64,000 nucleotides of DNA from Asparagopsis taxiformis (taxonomy: Eukaryota; Rhodophyta; Florideophyceae; Bonnemaisoniales; Bonnemaisoniaceae), in contig JALQPE010001770.1 in the NCBI GenBank assembly GCA_030407315.1, positions 1 through 64,000 of the forward strand, given 5' to 3'. Of the stretch, positions 1 through 64,000 are shown in pieces (the first letter of the stretch is position 1; each line of letters begins with the position of its first letter). A program made the translations under genes and the position numbers. The notes beneath the pieces are model-generated. The model saw nothing but the letters and a program-made list of their open reading frames with translations. It ran no database searches and was not told where the DNA came from.

Positions 1-1190
1 AAATTCAACCACAACAGTCGGACTCAAAACCCACATGTCCCTCTCAGCATACTCTCAAAACTTCCGCACTTTCCTTCGCTCGACACAATACGCACCATGA
101 CTGGATAAGCTTCCAATGAATAAATATCGCATTAACTGCAATAGTCAGATTCGAAAACAAACACTTCTCTCGATGCATACCCTCAGAACTCACTTACTCT
201 CGTTTCATTCTACACACATACATACCAAAAGTCGAAAATCTCACAACCAACAAATGAAGTCAACATTCCGCATCTTCGCACCACCGGACTGCGCGCTAAA
301 TGCAACTTACCTTCCGTCATCACCATTCCTGCATCACCTACAAAAAATCGAAATCAACAACAACAGTCGGACTGAAAACCCATGCTTCCCTCGCTGCATA
401 CCCTCAGAACTCACTTACCCTCGTTGTATCCTGCACACAATAGAAACCATAAGTCAAAAATTGTACAAAAAAATGTAGTCAGCATTCCATATCTTCGCGC
501 AACTTAACTAGGCGCTCAATGTAACTTACCTTCCGTCATCACCATTCCAGAATCACCTACACAAAATCAACATCAACCACAGCAGTCAGACTCAAAACCC
601 ACATTCCACTCACTGCACCCCTCAAATGCTCACCTACCTCCTTTCCACCCTTCAGCAAATATGCACCATGACTCACTAAGCTCCCAATAAATAAATATTG
701 CATAAAAGACGACAGTCACATTTAAAACAAACACTTCCCTCGCTTCATACCCTCAGGACGCACTTAACCTCTTCATCTCGTTGCATCATACAAACAATAC
801 AACCAATAATTCACAAATCGTGCAACGAAAAAATGTAGTCAGCATTCCATTTCATCGCGAAACCCGTCTTTCAGCTCAATGAAACTTACCTTACTTCATC
901 ACTATTCCTGCACCACCTATACAACATCAAAATGAACCAGAACAGTCAGACTAAAAACCCATGCATCCCTTATTGCACACCCGCGAGACTCACTTACTTA
1001 CCTGCCTCCCATGGTTCACAACATGCAAACCATGACTCACGAAGCTTCTAATGAATCAATATCGCATCAACGACAACAGTACGACTCAAAACACACGCTT
1101 CCCTCGCTGCATACTCTCCAAACTGGCATACTCACCGTCGTTCTATCCTCTACACCAAACAAAGGAAACACGACCAAAGAACCTCAGCCA
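1..1190. repeat. Degenerate satellite-like block of transposon A
   Basis: Diverged blocks recur here, each with a segment like cttaccttccgtcatcacc followed some 50 bases later by acaacagtcagactcaaaac. Clear starts of such blocks lie near 306, 527 and 886. The strand is A- and C-rich. The same block occurs at 19150-20930 in B and 52910-54290 in C. Short open frames inside it are not conserved between copies and I do not call them genes. Confidence 0.7.
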
Positions 1191-1740
1191 GTGACGGCGG
1201 AGAAGTGGAATTCCACAGGTTAACCTGCGGCGTCGACTGGACAGCTTTCAACGTCAGCTTAAGTCCTGCTGTGCATACTCCATATCATCGCCGGTATTGA
1301 GATTAATAATGGCCCAAGCCATGGTCTCTGAACTCCCGAATGATGAGATCCGGATCGAGAACATCGGAATGGTATAATCATATATATCACAATCCATTTG
1401 CTTCCCTTAAATGATCCCTGTAATATCCACTGTAAAGCACAAACTTATTCCATGAAGTTCGCAATTAATATAATTTTATTATTTCAAATGAATTAATTGA
1501 AAATCCATCTCCCACGGCGGTCATTCATCCTTCCAAGCGCACGTTGCCAGCAAAATGTGTGACCTAGCGGTGATGATTGATCGCTCAGGCACATTCCACC
1601 ATTGGGCTGCCAGAAGTGAGCACAAAACTGATACCCACAAAACCACGAGAACATTACAAACGAGGTCTCGAACGCACATTTGGAGTACAATATAAATACT
1701 ATACAACAAACTCTACTCGCTATCTCAGACGACGCGGCTC
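1191..1740 (+). promoter_or_regulatory. Retained transposase leader/promoter region (A copy)
   Basis: This segment aligns with 54372-54935 of transposon C, which ends directly before the transposase start codon at 54939. Shared stretches include ggcccaagccatggtctctga and the region around caaatgaattaattgaaaat. A TATAAATA box lies at 1691-1698. In A and B the transposase coding sequence that should follow is missing and the palindrome begins instead. Promoter function is inferred; homology is directly visible. Confidence 0.6.
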
Positions 1741-3866
1741 ACAAGTGGCGTAGTCCCAATTTTCCGTAACGCCTTTCCTGATGCTTAAAAGTAAAAAACA
1801 CGTCAAAACGTATATCAGAAATGAGTGCGAGAGTTTTCTGCACAGGAGATGCTGAGCCACCAAATTGATTTTTCGGAAATTTTAGAATTTCTGGGCTGGC
1901 CAGCAATGCAATCGAGCTGGACATCCACCGGACGTCCATTTCAGGTTGATCGTGAGAGAGTAGGGCGGGACCATGATGAAACAAGGACCAAGACCTGTCC
2001 CTGACGTGTTGAGCCTGAAATCGACCCTTCGTAAGACGCGATTTTGGCTTACAGTTAGTGCTTACAGAAGCCAGTGATGACCCCGGTCGGGGCAGCAGCC
2101 GGTTCCTGGGGCCGTTGTGGCCAAATTAGACACCTTGATTTGAATTGAAATTTGGGCTATTCTCAAAAACATGCACATGTGAACATGTTTTTGAGATGGG
2201 GGTCTGCCGTACGGCACAATCGACCCGCCCAAATCGATGATTTTTCACAATTTTTTTCTGCCCGAAATTTTAGAATTTCTGGGCTGGCCAGCAGTGCAAT
2301 CGAGCTGGACATCCACAGGACGTCCATTTCAGGTTGGTCGTGTGCTGCCCACATCCATGCATTGCAGCAACTAAGCAGGCGGGCTCACTACTCATACAAA
2401 GTGCACGGAATATGAGTAACGTGATGTGTGAGTGTTGTTTGTCGTGAGGATGTAAGGTGGGACCATGATGAAACAGGGAAAAAGATGTCTCCCTAGCATA
2501 ACTTGGGCTTGAAGCCTGGAATCGACCCTTCGTGAGATGTGGCTTTGCTTACAGTTGGTGCTTACAGAAGCCAGTGACGGCCCCGGCCGGGGCAGCAGCC
2601 GGTTCCTGGGGCCGTTGTGGCCAAATTAGACACCTTGATTTGAATTGAAATTTGGGCTATTCTCAAAAACATGCACATGTGAACATGTTTTTGAGATGGG
2701 GGTGTGCCGTACGGCACTTTCGACCGCCCAAATCGATATAATTTTGCAATTTTTTTCTGACTGAAATTTTAGAATTTCTGGGCTCGCCAGCAATGCAATT
2801 GAGCTGGACATTCACCGGACGTCCATTTCAGGTTGGTCGAGTATTGCACATGGATACAGTTTTGCAGCTATTTCTCAGCCCAACATTTTAGAATTTCAGG
2901 GCTGACCAGCAATGTAACCGAGCCGGACTTCCACTGGACGTCCATTTCAAGTTAGGCTAGTGCTGCACATTTGCTCGCATCGCAGCAACTAAGCAAGTGT
3001 TGACAGCACCGAGATGCCATGCAGACAAGGGGAATCGGCTGCAAACGGCTTCCCTGGTCGGCGGCTGGATGTCTGGATGTGAATGGCTGCAAGCATGGAA
3101 ATCTTGCTACCGCACAGCGCATACACACTGCAGCAGCACATCACTGACGCATGCGAAAGTTGGGTGCTGCAGTGCGTGGTTGTTTGTGTGTTTGTGTGTT
3201 TGTGTGTGTATGACGAACCTTGTGGTATCCCTAGGCGTGCACTGGTTCAAAAAGTTTGGACTGCCCCATCGGTCGTACTTTGGCGCATTTACATGCATCG
3301 GAGAACGACCAAGGAGGTAGAGCAGCAATCGCTGTTGGCTGAGCGTCCAAACTGGAGGGCTTGGGGCAATGGTTCTATAGCAGTCATTTATAGGACGCCC
3401 ACCGTTGATGACTGAGATCCACGGTGGGTTTAGTATTCATGGTGTTGTCCTGCATTGGCGGACGTCGAAGACGAGTACTTCCAGTGAGCGTCCAAGGTGA
3501 ACAGCTCAGCAGAGGATTATGATGTGGATGTGAAGGCATGGATGAGGCCAGCAGGAACGTTTCTGCAAGATGGGCGTGAGTGGGTAAGTGAGCGGGGAGG
3601 GGCCGCTCGGGGCGCTTGGTAGCTTCTGGGGCCGTTGTGGCCAAATTAGAATCAAGCCTATGTCCGGCGGACGTCCTGAATTGCTTTATTTTTTGGGCTA
3701 TTCTCAAAAACATGCACATGTGAACATGTTTTTGAGATGGGGGTGTGCCGTACGGCACTTTCGACCGCCCAAATCGATGTATTTTTGCATTTTTTTTCTG
3801 ACTGAAATTTTAGAATTTCTGGGCTCGCCAGCAATGCAATTGCGCTGGTCATTCACCGGACGTCCA
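1711..3866 (+). repeat. Left arm of 7-kb imperfect palindrome (A)
   Basis: This arm is the reverse complement of 6489-8800. The match can be followed from ctactcgctat near 1711 (paired with the stretch around 8795) to the GACGTC motif near 3866 (paired with 6489). The arms carry three hairpin modules and diverge by point changes and by the length of the TTTGTGTG microsatellite, which is short here (about 3180-3215) and long in the right arm. Confidence 0.85.
2096..3866 (+). repeat. Palindrome-cluster modules, left arm of A (three copies)
   Basis: Each module of about 230 bases has, in order: ggccgttgtggcc; a hairpin with 13-base arms TCTCAAAAACATG/CATGTTTTTGAGA around CACATGTGAA; the self-complementary GTGCCGTACGGCAC or a variant; ATCGAT; GAAATTTTAGAATTTC; GCTGGCCAGC or GCTCGCCAGC; and GGACGTCC. 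Hairpins lie at 2161-2196, 2661-2696 and 3702-3737. A partial module without the hairpin is at about 1868-1945. No coding function is claimed for the short frames that cross these modules. Confidence 0.8.
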
Positions 3867-6488
3867 TTTCCATTTCAGATCTACTGGTTGCACTAGGCCT
3901 GAAAGTGTTTCTGGATAGGGCCGAATAACGACCTGGGCAGCACGCACTGCGTAAGATGATCTGTGTGATGCAGACTGCAAGGATTTCTATGGTGATTCTG
4001 GCTGGGGAATGTGGTAAGCTTGATTGTTGCGTGGCTTTGTATCTCCTTGCCTGCCATTTTGCTTGGATATTTACACGAGCGATCAAACCGAAGACGCCGA
4101 CTCGGCACAACTACCAACTCTCCTAGCTTCGAGTCAGCGCCATCTAATTGCAACTTGTGACACTCAAGACGAATACGTTGTGCTGATCTCTGCAATGAAA
4201 ATTGAGTTAGTGCTGCAGTTCTTTTGGTCGATGCCAATATGCAGGGATACTGTTTACACCTTTTGGGAGTCAAGAAGTTCTCAGATTGCAAATCAAATCA
4301 GATCATGGTAGAATATCTGACTTTTCTCTCTTCCCTTCACCACATCTGCATCCGGAGCTGAGCCAAGCTGAGCTGGAGGGAACCCGGCCGCTGACCCCTG
4401 TCATTCTCATAAAAATCTTTAATGCAATACTATTCGTGTATGGTAATGTAAGTGCTAATGAAAATGTATACAAGTCTAGAATAAACGTTGCAGTGGTTCT
4501 TTGTAGCTATCGATACTTGCTAAAAATCTGTAGCTTTTGCTTCTCGCATGGACGAGTTGCAGTCTTTGTGTTTGTTTCATTTCTGCCACAAACGAGAGGC
4601 AATCAGGGTCTGTGTGCACATAGAGAATGATTTAATATATGCGCTCATTGCCGTCGTAGATACTTTTAACAATGGCCAGTACGTTTCTCTCGGCCGCCGC
4701 CGGGTACGGTCGGACTGAAAGATCGGGGAGATGTGTGGAGAGTAGTGTTTGGATAGAGACGAACGTTGTGATGGATGGAATGGTGATGATTTCATGCTGA
4801 AGCGATGGGAGATGGATGGATATGGTTGAATGAAATCTAGTATTCCGAAGGAGGCCTTTTCTCGAGGAAGAGGCATTATATTCTCACAAAGCATGTAGAT
4901 ACTGGTTTCCAGTTTGGTATGCTATTGTAGCTCAATTCACATCTTATCTACACGTACGTATGGAGAGAGATCCAAGTGTGCGTGGCACAAGTCCAACGGT
5001 GAAACAACGCAGTATGAAACTACCACAGATAAGGCGGCGTACAAAATCCTCGACTCAAGGCAGCTCTCAGGCTTTCGTGAGCACCGACTTCGTTCCACCA
5101 AGATGTTGCGGAAATATGTGCTGGTCTAACTTGATACGACCATTGGACAGTTTTGCTCTCTAAGCAATGAGCGAAAAATCAATGATTGCGCGTGTCGTCG
5201 GTACGGTCTTGTAATGTTGGCTCAACCAATAACATCTAACGTTGAGTTATCCACCCTCCGCCGTGTCGTGTCGTAAATTTGCACAGAAAATTTGTTTCAA
5301 ATCTTTGCTCCAATTATCAGCTCAAATACGGCATTGATCTCCAGCTTCATCTGGACAGAAACACCGATCGCTCGATGTCTGTCTCAGATAAACCGCAGTC
5401 AAACGCCATGCGGAAAGTTTCATCGCTTCCCGTTGCGACTGAATCTGCAAACGCCACACAAAAATTTGCCCTTTCCGCGTCCGGAACGAACGCCGACTAC
5501 ATGTCGTCAGGTTCCTGATCGACTGGATCGATGGAGCTTGCTCTGCAGGAGAGCAGGACAGGCGGTTTGTTATGCCTGGACAATTTCCATACCGATCTCC
5601 CTTCTTGAGTGCAAAATTACGAGTCTAGAAATTGACCTGCATCGGCTGCTGTATCACATCTGTGCTAAGGATTGATGATACCCGTACCGCTGAGAAATTG
5701 CAGCTCTGGTAACGTGGGGATGATGTGCTGAACACGCAGAACGCTGATCCATAACGGGACTGCTTCATAGGCATAGTACGGAATGTATTGAGACAGCCCA
5801 AGCGAATTCAGGAGGGAGCACCAGGGCAGTGCGCGGTGACTCAGCAGATACCAGTGGTGAGTGGTCTAAATGGGGCTACACACGAGTTTGTCAATGAACA
5901 GTCTAGTTTAGTTTGGAAATGTGTCGGATGGATGGTATGTTGTAAATGTCGACAGATTTGAGGAAGCGATAGAAGCAATCAGCACCGTGTAGTTGCATCA
6001 AGGCTTTAGTGGCCATTGCTAGAGAACTTTCTCCAATGCCCTTATTGCAGGATGGGCAGAAAACCCGGCCGGTTTCGAGATTGAAGAATTCATTGCGCAG
6101 ATTGAATGAATGCAATTGACGGAGAATGCAGAAGTATACAATGGTATCGTTTTGCAGGGTGACGTAGGGGAAACATGTTGGGCTTGTTGGAAATGCTGAG
6201 AGCGATGATGAGATCCAGTCGTTTCCGTCGTAGATGGCAGTGCTTATTTTCTGCACGGCTAGCTTGTCTGCTGGGCGACTGGGCGGTATTGGCGTACGAT
6301 GAAGCGGGACTGGTGGTGTTTAAATGACATTTTTTGTTTGAAGATGGATGTATGTGTGCGACTAGAATGTAGTAAGAGCATGAAAATGTTTATGTTTGAT
6401 GGGCGTCGCATGTTGGGGGACTTTATGTCGTGTGGGGCAATAATGTATCAGGTATTTGAAGCAGACAGCAATCGCTTGAGCGCATATA
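3867..6488. other. Unique centre of the palindrome (A)
   Basis: About 2.6 kb between the palindrome arms occurs once per element and again at 23605-26226 in B. Both borders fall on a GACGTC motif. Base composition is unlike the satellite block. The only frame I would flag is the minus-strand one at 5903-6256. The rest shows no recognisable gene. Confidence 0.6.
5903..6256 (-). CDS. Hypothetical 117-residue protein in palindrome centre (A)
   Basis: The frame encodes a non-repetitive, mixed-composition peptide with a CPSC pair (FCPSCNKGIG) and a following helix-like stretch. The frame stays open upstream of the first methionine for some tens of codons, so it may be a remnant of a longer gene picked up by the transposon. 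The identical frame is at 25641-25994 in B. I recognise no family. It could be a chance frame; identity between A and B reflects their recent common origin and is not evidence of selection. Confidence 0.25.
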   Translation of the reverse strand: MQKISTAIYDGNDWISSSLSAFPTSPTCFPYVTLQNDTIVYFCILRQLHSFNLRNEFFNLETGRVFCPSCNKGIGESSLAMATKALMQLHGADCFYRFLKSVDIYNIPSIRHISKLN

Positions 6489-8800
6489 GACGTCCGGTGA
6501 ATGACCAGCGCAATTGCATTGCTGGCGAGCCCAGAAATTCTAAAATTTCAGTCAGAAAAAAAATGCAAAAATACATCGATTTGGGCGGTCGAAAGTGCCG
6601 TACGGCACACCCCCATCTCAAAAACATGTTCACATGTGCATGTTTTTGAGAATAGCCCAAAAAATAAAGCAATTCAGGACGTCTGCCGGACATAGGCTTG
6701 ATTCTAATTTGGCCACAACGGCCCCAGAAGCTACCAAGCGCCCCGAGCGGCCCCTCCCCGCTCACTTACCCACTCACGCCCATCTTGCAGAAACGTTCCT
6801 GCTGGCCTCATCCATGCCTTCACATCCACATCATAATCCTCTGCTGAGCTGTTCACCTTGGACGCTCACTGGAAGTACTCGTCTTCGACGTCCGCCAATG
6901 CAGGACAACACCATGAATACTAAACCCACCGTGGATCTCAGTCATCAACGGTGGGCGTCCTATAAATGACTGCTATAGAACCATTGCCCCAAGCCCTCCA
7001 GTTTGGACGCTCAGCCAACAGTGATTGCTGCTCTACCTCCTTGGTCGTTCTCCGATGCATGTAAATGCGCCAAAGTACGACCGATGGGGCAGTCCAAACT
7101 TTTTGTACCAGTGCACGCCTAGGGATACCACAAGGTTCGTCATACACACACAAAGACACAAAGACACAAACACACAAACACACAAAGACACAAAGACACA
7201 AAGACACAAACACACAAACACACAAACACACAAACACACAAACACACAAACACACAAACACACAAACACACAAACACACAAACACACAAACACACAAACA
7301 CACAAACACACAAACACACAAACACACAAACAACCACGCACTGCAGCACCCAACTTTCGCATGCGTCAGTGATGTGCTGCTGCAGTGTGTATGCGCTGTG
7401 CGGTAGCAAGATTTCCATGCTTGCAGCCATTCACATCCAGACATCCAGCCGCCGACCAGGGAAGCCGTTTGCAGCCGATTCCCCTTGTCTGCATGGCATC
7501 TCGGTGCTGTCAACACTTGCTTAGTTGCTGCGATGCGAGCAAATGTGCAGCACTAGCCTAACTTGAAATGGACGTCCAGTGGAAGTCCGGCTCGGTTACA
7601 TTGCTGGTCAGCCCTGAAATTCTAAAATGTTGGGCTGAGAAATAGCTGCAAAACTGTATCCATGTGCAATACTCGACCAACCTGAAATGGACGTCCGGTG
7701 AATGTCCAGCTCAATTGCATTGCTGGCGAGCCCAGAAATTCTAAAATTTCAGTCAGAAAAAAATTGCAAAATTATATCGATTTGGGCGGTCGAAAGTGCC
7801 GTACGGCACACCCCCATCTCAAAAACATGTTCACATGTGCATGTTTTTGAGAATAGCCCAAATTTCAATTCAAATCAAGGTGTCTAATTTGGCCACAACG
7901 GCCCCAGGAACCGGCTGCTGCCCCGGCCGGGGCCGTCACTGGCTTCTGTAAGCACCAACTGTAAGCAAAGCCACATCTCACGAAGGGTCGATTCCAGGCT
8001 TCAAGCCCAAGTTATGCTAGGGAGACATCTTTTTCCCTGTTTCATCATGGTCCCACCTTACATCCTCACGACAAACAACACTCACACATCACGTTACTCA
8101 TATTCCGTGCACTTTGTATGAGTAGTGAGCCCGCCTGCTTAGTTGCTGCAATGCATGGATGTGGGCAGCACACGACCAACCTGAAATGGACGTCCGGTGG
8201 ATGTCCGGCTCAATTGCATTGCTGGCGAGCCCAGAAATTCTAAAATTTCGGGCAGAAAAAAATTGTGAAAAATCATCGATTTGGGCGGGTCGATTGTGCC
8301 GTACGGCAGACCCCCATCTCAAAAACATGTTCACATGTGCATGTTTTTGAGAATAGCCCAAATTTCAATTCAAATCAAGGTGTCTAATTTGGCCACAACG
8401 GCCCCAGGAACCGGCTGCCGCCCCGACCGGGGTCATCACTGGCTTCTGTAAGCACCAACTGTAAGCCAAAATCGCGTCTTACGAAGGGTCGATTTCAGGC
8501 TCAACACGTCAGGGACAGGTCTTGGTCCTTGTTTCATCATGGTCCCGCCCTACTCTCTCACGATCAACCTGAAATGGACGTCCGGTGGATGTCCAGCTCG
8601 ATTGCATTGCTGGCCAGCCCAGAAATTCTAAAATTTCCGAAAAATCAATTTGGTGGCCCAGCATCTCCTGTGCCGAAAATTCCCGCGCTCACTTGTGATA
8701 TACGTCTAGACGTGTTTCGCACTTGTACGCATCAGGGAAGGCGTCACGGAAGGTTGAGACTACGCTACTTGTGTACCGCGTCGTCTGAAATAGCGAGTAG
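6489..8800 (-). repeat. Right arm of 7-kb imperfect palindrome (A)
   Basis: This is the reverse complement of 1711-3866. It contains the hairpin modules in opposite orientation, with hairpins at 6616-6651, 7817-7852 and 8317-8352, and a module without the hairpin at about 8560-8640. It is longer than the left arm mainly because of the microsatellite at 7144-7331. Confidence 0.85.
7144..7331. repeat. 8-bp microsatellite (CACAAACA/CACAAAGA)n
   Basis: About 188 bases of an 8-base unit with C/G variants at one position. The same locus is 77 bases long in transposon B (26882-26958) and about 35 bases in each left arm. Long valine/cysteine/leucine-rich frames crossing it are translations of the repeat and not proteins. 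Confidence 0.95.
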
Positions 8801-10080
8801 TGTTTGTTGTATAGTTGTGGAGTATGCGTCTGGTGGTTTGTAAAGCTTGCAGAACGGGATAGGGATGTGGGTGGCTCCATTTTATGAATACATGAATACA
8901 AATATTCAGGGTTGACGAAGCGGAAAGGCATACGCTCATACATGTATGAGTTTGCATAGTGGAGAAAATATTTACATCGAAATTTACATGGAAGAGATGG
9001 AGGTTTTAAGGATGAGGTATGAGAGGAAGAAAATTCTTCTGTGGTATGAGGATGTGTTCTGTGGGGGGTGGATGGAATCTTGGGATGGGATGGTACAGGG
9101 GGAAGTGGAAATGTACGGAGTGCGGGTTTAGATTGGAGTGTGATTCGGAGAGGAGTGCCGACAAGCATATTATGGGGATTGGGGAGACGCTGCGGGGTGT
9201 TGGGGTAGTGAGGGCGGAGGAGGTGTTTAGGTGGGACCGTAGGAGGGTGCGGTTGAAGGCCCCGAGAGGAGGGGGTTTTAGGAAAGTGAGGAGAAAGAGG
9301 TGGGAAGGGGGGTGGCGTCTGTTCTGGCTGTGGTGAGTGGGGATGTGATGGGGAAGAAGAGGGTTATTGTATTTGGGGAGGGAGGGGAGTGGGAGGATGG
9401 GTGCGAAGTGGGGGGTTGATATGTGTTTCAGAGCGGGGAGGTTTCTGGGGAGACGGCGGGGGAGCGGGAGCGTGGGCCGGTGGTGGTGGTGGTGGTGTAT
9501 ACGGTATCGAAGATGCGGATGGCGTGGGGGCATGGAGCAGGTGAGGGAGGGAGGGGTGGAGCAGGTCGAAGAGTAAGCTGCAGGGGAAGTTTGTGGAGAG
9601 GGCGAAGGAGAGGGGTTGAAGGTAGAGGAGAGAGGGTATTGAAGAACAATACGTTGCAAAGGTGATGGGGGAGAGCATGGTCGAGGGGATAGGGGATGTT
9701 TTTCCCTATTCTGAGGTAGTATGAGGACTGGTTATAAGAAATCTGTACGGTAGAGCAGAAAAGTAGGTATGGAATGGAGGTGTGCACCGTGGAAGCGGGG
9801 ATAGGTAGCTGAAAATGCGTTCTAGAGTGGTATTGGGGGTGTTTGAGGTACAGTACGGGGGAGGTGAGCACCAAATGGAAGGGGGTGTGAGCGAGAGGAT
9901 GAAAAAATTAAAGACGAAATTGGAGTCGACCGACAAGGAAAAATAGAGTGGTCGCCGTGATGGATGCGGACATCCATGTCGAGCAAGGCGGCAGAAATTT
10001 CTGGGGTCGAAATTTTTGAATTTCTGAACCGGCGCCCGTCCTAGGTTGACATAGACATGGCGGAAGTCCATCCCGAGGGG
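8801..10080. other. G-rich block between palindrome and right end (A)
   Basis: The plus strand is strongly G-rich from about 9030 to 9900, so the minus strand gives proline/serine/histidine-rich frames that I treat as composition artefacts. Two short stretches look protein-like: plus strand near 9100-9180, with KCTECGFRLECDSERSADKH; and minus strand near 8890-9000, with a weak resemblance to the N-terminal zinc-finger region of the C transposase. Both are broken, and I call no gene. Confidence 0.35.
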
Positions 10081-10087
10081 GACATCC

Positions 10088-10259
10088 GTGGTACTAGAAA
10101 CAATGAATGTCGTCCTAGTAATACTAGACGTACTAGACCGCATGGACGTCCGGATCTAGGCGGACATCCAAAAATACTGGAGAACATGGACGTCCGCCTA
10201 GTAATACTAGGTGTACTAGAGGTTGTGGACGTCCGCGTCCATTTCCGAGAACACAGACG
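10088..10259. repeat. Right subterminal repeats and terminus of transposon A
   Basis: Several CTAGTA/TACTAG and GGACGTCC motifs recur here, and the end reads gtccgcgtccatttccgaga followed by ACACAGACG. This is the inverted counterpart of the left ends at 18450 and 52355, which start CGTCTGTGTTTTCGG. Clustered short motifs next to a terminal inverted repeat are typical transposase-binding regions in CACTA-like elements. Binding itself is inferred. Confidence 0.75.
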
Positions 10260-11086
10260 TAGCCCTGCAGAGCGCGCTCTGTCAGGTCTGGGATCTGCAC
10301 CAGCAGTACAACACGATATGCGCTAGGGCCGCACGCGCCATCATGACGGTAGAAGACCTACGCGTTCGCCAAGCAGACGTTGAAGGGTCACGCCCTCTCC
10401 CTGGTAACGCGCTCGCGCGTGCCTTCCCAGGTATGGCATTCTTACACGGGCGGGGGGTCCCCGCCGCGTCACCCTCGGGTGCAGCGACTGCCCCGGCGGC
10501 CACGTCTGAGGAGACGATAACAGCCCCTCTTGGTGCGGTCACGGCCGCGCGTCCCGTTGCCAACGCTCCTACACCGTCGGCTAGGGGTGCTTCCGATGCG
10601 GTAGCGTCGGGTGGTTCTGCTCCGGCCGACCCAATGGCAGTCGAAGCTGTCAGGGCGACGACCTCGGTCGCTCCTGCCCCGACAGCAGCGGGAACTGCTA
10701 CGGCTTTGGCTGTGGTCGAACCCGCCACGAGTAAGCCGACCTCCGTGGTTGCTACCCCTACGGCGACGGGTGTTACTGGTGTCGCCACCGCTGGGGGTAC
10801 TGAAAAAGAGTCTGAGGGCATAAAGGAGGCAACTCCTAAACCCACTGACGCAACCTCCCCTGGTGGCGAGTCAGTACAAGTCGTTGAAGACCCTCGATCG
10901 CCCACGCGCGCCACGCGTCGCCTCAATGTGACGTCACCAGTGGCGACAGTCGCGGCCGCAGTGGCGGCGGCGGGGCAACGAGTCGCCCGAAGGCGTAAAA
11001 GGGCTCAGCCCTCTTCCCCTTCAGCGAGCGTGGGGTCTCCAATTAACGAGGACAGGCCGACTCGTCGGACTCGTACGCGCCGTTAG
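10260..11086 (+). pseudogene. Antisense frame of G1, 5'-truncated by transposon A
   Basis: An open frame runs on the strand opposite to pol, between the chromodomain and the missing 3' LTR. It is open across the transposon A junction, so the first residues of the longest frame (start at 10223) come from the transposon end and the true start is lost. The G1 part starts with a helix-like segment (about 60 residues, containing CQVWDLHQQYNT), followed by a long alanine/threonine/proline-rich stretch and a basic C terminus ending RRTRTRR. The basic, low-complexity C terminus resembles that of the G3 antisense protein. No known domain is recognised. The opposite-strand frame at 10282-10926 is its shadow. 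Confidence 0.5.
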
Positions 11087-13613
11087 TCGCAGCCCGTTCA
11101 AAGCGCGTAGTAGCAACTGATACCCTAAGGTAATCTTTGACCGTTAATACCCGCGTATAGAGAGCCATTGTAGGTGTGCAACAATAAAGCTGAGTTTCCA
11201 AATGAATTCCTTTATGCAACGAGGGTAGGAATTACGCATCACCTAACCCCTGCTACAAAAGAGGTCCCTCGGGAGTCGGATGAAAACTCACCCCGTGGGT
11301 GAGAAACCGTGTCCCGGGGCTATGATGTGCCATAATAATGGCCGTTCGCGATGGCCTTCGCCGCTAGTCGCCTTACGCTCTTGGGCGATGCGTGGCTACG
11401 GCCTTCGCTGTTGCGCGAATTCAACTGAATTCGCCATCCGAGCTGACGCTCTCTTGCAAGACGTCATCGCTTTTGTCAGGCGGCTCGATAGCCGCAGTGA
11501 CAATCTTTACCGGCAAGCCGGTGAGTGAGAATCGCTCTCGCGCATGGAACTGGCAATAGAGTTCCCACTGGACGGAAGTCGAGGGGTCGTGCGACCATCC
11601 ACGCACGCGTGTCGAGAGTCCCAAGGTACGTGCATCCCATCGCGGATAATTACAACCGCCATAGTGTGAGAGGCAAGCTGTAAAATATCTCGAAGTCCGA
11701 AGACGTCCGTTGTCCTGCGCAGCCACTTGTTCGGGATGACTACGGTCAGGGCCGTTGCGAGACGCTGGTATCGCTAGCGTCGGTGCGCTCCGCGCACGAT
11801 AGGAGAGTTGCCCACCATCAGTGACAGGGCGCTCACTTAGGCGAAATACTCCCGAGTGAGTCGACCCTGAAATGGGTGATGGCCTAGGCCGATTGTTTTT
11901 CCGAGTCGCTAGCGATGTTCAGCGTACTCCAGAGTGCCCGTGCGCGAGTTTTGGAGGACAATGGTGGACACTACATTAATGTAACCTGAGGTTATTGTGT
12001 TTCACCCTCAAGTTGCATCTGGTTCAAACTCGCAGATGACAAATTTTTGCAATGCCCAATTTGGCCTGGGAGCAGATCGCCGAAATTTTCTAAGTCCAAG
12101 GGCGAATGTTAAATCGCAACGCCACTCGCTCGAAACCATAGCGAACAGAACCGTCGGGAGTCGTTGGGAATGCTGGCGTTGACGCCTTCCGGAAAGGTTA
12201 GCAAAATTAGTCGCAATCGGCGTTAGAACGTCCCGCGAAGGTGGGTTCTACGCGAGTGCGTTACCCTTGCCGCGGGTGTTCGGCCTTGGCCAACTGTTTT
12301 TCCAAGCCGCTGGTGCTGTTCAGCATACCCTAGAGTGTCCATGTGCGGATTTTCACGCCCAACGGTGGACACTACATTAATGTAAACCGAGGTTGTTTGC
12401 GTTGCATCCTCAGTTTTGACCCCCCCCCAATTGATCGTTTTTGGGGGTATCAAATTTTGCGGATTGCCATCTGCGCTCAGGGCAGGTTGCAAATTTTCCT
12501 ATGGCTCCGGGCGAAATTCGCGTCTTGCCGTGGCTTATTGAAAGTGCCTCGGGGTGGCTGCTCTCGAGCCGTTACCGCTCACTAGCAACGTGGGTACTCT
12601 AGTGCGCCCGTGGAATTGGCGTGCCTTCCAGTACCTTGCGGTAACGCAGCTGGCGTTATAGGGTCCTAACGCGTCGTCCGACCACCGATATCGGTGGCGT
12701 GCATCTGGTCGAGGCCAACAGGTTCTCCGTATCGACGATAGTGTTCGGCGTGCTCATAGGCGCACGAGTGCGAATTTTGGCGCACGACGGTGGTCATTCC
12801 ATTAATGAAACCCAAGGGTATCTATAGGCGCATATCCGGGGGCTGCTCTCCTTCCACTTAACTCCTTTTGGGGTACCAGGTTTGCGGTTATCCATTCCCT
12901 CTGGGGGCAGGCCGCAGAATCTCGCTCAGGGCGCAGAATCCTTGGTACCATTTTTTACTCGTCCTAGCACTTGGCGCGCTGTGGCATGGGTGCCAGCGAC
13001 ACGTGCAAGCGTCGCCGCTTTCACGGTCACGGGTTGCGAATCGCAGAGTGTCGCGGCGTACGTAATAAAGGAACCCCCGTGGGGGCGACAGATAACGAAC
13101 GCTTGCAGGGACTCGCGAGTGAGTTGATGAAGCCGCAGGACGGCGGGCCGTGAGTAGTCGGTCCCGACGCGATTCCTATATGGAAGCACGCGTCGTTGAC
13201 GGTGGTCGCGACCATTGGTCCATTGTGATTCCGATCAATCACGAGGCGTGTCCGTGCACGGAAACACAAGGGGCTTCCTAGGAAGAAAGGGTTGCAGGGT
13301 CGGCTGCGGTCCATTGATTGCTCCCTTGACGTGGCAGAGGGGGTTCAGGAAGGGGGTACGCGCCTTTAGACGGGTTATTGACCCTACCTTACTTCACAGA
13401 GAGGGGGAAGAATACGTCAGGGCGATCACCCTGGATGTCGACATCCCTGGTGCTTCTATTGGCTCCCGCCCGATTTGCGTCCATCCCTTCCGGCACGGCG
13501 CACGCGCCGTGGTCAGCGTACACTCGTAGCGATATATCGGTCTGGTTGTGTACGTTGCCATTTGGCCACGGCCAACCAGCGCGCGACATCTGGGTCCGGT
13601 GACTGTGCGTCAC
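11087..13613. repeat. G1 spacer with three diverged ~420-base repeats
   Basis: Between the antisense frame and the chromodomain there is no convincing gene. Three diverged copies of a unit begin near 11885, 12284 and 12713. Each has a segment like gttcagc-gtac near its start, then ggtggacactacattaatgt, then a stretch ending with caggtcgcaaatttt-type sequence. Similar spacer repeats sit at the same place in G3. Confidence 0.6.
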
Positions 13614-15158
13614 TTAGATCCAACGGACGCCGTGGATCAACGATATTCTTACCTTCCGGCTGTGACTTGGCCGTTTGGAACGAGCGTGCTCTTTTTGACG
13701 TGCGGTCCGTTTCCGATGCCGAGCCACTATAGCTGGGGGAAGGTTCGCTTCCGGCTCCCAGGTATCCTCCTCGGGGGCGTACCCTAACCAGCGCACACGG
13801 AAGTAGGACATGCCATCCTCGTCTACCCATTCCTCGATAAGGTCGTCTATCGTATACTCCTTGGAGTGTTCCTCGGAGTCACCGTCGACCGGCGTCGGAC
13901 TGACCAGTTCGCTTGCGTCCTGCGTTACCCGTGGGTAATCTCCGCGTACGATTGGCGCGGGGGTGCTTCCTTGGGGATTGCGCGGGTCGGATACCGTATT
14001 CCCGGATGGCGGGACCGCCCTATCTGCCGGTAGAAGCGCTTCGGAACCCGGTTCCGTCGGTACTTCGTTCGCCCGGGGGCGACGCGGCAATCGACTTCTT
14101 GCATTAGCGGTTTCGCGGCCTTCCTCCTCACCGTCGCTACCCGGCTGCACCGGTCCATGACCCGGGGCTGTGCGTACGCAATCCGAACTAATTCTCTCGG
14201 GAATTCCGTCGACAAGTATGTCCAACGTGTGACCTTGGTTAGATATAACCGTATCCGGACCCATCGATTGGAAATCCAACTTGTTCCGGGCTCGCCCGAG
14301 TATAGTCGTCTCCTGGGAGGTATTGCGCAAGTCGATATAGACTGCGTCCCCGGCTCGGATGCGGCGATTTGGTGCTCGCACCGCCTTATCGAAGTCGCGC
14401 TTGTACCGGGCTTGCATTTTCGCAAGCGAGGAATTATCGCGCGCATACAACCCACGTAGCTGCCGGCGCCAAGACTCACGCGTCCAAGCTTCATCACCTT
14501 TGAGTGTAACATCCTCCAAGCCTATCGGCGGCGGCGCGCGCGTCAAGACCAATTCGAAGGGAATTGTATTAGTCGAGCGGTGCACGCACCGATTGTACGC
14601 GTAGGCAAGGACGGGGAGATATTCGTCCCAGTTGCGATGATCCTCAGCCACGTAATGGCGCAGCATAGACGCGAGCGTCCTGTTGAATCGTTCGACTTGA
14701 CCATTCGTCTGCGGGTGATACGTAGTAGTAGTCACCGGCTTAATACCCAAAATGACGCAGGCGTCGACGAAGGTCTTAGAACGAAACTGGGGTCCATTAT
14801 CCGACAGGATAGTCTTAGGTGCCCCATAAGTAAACACCATTCCTCCACAAAGGCTTTCACAACCAAGCTAGCTTGTATCGAGCGCATGGCCACGAGCCTG
14901 CACAGCTTAGAATAACGGTCCATGATGACCAGAACGTGTAACTTTCCTCGGGAGGTTTTCGGTAGAGGACCCATGAGGTCTATGGCGACGTCCTCAAGTG
15001 GCCTAAGGGCCGGGAACAACTTCAAGGGTTTGGTATGGCGGGACAGCTGCATCCTATCCCTGGCGCATGTTTCGCATCCGCGCACGGTGGCGTGCACATC
15101 GACGACCATGGTCGGCCAATAAAGTCCCTGTCGTAGAGTATCGTACATCCGTCTCACC
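13614..15158 (-). pseudogene. pol: G1 pol 3' part: integrase core, C-terminal domain, chromodomain (frameshifted)
   Basis: Reading from 15158 down: the CxxC half of the integrase zinc domain (CETCARDR), the first catalytic aspartate (AIDLMGPLPKT), the second (LSDNGPQF), the catalytic glutamate (TNGQVERFNR), a GPY/F-like region and a chromodomain near 13850-13690 (YTIDDLIEEW, YFRVRWLGYAPEEDTWEPE). Integrase inserts the cDNA; chromodomains of this group are known to direct insertion to marked chromatin. The frame breaks near 14839, where one G appears to be missing between FVEEW and VFTYGAP. The piece ends at the G2 LTR. Confidence 0.85.
15154..15158. other. Target site duplication of G2 (left copy)
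   Basis: TCACC precedes the left LTR of G2 and the same five bases follow the right LTR at 51215-51219. Removing G2 and one copy restores the G1 integrase frame through GHPGVRRMYD. Confidence 0.95.
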
Positions 15159-15817
15159 TGTAGTAGGTAGAAAATCCGCAAAGCGGCAAAACCACCCTAC
15201 AGGTGTCCCGAGCCTCGGTAGTGTGGTAGAGCAAGCGAATCTTGCGTCAACCGCCAATAGCGAGTATACCCCGAAAGGTCTGCCGGTAATACCGGGTGAA
15301 GGTTGGGGGGTGCTCACGCACGAAGTGCGTATTGATGGAGCGAAAGACGTAACCCGTCGAGCTGTATAGCTAAAGCTAATTCGTCCTAGAAGGATAGAAA
15401 AGAGCGATGCAAACACTGTTCAGTGGAGTCGTAAATTCCACGTGAGTTTACGTTACCTCTAAAGGTTAAGCACTCTGGCTAATCCAGAGGCATTTTATAC
15501 TAAACTAAGTTACTGTAAACAGTTAGGGTAGGTAGACAGTTAGGAATAAATATCCTTATGTGCACCAATCAGATCCCTGATTATGGCGACTGCGGGAGCC
15601 CGCGAGATCACCGACTGTTAGTGTTACAGTGTAAAGTTAGCTGAGTCAGCTTAGTTAAAATTTGCCCCTTGTGGGGTCTTTAGTTGTCCCAATGGGTCCC
15701 TCTCCCTCACTGGTCTGAGGTACAGCGAGGCTGTTTCCATTGGTTATTCCCGAACCGGGGTCGTCCAATAGGATGTCGACACGACCCCACCAGGGCAGAC
15801 CACTCCGTGGTATGACA
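15159..15817 (-). repeat. G2 3' LTR
   Basis: The 659 bases are nearly identical to 50556-51214 and start TG and end CA. It is the 3' LTR because the polypurine tract abuts it and the primer site abuts the other copy. Confidence 0.95.
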
Positions 15818-15830
15818 TCGCCCCCTCCTA
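15818..15830 (-). other. G2 polypurine tract
   Basis: On the minus strand the bases next to the LTR read AGGAGGGGGCGA. A purine run at this place primes plus-strand DNA synthesis in LTR retroelements. Confidence 0.8.
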
Positions 15831-16279
15831 AGCCAATTGTCGTCCCGACAATTAAAATTCCAAAAATCCGTTGATTTTAAATTCCAAAATAATTTCCACC
15901 GCCGTGACCGGCCAGCCGGGTAAAAATTTTGCGCGCCAAAAATTGGCTGTTATATTTACCCGTGCACACGGTTCCACCCCGAGCCTCGCTCATCCATCTG
16001 ACTCACGACCCTTCGGGTTTCTTCATCCTCTTCCCCGGCACTGCCGTGTTTTCCATCCTGCCGTTCCGGATTGCGAAGCGATCGCCTGCCTGGCGATTTG
16101 AATTCCGTACCTTTCGGTAGCTTGCTTGCGTGATACGCGACCTTTCTTGCGTTAAGGGTAACACCCGCTTTGCGTATTTTAGGTGTCCCTTCGGGTTTCA
16201 AGAAAAGGCTCACGCCTGCTGCGACCGTACGGCTTGTCCGTTGATTTCTTCTTTGGCGATCACTAACTCCAGTGGAGTG
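15831..16279. other. G2 3' untranslated region upstream of the antisense frame
   Basis: No gene is evident here. Stretches such as aaattttgcgcgccaaaaattggc resemble AT-rich, ggccaaaatt-like sequence in the corresponding part of G3 (35705-35960) and at 17222-17345. Confidence 0.4.
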
Positions 16280-16287
16280 TATATAAG
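16280..16287 (+). promoter_or_regulatory. TATA box ahead of the G2 antisense frame
   Basis: TATATAAG lies 18 bases before the first ATG (16305). A start of transcription 25-30 bases downstream would fall at or after this ATG, so the second in-frame ATG at 16338 may be the real start. Promoter activity is inferred. Confidence 0.5.
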
Positions 16288-16304
16288 GGCGGGAGATCAT
16301 CAGC

Positions 16305-16799
16305 ATGGCTGCACACGGTAACAGCCCACAAGGCAACATGCCTCCTCGTTCAACCCGGGCGTCTTCTCGCCGACCAACAACACGCCACCAGGCGTCGCGC
16401 GCGAATGCGACTCCGGCTACGCCGTCAACAAACCCTTCGGCATCTGCCGCTGAAGCTCCTGCATCATCTGCGCAGCCGCCGGCTACCGGTTCTCAAGTCC
16501 CGCCCTCTTCAGGGAATGTTCAAGCACAGGCTCCGTCGCCGTCATCCACTCGCCGTTCCACGGAACCCTCGCCGAAGGGGACGCCTCTCAAGGCCAAGTC
16601 AAGTCATCCGGCTGCGCCGTCAAGGGAAATTGTGTCTGCCAGCGGTCCTCGTCCCGAGGTAGAAGAAGTAGAAGTCCACCGGAACACTCCGCGTTCACCG
16701 CCAATCGACAAGCAGGGTTCCCCCCGTTCGCCTCGCGAGACACCGGAACCGGAGGAGATTACGGAGGCAATAGCCGATGACCCGTGCTGCAAGTCTTGA
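16305..16799 (+). CDS. Antisense frame of G2, 164 residues, low complexity
   Basis: It lies on the strand opposite to gag-pol, between the chromodomain and the 3' LTR, as in G1 and G3. The product is rich in serine, proline, alanine and threonine, with acidic stretches near the C terminus (PEVEEVEVH, EPEEITEAIADDP), and probably disordered. It is far shorter than the G3 counterpart; it may be truncated by the stop after CCKS. No known family. A TATA box precedes it. Alternative start at 16338. Confidence 0.45.
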   Translation: MAAHGNSPQGNMPPRSTRASSRRPTTRHQASRANATPATPSTNPSASAAEAPASSAQPPATGSQVPPSSGNVQAQAPSPSSTRRSTEPSPKGTPLKAKSSHPAAPSREIVSASGPRPEVEEVEVHRNTPRSPPIDKQGSPRSPRETPEPEEITEAIADDPCCKS

Positions 16800-17753
16800 T
16801 AGTAAATACCGCTGTGCGGGAAGTGAATTGGCATGTAGAGGATCGGTTTGATGTTCCTTTTCAGTTGACTGTTAAGTGCTGCACCTTTGCATCGCTGATG
16901 CGTACCACATTGTGGTCTGAAGAAGGTAGTCTTCTCCCGTTTCCGCTTTGGAAGAAGCCCAAATAACGTGCAATAGCCAGAATTTGGATACCTGTGCGTA
17001 TCAAAGACAAATAAAAAACTGGTCCGAGCGGTCCAAATATAGGACAACGTGGTCCAGATGTGGTCCGACTGGTCCCCCAAAGTGGTCCGAATGGGTTCGA
17101 CATGGGCCGCCTGGTCCTTGGGTAGACGCCGGCGGCGTTGGGCATGAGATCTGATGCCAGCGATGCTGCGGTTCCATGGTGTGCATTGCACTTGAGTTGA
17201 TCAACGCGCCGCTGCGTTCCACCGCCGTCGAGGCACAAGAAAATCAAAATTTTAGAATTTCTGGCCTTCGGCCTCTAGCCAAATTTTGGCGCCGGCGGCC
17301 GAATAAAATTTTCCAATTTCTGGCCGGCATCGGCTGATAAAAAAATTGCAATTTTTGGCTCCCGGCCAGCGGTGATCATGCAACCATATTTTGGCGTGTG
17401 CGCGTTCCGCGTGAGCACCCTTCGGGTTTCGACCTTTCACTGCGTCGCAGTTCCTTACCCATGGCGTATTCCTCCTCGTGGAGAATCTGTACTCACAGAC
17501 TTTCCGGTATTTGCCGATGATCCTTCACCATCCACCCTATTGGGTATGCAACATTTGACCGGAAACGGCTTGTCCTTGAGCGCTGCGACGTGCGTAAGAG
17601 GGAAAACCATCTGTGAAGATTGCTGCCCTGCAGACATGGTACCTTACCAGGTTTACATTGTGGTCCCCAGCTGTGACGCTGCAACCACTAGCCGTTCTAC
17701 TGGACGCTTCTGCGTACAATCAGCGTAGCTGTGGGGCAACCCTATATCTTCAC
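16800..17753. other. G2 spacer between antisense frame and chromodomain
   Basis: No supported gene. At 17222-17345 the sequence contains aaaattttagaatttctggcc and repeated ggccaaattttggc-like segments, which resemble a part of the hairpin modules of the DNA transposons and a part of the G3 3' region. Confidence 0.4.
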
Positions 17754-18449
17754 TTATCGGCGCTTCTTAGCCGTTCGTCTTTTAGACGTTTTCTTAGCCG
17801 CTTGGCGGTTCCGCTTACGGAAGTATCGGGAGATTTGTTCGTCAGGCACGTTGTGCCGTTGCGTCCATGTGGGGTCACGGTACCCGTACCACCTTACGAG
17901 GAACCACTCCTCATTATCGTCGTCGACCACATGGTCGATCAAGTCGTCTATGGCGAATTCCTGTTCCTCAGGTGGTTCCAGGTTCTGGGAGATAGCTCCC
18001 TGTTCGGTTGGAACATCTCGACTCGACGAGCGTCGTCTTCTTCCGGTGTTAGCCGTGTCACCCGTAGGGTTAAGCGGCTCAGCCGAAGTGGCTTCTTGGG
18101 ATATTTCCATGCCGTGCTGCCGGCTTATTCCTCTTTGTCGTCGAGGGCGACTATTCTTCTTCGGGCTTGTTCCGGTTGGTTCCTTCTGGGTTGATCGGCG
18201 TAGCCGGGAGAACGTCTTGTTGGCGTCTTGGGAAGCAGGTTCCTGCATTTTGTCAAGAGTTTCATCCTCGGGGAGGTCAAATTGAGTGGACATCGGCTGT
18301 GAAGCAGCATTATCCTGACGATGAATGTCGGCCTGGGCCCCCTCCTTAAAGACGGTTCGCTCGGAACGATACTCGGTATGTCGGTTAAAGGTTCACCCCT
18401 CAACCCAAAAAGCGCAGAGCGGGATGACAAAGGCTTGGTTACAGGGTGA
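17754..18449 (-). pseudogene. pol: G2 pol 3' end: linker and chromodomain
   Basis: The clear open part is 18293-17754. It encodes a charged linker and a chromodomain with EFAIDDLIDHVVDDDNEEW, FLVRWYGY and TWTQRHNVPDEQ, ending in a lysine/arginine-rich tail. It continues G2 pol from 30886-31071 but is separated from it by transposon B. Between 18293 and the B junction the reading frame shifts at least once, so no continuous polyprotein remains. Confidence 0.75.
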
Positions 18450-18580
18450 CGTCTGTGTTTTCGGAAGTGGACGCGGACGTCCAGTCTCTCTAGTACGGGT
18501 CCTAGTCGGCCCCGAGATTTACTAGAACAAATGAACGTCCGCGTCCGAAAAAAAATAAAAATTTTTTGGATGCGGACGTC
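18450..18580. repeat. Left terminus and subterminal hairpin of B
   Basis: The terminal inverted repeat is followed by GGACGTCC motifs, by CTAGTA/TACTAG motifs and by an inverted repeat at about 18536-18581, with GTCCGCGTCC and GGATGCGGAC as arms around an A/T run. The same arrangement is at 52355-52485 in C. Confidence 0.8.
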
Positions 18581-18885
18581 CACTTTCTCTAGTACGTTCG
18601 GCGGAATACTAGGACCCGACATCCACTTTCTCTAGTACGTTCGGCGGAATACTAGGACCCGACATCCAATTTCTCTAGTACATTCAGCGGAATACTAGGA
18701 CCCGACATCCAATTTCTCTAGTACATTCAGCGGGATCCTAGGACCCGACATCCACTTTCTCTAGTACGTTCGGCGGAATACTAGGACCCGACATCCACTT
18801 TCTCTAGTACGTTTGGCGGAGTACTAGGACCCGACATCCAGTTTTTCTAGTACGTTTGGCCGGATACTAGGACCCGACATCCAGT
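18581..18885. repeat. 43-bp subterminal tandem array (B)
   Basis: About seven units start near 18581, 18624, 18667, 18710, 18753, 18796 and 18839. Each holds cttTCTCTAGTAC, an inner cggcgga and ATACTAGGACCCGACATCC; CTAGTA and TACTAG face each other as a small inverted repeat. C has four units at 52485-52660. Varying unit number is expected of such arrays. Confidence 0.9.
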
Positions 18886-19004
18886 ATACAATATATCAGC
18901 AAAAACCCGGAGGGAAGAAATTACAGCGGATGGTAAATTAAGGGCCCATATCGGACCGTATTTTATTCTCTCATTTACGAAACTGCTCGTATACAATACG
19001 TCTC

Positions 19005-19147
19005 TCTAGAATAGGAAATACATATCTGGTCAGAATAGGAAATAAATACCCGGTTAGAATAGGAAATACGTATCAAGCCAGGATACGGAATATGTATCCA
19101 GCTAGAATATGGAATACGTATCCAGCCAGAATACAAAATACCTGTCA
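19005..19147. repeat. 24-bp tandem array (B)
   Basis: About six diverged units like tagaataggaaatacgtatc lie head to tail. C has five similar units at 52783-52903. Confidence 0.85.
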
Positions 19148-19149
19148 GC

Positions 19150-20930
19150 ATACCGTCGATCACCCATCTCCCTCACTATCGCGTTCTCCCTACCATCCGA
19201 ACGCCATGCACCACCATCCGCACATACTTCAAGAACCCTCACGACCTAGATTACAAAAAATCTGCTCCTTCCCAATACCATCCCCGCTTTCCTCGACACC
19301 ACCCCAGCCCATTAAATCATCAAGACATGAAACACGAACATGGTCAGCAAAATCTTACACGACTTGAAACCCACTCTTACTTCTATCGTATGCCTGAAAA
19401 TATACACATACCAGAAACACCTCACAGCTTCATTCCCCATCTTCCTAGATCCCTTCTTCACTCTCCCTGAGTCCTGCCATTCCTGCTTCACCACTCCTGC
19501 ATCACATACACAACATCAACCCCAACAGTCAGATTCAAAAGCAACGCTTACCACGCCAGATATCTTAGAAAATCCCTTACTTACCTCTCATCCATCCTAC
19601 ACACAATACAAACCATGATCCAAAAACCTTGCAATGAATAATCAAAGTCAGCAGTCCATATCTTCGCAAAACAAGTCTTGGCGCTCAATGAAACTTACCT
19701 TCTGTCATCACCATTCCAGCATCACCTGCATAAAATCGAAATCAACCACAACAGTCGGACTCAAAACCCACATGTCCCTCTCAGCATACTCTCAAAACTT
19801 CCGCACTTTCCTTCGCTCGACACAATACGCACCATGACTGGATAAGCTTCCAATGAATAAATATCGCATTAACTGCAATAGTCAGATTCGAAACAAACAC
19901 TTCTCTCGATGCATACCCTCAGAACTCACTTACTCTCGTTTCATTCTACACACAATACATACCAAAAGTCGAAAATCTCACAACCAACAAATGAAGTCAA
20001 CATTCCGCATCTTCGCACCACCGGACTGCGCGCTAAATGCAACTTACCTTCCGTCATCACCATTCCTGCATCACCTACAAAAAATCGAAATCAACAACAA
20101 CAGTCGGACTGAAAACCCATGCTTCCCTCGCTGCATACCCTCAGAACTCACTTACCCTCGTTGTATCCTGCACACAATAGAAACCATAAGTCAAAAATTG
20201 TACAAAAAAATGTAGTCAGCATTCCATATCTTCGCGCAACTTAACTAGGCGCTCAATGTAACTTACCTTCCGTCATCACCATTCCAGAATCACCTACACA
20301 AAATCAACATCAACCACAGCAGTCAGACTCAAAACCCACATTCCACTCACTGCACCCCTCAAATGCTCACCTACCTCCTTTCCACCCTTCAGCAAATATG
20401 CACCATGACTCACTAAGCTCCCAATAAATAAATATTGCATAAAAGACGACAGTCACATTTAAAACAAACACTTCCCTCGCTTCATACCCTCAGGACGCAC
20501 TTAACCTCTTCATCTCGTTGCATCATACAAACAATACAACCAATAATTCACAAATCGTGCAACGAAAAAATGTAGTCAGCATTCCATTTCATCGCGAAAC
20601 CCGTCTTTCAGCTCAATGAAACTTACCTTACTTCATCACTATTCCTGCACCACCTATACAACATCAAAATGAACCAGAACAGTCAGACTAAAAACCCATG
20701 CATCCCTTATTGCACACCCGCGAGACTCACTTACTTACCTGCCTCCCATGGTTCACAACATGCAAACCATGACTCACGAAGCTTCTAATGAATCAATATC
20801 GCATCAACGACAACAGTACGACTCAAAACACACGCTTCCCTCGCTGCATACTCTCCAAACTGGCATACTCACCGTCGTTCTATCCTCTACACCAAACAAA
20901 GGAAACACGACCAAAGAACCTCAGCCAGTG
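19150..20930. repeat. Degenerate satellite-like block of B
   Basis: This is the same block as 1-1190 in A plus about 590 bases more at its left, with the same recurring acaacagtcagactcaaaac segments. No gene is supported. Confidence 0.7.
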
Positions 20931-21477
20931 ACGGCGGAGAAGTGGAATTCCACAGGTTAACCTGCGGCGTCGACTGGACAGCTTTCAACGTCAGCTTAAG
21001 TCCTGCTGTGCATACTCCATATCATCGCCGGTATTGAGATTAATAATGGCCCAAGCCATGGTCTCTGAACTCCCGAATGATGAGATCCGGATCGAGAACA
21101 TCGGAATGGTATAATCATATATATCACAATCCATTTGCTTCCCTTAAATGATCCCTGTAATATCCACTGTAAAGCACAAACTTATTCCATGAAGTTCGCA
21201 ATTAATATAATTTTATTATTTCAAATGAATTAATTGAAAATCCATCTCCCACGGCGGTCATTCATCCTTCCAAGCGCACGTTGCCAGCAAAATGTGTGAC
21301 CTAGCGGTGATGATTGATCGCTCAGGCACATTCCACCATTGGGCTGCCAGAAGTGAGCACAAAACTGATACCCACAAAACCACGAGAACATTACAAACGA
21401 GGTCTCGAACGCACATTTGGAGTACAATATAAATACTATACAACAAACTCTACTCGCTATCTCAGACGACGCGGCTC
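20931..21477 (+). promoter_or_regulatory. Retained transposase leader/promoter region (B copy)
   Basis: Identical to the A copy at 1191-1740, with the TATAAATA box at 21428-21435, and homologous to 54372-54935 of C. The transposase frame is absent downstream. Confidence 0.6.
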
Positions 21478-23604
21478 ACAAGTGGCGTAGTCCCAATTTT
21501 CCGTAACGCCTTTCCTGATGCTTAAAAGTAAAAAACACGTCAAAACGTATATCAGAAATGAGTGCGAGAGTTTTCTGCACAGGAGATGCTGAGCCACCAA
21601 ATTGATTTTTCGGAAATTTTAGAATTTCTGGGCTGGCCAGCAATGCAATCGAGCTGGACATCCACCGGACGTCCATTTCAGGTTGATCGTGAGAGAGTAG
21701 GGCGGGACCATGATGAAACAAGGACCAAGACCTGTCCCTGACGTGTTGAGCCTGAAATCGACCCTTCGTAAGACGCGATTTTGGCTTACAGTTAGTGCTT
21801 ACAGAAGCCAGTGATGACCCCGGTCGGGGCAGCAGCCGGTTCCTGGGGCCGTTGTGGCCAAATTAGACACCTTGATTTGAATTGAAATTTGGGCTATTCT
21901 CAAAAACATGCACATGTGAACATGTTTTTGAGATGGGGGTCTGCCGTACGGCACAATCGACCCGCCCAAATCGATGATTTTTCACAATTTTTTTCTGCCC
22001 GAAATTTTAGAATTTCTGGGCTGGCCAGCAGTGCAATCGAGCTGGACATCCACAGGACGTCCATTTCAGGTTGGTCGTGTGCTGCCCACATCCATGCATT
22101 GCAGCAACTAAGCAGGCGGGCTCACTACTCATACAAAGTGCACGGAATATGAGTAACGTGATGTGTGAGTGTTGTTTGTCGTGAGGATGTAAGGTGGGAC
22201 CATGATGAAACAGGGAAAAAGATGTCTCCCTAGCATAACTTGGGCTTGAAGCCTGGAATCGACCCTTCGTGAGATGTGGCTTTGCTTACAGTTGGTGCTT
22301 ACAGAAGCCAGTGACGGCCCCGGCCGGGGCAGCAGCCGGTTCCTGGGGCCGTTGTGGCCAAATTAGACACCTTGATTTGAATTGAAATTTGGGCTATTCT
22401 CAAAAACATGCACATGTGAACATGTTTTTGAGATGGGGGTGTGCCGTACGGCACTTTCGACCGCCCAAATCGATATAATTTTGCAATTTTTTTCTGACTG
22501 AAATTTTAGAATTTCTGGGCTCGCCAGCAATGCAATTGAGCTGGACATTCACCGGACGTCCATTTCAGGTTGGTCGAGTATTGCACATGGATACAGTTTT
22601 GCAGCTATTTCTCAGCCCAACATTTTAGAATTTCAGGGCTGACCAGCAATGTAACCGAGCCGGACTTCCACTGGACGTCCATTTCAAGTTAGGCTAGTGC
22701 TGCACATTTGCTCGCATCGCAGCAACTAAGCAAGTGTTGACAGCACCGAGATGCCATGCAGACAAGGGGGAATCGGCTGCAAACGGCTTCCCTGGTCGGC
22801 GGCTGGATGTCTGGATGTGAATGGCTGCAAGCATGGAAATCTTGCTACCGCACAGCGCATACACACTGCAGCAGCACATCACTGACGCATGCGAAAGTTG
22901 GGTGCTGCAGTGCGTGGTTGTTTGTGTGTTTGTGTGTTTGTGTGTGTATGACGAACCTTGTGGTATCCCTAGGCGTGCACTGGTTCAAAAAGTTTGGACT
23001 GCCCCATCGGTCGTACTTTGGCGCATTTACATGCATCGGAGAACGACCAAGGAGGTAGAGCAGCAATCGCTGTTGGCTGAGCGTCCAAACTGGAGGGCTT
23101 GGGGCAATGGTTCTATAGCAGTCATTTATAGGACGCCCACCGTTGATGACTGAGATCCACGGTGGGTTTAGTATTCATGGTGTTGTCCTGCATTGGCGGA
23201 CGTCGAAGACGAGTACTTCCAGTGAGCGTCCAAGGTGAACAGCTCAGCAGAGGATTATGATGTGGATGTGAAGGCATGGATGAGGCCAGCAGGAACGTTT
23301 CTGCAAGATGGGCGTGAGTGGGTAAGTGAGCGGGGAGGGGCCGCTCGGGGCGCTTGGTAGCTTCTGGGGCCGTTGTGGCCAAATTAGAATCAAGCCTATG
23401 TCCGGCGGACGTCCTGAATTGCTTTATTTTTTGGGCTATTCTCAAAAACATGCACATGTGAACATGTTTTTGAGATGGGGGTGTGCCGTACGGCACTTTC
23501 GACCGCCCAAATCGATGTATTTTTGCATTTTTTTTCTGACTGAAATTTTAGAATTTCTGGGCTCGCCAGCAATGCAATTGCGCTGGTCATTCACCGGACG
23601 TCCA
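21448..23604 (+). repeat. Left palindrome arm of B with three hairpin modules
   Basis: Inverted match to 26227-29426. Hairpins are at 21898-21933, 22398-22433 and 23440-23475. It is collinear with 1711-3866 of A at an offset of 19737-19738. Confidence 0.85.
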
Positions 23605-26226
23605 TTTCCATTTCAGATCTACTGGTTGCACTAGGCCTGAAAGTGTTTCTGGATAGGGCCGAATAACGACCTGGGCAGCACGCACTGCGTAAGATGATCT
23701 GTGTGATGCAGACTGCAAGGATTTCTATGGTGATTCTGGCTGGGGAATGTGGTAAGCTTGATTGTTGCGTGGCTTTGTATCTCCTTGCCTGCCATTTTGC
23801 TTGGATATTTACACGAGCGATCAAACCGAAGACGCCGACTCGGCACAACTACCAACTCTCCTAGCTTCGAGTCAGCGCCATCTAATTGCAACTTGTGACA
23901 CTCAAGACGAATACGTTGTGCTGATCTCTGCAATGAAAATTGAGTTAGTGCTGCAGTTCTTTTGGTCGATGCCAATATGCAGGGATACTGTTTACACCTT
24001 TTGGGAGTCAAGAAGTTCTCAGATTGCAAATCAAATCAGATCATGGTAGAATATCTGACTTTTCTCTCTTCCCTTCACCACATCTGCATCCGGAGCTGAG
24101 CCAAGCTGAGCTGGAGGGAACCCGGCCGCTGACCCCTGTCATTCTCATAAAAATCTTTAATGCAATACTATTCGTGTATGGTAATGTAAGTGCTAATGAA
24201 AATGTATACAAGTCTAGAATAAACGTTGCAGTGGTTCTTTGTAGCTATCGATACTTGCTAAAAATCTGTAGCTTTTGCTTCTCGCATGGACGAGTTGCAG
24301 TCTTTGTGTTTGTTTCATTTCTGCCACAAACGAGAGGCAATCAGGGTCTGTGTGCACATAGAGAATGATTTAATATATGCGCTCATTGCCGTCGTAGATA
24401 CTTTTAACAATGGCCAGTACGTTTCTCTCGGCCGCCGCCGGGTACGGTCGGACTGAAAGATCGGGGAGATGTGTGGAGAGTAGTGTTTGGATAGAGACGA
24501 ACGTTGTGATGGATGGAATGGTGATGATTTCATGCTGAAGCGATGGGAGATGGATGGATATGGTTGAATGAAATCTAGTATTCCGAAGGAGGCCTTTTCT
24601 CGAGGAAGAGGCATTATATTCTCACAAAGCATGTAGATACTGGTTTCCAGTTTGGTATGCTATTGTAGCTCAATTCACATCTTATCTACACGTACGTATG
24701 GAGAGAGATCCAAGTGTGCGTGGCACAAGTCCAACGGTGAAACAACGCAGTATGAAACTACCACAGATAAGGCGGCGTACAAAATCCTCGACTCAAGGCA
24801 GCTCTCAGGCTTTCGTGAGCACCGACTTCGTTCCACCAAGATGTTGCGGAAATATGTGCTGGTCTAACTTGATACGACCATTGGACAGTTTTGCTCTCTA
24901 AGCAATGAGCGAAAAATCAATGATTGCGCGTGTCGTCGGTACGGTCTTGTAATGTTGGCTCAACCAATAACATCTAACGTTGAGTTATCCACCCTCCGCC
25001 GTGTCGTGTCGTAAATTTGCACAGAAAATTTGTTTCAAATCTTTGCTCCAATTATCAGCTCAAATACGGCATTGATCTCCAGCTTCATCTGGACAGAAAC
25101 ACCGATCGCTCGATGTCTGTCTCAGATAAACCGCAGTCAAACGCCATGCGGAAAGTTTCATCGCTTCCCGTTGCGACTGAATCTGCAAACGCCACACAAA
25201 AATTTGCCCTTTCCGCGTCCGGAACGAACGCCGACTACATGTCGTCAGGTTCCTGATCGACTGGATCGATGGAGCTTGCTCTGCAGGAGAGCAGGACAGG
25301 CGGTTTGTTATGCCTGGACAATTTCCATACCGATCTCCCTTCTTGAGTGCAAAATTACGAGTCTAGAAATTGACCTGCATCGGCTGCTGTATCACATCTG
25401 TGCTAAGGATTGATGATACCCGTACCGCTGAGAAATTGCAGCTCTGGTAACGTGGGGATGATGTGCTGAACACGCAGAACGCTGATCCATAACGGGACTG
25501 CTTCATAGGCATAGTACGGAATGTATTGAGACAGCCCAAGCGAATTCAGGAGGGAGCACCAGGGCAGTGCGCGGTGACTCAGCAGATACCAGTGGTGAGT
25601 GGTCTAAATGGGGCTACACACGAGTTTGTCAATGAACAGTCTAGTTTAGTTTGGAAATGTGTCGGATGGATGGTATGTTGTAAATGTCGACAGATTTGAG
25701 GAAGCGATAGAAGCAATCAGCACCGTGTAGTTGCATCAAGGCTTTAGTGGCCATTGCTAGAGAACTTTCTCCAATGCCCTTATTGCAGGATGGGCAGAAA
25801 ACCCGGCCGGTTTCGAGATTGAAGAATTCATTGCGCAGATTGAATGAATGCAATTGACGGAGAATGCAGAAGTATACAATGGTATCGTTTTGCAGGGTGA
25901 CGTAGGGGAAACATGTTGGGCTTGTTGGAAATGCTGAGAGCGATGATGAGATCCAGTCGTTTCCGTCGTAGATGGCAGTGCTTATTTTCTGCACGGCTAG
26001 CTTGTCTGCTGGGCGACTGGGCGGTATTGGCGTACGATGAAGCGGGACTGGTGGTGTTTAAATGACATTTTTTGTTTGAAGATGGATGTATGTGTGCGAC
26101 TAGAATGTAGTAAGAGCATGAAAATGTTTATGTTTGATGGGCGTCGCATGTTGGGGGACTTTATGTCGTGTGGGGCAATAATGTATCAGGTATTTGAAGC
26201 AGACAGCAATCGCTTGAGCGCATATA
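23605..26226. other. Unique centre of the palindrome (B)
   Basis: This is the copy of 3867-6488 of A, bounded by GACGTC motifs. Apart from the frame at 25641-25994 I see no gene. Confidence 0.6.
25641..25994 (-). CDS. Hypothetical 117-residue protein in palindrome centre (B)
   Basis: The product is identical to that of 5903-6256 in A, with the same CPSC pair. Function unknown; chance frame or remnant of a captured gene are both possible. Confidence 0.25.
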   Translation of the reverse strand: MQKISTAIYDGNDWISSSLSAFPTSPTCFPYVTLQNDTIVYFCILRQLHSFNLRNEFFNLETGRVFCPSCNKGIGESSLAMATKALMQLHGADCFYRFLKSVDIYNIPSIRHISKLN

Positions 26227-29200
26227 GACGTCCGGTGAATGACCAGCGCAATTGCATTGCTGGCGAGCCCAGAAATTCTAAAATTTCAGTCAGAAAAAAA
26301 ATGCAAAAATACATCGATTTGGGCGGTCGAAAGTGCCGTACGGCACACCCCCATCTCAAAAACATGTTCACATGTGCATGTTTTTGAGAATAGCCCAAAA
26401 AATAAAGCAATTCAGGACGTCTGCCGGACATAGGCTTGATTCTAATTTGGCCACAACGGCCCCAGAAGCTACCAAGCGCCCCGAGCGGCCCCTCCCCGCT
26501 CACTTACCCACTCACGCCCATCTTGCAGAAACGTTCCTGCTGGCCTCATCCATGCCTTCACATCCACATCATAATCCTCTGCTGAGCTGTTCACCTTGGA
26601 CGCTCACTGGAAGTACTCGTCTTCGACGTCCGCCAATGCAGGACAACACCATGAATACTAAACCCACCGTGGATCTCAGTCATCAACGGTGGGCGTCCTA
26701 TAAATGACTGCTATAGAACCATTGCCCCAAGCCCTCCAGTTTGGACGCTCAGCCAACAGTGATTGCTGCTCTACCTCCTTGGTCGTTCTCCGATGCATGT
26801 AAATGCGCCAAAGTACGACCGATGGGGCAGTCCAAACTTTTTGTACCAGTGCACGCCTAGGGATACCACAAGGTTCGTCATACACACACAAAGACACAAA
26901 GACACAAACACACAAACACACAAACACACAAACACACAAACACACAAACACACAAACAACCACGCACTGCAGCACCCAACTTTCGCATGCGTCAGTGATG
27001 TGCTGCTGCAGTGTGTATGCGCTGTGCGGTAGCAAGATTTCCATGCTTGCAGCCATTCACATCCAGACATCCAGCCGCCGACCAGGGAAGCCGTTTGCAG
27101 CCGATTCTCCCTTGTCTGCATGGCATCTCGGTGCTGTCAACACTTGCTTAGTTGCTGCGATGCGAGCAAATGTGCAGCACTAGCCTAACTTGAAATGGAC
27201 GTCCAGTAGAAGTCCGGCTCGGTTACATTGCTGGTCAGCCCTGAAATTCTAAAATGTTGGGCTGAGAAATAGCTGCAAAACTGTATCCATGTGCAATACT
27301 CGACCAACCTGAAATGGACGTCCGGTGAATGTCCAGCTCAATTGCATTGCTGGCGAGCCCAGAAATTCTAAAATTTCAGTCAGAAAAAAATTGCAAAATT
27401 ATATCGATTTGGGCGGTCGAAAGTGCCGTACGGCACACCCCCATCTCAAAAACATGTTCACATGTGCATGTTTTTGAGAATAGCCCAAATTTCAATTCAA
27501 ATCAAGGTGTCTAATTTGGCCACAACGGCCCCAGGAACCGGCTGCTGCCCCGGCCGGGGCCGTCACTGGCTTCTGTAAGCACCAACTGTAAGCAAAGCCA
27601 CATCTCACGAAGGGTCGATTCCAGGCTCAGGCTCAATACGCCAGGGCGAAGTTTTGGTCCTTGTTTCGACATGCTCCCACCCCACTTTCTCACGACAAAC
27701 ACTGCTCATCCATCATGCTGCACATGCTACGTGCACTTCGTATGAGCAGTGGGCCCGCCTGCGTGGTTGCTGTAATGCGTAGATGTGAGCAGCATACGAA
27801 CAACCCAGAATGGACGTCTGGTGGATGTCCGGCTCAATTGCATTGCTGGCGAGCCCAGAAATTCTAAAATTTCGGGCAGAAAAAAATTGTGAAAAATCAT
27901 CGATTTGGGCGGGTCGATTGTGCCGTACGGCAGACCCCCATCTCAAAAACATGTTCACATGTGCATGTTTTTGAGAATAGCCCAAATTTCAATTCAAATC
28001 AAGGTGTCTAATTTGGCCACAACGGCCCCAGGAACCGGCTGCCGCCCCGACCGGGGCCGTCACTGGCTTCGGTAAGCACTAACTGTAAGCCAAAATCGCG
28101 TCTTACGAAGGGTCGATTCCAGGCTTCAAGCCCAAGTTATGCTAGGGAGACATCTTTTTCCCTGTTTCATCATGGTCCCACCTTACATCCTCACGACAAA
28201 CAACACTCACACATCACGTTACTCATATTCCGTGCACTTTGTATGAGTAGTGAGCCCGCCTGCTTAGTTGCTGCAATGCATGGATGTGGGCAGCACACGA
28301 CCAACCTGAAATGGACGTCCGGTGGATGTCCGGCTCAATTGCATTGCTGGCGAGCCCAGAAATTCTAAAATTTCGGGCAGAAAAAAATTGTGAAAAATCA
28401 TCGATTTGGGCGGGTCGATTGTGCCGTACGGCAGACCCCCATCTCAAAAACATGTTCACATGTGCATGTTTTTGAGAATAGCCCAAATTTCAATTCAAAT
28501 CAAGGTGTCTAATTTGGCCACAACGGCCCCAGGAACCGGCTGCCGCCCCGACCGGGGCCGTCACTGGCTTCGGTAAGCACTAACTGTAAGCCAAAATCGC
28601 GTCTTACGAAGGGTCGATTCCAGGCTTCAAGCCCAAGTTATGCTAGGGAGACATCTTTTTCCCTGTTTCATCATGGTCCCACCTTACATCCTCACGACAA
28701 ACAACACTCACACATCACGTTACTCATATTCCGTGCACTTTGTATGAGTAGTGAGCCCGCCTGCTTAGTTGCTGCAATGCATGGATGTGGGCAGCACACG
28801 ACCAACCTGAAATGGACGTCCGGTGGATGTCCGGCTCAATTGCATTGCTGGCGAGCCCAGAAATTCTAAAATTTCGGGCAGAAAAAAATTGTGAAAAATC
28901 ATCGATTTGGGCGGGTCGATTGTGCCGTACGGCAGACCCCCATCTCAAAAACATGTTCACATGTGCATGTTTTTGAGAATAGCCCAAATTTCAATTCAAA
29001 TCAAGGTGTCTAATTTGGCCACAACGGCCCCAGGAACCGGCTGCCGCCCCGACCGGGGTCATCACTGGCTTCTGTAAGCACCAACTGTAAGCCAAAATCG
29101 CGTCTTACGAAGGGTCGATTTCAGGCTCAACACGTCAGGGACAGGTCTTGGTCCTTGTTTCATCATGGTCCCGCCCTACTCTCTCACGATCAACCTGAAA

Positions 29201-29426
29201 TGGACGTCCGGTGGATGTCCAGCTCGATTGCATTGCTGGCCAGCCCAGAAATTCTAAAATTTCCGAAAAATCAATTTGGTGGCCCAGCATCTCCTGTGCC
29301 GAAAATTCCCGCGCTCACTTGTGATATACGTCTAGACGTGTTTCGCACTTGTACGCATCAGGGAAGGCGTCACGGAAGGTTGAGACTACGCTACTTGTGT
29401 ACCGCGTCGTCTGAAATAGCGAGTAG
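26227..29426 (-). repeat. Right palindrome arm of B, enlarged
   Basis: Inverted match to 21448-23604. Hairpins lie at 26354-26389, 27444-27479, 27941-27976, 28442-28477 and 28943-28978. It is about 900 bases longer than the arm in A because of two additional module units, offset by a shorter microsatellite (26882-26958, 77 bases). Confidence 0.85.
27620..29113. repeat. 501-bp tandem units (three hairpin modules in a row)
   Basis: The hairpins at 27941, 28442 and 28943 are exactly 501 bases apart. The second and third units are practically identical over the whole 501 bases; the left part of the first unit (about 27625-27830) is diverged. Transposon A has one unit at the matching place. The pattern indicates recent unequal exchange or replication slippage. 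Confidence 0.9.
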
Positions 29427-30712
29427 TGTTTGTTGTATAGTTGTGGAGTATGCGTCTGGTGGTTTGTAAAGCTTGCAGAACGGGATAGGGATGTGGGTGG
29501 CTCCATTTTATGAATACATGAATACAAATATTCAGGGTTGACGAAGCGGAAAGGCATACGCTCATACATGTATGAGTTTGCATAGTGGAGAAAATATTTA
29601 CATCGAAATTTACATGGAAGAGATGGAGGTTTTAAGGATGAGGTATGAGAGGAAGAAAATTCTTCTGTGGTATGAGGATGTGTTCTGTGGGGGGTGGATG
29701 GAATCTTGGGATGGGATGGTACAGGGGGAAGTGGAAATGTACGGAGTGCGGGTTTAGATTGGAGTGTGATTCGGAGAGGAGTGCCGACAAGCATATTATG
29801 GGGATTGGGGAGACGCTGCGGGGTGTTGGGGTAGTGAGGGCGGAGGAGGTGTTTAGGTGGGACCGTAGGAGGGTGCGGTTGAAGGCCCCGAGAGGAGGGG
29901 GTTTTAGGAAAGTGAGGAGAAAGAGGTGGGAAGGGGGGTGGCGTCTGTTCTGGCTGTGGTGAGTGGGGATGTGATGGGGAAGAAGAGGGTTATTGTATTT
30001 GGGGAGGGAGGGGAGTGGGAGGATGGGTGCGAAGTGGGGGGTTGATATGTGTTTCAGAGCGGGGAGGTTTCTGGGGAGACGGCGGGGGAGCGGGAGCGTG
30101 GGCCGGTGGTGGTGGTGGTGGTGTATACGGTATCGAAGATGCGGATGGCGTGGGGGCATGGAGCAGGTGAGGGAGGGAGGGGTGGAGCAGGTCGAAGAGT
30201 AAGCTGCAGGGGAAGTTTGTGGAGAGGGCGAAGGAGAGGGGTTGAAGGTAGAGGAGAGAGGGTATTGAAGAACAATACGTTGCAAAGGTGATGGGGGAGA
30301 GCATGGTCGAGGGGATAGGGGATGTTTTTCCCTATTCTGAGGTAGTATGAGGACTGGTTATAAGAAATCTGTACGGTAGAGCAGAAAAGTAGGTATGGAA
30401 TGGAGGTGTGCACCGTGGAAGCGGGGATAGGTAGCTGAAAATGCGTTCTAGAGTGGTATTGGGGGTGTTTGAGGTACAGTACGGGGGAGGTGAGCACCAA
30501 ATGGAAGGGGGTGTGAGCGAGAGGATGAAAAAATTAAAGACAAAATTGGAGTCGACCGACAAGGAAAAATAGAGTGGTCGCCGTGATGGATGCGGACATC
30601 CATGTCGAGCAAGGCGGCAGAAATTTCTGGGGTCGAAATTTTTGAATTTCTGAACCGGCGCCCGTCCTAGGTTGACATAGACATGGCGGAAGTCCATCCC
30701 GAGGGGGACATC
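29427..30712. other. G-rich block between palindrome and right end (B)
   Basis: Same as 8801-10087 in A with almost no changes (for example one G/A difference near 30543). No gene is called, for the same reasons. Confidence 0.4.
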
Positions 30713-30885
30713 CGTGGTACTAGAAACAATGAATGTCGTCCTAGTAATACTAGACGTACTAGACCGCATGGACGTCCGGATCTAGGCGGACATCCAAAAA
30801 TACTGGAGAACATGGACGTCCGCCTAGTAATACTAGGTGTACTAGAGGTTGTGGACGTCCGCGTCCATTTCCGAGAACACAGACG
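30713..30885. repeat. Right subterminal repeats and terminus of B
   Basis: CTAGTA/TACTAG and GGACGTCC motifs end in the terminus ACACAGACG. The next bases, gacatggg, belong to G2. Confidence 0.8.
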
Positions 30886-31071
30886 GACATGGGCGGATGT
30901 TCATTGGAAGAGATACGCGCTGCGGGCTTGATGCTCAACGATGTAGGACTCTTCCGCCATACTCGGCACCGTGTTGGCGGCTGGGTCAGTCGGTTTCCCA
31001 CCGCAAGGTGCGATGCTCCCGTTAGAAGTTAACCGTGAGGCGTGTTTACTGTTTCAGGTTGTGGCGCATAC
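30886..31071 (-). pseudogene. pol: G2 pol fragment between transposon B and G3
   Basis: These 186 bases continue G2 from the G3 insertion point. On the minus strand the frame of the integrase tail (NRVTY) carries on after the target duplication and soon meets a stop; another frame with AEESYIVEHQ follows. Last five bases, CATAC, are the G3 target duplication. It links the integrase C-terminal domain to the chromodomain piece at 18449. Confidence 0.7.
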
Positions 31072-31878
31072 TGTAGGACCAGCCGGGATGGCGGTCACTA
31101 AGAGAGTTCTAGAATCGCTTGCCTTGTCAGGGCGTGTTGAACCGTAACGCGCTCGTGAACTTGCGTTTCGCACGTCGCTCGGTCGCGGAGGCGATCGGGT
31201 GGTACAACGGCGGAACGCGCAGGGTCGATCGCAACACGGGATTCGCGGGCCGGCGCAAGCCGTGATCTCAGGGGGAGATCACCGAGTAAACTCGAGCTCA
31301 ACACGATCCACGCAGGGGTCGTAAATCCCTGGCCTAGCGGTAGGCGACGCAACGCGCGGTCTCGCGGTGCGACGCAATTCGACAGTCGGTAAACGCGGCG
31401 CGCGCGCACGTATGTCGGCGATCGTGAGCAATCCGCACGCAACGTGTAACGCAATCGGTCCTCGCGACGCGCTCAACGCTTAACTCGTAGCTGCGAAAGT
31501 GCTGACTGTTTATTGGTAGGGTGCGAAGCCATGCGACCACTAATAGCTAACTTACTTGGGACAGGCTGTCCTTGTGTGGCCGGCCGGCGGCGGCCGCACG
31601 CTCGCACGCAAAAAGGGAAATATTTTGGGAAAAAGACTTTCGTCATAAAAAACCCAAAAAGGGAAATAAAGGGAAATTCGCGGAAATCGCTACACGTGGC
31701 GCGGCTCGCGGTTTCGTGGCAACGTACGCGCGCACGCGCTCGCATTGACGCTCCGTGACACGTAATCAAGGCGCCACGCGTACGCTCGCTTACTAAACTA
31801 ACTCAAACGGATGCTTGCGGACTAACGTAAACGCGCGCGCTCGCATCGGTTCCATCGACCAACTTAAATTGCGCCACA
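31072..31878 (-). repeat. G3 3' LTR
   Basis: Matches 43887-44696 with about seven differences. A purine run abuts it on the inner side, so it is the 3' LTR. Confidence 0.95.
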
Positions 31879-31889
31879 CTCCCCCCGAC
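31879..31889 (-). other. G3 polypurine tract
   Basis: On the minus strand the bases beside the LTR read GGGGGGAG, a typical priming site for plus-strand synthesis. Confidence 0.8.
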
Positions 31890-32066
31890 TAACTCCACAG
31901 CGCGTCCTCGCGCGTAACGTTCTCGTGCATACCTTCAGCTCTCTTCTGTCTTCTTCTCCTCTTCCAATCTTCTGCTTCTCTTCCATCCTTCTGCTTCTCT
32001 TCCATCCTTCTGTCTCCATTCCGCGCGCGCTCGCTCCGTTAACGCTACACGCACTCGCGCTTCGTA
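31890..32066 (+). promoter_or_regulatory. Pyrimidine-rich leader of the G3 antisense gene
   Basis: The stretch 31925-32025 is a run of ctcttc/ccttctg repeats on the plus strand, directly before the antisense start codon at 32067. Pyrimidine-rich tracts near start sites occur in promoters lacking a TATA box. If the antisense transcript starts here or in the LTR, the LTR would act in both directions. This is inference. Confidence 0.3.
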
Positions 32067-35023
32067 ATGTCGCGCGATAATAACGCTCTGCCGAGTTGGC
32101 TTCGCGCCGGCGCTGCGTCTCGCGACGAACCGTCGACGCCCACGAACGCGTCTCCTCGCCCTGCGCGTATCGCGTTTCCTTCTCTTTCAAGCCCGGAGAG
32201 TCCCTATTACATGTCCATGGCGCAAGCATCCTCCTCAACCGTACCCGTAACCGCGAGCGGCCGTGGCGGCAGTGGCGTCGTTGCGTCGTCTGATGTCGTC
32301 GCCACGGTGGATGCGACCGCGACTCCAACTTCTGCGTCTGCCGCGCGTTCTGGGAGCGGCGTCCCGCTTCGTTCGGTTCCTGCGCCTGCGTCCGTTTCGC
32401 TTCCGTCGGCCGCGCAAGACGCTCCCGAGTCGATTCCGCGCGCGCGCTACGACGACCCGATCGCGTTCCGATTTATGCCACGCCCTATGCCGACGTGGGC
32501 GGAGTTGGGCCGTCGCCACTTCTTCCCGCAGCGCTTTCAATGGACGCGCATCGCTGACGTATCGCGCTATGCCGTGTTACCCGGCCACAAGGACGCGCAA
32601 GCGGTGTGGGACGCGCGGCGCGAATCGGCGTCGTGCGACTTGGCGGTCCCCGCGAACTTACCGTGCGACGCGTATTTTCTCGAGGACGAAGCCGACGAAC
32701 GACTCGTACGCCACCTGGCCCGGTTGCGCGTGATGCGTCGCGACGAATTTGCGCGAGTCGATCCATGGGCCGCGGCGCCCAGTGCGGGCTTCTTACTTGA
32801 CGGCGGCGCTCCGTGGAACGACGTTGAGCACGAAGGGGAGGCGAGCGTGCCATGGTTTCTTAACGCGGATATGCGCCCGGAAGCGCGGCGCGAGTTGCGT
32901 TTGCGGCACACGTCGGGCTACTTCGTTACGTATCGCGATATCGAATTTCGCGAGTTTCCTGATGACCGCGTCGCCGCTTTCTTCCCGCGTTACGATGCGC
33001 GCGATTGGCCGGAAGCGCCCGACTCGTTGTCGGTGCCGCTTCCCTGCGTGTTCCATACGCGCCGTCGGTACTGCTCGGGCGCGACGTTCCGGTCGAGGCT
33101 CGTTCGTATTTCTGGGCTATCGCTCTGAGCGAGTGGGTGGTGATGGTTGCCGCTGCGTGGCTTCACGTCGCTTACGTCGAGCGCCGCTTCTTGCGCTTGA
33201 ACGAGAAATTGATCGCGGGAATCGAGCGCGTCGGCGTTTCGGCGATCGTGCGGGGCGGAACGTATACGGCGGCGCATCTCGAAAGTCTCTTGACGGAGCA
33301 TCGCGCGTGCGCGTGGGACGAAACTCCGGTTTTCGACCTCGCGCCTGGTATGGACTTCAAGGAGGGCGGGCAATGGTTGCCCTGGAGCGCGGAGCGCGGC
33401 GTCGTCGACTGGGCGCATGGTTCGCTTGGCGTGCACCGGCACACTGAAATTCCACATCTCCTTCTCAAGTCGCCGCGCAATCCGTCGCGCGACGCGTTTG
33501 CGCATTTAGAGGCGCGCGATGTCGTTACCGTTGATGCCGTGTTGTCCGCGCTATCAACTAACGAACTGCACGTTATGCGCGCGACCGATTCGCGCGAGTA
33601 TGCGCAGTATCTTGGCATGGCGGCTTTGTTGGCGATCGAACGTCGGCGCTTCCGAGACGGCCGATATTCCCTTTTCTCCGAGCCACCGCGCGCTCCTATC
33701 GACGTCGAGCGACTCGACGCGGCGCTGCGCGCGGAGTACGTGAAGGTTTACAACGAGTTGCAGGCCTTGAAAGCGGCGTCTTCCGGCCACGGCGGGGCTG
33801 CGGCGTCCAGCAGTGCGGGCGACGGCGGGGCGGCGGTCAGCAGCGCGGCGAAGAGCGGCGCGGGTGACGGTGCTGCTGCGGGCAGCCGCACGGGCGCAGG
33901 CGACGCAACGGCTGATAACGTGGCGGAAAGTGACGCGGCGGCCGTTGTCAACGAGGCGGGTGATGTTTTGGCCGAATCAGACGCGAACGTGTTGCGGGAC
34001 CGGCTTGCCGCCGCCGAAAAGGGCCGGGAGGAGGCGTTGGCGCGCGTGGCGTTGCTCGAAGGGGCTCGCGACGACGCTTTGGCGCGAATGGCTTCCGCCG
34101 TGGAGGGCCGCAGCGAAGCGCTGGCGCGTCTGACATCGGTCGAGCAGAGCCGTGACGAGGCGCTGGCGCGGGTGACGACGATTGCCGAAGCGCGCGACGA
34201 CGCTGCGGCGCGCCTTACCAAAGCGAACGCAACGCGCGACGAAGCGGTGAGTCTCGTGCACGAGGCTGAAAAGACACTTAAGGACGCGGCTGGACGCGAG
34301 GCGACGTTAGAGCGCAAGGCCGGGGAAGATGCGACGCGGATCGAGCGGATGCACAAGGACATCGGCGACTTGCAAGAACGCGTGGCGAATTACGAACGGG
34401 CTGCCAGCGGCAATCGCGCGATGATCACGACCCTCCAAGAACGTTGCGAGGCTGCTACTTCGGCGCAGGAACGGGCGGAACGCGCGCTTAGCGATGTCGA
34501 AGCGAATCTCGCGGGCGAACGTCAACGGGGCGCGGAGCGTGTTGCGGCGGTGCGTCGGGTGTATACTGCGCGTGAACGGGAGACCGTTCGTAGGATCCAG
34601 GATACGATCGAACGCACGCATCGCCTCGGCACGACGCTGAATGATATCGTTGGCTTAGTGCAGCGGTCGCCCGAAACGTCCGCGGCGGGGGTGGTGTCTA
34701 ACAGCGAGACGCAGTCGGTCAGCGGTCTTAACGAGGGAGCGGAAGGGGGAGGTGATGCATCGGTCGCGGTGGGAAGCGACGGGGCTGGTCGCGGAGGTGC
34801 GCGTCCAACGACTCGCACTCGCGCGGCGGCCGCAGCGGCTGCACGTCCCAGCGTTCCTCCTTTGCGTCTTGGCGTGCAAGACGGGCGCGTCGTGCGCGTG
34901 CTGAATTCCGAGCGACGACGCAATCACCAAGCAGACACGGCTTCAAGTCGTGCTCGCGCGCGCGGCGCAACGGGCAGTTCTTCGAGCCGACGCACGCGCC
35001 GCGAGGATAACGCACGTGAGTGA
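32067..35023 (+). pseudogene. Antisense gene of G3: long coiled-coil protein, one frameshift
   Basis: Two overlapping plus-strand frames (32067-33128 and 33005-35023) together make about 980 codons; the shift lies at about 33040-33125. The first part has a serine/alanine-rich N terminus, then a globular-looking region rich in tryptophan and aromatic residues (MPTWAELGRRHFFPQRFQW). The second begins with a hydrophobic stretch (WVVMVAAAWLHVAYV) and a globular region. From about 34023 to 34650 come 14-residue repeats of the type RDEALARVTTIAEA and a long coiled coil. The C terminus is basic (RRTRREDN). It lies opposite to gag-pol, between chromodomain and LTR. No known family is recognised. One frameshift suggests this copy is broken. 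Confidence 0.65.
34023..34250 (+). repeat. 42-bp coding repeats in the G3 antisense gene
   Basis: Five to six units of 42 bases encode 14-residue repeats: residues R-x-EALAR at the start and a small hydrophobic spacer after. Fourteen residues equal two heptads, so repeat number can change without breaking a coiled coil. Confidence 0.75.
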
Positions 35024-36189
35024 GCTTCTTCGTCCACATCCGGGCTAGCCGGTAGTCCATTCTACTCCCTTGATTAAACCCCTTGTGTTTTGTTAACTTT
35101 GCCTTGGCCATTCTTCCTTTCGTACGCGCGGCGCGGGTGCGTTTGCGGCGCATGCGTAGGCGCGACGGTGTACCGCGCGCGACTGCGGCTGCGTCCAGCG
35201 CTTCTCGGAATGTCGTGCGGACGTCCGGGCGGAGAGCTACTAGCCACGGTTCGGTGCGAATTTCGTCGCGCGAGTCGCCGCTTGAAGCGGTGATTGCCCA
35301 GTGACCGCGTCGACGCTCGGAATTCGCGAGCGACGCGGTTGGGGGCGCGTGGGGCGAGGCGGGAGAGAGGGGGATAGAGCTGTTGGCCGGTAGGCATACA
35401 GAACGGGCGCGTTCTCGTCGCGCTTATCGTCGCGTTTTCGTTTGCGTTTCGTCGCGCTTCGTCGCGTTTCGACGCGCTTCGTTCGCATTTCGTCCGCGTT
35501 CGTCGCGGTTCGTCGCGTTGGGGGTCAGTCTACCGGTGGTATAGTTCTAGCGAGGCGTATTTTCCGGCGCCAGTTCCCTCCGAACGCGCACGTGGGTGGC
35601 GGTTTGCGTTGCACACTCCTCATACGCCGAATGCGTCGGCGATCGCGAGATACGTGCGGTCAGGAAGCGCACCAATTAGAACGCGCTACCGGTGACACGA
35701 GAGGCTGGCCAGCAATGGATTGATCAAAATTTGGCGCCAAAAATTCCAGGTGGAATTTCCGAGCCGATATTTTTAACTTGATCAAATGGCCCGGTCTTTC
35801 GGCCAAAATCGAACCCAATTTCTGGGCGATTTTTTTTGCTCGATTTTTTTGCCCGGTTATTCCGCTGCATTTGCACGCAATTTCCGCGCGATTTTTTCGG
35901 CGGCCGGCGGCGGATTCCAGTGTAGCGCTCGCGCGAGAGTGGCGCAATGCGTCAGTCCCAATCAGTGGCAATTTGCAGGCGGCCAATTTTCCGGGACAGC
36001 CCTAGGGCTACAATGCCTGGGCCAACCGGCGCGCATCGCGTGCGGTCAATTATCGGAGTCGCTCCCATTTTCGCGCGAAAAACGCACTGTGAGTGTAGCG
36101 CGTTCTGCGGCCCCCTAGGTGGTCAGGCGTCATCGGCGAGTCAGCTCGCAGCTTTCGGTTCGTGAAAGGCTTAGTCACTCGCGTGGTTG
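35024..36189. other. G3 spacer after the antisense gene
   Basis: No supported gene. There is a run of cgtcgcgtt-type repeats at 35410-35525, and an AT-richer part at 35700-35960 with ggctggccagcaatg, aaaatttggcgccaaaaatt and runs of T. The 15-base motif ggctggccagcaatg is also found in the hairpin modules of transposons A, B and C. Confidence 0.4.
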
Positions 36190-36870
36190 GCGCCTTACGC
36201 GCGGTGCAAACGACGATTCGGCGACTGCGTGGCAAACGACGATGTGCGCGTTGCGCGGCGACGATAAAGCGCGGTCGCGTGGCTTTCAACGAAGCGATTA
36301 CATGGCGTTCGACGAAGCGATTGCGTGGCGTTCGACGAGATGCGACGTTTGCGTAGCGTTCGGTGACGCGGTTGCGCGGCGTGCGACGAAACGATTGCGT
36401 GGCGTCCGACGCAACGATTACGCGGCGTCCGACGAAACGAATGCGCGGCGTCCGACAAAACGATTACGCGGCGAACGACAACAACGATTGCGTGGTAGCG
36501 CGGCGAAGGGTGAACGCGATTGCTTGGCGTCGGTCAAGCGCGGTCGCGTTGCGTCGAACGGTTGCGCGGCATACGATGGAAACGATTGCGTAGCGAGGGC
36601 GGCATGCGGCGAGGGCGTAGCAACAACGGCTGCGTAGTAGCGATGGCGCGGTTGCGCGGCACACAACGACAGGCGACGGTTGTGCGACGACAACGATTGC
36701 ATGGTAGCGCGGCGTTGTGACGCTTGGCGAGTGCGCGGCGAAAGACGAACGTGATTGCGTGGCGAACGGTCAGGCGCGATCGCGTTGCGTCGAACGGTTG
36801 CGCGGCATACGACAGAAGCGATTGCGTGGCAAACGGTGGCGCGGTTGCGTGGCGAAAACGACAAGCGGCG
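36190..36870. repeat. GC-rich tandem repeats in the G3 spacer
   Basis: Diverged units of about 30 bases recur, of the type ggcgtccgacgaaacgatt-gcgt. Long arginine-rich frames on either strand here follow from the repeat and are not called genes. Confidence 0.75.
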
Positions 36871-36950
36871 ATGGGAGGCTTGGCCCGCGTGTTTATCTAC
36901 GCGTCGGTTCCGCTAGGCGGAACTGGCGTGTTCAGCCCCCGTTCCGCGCG

Positions 36951-39728
36951 TCAATTGCGCGGTGCATGCGAAGGCGCCCGTCGACTCGCGATGCGCGCGC
37001 TCGCGCGGCTAGGTGGCGTTATACGTGGGGCGTCGCCGCGTGCCGGTCGCTTTCTACGATTGCGCGGTGACGTGGCGTCAATCTCGGCGTTGCGCGCGGC
37101 GTTTTCAGAGGCGGCGCGTCCGCGGTCGCGGCGGAAACGGGCAACGATGGGCGCGGGTAGCGAACTTTCGGGCTCCCAAGTGTCGTCGCGCGGAGAGAAG
37201 CCCTTCCAGCGTACACGGAATACGGGCGCTCCGGTGTCGTCGACGCCTTCAGCCGTCAGTTTGTCAATCATGAACTCCCGCGTTCCATATCCTGCTTCAG
37301 GATTGACTTTGCGTGCGTCATCAAGTACGCGTTCGTCACGTCGCACTGCGTCGCTTGTGTCCTCCGCGTCAGTCGCCCCTTCTTCGCCGCTTGGCGTAAC
37401 CGGCGCGCGCGTCGCGTTGCGCGGTGCTAGGCGAATACGGTCGGAGCTGACGAGTTCGGGCACACCGTCGATTATGATTTCGTAAGTGTGCCCGCGGCAG
37501 CTTGTGACCGGGAAGGGTCCCGACACGGGATAGTCCAACTTCGAGGGGCGCGTTCCGTCGTCGCGCTGCGTTCGTGTCGTCGCTCCCGCGCGAGTGTCCA
37601 GATAGACCTGGTCGCCAACCTTGATGCTCCTGTTCACCGTGCGTGCGCCGCGATCGAAGTCGCGTTTGTATCTCGCTTGCGCTTTCTTCAGCGCGTTCGC
37701 GGCGCGCGCGTACGCGTCGGATAGCTTCGCAAGAAACTCCATGCGGAGGAACGGCGTGCTGCGAATCGTGTCGACCTGCTCCGTCCCCAGCGATACGGGG
37801 TAGCGCGTTAGCGTGAGTTCGAACGGCGACGTATTCGTCGAGCGATGTATCGCGCGGTTGTATGCGTACGCCAGCGCGTCTAGGTGCTCGTCCCAATCCT
37901 TTCGCTCTTCGTCAACATAATGGCGCAGCGTCGCGACGATAGTACGGTTCATACGCTCGACCTGCCCGTTCGACTGCGGGTGATAGGTAGTCGTGAATAT
38001 GTTACGCGTCCCCATTAGCGCGCACGTTTCCTGAAACAGCTTCGAGCGGAACTGCGGTCCGTTATCTGAAAGTAGCGTGCGCGGCGGTCCGTAAACGAAG
38101 ACCCAATCTCGGCAAAACGCCTTTGCGACGGCGAGCGCGGATACGCGTCCGAGCGCGATGAGTCGACAGAGCTTGCTGTAGCGATCGGCTATTACGAGTA
38201 CGAAGCGGCGTTGGCGCGGGGTCTCGGGCAGCGGTCCCAGAATATCGATAGCGACGTCTTCGAGCGGGCGCGTAGCGGGGAATAGCTTCAGGGCGTTCGT
38301 ATGGCGATATTGCGTAACGCGGTTGCGCGCGCACGCATCGCATTGTCTCACCGTGGTGTAGACGTCTACGCTCATCATCGGCCAGTAATACGCGCGTCGA
38401 ATTGCGTCGTACATGCGTCGCGCGCCCGGGTGCCCTGCAGTTACCGCGTAATGGTTCGCTCGCAGAATACGTCCTTTTATCGCTTCGGGCACAACTATCT
38501 GCGTCGCGTCGTCGAGCGGAGCGGTCCTCATTAGTATCCCGTCGGGGGACAGGTGGAAGCGTGAACGCGGCGCGGTTTCGACGTCGCGCTTCGCGTTCTG
38601 GCAGAATTCGTCCGTCGCCTGCTCGCGAATCCACTCGTCAGTGGACACGGGCGGTTCGATGCACGACCGAGTTGCCAGTAGGCAGTCCAAGCTCGGGTAG
38701 TATTCTGCGTAGTCGCATATTAGCGCGGTATCGGTTCGCGCAAAAGCGTCCGCGTGCGGTTCAACGATATTCGCGGCGTCGAAGCAGGGTATCTCGTCCG
38801 GTATTACCGTCTCGTCGCAGCTTCGCGTGGCCATTCGCGAGAGCGCGTCGGCGATAACGTGGCGTTTTCCCTTCTTGTATTCGACGTCGAATTCGAACTC
38901 GGCGAGTCGCAACCTCCAGCGCGCGAGTCGTCCTTCTGCGGACGTCATGTTCAGGATCCAACGCAACGAATTATGGTCGGTGCGAACCGTGAACTTTCGT
39001 CCTTCCAAGTATGCGCGTAATAGCAAGACTGCCCATACGACTGCGAGGCATTCGCGTTCCGTCGTCGAATAGTTGCGCTCCGCGTCGTTAAGCGTGCGCG
39101 ACCAGTATCCGACTGGATTTAGTACGTCGTCGTCCGCGTCCAGCTGAAGTAGCGCGCATCCGATTTGCCCTTGCGACGCGTCTGTATCGAGCACATACGG
39201 GTGTCCTTCGCGCGGTAGACGGAGGATTGGTGGAGACAACATCGCTTGTCGCAATGATTCGAACGCGCGCGTTTGCTCCGGCGTCGGCGCGGGTAAGTTG
39301 TCTCCTTGGTCCTTCTTTAGCAACTGCGTAAGCGGCGCCGCGACGAACGCGAATTTTTCGACGAATCGGCGGTATACGTTGCAAGTTCCTAGGAAACTTC
39401 GCAGCTGCGTCTTCGTCGTCGGGTACGTCGCATCGCGCAGCGCGTCGCACTTCGTCGTCGGTACGGAGAGCTTCCCAGGCGAAATAGTATGTCCCAGGTA
39501 GTCCACCGAGCGCTTGAAGAACTCGGTCTTCGCGAATTTCAGCGAAACGCCTGCGCGTCCGAGGATTCCCAGTATCTCGTCGACGTGGTGCACGTGCGCG
39601 TTTACGTCGGCGGAGAAGATGATTACGTCATCCAGGTAGACAAGGCAATGCTGCCACTTCACGTTCGCGAGCAAAATGTCGAGCGCGCGCTGAAACGTCG
39701 CGGGCGCGTTCGAAAGTCCGAAAGGCAT
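36951..39728 (-). CDS. pol: G3 pol, second part: reverse transcriptase C-terminal half, RNase H, integrase, chromodomain
   Basis: 925 residues, open throughout. In order: reverse transcriptase fingers/palm with the catalytic YLDD (LVYLDDVIIF), the connection, RNase H with the aspartates in LDTDASQGQIG, RECLAVVWAV and VRTDHNSLRW, the integrase zinc region (HYAVTAGHPGARRMYD, CDACARNR), catalytic D, D and E (AIDILGPLP, LSDNGPQF, SNGQVERMNR), the GPF region (SGPFPVTSCRGHTYEI) and a chromodomain (MIDKLTAEGVDD, VFRVRWKGFSPRDDTWEPE). The first ATG at 39728 is not the true start: the upstream part at 39847-41229 belongs to the same polyprotein but is split off by a disturbed stretch. Confidence 0.92.
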   Translation of the reverse strand: MPFGLSNAPATFQRALDILLANVKWQHCLVYLDDVIIFSADVNAHVHHVDEILGILGRAGVSLKFAKTEFFKRSVDYLGHTISPGKLSVPTTKCDALRDATYPTTKTQLRSFLGTCNVYRRFVEKFAFVAAPLTQLLKKDQGDNLPAPTPEQTRAFESLRQAMLSPPILRLPREGHPYVLDTDASQGQIGCALLQLDADDDVLNPVGYWSRTLNDAERNYSTTERECLAVVWAVLLLRAYLEGRKFTVRTDHNSLRWILNMTSAEGRLARWRLRLAEFEFDVEYKKGKRHVIADALSRMATRSCDETVIPDEIPCFDAANIVEPHADAFARTDTALICDYAEYYPSLDCLLATRSCIEPPVSTDEWIREQATDEFCQNAKRDVETAPRSRFHLSPDGILMRTAPLDDATQIVVPEAIKGRILRANHYAVTAGHPGARRMYDAIRRAYYWPMMSVDVYTTVRQCDACARNRVTQYRHTNALKLFPATRPLEDVAIDILGPLPETPRQRRFVLVIADRYSKLCRLIALGRVSALAVAKAFCRDWVFVYGPPRTLLSDNGPQFRSKLFQETCALMGTRNIFTTTYHPQSNGQVERMNRTIVATLRHYVDEERKDWDEHLDALAYAYNRAIHRSTNTSPFELTLTRYPVSLGTEQVDTIRSTPFLRMEFLAKLSDAYARAANALKKAQARYKRDFDRGARTVNRSIKVGDQVYLDTRAGATTRTQRDDGTRPSKLDYPVSGPFPVTSCRGHTYEIIIDGVPELVSSDRIRLAPRNATRAPVTPSGEEGATDAEDTSDAVRRDERVLDDARKVNPEAGYGTREFMIDKLTAEGVDDTGAPVFRVRWKGFSPRDDTWEPESSLPAPIVARFRRDRGRAASENAARNAEIDATSPRNRRKRPARGDAPRITPPSRASARIASRRAPSHAPRN

Positions 39729-39846
39729 GCGGCGAAAGCGGTACGTACCGACGTGCGACGTAAACGTAGTCTTATCGCGGTCGGCGTGCGCTAAAGGTAT
39801 CCCGATTGCAGTCGCCGTCGCGTTACCGTACCCGTGCGACGTAATC
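39729..39846 (-). other. Imperfect local duplication that breaks the G3 reverse transcriptase
   Basis: On the minus strand the segment coding for IPVAHA followed by D-R-D-K-T-type residues occurs twice, once with stop codons and small gaps (about 39800-39870) and once in good frame (about 39730-39800, IPLAHADRDKT). The extra copy of about 70 bases puts stops into the frame between the two pol parts. Confidence 0.7.
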
Positions 39847-41229
39847 TTATCGGGTCGCGTGCGCTACCGGGATTTGCCAGTATCCCGAATTGCAGTCCAG
39901 TGTAGTGAAAACCGTCGCGTTACCGAGCGAATCGACGCAGTCGTCCATGCGCGGAATCGGATACGCGTCCTTCACGGTAGCGGCGTTCAAGCGGCGGTAG
40001 TCAATGCAGAAGCGGGAGGTCCCGTCCTTCTTAGGCACGACCACGACCGGGCTCGCCCATTCCGACGTAGCGGGTTCGATTACCCCAGCGCGGAGCATCT
40101 TCTCCACTTGCGTACGGATAATTTCGCGCGACGCGTGTCCGGCGCGATACGGCGGTTGGTTCACGGGGGTCGCCCCCGGAACCAGCTCGATGCGGTGCTC
40201 CGTCGCGTGAATGGCTCCCAGCGTGCCGCTCCACATGCGCTCATGCTTTCGTAGCATCTCGATAATTTCCGCGTGCAGGTCGTCGTCTACTCGCTCGTCG
40301 CGTAGCGTCGCGCGTAAGAGTTCTTCCCAAGACGGCGTCGCGCTCGCAATTTCGTCGGTCTCGCGCGGGTCCGGCGGTGTCGTAACGTTGCGTCGCGTCG
40401 CGTCGTCGGGCGGTCGGTCTTGCGGGTCCGGCGCTTCCTGAGCGACTTGTAGACATCCCACGGGGTTGGGCACGGCGGTGCCTACCTTCATGCCTTTGGG
40501 CAATACTTGTAGACGAGTGCCAGCGTTGTGTACCTGTACTCGGAAGGGTACATTCCCTCGAACCAGCGTCTCCCCGTTGGTCAAACGGAGTAGTTTCTGC
40601 GCGTAGAGGTTAGTCGCGGGAACTATAATGCAGCGCCCTTCAGCGCTCGTGGTAACGTCGATCGCTTGCGTCGCGTTCGGCGGAATCGATGTGCGGCGCG
40701 CAGCGCGAATAGGCGCGAAGCTTGCGGGTCGGGTCGTCTTCGCGGTCGGCGCGCGGCGCGGTTTCGTCGGCGTACGCGGAAGCATCGGGACGTGGTCGCC
40801 ATAGCGGGTTCGCAACGCGCGCTGCGGTCCGGTGTAGATAATCTCGACTACACGGTCGATGAAGTCCGCTCCCAAGATACATGGAACGGATAAGCGTGGC
40901 ATCACCAAAAAGGTTTGGAGATGCGCTCGGGCACCTAGAAAAACGCTAATTCGCAGCGACGCGTTTGGCGCGAGGCGTCGTCCGTTCGCGTCGATAATCG
41001 CGCAACGCAGCGTCGGCGGCGTAGCGTGGCGCTTCCAGTCGGCGCCTAGTACGTTTTCGCGAATGAGGCTCGGGCCTGCGCCAGTATCAAGCACGGCGGT
41101 CACCGCGGTGGCCGTGCGTTGATTATACCCGACGCGGGTCTCGAGTTTGTAGTTCGCGGTAGGGGTCTGAAACAGGACCACTGTTTCGGGTGGTAACGGA
41201 GGCGGTTTTTCGCGCGGTGGTTGCGTCAT
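39847..41229 (-). CDS. pol: G3 pol, first part: protease and start of reverse transcriptase
   Basis: 460 residues. A retropepsin-like protease holds the active site DTGAGPS near residue 48. A charged linker follows, then the reverse transcriptase N-terminal part with PYRAGHASREIIRTQVEKML, ASPVVVVPKKDG, RFCIDYRRLN and FTTLDCNSGYWQIP (first catalytic aspartate). The frame stops after VAHATR at 39847 because of the local duplication. It starts 45 bases after the gag stop, in another frame. Confidence 0.9.
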   Translation of the reverse strand: MTQPPREKPPPLPPETVVLFQTPTANYKLETRVGYNQRTATAVTAVLDTGAGPSLIRENVLGADWKRHATPPTLRCAIIDANGRRLAPNASLRISVFLGARAHLQTFLVMPRLSVPCILGADFIDRVVEIIYTGPQRALRTRYGDHVPMLPRTPTKPRRAPTAKTTRPASFAPIRAARRTSIPPNATQAIDVTTSAEGRCIIVPATNLYAQKLLRLTNGETLVRGNVPFRVQVHNAGTRLQVLPKGMKVGTAVPNPVGCLQVAQEAPDPQDRPPDDATRRNVTTPPDPRETDEIASATPSWEELLRATLRDERVDDDLHAEIIEMLRKHERMWSGTLGAIHATEHRIELVPGATPVNQPPYRAGHASREIIRTQVEKMLRAGVIEPATSEWASPVVVVPKKDGTSRFCIDYRRLNAATVKDAYPIPRMDDCVDSLGNATVFTTLDCNSGYWQIPVAHATR

Positions 41230-41273
41230 CGCGCGTCGCGTATCCGTTGAGTGAGGAGGAGCCGGCCCACCCG

Positions 41274-43310
41274 CTACGGCTCCTCGTAGGCGTTTCCCGG
41301 GTCTTCTGCAAAACGAACCGAGTGGGGCGTGAGCTGCTCGCCGTCATGCGCGTCGTATTCGCGCGTGCGTTCGCTTTCGCGCTCGCGCTCGCGTGCGCCC
41401 TCGTTTTCGCGCGTTCGCTCGTTACCGTCGACGCGCTGTCGCTCGCTCTCGTTCGCGTCGGCGTGCGCGGAGACTTCGAAGACCTGAACGTTGCGCTGCA
41501 GGTTCAGTTCTTCGGGCGTTAGGCGCGCGTGGCTATGCATTTCGCGAATCGCGGCCTGCTGCTCGGACGTGAGCAGTGGGCAATTCACCATCGGGTGCCC
41601 GAACTTCCTGCATAACAGGCATCGGAACGCTGCCGTGCGAGACGTGTCGGCCGGTGCCGTCTGCCTCACGCTAGGCGGTGGGTAAGTCGCGCGCGGTATG
41701 TGCGCCGTGTATGGTCCCGCGCGTTCGCGTTCCCGGTCGTCGGTATGCGCAGTGCGTCGCGAGCGGTCGGCGGGCGAGGCGTCGCGCGAGCGTGGCGTGC
41801 GGTAATTCGACGAAGGAGTGCCAAGCGAGGTCGGACTTCGCATGGGGCTCGGAGTCGAGAACTTCCGTTCGCGCGGAGCGTGCGGTGTCGCGGCGGAGGT
41901 TGAGACGTTTGGCGATGAGAAGCCTGATGGTGGGGTGTGCCCCACGGTCAGAGCTTGCATCATCGGTGTCTCTTCCTCGTCTACGTAGAGCGCAGGCGTT
42001 CGTCGCAGTAGTGGTCGCGCGCTCGTTGTCGGCGTCATCGCTCGGTGCGTGTCCCCGTGGCTCTGCGCCATAGAGACTAGCTCTCGAAAGGTGTATCGCC
42101 GCGGGTCACGAGACAGCGCGTCCCGCACGAGGTGTTGCGCGTAGGGGCGTAGGCCATCGACGAAAATAGAAACAAGCGTTCGCTCGCTAAACGCGTCGCC
42201 GCAGCGCAGCGCTCGTCGTCGTAATCGCGTAGCGAATTGCGTTTCGGTTTCCTTCGGGTCTTGCGTTTGTTGCGCAACGTCGCGGTACGCTTGCGCAACG
42301 TCGCCTTCGCGCGCGTAGGTTAGTAAGAGCCACTGAACGGCTTCCGCGTAGCACGTAATCGAATCGACGCCCGCGCGCGCCCCTCGGAACGTTCGTCCCA
42401 CGTACGTTTGGAACGTGTCGCGCGCCTCGTCGGCCAGGAAATACTTGAGAATCGGAAGCGCTGCGCATTCGGATACGCCGGTGTCGTCGCATGCGCTCTT
42501 GAAGTACTTCAGGAACGATAGTACCGCGATTCCGTCAGTGCCCGTGAAATTCTCTCCTTGCATCGAATGGCGCACCATCTTCGCGGTGTTAGCCAATTCG
42601 CTCGCAATCGTTCGGTTAAACGCGCGGTCCGTATTACGCAAGCGGTACGTGCGATACGAAAGCGCGCGCGTGAACAGCTCGTTCAACGGCTGGATCTCTA
42701 CCAGCCCGGGATGTGTGGGTCCATCATCGCTATCCGAACGCGGGTGGTTGTCGAATGACAGGTCCTGGCGCGCCAGTTCCAGCCATCCTTCGGGGTCCGC
42801 GTCGCGCGCGTAGTTCGTAGGGGTTGCGCGCGCTGCGGTTCGCGTCCGGTTTTCGCGCGCAGCGACGTTCGCGCGTTCAATATTTTGCTCCTCACGGGAG
42901 TCCATCGTAGTGACGATTAGGTTGTGGACTTGCGCCCTCATCTGAGCGGTTAGTCCACGTGATTGGCCCTTGATAGCGCGGTCCACTGCAGCTCGTACTT
43001 CAGCCTGGAGCATGCATTGGAACGTAGGGTCGTCCACTACTTGTCGAACCAAGCTCGGAAGCGTTGCGGACGGCGTAGCGTGCACATCAGAAACGCGGAA
43101 CTCGGCTTCGCGCTTCGTTGCGGCACCATCGTCGGACGTTTGCGCGTCGTCGTCGATGCTCGCGAGCGCTTGCGTCGGTAACGGCGGCCACGGAGAAGCG
43201 GTAGGGTCAGGGATATGTGAAGCGACCAGGGCGTCGACTGCGTGCGTTCGCGACGCGACTGGCGGCGGTTCGGTCGGCGCGTTCGATCGCTCGCGCGTAG
43301 GGGGATCCAT
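41274..43310 (-). CDS. gag: G3 gag
   Basis: 678 residues. The central part (about 170-400) contains the capsid-like helical region of Ty3/gypsy gag, with LPILKYFLADEARDTFQTYVG-type sequence and TQFATRLRRRALRCG. A CCHC zinc knuckle C564-x2-C567-x4-H572-x4-C577 binds RNA. The C terminus is rich in arginine/glutamate (ERERESERTRE). The frame is uninterrupted. The N-terminal methionine is about 570 bases downstream of the 5' LTR. Confidence 0.9.
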   Translation of the reverse strand: MDPPTRERSNAPTEPPPVASRTHAVDALVASHIPDPTASPWPPLPTQALASIDDDAQTSDDGAATKREAEFRVSDVHATPSATLPSLVRQVVDDPTFQCMLQAEVRAAVDRAIKGQSRGLTAQMRAQVHNLIVTTMDSREEQNIERANVAARENRTRTAARATPTNYARDADPEGWLELARQDLSFDNHPRSDSDDGPTHPGLVEIQPLNELFTRALSYRTYRLRNTDRAFNRTIASELANTAKMVRHSMQGENFTGTDGIAVLSFLKYFKSACDDTGVSECAALPILKYFLADEARDTFQTYVGRTFRGARAGVDSITCYAEAVQWLLLTYAREGDVAQAYRDVAQQTQDPKETETQFATRLRRRALRCGDAFSERTLVSIFVDGLRPYAQHLVRDALSRDPRRYTFRELVSMAQSHGDTHRAMTPTTSARPLLRRTPALYVDEEETPMMQALTVGHTPPSGFSSPNVSTSAATPHAPRERKFSTPSPMRSPTSLGTPSSNYRTPRSRDASPADRSRRTAHTDDRERERAGPYTAHIPRATYPPPSVRQTAPADTSRTAAFRCLLCRKFGHPMVNCPLLTSEQQAAIREMHSHARLTPEELNLQRNVQVFEVSAHADANESERQRVDGNERTRENEGARERERESERTREYDAHDGEQLTPHSVRFAEDPGNAYEEP

Positions 43311-43863
43311 CGGCGCGGTCGCGTTCGATCGTCGCCTAGGGAAAAGGGAAAAAGGGATGATGGGAAGGGAGAAAGGGGAATTCGGCGCGCGTCAAAATCT
43401 CGCGTCGGCGCGTCGAAAAATTGGCGAGTAAAAAGGGAAGCGCTTCCCGAAAATTGTCTGCGTATCGGGCGCGCGTAGTAAGGGTGAGGGGGACGAGTTC
43501 GCTCGCAGGAGGGCTTCTTCCTCGCTCGGAACGCGTGAAGACGGGTCTCGATCGCTCACGAACCCAATATTTTCGGCACCGCCGAACCCGCGTTAGGGTT
43601 GCGAACTAGCGCGCGCGCGCGCTGTGTCTTCGATCGCGTCGTTCCGCGCGGCGAATCGTCGTAGTAGAGGTAGGGTAGTTATACAAACCAGAGAGGCTAT
43701 AGCACCGCTTCCGGGATAGCGATACGCGCGCACGCGTCAATCGCCCTCGCTGTCGCGCACGACGAACGGATAAAAGAAGAATTAGAGTAAGCGATAGGTT
43801 TGGCGTCCCGTGTTTCCCCAAGCGGAGTTTCTGTTCTTCGCTGAGTTCGCACGTCGGTTCGCG
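43311..43863 (-). other. G3 5' leader
   Basis: Between primer site and gag start on the minus strand there is no supported gene. Short frames on either strand are not distinctive. Confidence 0.5.
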
Positions 43864-43884
43864 CAATTCTAGGTCGAGAGACCA
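43864..43884 (-). other. G3 primer binding site
   Basis: On the minus strand, two bases after the 5' LTR, TGGTCTCTCGACCTAGAATTG starts with the TGG expected opposite a tRNA CCA end. G2 has the same sequence at 50536-50554, so both use the same primer. I could not name the tRNA. Confidence 0.75.
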
Positions 43885-43886
43885 GT

Positions 43887-44696
43887 TGTAGGACCAGCCG
43901 GGATGGCGGTCACTAAGAGAGTTCTAGAATCGCTTGCCTTGTCAGGGCGTGTTGAACCGTAACGCGCTCGTGAACTTGCGTTTCGCACGTCGCTCGGTCG
44001 CGGAGGCGATCGGGTGGTACAACGGCGGAACGCGCAGGGTCGATCGCAACACGGGATTCGCGGGCCGGCGCAAGCCGTGATCTCAGGGGGAGATGACCGA
44101 GTAAACTCGAGCTCAACACGATCCACGCAGGGGTCGTAAATCCCTGGCCTAGCGGTAGGCGACGCAACGCGCGGTCTCGCGGTGCGACGCAATTCGACAG
44201 TCGGTAAACGCGGCGCGCGCGCACGTATGTCGGCGATCGTGAGCAATCCGCACGCAACGTTGTAACGCAATCGTTCCTCGCGACGCGCTCAACGCTTAAC
44301 TCGTAGCTGCGAAAGTGCTGACTGTTTATTGGTAGGGTGCGAAGCCATGCGACCACTAATAGCTAACTTACTTGGGGCAGGCTGTCCTTGTGTGGCCGGC
44401 CGGCGGCGGCCGCACGCTCGCACGCAAAAAAGGGGAATATTTTGGGAAAAAGACTTTCGTCATAAAAAACCCAAAAAGGGGAAATAAAGGGAAATTCGCG
44501 GAAATCGCTACACGTGGCGCGGCTCGCGGTTTCGTGGCAACGTACGCGCGCACGCGCTCGCATTGACGCTCCGTGACACGTAATCAAGGCGCCACGCGTA
44601 CGCTCGCTTACTAAACTAACTCAAACGGATGCTTGCGGACTAACGTAAACGCGCGCGCTCGCATCGGTTCCATCGACCAACTTAAATTGCGCCACA
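43887..44696 (-). repeat. G3 5' LTR
   Basis: 810 bases with TG...CA ends, matching 31072-31878. Primer site at its inner edge marks it as the 5' LTR. Confidence 0.95.
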
Positions 44697-47600
44697 CATA
44701 CGTCACGCGGTTGTGGCTAACTTGTTCGACAAGTCCATCCCGTTCTATGTGAACGGTTCGCCTACCGGCTTTCACGACCTTGAAAGGTCCTTGCGCTAGC
44801 GTCAAGGTAGACGTAGTCGCCCTCCTGGAGGAGTCGTTTGGTCTTCCGGACTCCCCAGTCAAAGTCTCGCTTATAACGCGCTTGCGTGGCGTGTAGCCTT
44901 TGACCGGCCTTCTCAATTGCTTGATCAATCCGTTGCAGGAAGTCCTGTTTCAAGAAAGCGTCCGGTTTTTGCCGTGTTCTTGTCGAGTGATGAAGGGAAT
45001 AAGGGGGTGGTGGTCTACTTAGGATAAGGTCAAAGGGTGTCGTCCCTGTCGTGCGATGCACGTGCGTATTGTACGCGTACGTCAACGCTGGTGCGTACAC
45101 GTCCCAGTCATTCTGGTTTTCGTTTACGTAGTTGCGTAACATGTTCAACAACGTACGGTTATACCGTTCCACCTGACCGTTGGTCTGTGGGTGGTAGGTC
45201 GTTGTGAACAAGTTCTTTGTTCCAAGTTGCAGGCAAACAGCCTGGAAAAGTTTGGAAGCAAACTGAGGTCCGTTATCGGAGAGCAACGTCCTAGGGGGAC
45301 CGTACTTGAAAATCCAGTGGGTGCAGAAGGCGACAGCCACATGGTAAGCAGTGATACTGCGTAATGGTACAACCTGTGTAAGCTTCGTGAAGCGACAGGT
45401 AATTACTAAGAGGTGAAGGTTACCCTTCTTTGTTTTAGGCAGAGGGCCTAGTAAGTCTATAGAGACTTCTTCCAGCGGTGCTGAAGCTGGGAATAGTTTC
45501 AAGGTATTAGCGTGTCTACGCAACTTGAGTCGGTTCCTGGCGCAAGCCTGACAACGTTCAACCGTAGCGGTGATATCCGCGGCCATGGCCGGCCAGTAGT
45601 ACGAGAGACGCATGGTCTCATACATACGGTTTTGTCCGGGGTGACCCGCGAGTACATCGTGATGACACATCTTCAACAGGCGGGGCCTGAGTGTTCTTGG
45701 TACAACCACTTGGTGGGAATTGTCAAGGGTGGATTTACGTCGCAAGACACCTTTGTCATCTTCGAAGAAGACAGTGTCAGACTTCTGACTTGTCAATACT
45801 TGTTGACAAAAGTCATCAGAGCGTTGCTCCTCGATCCACTCGTTGAGTCTGATTGGTTCGGAACCTTCTGTCTGAGGATATGTCGTCATGACAGCTTGGT
45901 TTTCCTCCATCAGGGGGGTGTCAGCGAAAGTCCGCGCGATGAGTACATCAAAGAACCACGGGTTCATCTCTTCGGTAACAGGTATTTCCTGGTGAAGGTC
46001 ATACGCGAAGAGCGTGGGTATTTCGTCATCCACTGGATGGGGGTCTACCCCTTCCGTTTCGACACGCGATAACGCGTCTGGTACCTGATGAACCCTGCCA
46101 GGACGATAGACTATGGTGTAGTCAAACTCCGACAGACGGAGTCGCCAACGACATAGGCGCCCTGACGGGTCAGTGATATTCATCAACCAGCGCAACGCGT
46201 TATGATCGGACCTCACCACGAACTTTGTTTGTTCAAGGTACGGCCTAAGGGTAGTGACTGCCCATACGACGGCGAGACACTCGCGCTCCGTCGGAGAATA
46301 TCCCCGTTCTGGTTTGGTCAAGGTCCGCGACCAATATCCTACAGGACGATAGTCGTCGTCATCCTGCTGTTGCAACAGCGCACACCCTATCTGATACGCA
46401 GAGGCGTCTGTATCTACGATGTAGGGCTTACCCACCCTGGGCAGAGCCAGTATCGGTGGTTGCACCAGAGTCTCTTTAAGTTTATCGAACGCGTGGCGTT
46501 GTTCCGCCGTTGGAGGACTTGAACCGAAGCTCGGTAGTTTGTCTTTGGTCAACATCGCGTTGAGGGGGTGGGAGATATCCGCATACCCTTTGACGAAACG
46601 GCGGAAGACACCGCAGCTCCCCAAGAAGGAACGCATTTGCGTGGGGGTGGTTGGAAAAGTTGCTTTCGCGATAGCATCCGTCGCAGTTTGGGCGACCGCC
46701 AGCTTACCTGGCATAACAACATGTCCGAGGTAGTCTACCTTTGCTTCGAAGAAGTGGCACTTGGCCAGCTTGAGGGTTACCCCTGCCGTCCTCAACAGTG
46801 TGAGTACCTGGTCCACTTGGTGGAGGTGTTCTTCCTCACTCCGTGAGAAGACGATGACGTCGTCAAGATAGATGAGGCATGTTTGCCAGCGTACGCTGCT
46901 TAAGATAATGTCAATCGCACGTTGGAACGTGGCTGGTGCATTCTTCAACCCGAAGGGTAGTCGTTTAAACCGATACGTTCCAAGATGTGACGTGAAAGCC
47001 GTCTTATCCCGATCCTCGGAGGCAACGGGTATTTGCCAATAGCCTGAGTTGCAATCAAGCGTGGTGAACACGCGTGCATCTCCTAAGGAGTCTATGCAAT
47101 CGTCCATACGGGGTAACGGATAAGCATCCGAGATGGTGATGTCGTTGAGACGTCGATAGTCAACGCAGAAGCGTAATTTACCATCCTTCTTGGGTACTAA
47201 GACCACGGGGCTAGCCCATTCGGAGTTCGAGGGTTCGATGACTCCTTTTTCTAGCATGGAGATGATCTCCTTACTTGCTAGCTCCCTTCTCAAGGGTCCC
47301 ATTCGGTATGGTTGCTGTCGACGTGGTCGACTTCCTTCGATTATATCAATCCGATGCTCGGTTGCTTTAATGTCTCCAAGAGACCCGTCCCACATGGACT
47401 CATGTTGCGATAGCATCGCCATGATTTTCTCCTTCAACTGTGGTTGTTGAAGGTGCGCCAAGGATACATCCTCCCGCCATTGCGGATTCTCTTTCTCCTT
47501 GGTTCCCGTCATCGGGTTGGTTAGACGGATGATACGGTTTGAGCCGGAAGAGGATAACTCACTAGGGAGCTTTTGATCGGCTGGGCCGGGTGCTCGACGG

Positions 47601-48490
47601 GCAATACCGACAACCGTCCCCTTCGGGAGGTATCTTTCGGTCGAACCAAAATTGGTGAGAATGACAGTGAAGACTGTACGAGGAATAATTTCAGCAATGC
47701 CGTTCGGCATTGAGATCCGCTGTCGGTGGAATAGTTTTTCCTTCGCCTCGAGGAGGCTTAGTCCGCCCCCAGCACAGACAACCGATGCGGTTACTTGATT
47801 CATAGGGGGGATTGTGATTTCTCTTGCTAGCCGGACCCGGTTTGACTGGTGGTCCAGATCAGTACCCTGCGAAGGGTTTGGCTCATGTACATAGCAAGAA
47901 GAAGAGTTGTTCAATTTACTCACATTTTGCATCAGCAGGATGGCGATCGATCCACCATCGTGTACATCAATGCGCTGAGCGCGGCATCGAATTGCATCTA
48001 CATGTGAGTTCATGATACTTGTTCCCAGGATAACTGGTACTGCCAGCTTAGGTGCTACAAAGAATTCTGCGTCCAGAACCTTACGACCTAGCTGTATTAG
48101 CAGCTTGATTCTTCCTGTTATCCTGAGAGGATTACCATTGGCGTCTGCCAGTTGAGGAATGTTCCCGGTTTGCGCGGCATAGGTCTTCCATCCTTTGGGT
48201 AAGGTAGATTCTTGGACTACAGAAGGGCCTGAACCTGTGTCCATAACCATACGCATAGGCGTTAGAAGTGTCTCGGATATTCCGATGGAACCTAAAACCA
48301 CGTAGTGGGCTGCCTTCAAAAGACATGCAGCCTTTGGCTGAGAGGGGAGGGGATAAGGGATATCCCCGGTTGGTGTCTGGGTAGGACGGTTCAACCGCGT
48401 TGGTATCTCCGTTCCACCCTGTGGAGGTGTGGATGGTGAGATGTCCACCTTACAGCTAAGCTGTTCCACCTCCTGGCGGGAGCGCGACAC
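44697..48490 (-). pseudogene. pol: G2 pol: protease, reverse transcriptase, RNase H, integrase
   Basis: The frame 48490-44762 is open for 1242 residues. It starts with GTG next to the gag stop; translation probably enters from gag by readthrough or frameshift. In order: protease (VMDTGSGPSVV), reverse transcriptase (RFCVDYRRLN, TTLDCNSGYWQIP, LIYLDDVIVF), RNase H (VDTDASAYQIG, RECLAVVWAV, VRSDHNALRW), integrase zinc domain (HHDVLAGHPG, CQACARNR) and catalytic D, D, E (SIDLLGPLP, LSDNGPQF, TNGQVERYNR). Near 44800 the frame shifts: YLDASA is followed in another frame by QGPFKVVKAG, apparently with loss of the usual linker. It ends at the G3 insertion. Confidence 0.9.
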
Positions 48491-48504
48491 CTCACTCCCC
48501 CCGG

Positions 48505-50442
48505 TTAGTTTTCCGACGAAGTGTCGGATGATTCATCTGAAGATGCCAGGGCATCAACTGCGGTTTCCGCCGAGAGAGACGAACCTATACTCCGTTGAAG
48601 TCCGGAAACCGGATTGGCTTGGTCAGCGACGGGGTCGTCCTCGGCAAACGCGACCATGCGTGGAAACGGTTTCTGCCGTTGGATAATCGTCTTTGCAGGG
48701 ACCTGCTTCTTCTTGAACTTGTCGAATTGCCGTTGCTGTCGGCGCATGACTTGTTCCGGTTCTTGCTGGTATGCATAGTTCGCGAAAGCGAAATACATTC
48801 CTACGGAACGGGAGAGATACGGGCATGTGTACAGCACGTGACCGGGTTGCCGGCATCCGGAGCAACGCCAATTGACCGCACCCTTCGGGATCATGGTTTC
48901 GGCAAGATTCACATGATCTTCGGTGAAGGGCGGTACCTCCATCGGCGGTGTCTCCGCGTTCGGTCCCACGGTCAGTGGTTGTAACGTCTGCGACGTAGTT
49001 GCTTCTCTCCTCGTTCCGAGGTCTTCTCTAGCCATGGTGGCTAGTAATGCTTTGCGTCTCCGTTCGGCGAGTTCCCTACTAGGGTACATCTTGGGCTTAG
49101 CCGTGTCGGCTGTGGTGGCTCTTAGGGAATCCCCGAGTCCTTTTGCCAGATTGCGCACAGCAAGGAAATCTTCGCCGTCTCGGCCAACGGTGACCTTCAC
49201 GGTGTCTTTTACCCCCGGGCGTAGCCCTTTGAGGTAGTAGTTTACCAGGTCTCTCTCAGAGAAAACATTGGCACACAACAGTGCGGCCTCTTACAGTCTG
49301 TCGGCGTATTCTGCCTCATCTTCGTGAGGTTCTTGTTTAATACGCGTGACCGCGTCGTAGGCGTCAGCCAAAACTGTATCCGTTGCATAACGAGAAAGTA
49401 AAGCATGGACGGCCTGTGGCCACGTCATCTGCTGGTGCAGTTGATTTAGCAGCTTCCTTTTCCGAGATTCGGACGCGATGAATCGTTGCGCATCTCCTTC
49501 AAGGAAATAACGTAGCAACTTTGTTGCTATTCCTTCTGATACTCCGCAGGAGTCACAAGCGTCTTGGTACTCGGCGAGGAATCGAAGTATATCGATGGGT
49601 TGCGTTCCATCGAACGGCGTCAAGGACGCATTGAAGTTCCGAATCTTTTCCGTTATCTTGTAGAGACTTCTACTCTTTCCGTTCGGAGCTTCTGTCGATG
49701 ACGACTTGTCTTGTAACCGGTAATACCGGTAGGATACTACACGATCGAACGCGGGTTCGCGGGCTCTTAAAGGAGTTAAGCTTGGTTCCAAGGGTCCTTC
49801 TTCTGTTTCGAATGGATTCGAAGGTGTATCACCAAACTCAAAGACTGGGTCACCCACGTTGGGATTTCGACTTGGTACCGGACGGGCGAGAGACTCGCTG
49901 AGTAAGTCCACTCGATCTGATAAACGTCTGGTGACGTCCACGACCTTGTCGAGCTTCTCGGCTTCCACAGCTACGCTGTTCTCGGCAGTGCCGTCTTGTT
50001 GGTTCCAAAGCCCTTGGTGCTGATGATCTCCGGAAGAAGAGCTGGCATAGCTTCTCCTTTGTAGGTCTGTGACCTTCTTCTCAAGCCGGATAACCCGTTG
50101 TAGAAAATCCACACGGATAGACTTCCACGTTCCCGAAAAGACTTCTACTTCTTTCTCATCTACCACTTCGTGGCAAATGGCTTTCAGCTTGGGTGCAAGC
50201 AAATCAATCGTGTTATCCACGAGAGTTGAGACGAGATCGCCGTGTCGGTCATCGAGGGTGTCCTCAACAGCTTGGCTGATCTCCTCACGCATCTCTTTCA
50301 ATTTATCATTGAGAATCTTGTCTGCATACTCATGCATAAGTCGGAAGACTCCTTCCTCAGTGACGAATTCTTGGGTTGAACCTCCCCCGATGGGGTCTGA
50401 CTCGGAGTCAGAATGTTCCGGAGACTTGTCAGATGGCATCAC
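48505..50442 (-). pseudogene. gag: G2 gag with one internal stop
   Basis: The first part (50442-49291) has a coiled-coil-like N-terminal region and the helical capsid-like region (FDGTQPIDILRFLAEYQDAC, KLLRYFLEGDAQRF). A TAA stop at about 49291 follows YADRL; the same frame goes on with EAALLCANVFSERDLVNYYL to 48505. The second part contains the CCHC zinc knuckle CSGCRQPGHVLYTC. Apart from the single stop the frame is continuous, so this is a recently disabled gag. Pol follows in another frame with almost no gap. Confidence 0.88.
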
Positions 50443-50535
50443 TTCTACTCTTGTTCAATGAGCTCACGTCTAATGACGAGTTTACTCTTCTTGAGTGGTT
50501 TCGGTGTGTCGCCGGTCGGCTGAGATGACGGTAAG

Positions 50536-50554
50536 ATTCTAGGTCGAGAGACCA
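50536..50554 (-). other. G2 primer binding site
   Basis: One base after the 5' LTR the minus strand reads TGGTCTCTCGACCTAGAAT, the same primer complement as in G3. Confidence 0.75.
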
Positions 50555-50555
50555 A

Positions 50556-51214
50556 TGTAGTAGGTAGAAAATCCGCAAAGCGGCAAAACCACCCTACAGG
50601 TGTCCCGAGCCTCGGTAGTGTGGTAGAGCAAGCGAATCTTGCGTCAACCGCCAATAGCGAGTATACCCCGAAAGGTCTGCCGGTAATACCGGGTGAAGGT
50701 TGGGGGGTGCTCACGCACGAAGTGCGTATTGATGGAGCGAAAGACGTAACCCGTCGAGCTGTATAGCTAAAGCTAATTCGTCCTAGAAGGATAGAAAAGA
50801 GCGATGCAAACACTGTTCAGTGGAGTCGTAAATTCCACGTGAGTTTACGTTACCTCTAAAGGTTAAGCACTCTGGCTAATCCAGAGGCATTTTATACTAA
50901 ACTAAGTTACTGTAAACAGTTAGGGTATGTAGACAGTTAGGAATAAATATCCTTATGTGCACCAATCAGATCCCTGATTATGGCGACTGCGGGAGCCCGC
51001 GAGATCACCGACTGTTAGTGTTACAGTGTAAAGTTAGCTGAGTCAGCTTAGTTAAAATTTGCCCCTTGTGGGGTCTTTAGTTGTCCCAATGGGTCCCTCT
51101 CCCTCACTGGTCTGAGGTACAGCGAGGCTGTTTCCATTGGTTATTCCCGAACCGGGGTCGGCCAATAGGATGTCGACACGACCCCACCAGGGCAGACCAC
51201 TCCGTGGTATGACA
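50556..51214 (-). repeat. G2 5' LTR
   Basis: 659 bases, TG...CA, differing from 15159-15817 at about two positions. TCACC follows at 51215-51219. Confidence 0.95.
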
Positions 51215-52354
51215 TCACCCCTGGATGTCCAGCGGTGGCGGAGTAGTGATAGTTACGCAACAGCCGAGGCCGTAGCGATTCGGGGACGAGGACCTGTGGG
51301 CGAGCGAGCGCCGGCAAATTCCTCGCGAGGATCCCGTCTTCTGTAAGAACCACTTGCTGGTCCACTCCGTCATCCATACGTTTGCGCATAGTCTGACAAA
51401 ACTCATCAACCAGTTGCGCTTGGATCCACTCATCCCTCGAGATGGCTTCGGGTACCAACTCGTGAGTGGAGACAAAACACGGCACGGAATCGCCCAAGGG
51501 CAGCGGATACATATCCTCTGTCACTCTGTACTCATCATCCTTCGTAAAGGTCCCGTGGGTTTTCTCCCCTTCTTGGATTGAGAAGGTGGGTATGTCCTCG
51601 TCGATGGGGGTTCGGTCTTCACCGGTGGTCTCTATCCGCGACAGCGCGTCTGGAACGACGTTTTTAATACCTGGGCGGTATTGAATATCGAAGTCGAACT
51701 CCGACAACCGTAGTCGCCAGCGTGCTAGACGTCCCTCGGAAGGGGTAATGGACAGGATCCATGTGAGCGAATTATAATCCGTTCTGACGGTGAAGCGAGC
51801 CCCTTCTAAGTAGGGCCTTAGGAGGCTGATAGCCCAGAACACCGAGAGGCATTCCTTCTCCGTTGTCGTGTAGCGGCGTTGCGTGTCCGTGAGCGTTTTG
51901 CTCCAGTACCCCACGGGGTGTAGCAGTTTGTCCTCCTGTTCTTGCAATAGGGCGCACCCCATCTGCCCGTCCGACGCGTCTACATCGAGCGTGTACGGCT
52001 TCCCAGCATGCGGGAGGCGTAGGATAGGTGGCGACGCGAGCGCCTTTTTCAACTCGTTAAATGCCTCAAGCTGGGCATCTGAGGGCTCATCCAACTGCAC
52101 GGGCATACCCTTCTTTAGTAACTCCGTGAGCGGCGCAGATATCTTGGCGTAGGATTTAACGAAACGTCGGTAGACGTTGCAAGAACCCAGAAAACTCCGT
52201 AGCTGTGTTTGCGTCCGTGGGTACAATGATCCGTGGATCGCCTCTAGGCCAGTGGTTATGACCTCGAGCTTGCCCGGTCGAATGCGGTGTCCGAGATAAT
52301 CCACACTCTTGCGGAAGAACTCGCTCTTCTTGAACTTGAGCGAGACTCCTGCAT
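51215..52354 (-). pseudogene. pol: G1 pol middle part: reverse transcriptase end, RNase H, integrase zinc region
   Basis: Reading down from the transposon C junction: the end of the reverse transcriptase (DAGVSLKFKKSEFFRKSVDY, LGHRIRPGKLE), RNase H (LDVDASDGQMG, EKECLSVFWA, VRTDYNSLTW, PDALSRIE) and the HH half of the integrase zinc domain (YHYSATAGHPG). It then meets the G2 target duplication. The CC half is at 15158 on the far side of G2. The reverse transcriptase active site and everything upstream lie beyond transposon C, outside the window. Confidence 0.9.
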
Positions 52355-52484
52355 CGTCTGTGTTTTCGGAAGTGGACGCGGACGTCCAGTCTCTCTAGTA
52401 CGGGTCCTAGTCGGCCCCGAGATTTACTAGAACAAATGAACGTCCGCGTCCAAAAAAAAATAAAAATTTTTTGGATGCGGACGT
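52355..52484. repeat. Left terminus and subterminal hairpin of C
   Basis: Same terminal repeat, GGACGTCC motifs and A/T-centred inverted repeat (about 52437-52484) as in B, with one or two base differences. Confidence 0.85.
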
Positions 52485-52660
52485 CCACTTTCTCTAGTAC
52501 ATATGGCGGAATACTAGGACCCGACATCCACTTTCTCTAGTACATATGGCGGAATACTAGGACCCGACATCCACTTTCTCTAGTACGTTTGGCGGAATAC
52601 TAGGACCCGACATCCACTTTCTCTAGTACATATGGCGGAATACTAGGACCCGACATCCAG
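52485..52660. repeat. 43-bp subterminal tandem array (C)
   Basis: Four units near 52485, 52528, 52571 and 52614, three of them with catatggcgg in the inner part where B has gttcggcgg or gtttggcgg. Confidence 0.9.
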
Positions 52661-52782
52661 TATACAATATATCAGCGAAAACCGGGAGGGAAGAAATTAC
52701 AGCGGATGGTAAATTCAGGGCCCATATCGGACCGTATTTTATTCTCTCATTTAGGAAACTGCTCGTATACAATACGTCTCTC

Positions 52783-52903
52783 TAGAATAGGGAATACATA
52801 TCTGGTCAGAATAGGAAATAAATACCCGGTTAGAATAGGAAATAAATACCCGGTTAGAATAGGAAATACGTATCCAGCCAGAATACAAAATACCTGTCAG
52901 CAT
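52783..52903. repeat. 24-bp tandem array (C)
   Basis: Five units of the gaataggaaata type, two of them identical neighbours. Confidence 0.85.
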
Positions 52904-52909
52904 ATCGTC

Positions 52910-54290
52910 GATCACCCATCTCCCTCACTATCGCGTTCTCCCTACCATCCGAACGCCATGCACCACCATCCGCACATACTGCAAGAACCCTCACGACCTA
53001 GATTACAAAAAATACGCTCCTTCCCAATACCATCCCCGCTTTCCTCGACACCACCCCAGCCCATTAAATCATCAAGACATCAAACACGAACATGGTCAGC
53101 AAAATCTTACACCACTTGAAACGCACTCTCACTTCTATCGTATGCCCCAAAATATACACATACCAGAAACACCTCACAGCTTCATTCCCCATCTTCCTAC
53201 ATCCCTTCTTCACTCTCCTTCAGTCCTGCCGTTCCTGCTTCACCACTCCTGCATCACATACACAACATCAGAATCAACCACAACAGTCAGACTCAAAAGC
53301 AACGCTTACCACGACAGATATCCTAGAAACTCCCTTACTTACCTCTCCGAGAGGATGACTGAATCATCCATCCTACACAAAATACAAACCATGATCCAAA
53401 AACCTTGCAATGAATAATCAAAGTCAGCAGTCCATATCTTCGCAAAACAAGTCTTGGTGCTCAGTAAAACTTACCTTCTGTCATCAACATTCCTGCATCA
53501 TCTACACAACATCGGAATCAACCACAACAGTCAGACTCAAAACCAACCTTCCATCACAGCATACTTTCAAAACTCGCACACTTACCTTCGCTCCACACAA
53601 TACACACCATGACTCAATAGGCTTCCAATGAAAAATATCGCATCAACGGAAATAGTCAGACTCAAAACCAACCTTCCCTCGCTGCTTACTTTCAAAACTC
53701 GCACACTTACTTTACCTGTTCCATCCTGCACACAATAAAAACCATAAATCACGTAATCGTGTAGCCAAGAAAAGTAGTCAGCATTCCGCATCTTCGCACA
53801 ACCGGTCTGGGCGCCCAATGTGACTTACCTTCCGTCATCACTATTCCTCCATCACCTACGCAACATCGGATTCAATCGCAACAGTCAGATTGAAAACCAA
53901 CGTTTCCCTCGCTACATACCCTGAGAACTCGCAAATGTACCTCTCATCCATCCTACACACAATACAAACCATGATCCAAAAACCTTGCAATTAACAATAA
54001 TCATAGTCAGCAGTCCATATCTTCGCAAAGCACATCTTGGCACTCAATGAAACTTACCTTCCGTCATCAACATTCCTGCATCATCTACACAACATCGGAA
54101 TCAACCACAACAGTCAGACTCAAAATCAACCTTCCCTCACAGCATACTTTCAAAACTTCACGTACCTCTCTTCCATCCTCCGCTCAATACACACCATCAG
54201 TCAACAGGCTTCCCATGAAAAATATCGCATCAACGGAAATAGTCAGACTCAAAACCCACGCTTCCCTCAACGCATACCCTCGAGGGTAGA
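52910..54290. repeat. Degenerate satellite-like block of C
   Basis: Diverged from the A/B block but with the same recurring segments (starts near 53471, 53824 and 54054). No gene is supported. Confidence 0.65.
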
Positions 54291-54303
54291 GGATGGAACG
54301 AAG

Positions 54304-54341
54304 GTACGTGCGCGAATCTTGATCAAGATTCGCGCACGTAC
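54304..54341. repeat. Perfect 38-base palindrome upstream of the transposase
   Basis: The halves GTACGTGCGCGAATCTTGA and TCAAGATTCGCGCACGTAC are exact reverse complements with no spacer. It stands between the satellite-like block and the transposase leader. A and B lack it at the equivalent position. Confidence 0.95.
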
Positions 54342-54371
54342 AAAGCAAAGTCGGTCAAAGAAGATCAGTCG

Positions 54372-54938
54372 GTGATGAGGGCGGAGTGGAGCCTGCGGCG
54401 TCGACCGGACAGCTTTCTGCGTCCGCTTAAGTCTTGCTGTGCATACTCGAAATCATCGCCGGCAGTGAGATTGAGTATGGCCCAAGCCATGGTCTCTGAT
54501 TCCCCGAACAAAGAGATCCGGATCGAGAACAACGAATATAAACATATAATCATATATATGAGAATCCATTTGCTTTCCTTACATGATCTGTGGCATATCC
54601 GCTGTAAAGCACATTCAGATTCCACGAAGTTTGGAAATAAAAAAGTTTATTATTACAAATGAATTAATTGAAAATTCATCTCCCAGGGCAGTCGTTCGTC
54701 CTTCCATGCACACGTTGCCAGCACGCAATGTGATGTAACAGTTGGAAATGATTGAACTCTCGGTTAAATTCCACCGTTGGGATGTCAGCTGGAGTGAGCA
54801 CAAAACTACTACCCAAAAAACTACGAACACGTTACATTCCAAGTCTCGAAAGCACCACAAAAATAAAATTGGTCGCATCTGGACGGCACAGTCTCCCCTG
54901 TTCAGCTCGCAATCCTCCCTTTTGCGTCAAAACTCGAC
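54372..54938 (+). promoter_or_regulatory. Transposase leader/promoter region
   Basis: The region ends at the transposase ATG and is conserved in A and B, which have no transposase. An A/T-rich stretch aaaataaaat at about 54861 could serve as a TATA-like element at the place where A and B have TATAAATA. Regulatory role is inferred from conservation and position. Confidence 0.5.
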
Positions 54939-57900
54939 ATGGAATGCAAGTATGAAGGGTGCTTCTACTACTGCGTAGATGCTTATGCGCTCGCGCTGCA
55001 TGAGCGAACGTGTCGCTACCGTTTCAACCCCTCTCCCCAACATTTCAACAACGCTCGTGTCCCTGCCGTCACCCATGAGCCTGCTCGAAACGGCGACCAT
55101 GATTCCCCGCAACCCAGCTCCCCAGACCCAGAATCTGGTCGTGCTTCCTCCAGCGACTCACCCTGTGACGCTCCACTGCCACCAACCTCAACCCCCTCCC
55201 GCGCAGACCTCCTCGTGCAATCCCTCGCCGCCAGTCTCACAACCCTCGAGTACAAGGCCGGCGCTGGCCGCGTGAGCGAAGTCATCACCATCCTACAAGA
55301 CCCCGCATTCTCCCTAGAAAAGTTCAACAGCGCCGTTCGCACCGTAGAAGAATGTCGCCACGTTACCGCTTCCATGGTCGAAACACATTTCCGCACCGAA
55401 GGTTACAAGAGCCACATCATTCCAGACAAAACTGGTAAGTACTCGGCACAGCTGTACCTCCGCGACCCAGTCGACATGCTCCGCAGGCAGTTAGCACTGG
55501 CTAACGACCAAAATACTCTCTTCCACCCCTCCCCACAGACCGCCCCAGACGGCACCGCAATATTTTCTCATCCCCTACACACAGAATTCGCGAAAACGCT
55601 GCACCAGGTTACTAGACAGCGCGTGCAGCTCTCGGAAGATCCACAGGTCGTATGGGCAGAGGAAACTGATCCCACACCTTCCTCCTTTGCCGGCCTCCTC
55701 CAAGTGTACTCCGACAAGAGCAGCACAAGCCTCAAGAGCTCCGCAATCGTCGCATACCCCATACACGTCACACTGCTCAACTTCTCCGCCCCCCTCCGTC
55801 GCCACTGCATCCGTACCGGCCTCACCATCGTCGGGTATCTTCCGTACATTGTTAACCCTTCGTCCAACGCCTTGTTCGGTGATGAAATGCCGACAACCTC
55901 TAGTTCTGCTAGTCGCGCTCGCAAAATTGATATTCTTCATAAAGCACTCGAAAAAGTGTTTTCGTCCCTATCCACCGCGTTCTCTTCCGGGTTCCCCTGC
56001 ACAGACTCCACTGCAACTGCCCGCCAATGCTTTCCCATCCTAGCCAATTATTGCTGCGACTTTCCAGAGGCCAAAGAGCTCTCATGCACTCGCAACAGCA
56101 CTACCACCACACATCCCTGCCACCGCTGCTACATCCCCGCCACTCAACTTGAATCCACCGCGCCACACCAGCCCCGCTCCCTCGATGATACACGCTCTGC
56201 ACGCCAAGAGAGCGCTCAGGAGCATACAACTGCTCCGCTCGAAGCTCTCTCCCTCCTCGAACAACACTCTGTCCTCGAATCGACCGCTCTTTTACCCACC
56301 AACAGTCCCCTAGACCCCTACAACATTTTCTCCTTCGAGCCTCTGCACAATCTCCACCTCGGCATCTCAAAGCTCATCAAACAGTGCATTGTCCACCGCC
56401 TCAGCTCCCCAGACCTCACCACCACTGCCTCCCATTCCGGGACACCTCGCACCTTCAAGAAGGTGAAAAAATCCATCCTCGCCGGCTCAAACAGCATTCT
56501 GTCCGCTATCGAACGCGACTACTACATCACCGGTCTTCATGTCGACTTCTCCAAGGGTGAGAAGGGCACCAATTTGAACGGCCTCTTCACGGAGGACGGC
56601 ATACGCGGCATGCTCGCAGCCAAAGACTATCACCATGTCGACATGGTGTTCCCTTTCATCGCAGCATTCATTGACACATGCTGTGACGAAGTAGATACAG
56701 CCCCCCTCACTTCCATCTGCACGCAATACTCTGACCTCGTCGCATGGGTCATGAAACGCGGTCGCATCAAGCACTGGACTGCCGCCGAACTAGAAAGCCT
56801 CCAGAACTCCATTTCCTATTTCAAACAATCAATGCTCTCCACCCTCGGCCCATTCCACACCACAGGTCTCAAAACTTTCAAGTTCCATCTTCTAGACCAT
56901 CTTCCCGGTGACTTGCAGAGATATGGCGCCCTGGAACACATTGATGCAGGCCCCTACGAACACTCGCATCTTCTGTTCAAACAGAGTTATAGGAAAACCT
57001 CTCGAAGGCGCTCCACAGCCATGGAAGAGACTATTCGCCACATGGAATTCTCCTTGGCCACTCCAACTCGTCACACCCCATCAAACACATTGGGAAACGC
57101 ACGCATGATATCGCCCACAGACGGTGCAGTACTCGTTCGCGACGGATTCACCGTTGCACTGCACGACTTTGCCTCCCTGCTGCCCGATGCAACCCTCCTC
57201 GTTGCAGATATCGACGGACAGCCCGATCCTGCCACTCTTTTGCCGCTGCACAACTCCTCGTTCCCGTCTGGCACCATAACGCTATTCCAGCAACTCGGTG
57301 ACACAGCTGCACAAGCGTTCCTCACCCTCGCTAGACTGCGCGCCACGGCAGAAGGCCCTCCAATACATGACATGGACATTTCCGTCACCGTGGTAAAGTC
57401 CGCCTACGTCATGGGAGGGTACGTCCCAGATGCCGACGACTTTGACCCGCACAGTGGCATGCTTCGCCCCACAAACGTGTCGAGGCACAAGCAGCAGCGC
57501 GTCTTTGCAACTTCATCGTTCGGCCCCGCAAAGAGATCGCAGTACTCCTTTGTCGTCATCTCCGGAACTGCCGATGACTACAGAACCATATGGGTAGGGC
57601 GCGTCCTGGCACTGGTACGCCTGCAGTCTCCAAACCTGTTTCAACCTGTAGAACTCGCTTTCGTTCAGTATATGACCTGCTTTGCCCCAAAAACCGCTGT
57701 GGAAAAATCACTTGGGTGCATTTGTTTAAAGTGGTCCACATGGGACCCGGACAACGGATCCGTTGACAGCAATGACACTGCATCCCACAGTGCAGGTGGT
57801 CCTTGGTTTGACCTCATTCCTGCATCTACTATATCTGGCACCGTGCACATCGTACGAAGTAACTTTCCAGTCAAGCCATTTACGAAACAAATGCACTGGT

Positions 57901-57977
57901 CGGACCACCGTTTCTATCTCAACCGCTTCTACACCAACACTGATTACCAATTCACAGATGATAATGAAGAAGAATAA
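54939..57977 (+). CDS. Plavaka-like (CACTA superfamily) DDE transposase
   Basis: 1012 residues, uninterrupted. The N terminus has a CCHC-type finger (C3, C8, H21, C25), as many Plavaka/KDZ transposases do. The catalytic fold is recognisable: D259 in VYSDKSS followed by AYPIHVTLLNF; D374 in CCDFPEA followed by the zinc pair C394-x2-C397 (THPCHRCYIP); the conserved H470 and H473 in FEPLHNLHLGI (usual aspartate replaced by glutamate); and E674 in GPYEHSH within FHLLDHLPGDLQRYG...KTSRR. This is the order of Plavaka transposases. It cuts and joins the element ends in the nucleus. Residues after about 720 are a C-terminal domain I do not recognise. The start at 54939 is the first ATG after the conserved leader and begins the finger. 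It converges on the next gene, 77 bases away. Confidence 0.85.
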   Translation: MECKYEGCFYYCVDAYALALHERTCRYRFNPSPQHFNNARVPAVTHEPARNGDHDSPQPSSPDPESGRASSSDSPCDAPLPPTSTPSRADLLVQSLAASLTTLEYKAGAGRVSEVITILQDPAFSLEKFNSAVRTVEECRHVTASMVETHFRTEGYKSHIIPDKTGKYSAQLYLRDPVDMLRRQLALANDQNTLFHPSPQTAPDGTAIFSHPLHTEFAKTLHQVTRQRVQLSEDPQVVWAEETDPTPSSFAGLLQVYSDKSSTSLKSSAIVAYPIHVTLLNFSAPLRRHCIRTGLTIVGYLPYIVNPSSNALFGDEMPTTSSSASRARKIDILHKALEKVFSSLSTAFSSGFPCTDSTATARQCFPILANYCCDFPEAKELSCTRNSTTTTHPCHRCYIPATQLESTAPHQPRSLDDTRSARQESAQEHTTAPLEALSLLEQHSVLESTALLPTNSPLDPYNIFSFEPLHNLHLGISKLIKQCIVHRLSSPDLTTTASHSGTPRTFKKVKKSILAGSNSILSAIERDYYITGLHVDFSKGEKGTNLNGLFTEDGIRGMLAAKDYHHVDMVFPFIAAFIDTCCDEVDTAPLTSICTQYSDLVAWVMKRGRIKHWTAAELESLQNSISYFKQSMLSTLGPFHTTGLKTFKFHLLDHLPGDLQRYGALEHIDAGPYEHSHLLFKQSYRKTSRRRSTAMEETIRHMEFSLATPTRHTPSNTLGNARMISPTDGAVLVRDGFTVALHDFASLLPDATLLVADIDGQPDPATLLPLHNSSFPSGTITLFQQLGDTAAQAFLTLARLRATAEGPPIHDMDISVTVVKSAYVMGGYVPDADDFDPHSGMLRPTNVSRHKQQRVFATSSFGPAKRSQYSFVVISGTADDYRTIWVGRVLALVRLQSPNLFQPVELAFVQYMTCFAPKTAVEKSLGCICLKWSTWDPDNGSVDSNDTASHSAGGPWFDLIPASTISGTVHIVRSNFPVKPFTKQMHWSDHRFYLNRFYTNTDYQFTDDNEEE

Positions 57978-58054
57978 ATCTAAATCGCAGCACTCTATTG
58001 ATAATGTACTACATGATAAACCTTCTAGTCAACGTCACATTTACTGCACTAATT

Positions 58055-60340
58055 TCAACCATCCTCCATTACGCCAAAACCGTTATCAGCAGTGGCTGCA
58101 TGGCGCCGCTCCATGCCCCCATACTGTGGGGCATTGATTTCGACATTCAGGTTTGCAGTCAGGTGTCCAGCATATGGGTCAACGACGAAAAGTTCTGCGC
58201 CAATTAGTCCTTGCGCAATCACACAATCCATTACAGCACCGAGGTTTGACGTAATATGCGATTGAATCCAATCCTCGGACACTAGAACAAGTGATGAGCA
58301 GCGGTTTACATCATCAACGACATGAACAATTCCAGACCCCTCTCCGCTTTGCCACACTTCAACAGCCTCTCTCGTCACAGTACGGCTTGCAAACACATGC
58401 CGTGACTGTGCACTAGTCCGCTGTTCGCTCTCGACAACGTCCGTTTCTTCCCTTGCTTGCGAGCCTTGGAGACAAGACATGCAGTACACCACCATACCAA
58501 CTAATTGCTGAAAAGCTACCCCCACATATTGACTGTACCGCCTTGTAAACTCCTTCTGCCGTGCACCTCCTTTCCCCTTCGGTTCATCCAAACACTCCAC
58601 AGTAGTCACTAGCCAAGCATCCAGGCGCGCCAGCGTTAGTATGCTCGTCTCTATGTCCATTACTTGTTCTGGTCGTATCGAATAACCCCTGAAGATGTCC
58701 AGCACATTCACAGCTACTCGGTTGTTAAACCATGCATCACCATTCACTTCCATTTCGAAGCTGTCAGGAACCAAGCCTTTGCTGTATCGCAGCTCTGAGA
58801 ACGGTGCCGTTCGCCACCTCCCCATATCCAAATCACCGTTACTTTCCCGTTTCAAAAGCTTCTCAGACGCTTCGCGCTTTTGTTCCTCTCGCTCGTCCAT
58901 CTCAGCTCGCGTCGTCAGCATCGTGCATCTAGACATTAATTTCGTGTACCCCAGCGAACCGAACAATCTGTCCCTCGCATTACGCTTCCGTGCACTCATC
59001 ACGTCGGACAGTTTCTGCGTCACCTTCACTTTCAATTCCTTGCTCCCCGCCACAGCCTCTTGACAGCACACACGCTGCTCCTCATCGGAAAACACATCAC
59101 ACCACGGACTTTGACGCAGTACGTGTCGCACCAAGTCATTCAGCAGATCACTCTCGTCCCTGTACGAAGGTGTATACCACTGCAGATTCTTGATGATATA
59201 GCCCGGAGGGGTAGCAATATATCCTACACCGTTTTCGCTCCAAAGTGCCCCTTCTACCGGCTCTACCTCGATGGTACGTCCAGTCCAACGTCTCTGCGTT
59301 TGTTCCGCTATAGGGTCCAGCTCCATAGTCTCGTTCTTGCACCACTTTGTCAGGTTTTCCTCAACCGCCCTAAGAACTCCAAGGTATTTCACAGGAATGG
59401 CTTTCTGTATTTTCGACTTACCGCCACCGTGATCACTGATTCTACCTGTTCTCGCAATTGCAGTAAGGCTGGCATTTTCCGCCTGCAGAGTCTTCACCTT
59501 AGCCTCCAACGCAACAATCTCCGTGGTGAGCGCCTTGTTTGCTATGTCCTGGCTAAACACTTTTTTTTCCAGCTCCGCGATCTTCTTCTTCTGCGCATTG
59601 ATGCGACTCGCCATTAAATCGATGGATTCCGGCGGATGCAACCTCTCTGCCCTCACCGTCCCCCCATCTCCCACGCTATCGGGAATATGATGTCCTCCAT
59701 CGCCAATAGCCTGACGTCGCGGGGGCGTTACGCGCATATTTGGCACCAATGACACTCTGTTGTGACGAGGCCCGCACTCCGGCTGCTCTCTCCCCTCAGT
59801 ACCACCTGACCGCCGATGATAGTTGGCATCCTGTGAACGTTGCTCAGAAACAACATCCCTTGCCGCTATCCTCGGGTCCCTGACTGCATTACCTGCTGGG
59901 GCTGATGTACTCGGCATAGTTGGCGCAGTGGGGGTCACAGCCTCCAGTGTCTCGGGAACCCCCGGCTGGGACTCCGTCTGCAGCACCTCCGCATCTGCCA
60001 ACCCGGGAGGAACTACCTTTGCCATAGCACTCTGCCGCAATTCCAACATGTTTTGAGCCACTATCATGTCATCATCATGATGTTCACTGTCCCTGCGAGC
60101 ACGCTTGCCTCGGTCAAGCCCCATCTCTCTCCGCGCCGTTCCTCCTTCCTCACTTTCTCGCTGCGGATCCCCAGTTCTGCGCCGGTCCGTCTTGCGACTA
60201 CCGGACCGCGGTTCAATGCTGCCGGTAGGCCCAGACCGCTTCTTCGCACGGGATTGTCGGGCACTCGATACAGCAGCTGCTGACCGGGTTTTCTGGAGGC
60301 CCGGAGGCTTTGGAGCTTTCTTCGCAATACGCGGCGGCAT
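58055..60340 (-). CDS. Coiled-coil accessory protein of transposon C
   Basis: 761 residues, uninterrupted, on the minus strand. The N terminus is basic (about residues 1-85, many lysines and arginines, probably nuclear/DNA-binding), then a disordered proline/arginine-rich part, then a coiled coil at about 240-296 (heptads in KKKIAELEKKVFSQDIANKA), then a globular C-terminal half from about 310 to the end with no family I recognise. A second, coiled-coil, DNA-binding protein beside a transposase is known in CACTA elements (TnpA beside TnpD); the same role is inferred here from position and architecture only. Confidence 0.7.
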   Translation of the reverse strand: MPPRIAKKAPKPPGLQKTRSAAAVSSARQSRAKKRSGPTGSIEPRSGSRKTDRRRTGDPQRESEEGGTARREMGLDRGKRARRDSEHHDDDMIVAQNMLELRQSAMAKVVPPGLADAEVLQTESQPGVPETLEAVTPTAPTMPSTSAPAGNAVRDPRIAARDVVSEQRSQDANYHRRSGGTEGREQPECGPRHNRVSLVPNMRVTPPRRQAIGDGGHHIPDSVGDGGTVRAERLHPPESIDLMASRINAQKKKIAELEKKVFSQDIANKALTTEIVALEAKVKTLQAENASLTAIARTGRISDHGGGKSKIQKAIPVKYLGVLRAVEENLTKWCKNETMELDPIAEQTQRRWTGRTIEVEPVEGALWSENGVGYIATPPGYIIKNLQWYTPSYRDESDLLNDLVRHVLRQSPWCDVFSDEEQRVCCQEAVAGSKELKVKVTQKLSDVMSARKRNARDRLFGSLGYTKLMSRCTMLTTRAEMDEREEQKREASEKLLKRESNGDLDMGRWRTAPFSELRYSKGLVPDSFEMEVNGDAWFNNRVAVNVLDIFRGYSIRPEQVMDIETSILTLARLDAWLVTTVECLDEPKGKGGARQKEFTRRYSQYVGVAFQQLVGMVVYCMSCLQGSQAREETDVVESEQRTSAQSRHVFASRTVTREAVEVWQSGEGSGIVHVVDDVNRCSSLVLVSEDWIQSHITSNLGAVMDCVIAQGLIGAELFVVDPYAGHLTANLNVEINAPQYGGMERRHAATADNGFGVMEDG

Positions 60341-60559
60341 AATGAAGCTTTCCCGGAAGCGATGGAACGATTGAGTTGCACGAGATACAAAAAAGATTGC
60401 TGTATAGTGTCGGTAACCACAACGGTCTGCGATGAACGTTCAGGTCAGGTCAAGTACCGGATAATACGCCAACAGCCCAGATTGTATACGGTAGGCAGTC
60501 ATCAACAGTATTTAATGAGGTACAATTACAGCTGTCGAGCTAGGCCGCGAGCACCCCTA
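60341..60559. other. Upstream region of the accessory gene
   Basis: No gene. It would hold the promoter for the minus-strand gene starting at 60340; I see no clear TATA box. Confidence 0.3.
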
Positions 60560-61135
60560 TGTCCGGAAGACGTCCTGATTTGAATTAAAATTTGGGCTAT
60601 TCTCAAAAACATGCACATGTGAACATGTTTTTGAGATGGGGGTGTGCCGTACGGCACAATCGACCGCCCAAATCGATGTTTTTTGCAATATTTTTTTGTG
60701 CCCGAAATTTTAGAATTTCTGGGCTGGCCAGCAATGCAATCGAGCTGGACATCCACCGGACGTCCATTTCAGGTTGGTCGTGAGAGAGCGGGGCGGGACC
60801 ATGATGGAACAAGGACCAAGACCTGTCCCTGGCGTATTGAGCCTGAAATTGACCCTTCGTCAGACGCCATTTAGCCTTACAGTTGGTGCTTACAGAAGCC
60901 AGTGATGACCCTGCTCGGGGCGGCGGTCGGTTCCTGGGGCCGTTGTGGCCAAATTAGACACCCTGATTTGAATTAAAATTTGGGCTATTCTCAAAAACAT
61001 GCACATGTGAACATGTTTTTGAAATGGGGGTGTGCCGTACGGCACAATCGGCCGCCCAAATCAAGGTTTTTTACAATATTTTTGCTGCCCGAAATTCTAC
61101 AATTTCTGGGCTGGCCAGTAATGCATTAGCTATGT
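60560..61135 (+). repeat. Two hairpin modules of C
   Basis: Modules with the same palindrome order as in A and B. Hairpins at 60601-60636 and 60989-61024 (the second has one mismatch, gaaa for gaga). They lie directly upstream of the accessory gene. Confidence 0.8.
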
Positions 61136-61600
61136 GCTCTAAACCGATTCTAACAAGCAGAAAGAATCCTCTCCTTCATGACGATGCTCTCGAATTGAGT
61201 GCAATGCAACGGACTCCCTCCAGGAGAACGACAAAGCATCGTCTTTTGCAAGACATTTTCGTACGAAAAATAATCGAAACACATATTTGACTTTAACCTA
61301 ACAGCTATCGCGAGCACCGTACTCAGCTAAATTTCCTCTGTAATTTCCTTCCTCCAACCAATCAATAGCCGCTTGGTCACAGGCTTAAAAGCCTTCCACT
61401 ATTTGTCCTATCCATCGAAGAGGGTTCGATCCAGGCCTTGATGGGTGTGGAACCCGAGAACTTGAAAATGGAACATATTGCGACAGAGATGAGATGTCAT
61501 TCTCTTTCGTTTACTTTTTCTAACAAGATTCTAAACGTCTACGCAGCGGAACGAACCCAATGTCGTCCGTCCGTTTTCAGCCCGGTGAGATGTTTTTGCC
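61136..61600. other. Stretch without recognised features
   Basis: Mixed-composition sequence between the modules and the 112-bp repeats; no gene or repeat recognised. Confidence 0.5.
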
Positions 61601-61960
61601 ATTAACGGAGGTGGAGGCGGCTATGGAGGAAGCCTGCGGTTCGGGTATTCTTTCCATTAACGGAGGTGGAGGTGGCGGCTTTGGAGGAAGCCTGGAGAAC
61701 ATGTGAGATGTCAGTACCCATGGATCACAAGAAAAACATGTAGAGGTCCAGTTTGGATATTGTTGCCATTAACGGAGGCGGAGGAGGCGGCTACGGTGGA
61801 AGCCTGGAGAGCATGTGAGATGTCAGTACCCATGGATCACATGAAGAACATGTTGAGGTGCGGTTCGGATATTCTTTCCATTAACGGAGGCGGAGGAGGC
61901 GGCTACGGTGGAAGCCTGGAGAAGAATAGAATAGTCCTATACCCATGGATCACAAGTAGA
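61601..61960 (+). repeat. 112-bp tandem repeats with glycine-codon core
   Basis: The segment attaacggaggcggaggagg starts at 61601, 61656, 61768 and 61880, the last three spaced by 112 bases. One frame reads INGGGGGGYGGSLE in each unit, but 112 is not a multiple of three, and stops intervene, so this is not a continuous glycine-rich protein. Confidence 0.85.
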
Positions 61961-62215
61961 CGTAGTTGGGCTCCTTTTCGAAGCCCATTCGTCTCTTGAA
62001 TAAATTTAGCACCCAAATCATATACGATTGCCGAGTTGACACCCCGTATGTCTCGTTGGTAGAAATAGCAGGGGTTCCACCACTCAGCTGGCGGGAAGTA
62101 GTTACTGATTATATGAGATATGGCTTAGCTCCCGCCAAAACCGATAGCTCTGGGCTCAGGTTCTCCAAATGTGGTTATACGAATGTGTTCTGACAATGGT
62201 AGAAGACGAATATCT
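61961..62215. other. Stretch without recognised features
   Basis: No gene or repeat recognised. Confidence 0.5.
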
Positions 62216-62440
62216 GCATCCTGCTTTGAATTAAAATTTGGGCTATTCTCAAAAACATGCACATGTGAACATGTTTTTGAGATGGGGGTGTGCCGTACGG
62301 CACAATCGACCGCCGAAATCGATGTTTTTTGCAATATTTTTTCTGCCCGAAATTGTAGAATTTCTGGGCTGGCCAGCAATGCATCTGAGTCGGACATCCC
62401 CACGTCCAGTGGCCGTCCGGATGTCGCTCACCTGGTAAGC
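62216..62440 (+). repeat. Third hairpin module of C
   Basis: Hairpin at 62247-62282 followed by GTGCCGTACGGCAC-type palindrome, gaaattgtagaatttc, GCTGGCCAGC and a cacgtccagtggccgtccgg end in place of the usual GGACGTCC. Confidence 0.8.
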
Positions 62441-62734
62441 GTGAGGCACCTGTGTCAACCTATGTGACTGGCGGCCTTGCAGTACAACACTCAAAGGCAG
62501 GGAATCACAATCTTTTTAAAATTTTTTCTCTACCACGTATCCGTCACAACTTATTACCTACACCGGTTACGGGTTTCAAGACCTTTCCAGTGCTGTGTAC
62601 CCGTATACTCTGTTCCGTTCGATATCAACCAGTGTTCCTCACGAAAGAGTGCAAACGTCACGAGATACGTCGTCAAATTTGACTGTCTCGCCGAGCGGTC
62701 GCCATCCTGTACCGAATTTTCCACTCATTCCATT

Positions 62735-64000
62735 ATGACGAATAAGCGCAGGCGCAACAGCAATCCGATCGTTGACGACGCAACCGTGCCAATTCTGCGC
62801 GAACCCGCTAGCCCTTGGGAGGATTCTAGTGACATGGGTACACGTCGAAACGTAGGTCGCGCCGCCCGCGAAACTACTCTCGCTGGCAAAGACTTCCTCC
62901 GCCTCTTGCTGGATTTATTCGCCCACTCAAGTTTCGCAGACTTGACGGACAAGCCGGGAGGTTTCACATACGCGGACCTTGGCGCTTGGGTTGCGCAGGG
63001 CACGGAAGAACAATTTGTGGCGCTGCAAGGTCGACTCAGCATGTCCTTCAGCGGTCGTTCGAAGAATGCTGGAGTCGAGGCGGATGTTGCCGAAATCGTC
63101 ATGGCAGAGATGAACGTTGAGCGAGCCAAGCAGATTGTTCGTCTGGCATTACCCATTGCCGAGTTTTCAAGACAGGATGAGCGTATCGGGCAATGGGTTG
63201 AGCACTGCATCCTTTCTGGGATCGTGCCGCAGACCTTCCTTATTGGATGTAACATGCTTCCTTCGCCACTACAGGCGCCGCAGCGCGGGGAACCAAGCGC
63301 CTTCGTTCTTGCTCCACCGGAAACGTTCGAGGTATTGATGTATTTCCAAGCGTTGTCTATCATCCGAAATCACAACAAGAACCTGCCGCGTCGCCGAATA
63401 GGAGATGCGGCCGAAGAGGGGAACGAAGCCGCACGCGTCCCAGCCCATCGGAAAAGCACTAATCGAGCTTGTTACGTGGTTCAAGTTTTATACCATGCTT
63501 GGACCGATGTGGCCTACGCCGCAAAGTTTTCCAGCTTCGAAGAGTTGATGGCGCCGTACATCATTTTCGACAGCAGTGAGCATTGGTTTGACGTGCTCGA
63601 TGAAGGTCTATTCGCACCGATGGAGCAGAAGCTAGATCTCTACCACAACAAAGCTCCCCTATCTCATCCTGATGGATATGGTGGAAAAGTAGAGACAAGA
63701 ACCAGTGCGCAGCACAGTGCATTTAGGGACCTTGTGAGGAAGTTCTTCGACCGGTTGCAGTTTCTTATCGTCAACCCGGACCTGTACACCTGGCCGGAGT
63801 CCGACCGCTGGGGGGCACTGGAAATATACTTCTCAAGCGGAAATCCGGACAAGCTGCCAGCGTATTTTGACACCCTCGACGAAGACGTTATGGCTGTCCT
63901 CCGCCCGGCACCACAAGCCGCGGACGCAGAAAAGGTCCCCAAGCCGGTTGATGACACTCCCACTCGTCGCAACACAGGAGGGAGAGGTTTGGTTCCGTCG
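62735..64000 (+). CDS. Unknown protein, open to the window end (at least 422 residues)
   Basis: From the ATG at 62735 the frame has no stop to base 64000, far longer than chance would allow at this composition. The product begins MTNKRRRNSNPIVDD, with a basic N terminus, then a mixed helical region (FLRLLLDLFAHSSFADL), a tryptophan/aromatic-rich middle (YHAWTDVAYAAKFSSFEEL) and a polar part near the window end. No family is recognised. Minus-strand frames at 62725-63363 and 63664-63975 are its shadows. It may be a third gene of transposon C, a gene of another nested element, or a host gene; the right end of C is not seen, so this cannot be decided. Confidence 0.7.
   Translation, partial: MTNKRRRNSNPIVDDATVPILREPASPWEDSSDMGTRRNVGRAARETTLAGKDFLRLLLDLFAHSSFADLTDKPGGFTYADLGAWVAQGTEEQFVALQGRLSMSFSGRSKNAGVEADVAEIVMAEMNVERAKQIVRLALPIAEFSRQDERIGQWVEHCILSGIVPQTFLIGCNMLPSPLQAPQRGEPSAFVLAPPETFEVLMYFQALSIIRNHNKNLPRRRIGDAAEEGNEAARVPAHRKSTNRACYVVQVLYHAWTDVAYAAKFSSFEELMAPYIIFDSSEHWFDVLDEGLFAPMEQKLDLYHNKAPLSHPDGYGGKVETRTSAQHSAFRDLVRKFFDRLQFLIVNPDLYTWPESDRWGALEIYFSSGNPDKLPAYFDTLDEDVMAVLRPAPQAADAEKVPKPVDDTPTRRNTGGRGLVPS

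What the first reader, a model, noticed from the sequence alone, without database searches (positions are those of the whole stretch)
10260..35023. Every gypsy element here carries an antisense gene between chromodomain and 3' LTR
G1 (10260-11086), G2 (16305-16799) and G3 (32067-35023) all have an open frame on the strand opposite to gag-pol at the same place. The sequences differ a lot, but G1 and G3 share a low-complexity then basic C-terminal layout (RRTRTRR and RRTRREDN). Additional antisense frames at this place are known in a few plant gypsy elements such as Grande and RIRE2; finding them in three different elements of one nest suggests a lineage-wide extra gene whose role (silencing control, particle protein, regulator of sense transcription) is open.
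Basis: partly seen in the sequence, partly recalled or inferred. Interest (0 to 1): 0.85.

Follow-up and report, generated by a model that had tools for sequence, protein, structure and literature searches.

The report
Conserved backward gene in fungal retrotransposons
Several related families of jumping genes in this genome, probably a mushroom-type fungus, carry an extra, selectively maintained gene written on the opposite strand near their 3' end; such backward genes are known from some plant elements and one mould element, but this protein family matches nothing in the family libraries searched and its job is unknown.

Summary
The frames are at the stated place and strand, and the suggested lineage-wide gene is supported, but two of the three window frames are fragments. 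G1 (10275-11086) is a C-terminal stub cut by a DNA transposon. G2 (16305-16799) is an N-terminal stub of a deletion variant. G3 (32067-35023) is one gene split by a frameshift. Elsewhere in the 141-Mb genome the gene is intact: 985 aa (G3 family), at least 892 (G1) and at least 1070 (a fourth family, G4). Ten of 30 G3 copies examined are fully open. dN/dS is 0.15 (median) within G3 and 0.09-0.17 between G3-type subfamilies; random placement of one pair's substitutions gives 0.80. Where pol and gene matches share a contig, the gene lies downstream on the opposite strand in 16 of 16 G3 and 21 of 21 G2 cases; 14 G1 elements show constant spacing. The proteins share a layout: low-complexity N-terminus, conserved domain, coiled coil, Arg-rich tail. 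G1 and G3 proteins are clearly homologous; G2/G4 are distant relatives. Not every gypsy family has it. Antisense accessory genes are known in plant Retand/Grande and Botrytis Boty (brtn), so this is a new variant of a known kind. A trans-acting nuclear regulator is the favoured, untested role.

The parts
10275..11086 (+). G1 antisense gene, C-terminal remnant (upstream part cut off by a Plavaka-type DNA transposon); Arg-rich C-terminus
   Evidence: frame 10223-11086; transposon terminal repeat, by eye; 40 listed copies incl. the window, 96-100% identical; longer intact gene in another copy
13614..15158 (-). G1 pol C-terminus: integrase end and chromodomain
   Evidence: Chromo 8.5e-09, rve 1.4e-05 in ORF 13614-14840
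51222..52304 (-). G1 pol, RNase H to integrase H2C2, on the other side of the G2 insertion
   Evidence: ORF 51141-52304
15159..15824 (-). G2 3' LTR (limits of the repeat match; the true end is a few bases inside)
   Evidence: 99.55% to 50556-51221; 5-bp TSD TCACC read from flanks
16280..16290 (+). TATA-box-like sequence 25 nt upstream of the G2 antisense ATG, present in the 3 G2 copies read
16305..16799 (+). G2 antisense gene, N-terminal remnant (164 aa) of an internal-deletion variant
44762..50442 (-). G2 gag (49291-50442, part) and pol (44762-48490)
   Evidence: gag by similarity to G3 gag
50556..51221 (-). G2 5' LTR (limits of the repeat match)
31072..31878 (-). G3 3' LTR, TSD CATAC
32067..35023 (+). 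G3 antisense gene (985 aa in open copies); in this copy split by a frameshift into 32067-33128 and 33005-35023
36951..41229 (-). G3 pol (two frames in this copy), chromodomain at its end
41274..43310 (-). G3 gag, 678 aa (no Pfam match; similar to G2 gag)
43887..44697 (-). G3 5' LTR (limits of the repeat match)

Best explanation
The frames are remnants (G1, G2) and a frameshifted copy (G3) of one real accessory gene carried, antisense, in the pol-to-3' LTR interval by one clade of chromodomain gypsy elements. SHOWN: it is a protein-coding gene kept by purifying selection on its protein (measured in G3-type genes), found at constant place and strand, and very divergent between families. SHOWN FROM SEQUENCE: the product is about 900-1100 aa, with a low-complexity N-terminus, a conserved domain of roughly 350-450 aa, a coiled coil and an Arg-rich C-terminus; no transmembrane-like or signal-like segment was found. 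INFERRED: it is transcribed from its own promoter between the gene and the 3' LTR (TATA-like box in G2; pyrimidine-rich leader in the G3-type genes; neither tested). INFERRED: the protein enters the nucleus, oligomerises through the coiled coil, binds nucleic acid or chromatin through the basic tail, and acts in trans to regulate expression, silencing or integration of the family. A G2 deletion variant that lost most of the gene still multiplied, which fits a product supplied in trans.
For: Selection: 10 of 30 G3 copies examined are fully open over 985 codons; variable sites by codon position 124/105/287. Nine distinct open sequences give 36 pairs with median dN/dS 0.153 (0.047-0.282); random placement of the 122 L018-L024 substitutions gives median 0.80 (0.55-1.17), with a stop in 181 of 200 replicates, against 0.162 observed. 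Between G3-type subfamilies dN/dS is 0.087-0.166 over 921-940 codons in 14 pairs (dS above 1, so approximate). Place and strand: 16 of 16 G3 and 21 of 21 G2 pol matches that share a contig with a listed gene match have it downstream and opposite; G1 14 elements at 6.9-7.5 kb, opposite. A G1 copy with both LTRs (1274 bp, 98.7%) holds the gene between pol and the 3' LTR. Abundance (stop-to-stop frames; recounted): stop-free frames of at least 890 residues, match spanning at least 390, in 22 of 104 listed matches (G1 query); at least 1100 in 45 of 92 (G4 query); at least 980 in 43 of 97 (G3-type query). Homology: G1-G3 2e-18 over 326 aa; G1/G3 profile against G2/G4 profile P = 0.0012, 0 of 100 column shuffles as high. 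Layout: AlphaFold helix 637-854, pLDDT mostly 70-89; heptad and tail composition of five proteins; no strongly hydrophobic 19-residue window (highest mean 1.76).
Against: No RNA or protein evidence exists here. The conserved domain has no detectable relative in Pfam, NCBIfam or the PDB by sequence (only weak sub-cut-off matches, such as Peptidase_C31 0.06 and SMC coiled-coil models), and both structure models of it are poor (mean pLDDT 41 and 38), so nuclear or nucleic-acid function rests on composition only. No NLS-like pattern matched in 3 of 5 proteins. A TATA-like box was found only in G2. The 1548-aa family, close to G1, multiplied without the gene, so it is not essential to all elements of the clade. 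Twenty of 30 G3 copies differ from the open reference by a stop, an indel or a diverged end. The database homologs that could be placed are from this genome or very near relatives, so breadth across fungi is untested.
Confidence: 0.65

Rival explanations
1. Chance or compositional open frames in GC-rich DNA opposite the 3' region of the elements; no gene.
For: The window G2 frame alone is not beyond chance (47 of 500 shuffles), G1 only marginally (2 of 500). GC is 54-63%. Twenty of 30 G3 copies carry a stop, an indel or a diverged end.
Against: dN/dS 0.15 against a neutral-placement value of 0.80, third-position excess, subfamilies at 66-83% amino-acid identity with dS above 1 and still open, homology between families.
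Confidence: 0.02
2. A real gene whose main effect is through antisense RNA (interference or dsRNA with gag-pol RNA), the protein being secondary.
For: Antisense position; the plant review (passages of PMC7264820 read) considers a dsRNA role possible alongside a protein role.
Against: An RNA role does not predict amino-acid level constraint. The gene lies beyond the pol frames, so overlap with the sense RNA is only in the pol-3' LTR interval. Not excluded as an added effect.
Confidence: 0.12
3. A structural or particle protein, or an envelope-like protein, expressed from the opposite strand.
For: Long coiled coil and disordered ends occur in structural proteins. The slot is where env-like genes sit in other elements.
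Against: No transmembrane-like or signal-like segment; no similarity to the gags of G2 and G3, although these two gags are similar to each other (5e-19); env-like additional ORFs are described as sense genes (background of PMC11963269).
Confidence: 0.15
4. A captured host gene or a nested element repeatedly picked up by the same slot, rather than an old gene of the lineage.
For: The same slot holds other things elsewhere: Rrp5-like domains in one 1548-family copy; a DNA-methylase-like frame near a C71-family element (not shown to be inside it).
Against: Protein relatedness follows RT relatedness: G2-G4 close in both, G1-G3 intermediate, across more distant. Place and strand are constant. No low-copy host relative stood out among the listed matches, though lists are truncated.
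Confidence: 0.08
5. An anti-silencing factor: the protein counters host RNAi or chromatin silencing of the family (a special case of the nuclear trans-acting role).
For: Fast divergence with retained constraint, trans-supply suggested by the amplified G2 deletion variant, carriage by chromodomain elements. All are indirect.
Against: No functional evidence; conserved domain unidentified. Strong purifying selection does not favour an arms race in the core domain, though the linker and coil evolve faster (aa identity 0.25-0.63 against 0.79-0.86).
Confidence: 0.2

Closest known systems
Antisense additional ORFs (aORF-3R) of plant gypsy elements: Grande gene23, RIRE2, Retand ORF4/TRP28
   Same: Antisense gene between pol and 3' LTR, present in most copies of a lineage, function unknown, nuclear role suspected (PMC7264820 passages; PMC11963269 abstract, background and discussion)
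   Different: Retand elements are non-chromoviruses and their antisense proteins carry the TRP28 (pfam04195) domain; the proteins here have no such match and the elements carry a chromodomain
Boty-like elements of Botrytis cinerea with antisense gene brtn (Zhao et al. 2011, Virology 417:248)
   Same: Fungal element with a chromodomain and an extra antisense gene (title as cited in PMC8365987, PMC7264820 and PMC4227169; domain list in PMC4227169; passages)
   Different: An ascomycete; I saw only the title and citations and had no brtn sequence, so homology is untested
HTLV-1 HBZ / HTLV-2 APH-2
   Same: Antisense genes of retroviruses giving nuclear proteins (background of PMC11963269); that HBZ is a bZIP, i.e. 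coiled coil plus basic region, is recalled
   Different: Analogy only; no homology tested; by recall HBZ is a far smaller protein
'add. ORF' of gypsy elements in Novikova et al. 2010 (PMC2864245, Fig. 3 legend)
   Same: Additional ORF of unknown function in some full-length elements from fungi or a spikemoss (passages and section 5)
   Different: Orientation not stated in the text (0 uses of 'antisense'); figure not held, so which elements carry it is unknown to me
PvRetro13 ORF2 (plant, SMC domain, per PMC7264820)
   Same: Antisense protein with SMC-type similarity; the G3 protein has a weak SMC match (TIGR02168 1.3e-05, 23 bits against a cut-off of 567)
   Different: The match here lies in the coiled coil only; not evidence of membership

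Membership tests
Chromodomain-bearing Ty3/gypsy LTR retrotransposon (chromovirus) | RT, RNase H, integrase and chromodomain at the integrase C-terminus | tested here: met
   G3 and G1; G2 has RT/RH/INT, its chromodomain-like stretch near 17840-17960 was read by eye only
Chromodomain-bearing Ty3/gypsy LTR retrotransposon (chromovirus) | Paired LTRs TG..CA with 5-bp TSD and a primer-binding site | tested here: met
   G3 TSD CATAC, G2 TSD TCACC (read); LTR pair in a G1 copy, whose TSD did not match by eye in the printed flanks; the same primer-site-like sequence next to the 5' LTR in G1, G2 and G3
Antisense aORF-3R genes as a functional class | Frame antisense to gag-pol between pol and 3' LTR in most copies of a lineage | tested here: met
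   'most copies' judged only on capped lists
Antisense aORF-3R genes as a functional class | Transcribed from its own promoter | not testable with these tools
   no RNA data; TATA-like box in G2 only
Antisense aORF-3R genes as a functional class | Nuclear product | not testable with these tools
   only Arg-rich tails and scattered basic motifs
Retand lineage with TRP28 | TRP28 domain (pfam04195) in the antisense protein | tested here: not met
   no match at E<=0.1 in G1, G1b, G4 and G2-type proteins or at E<=1 in the four window frames
Retand lineage with TRP28 | Non-chromovirus element | tested here: not met
   chromodomains present in G1 and G3
Boty brtn | Sequence homology of the antisense protein | not tested
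   brtn sequence not available to me
Envelope-like gene | Signal peptide and transmembrane segment | tested here: not met
   highest 19-residue Kyte-Doolittle mean 1.76 over five proteins; N-terminal windows at most 0.41; a simple hydropathy scan, not a dedicated predictor
Duplicated gag | Similarity to gag of the same elements | tested here: not met
   best BLASTP E 0.33, profile E-values 0.39-0.57 (G2 and G3 gags only)

The most novel reading that the evidence does not exclude
The pol-to-3' LTR interval of gypsy elements in this fungus is a general accessory-gene bay. One clade holds an old, fast-evolving antisense gene for a trans-acting coiled-coil chromatin protein that helps the family evade host silencing, while neighbouring lineages have filled the same bay with other chromatin- or nucleic-acid-related genes (DNA-methylase-like, Rrp5 fragment). 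Fungal chromoviruses would thus run a retrovirus-like accessory-gene programme from the opposite strand.
Probability: 0.15. Interest if true: 0.85.

Novelty: new variant of a known kind. Interest (0 to 1): 0.6.

Why it matters
LTR elements are usually described as gag-pol only. A third, antisense gene under strong purifying selection (dN/dS about 0.15 in G3-type genes) and with dozens of long open copies per family in one genome shows that gag-pol is not the whole selected unit in these fungi, and that annotation looking only at the sense strand would miss it. Because several divergent, intact versions coexist in one genome with a related family lacking the gene and with a deletion variant that still spread, the open question of what such antisense genes do can be tested by comparing families within one organism.

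Tried and rejected
Chance frames: rejected for G3, kept open only for the isolated window G2 frame. Gag origin: rejected against the G2 and G3 gags. Env-like: no membrane-like segments. TRP28: no match. Weak, sub-cut-off family matches (Peptidase_C31 0.06, TMCO5, Taxilin; SMC models; two PDB chains at E 0.3 and 0.5, none) were set aside. Direct structure: AlphaFold2 on 7-row alignments gave mean pLDDT 41 (whole G3 protein; only the coiled coil confident) and 38 (domain), so no fold search was run. Database searches: the search for homologous proteins three times returned six proteins, P0005-P0007 and P0013-P0015. The best matches in this genome are 99% for P0007 and 97% for P0015; P0005 and P0013 are 97% and 99% identical to the queries over part of their length; P0006 (58%) and P0014 (71%) were compared only with the queries. 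They tell little about other fungi. Viral-contig scan: none. Organism: not identified; 'fungus, probably basidiomycete' is inferred from a Plavaka transposase and recall of its distribution. L066 was fetched and not used.

Dropped rows and limits: family lists are capped at 40-150 scored matches, so absence on a contig is not informative. In one search, 23 of 39 G3 and 18 of 39 G2 pol matches (window excluded) had no listed gene match within 20 kb on the contig; 3 of the 16 G3 rows also show a second listed gene copy on the same strand 8.7-9.0 kb away, from an inverted neighbour (C828 twice, C2634). In one search, 49 of the 104 G1 matches were entered; 16 gene-RT pairs lay within 20 kb: 14 at 6.9-7.5 kb opposite, one at 11.0 kb opposite (second gene copy on C61), one at 18.9 kb on the same strand (C2027, not the same element). 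In the same call G2 gave no pair and G3 two same-strand pairs with other RTs; the G2 and G3 RTs were not among the RTs listed. Families C71 and C100 were examined only to 5.8 and 5.5 kb beyond RT, too short to exclude the gene. G3 copies: 30 of 40 listed were used, the window copy included; near-identical copies on neighbouring contig numbers (such as L028/L029, L016/L017, L020/L021) may be one insertion assembled twice. L027 is counted among the 20 non-reference copies because its match stops short. dN/dS at dS above 1 is approximate. Early profile comparisons of G2 with G3 were weak (P 0.084 and 0.086) and became P 0.0012 with more sequences.
Full report
WHAT WAS CHECKED. The window is part of contig C1648 of a 141-Mb, 3156-contig genome. 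It holds three gypsy elements on the minus strand, nested. G1 is oldest, with its integrase interrupted by G2. G2 has LTRs 15159-15824 and 50556-51221, 99.55% identical; G3 has LTRs 31072-31879 and 43887-44697, 99.1% identical. G2 in turn is interrupted by a copy of a Plavaka-type DNA transposon and by G3 (order of events read from the repeats and the domains). Reading the flanks printed, G3 has a 5-bp target duplication CATAC and G2 TCACC, with LTRs starting TG and ending CA. Domains on the minus strand confirm RT, RNase H, integrase and, for G1 and G3, chromodomain.

THE THREE FRAMES. One search lists plus-strand frames 10223-11086, 16305-16799, and two overlapping frames 32067-33128 and 33005-35023. 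Against 500 dinucleotide-preserving shuffles of each pol-to-3' region, the G3 frame is never matched; the G1 ATG frame is matched 2 times (5 stop-to-stop) and the G2 ATG frame 47 times (107 stop-to-stop). So only G3 stands by itself; the case for G1 and G2 rests on other copies.

OTHER COPIES OF G3. A DNA search gave 40 scored matches of 511 candidates; 30, the window copy included, were used. Ten are open over the full 985 codons; the other 20 differ from an open copy by a stop, an indel or a diverged end (one of them, L032, only by an in-frame 3-base indel, and is still open); the window copy has one frameshift. Variable sites by codon position are 124, 105 and 287. Nine distinct open sequences give 36 pairs with median dN 0.012, dS 0.067, dN/dS 0.153 (0.047-0.282). 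Dropping the 122 L018-L024 substitutions at random places of the same base gives dN/dS 0.80 (0.55-1.17) and a stop in 181 of 200 replicates; observed 0.162. Searching the genome with a database relative (P0007) revealed further subfamilies around 98, 87, 80 and 76% identity; 43 of 97 listed matches have stop-free frames of at least 980 residues (counted). Four of these were fetched; between them and two window-family copies, 14 inter-subfamily pairs give dN/dS 0.087-0.166 at dS 1.2-1.8 (the fifteenth pair, within the window family, gives 0.218). The conserved part is alignment codons about 150-600 (identity 0.79-0.86 in the three pairs shown); the linker and coil evolve faster (0.25-0.63).

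OTHER COPIES OF G1 AND G2. The G1 stub matches 40 listed copies (window included) at 96-100%. In C1917 the gene is open for 892 codons from one ATG and further upstream in frame, inside an element with 1274-bp LTRs (98.7% identical) at 3731-5004 and 17798-19071 of that contig. The window stub is its last 270 or so residues. A diverged G1 subfamily (C740; 37% amino-acid identity over 822 aligned codons) is open for 855 codons. The G2 stub continues much further in another copy (795 aa open in L042; a database relative P0013 shows a coiled coil and basic tail at the end); the second copy fetched, L041, is broken. Ten of the 40 G2 matches, the window included, match over the whole 581-base query; the other 30 only to about base 481. 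In 5 of the former the gene sits 4.18 kb from pol instead of 6.3 kb. The window G2 therefore belongs to a deletion variant that multiplied after losing most of the gene.

A FOURTH FAMILY. Database protein P0015 led to a fourth family (G4) with 92 scored matches of 993 candidates, 45 of them with stop-free frames of at least 1100 residues (counted); one fetched copy encodes 1070 aa, another (L046) has lost an internal part. Two G4 RTs lie 5.86 kb away on the opposite strand (C1601, C2196; from the coordinates).

PLACE AND STRAND. G3: all 16 pol matches sharing a contig (within 20 kb) with a listed gene copy have one downstream on the opposite strand, 15 at 5.0-5.8 kb and one at 17.9 kb; three also have a second gene copy on the same strand 8.7-9.0 kb away. 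G2: 21 of 21 opposite, 15 at 6.3 kb, 5 at 4.18 kb, one at 16.9 kb. G1: 14 elements at 6.9-7.5 kb, opposite. The same primer-site-like sequence follows the 5' LTR in G1, G2 and G3.

NOT EVERY FAMILY. Five antisense proteins searched against eight downstream stretches hit only the G4 copy. The 1548-aa family, whose RT is 88% identical to G1, lacks the gene in the three copies examined; one of these has a stretch with Rrp5-like domains between shared flanks. The 1214-aa and 1241-aa families (one copy each) show none between about 2 and 7 kb beyond RT. In an eight-sequence RT tree G2+G4 and G3+(G1+1548) stand together apart from 1214/1241 and C71 (local supports 0.90-1.00), so one gain and a loss in the 1548 line is the simplest reading; with eight sequences this is provisional.

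ONE PROTEIN FAMILY. G3 and G1 proteins align over 326 residues at 28% (2e-18). G2 against G3 is marginal by BLASTP (0.019) and G1 against G2 not significant (0.17). A seven-sequence G1/G3 profile against a five-sequence G2/G4 profile gives score 39.7, P 0.0012, over 76 collinear columns; the best of 100 column shuffles scores 24.2. All five proteins examined have 14-17 Arg/Lys and 0-6 acidic residues in their last 60, and a heptad-rich segment by a crude score; AlphaFold2 gives one long helix at 637-854 of G3. No family library names the conserved part and both models of it are poor.

HOW IT MAY WORK. Selection acts on the protein, so a protein function is close to certain for the G3 type. Opposite orientation separates it from gag-pol translation and implies its own transcript. 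G2 copies have a TATA-like box 25 nt upstream of the first ATG (three of three read) and G3-type genes a pyrimidine-rich leader; both are suggestive only, and no such box was seen in G1, G3 or G4. Coiled coil plus Arg-rich tail without membrane segments points to an oligomeric nucleic-acid or chromatin protein. The amplified G2 deletion variant fits supply in trans. Whether it regulates transcription, opposes silencing or assists the integration complex cannot be decided here.

WHAT IS KNOWN. Antisense genes in this slot are described in plants (PMC7264820, passages; PMC11963269, abstract, background and discussion) and, for fungi, brtn in Botrytis Boty elements (Zhao et al. 2011, title and citations only). 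Novikova et al. 2010 mention additional ORFs in some elements without stating orientation. A 2011 survey of LTR elements in fungi (PMC3248453) uses the word antisense nowhere in its main text (word search only). In eight full-text searches of the held library I saw in the listings no report of this gene in basidiomycete gypsy elements; subscription papers are mostly not held. Hence: new variant of a known kind.

Noticed in passing
L063:2078-3499 (minus), about 4.4-5.8 kb beyond the RT of a C71-family element: Frame opposite to RT with a DNA methylase domain (N6_N4_Mtase, 1.1e-11) and a Cys-rich PHD-like tail (by eye); whether it lies inside the element is unknown.
   Followed up: partly
L062:1415-2788 (minus, C100 family) and L043:2737-4089 (plus, 1214-aa family): Two frames of 457 and 450 aa near gypsy pol genes share a motif LxTGxxCxRQxPHxDF that looks dioxygenase-like by eye; no Pfam match.
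   Followed up: no
L045:1257-3086: One copy of the 1548-aa family carries Rrp5-like domains (OB_RRP5_4th 7.2e-08; S1 matches below cut-off) between flanks shared with two other copies that have unrelated sequence there: a possible captured host-gene fragment.
   Followed up: partly
window 2-10259 and 19739-30885; 52355-61125: Two near-identical copies (99.9% over 7.2 kb) and a diverged third copy of a large DNA transposon with arrays of about 500-bp units; a Plavaka transposase frame is at 54939-57977.
   Followed up: no
window 58055-60340 (minus): 761-aa frame beside the Plavaka transposase with weak sub-cut-off matches only.
   Followed up: no
genome contigs C828, C2634: Two G3-type antisense genes lie close together in inverted orientation, suggesting inverted neighbouring element copies.
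   Followed up: no
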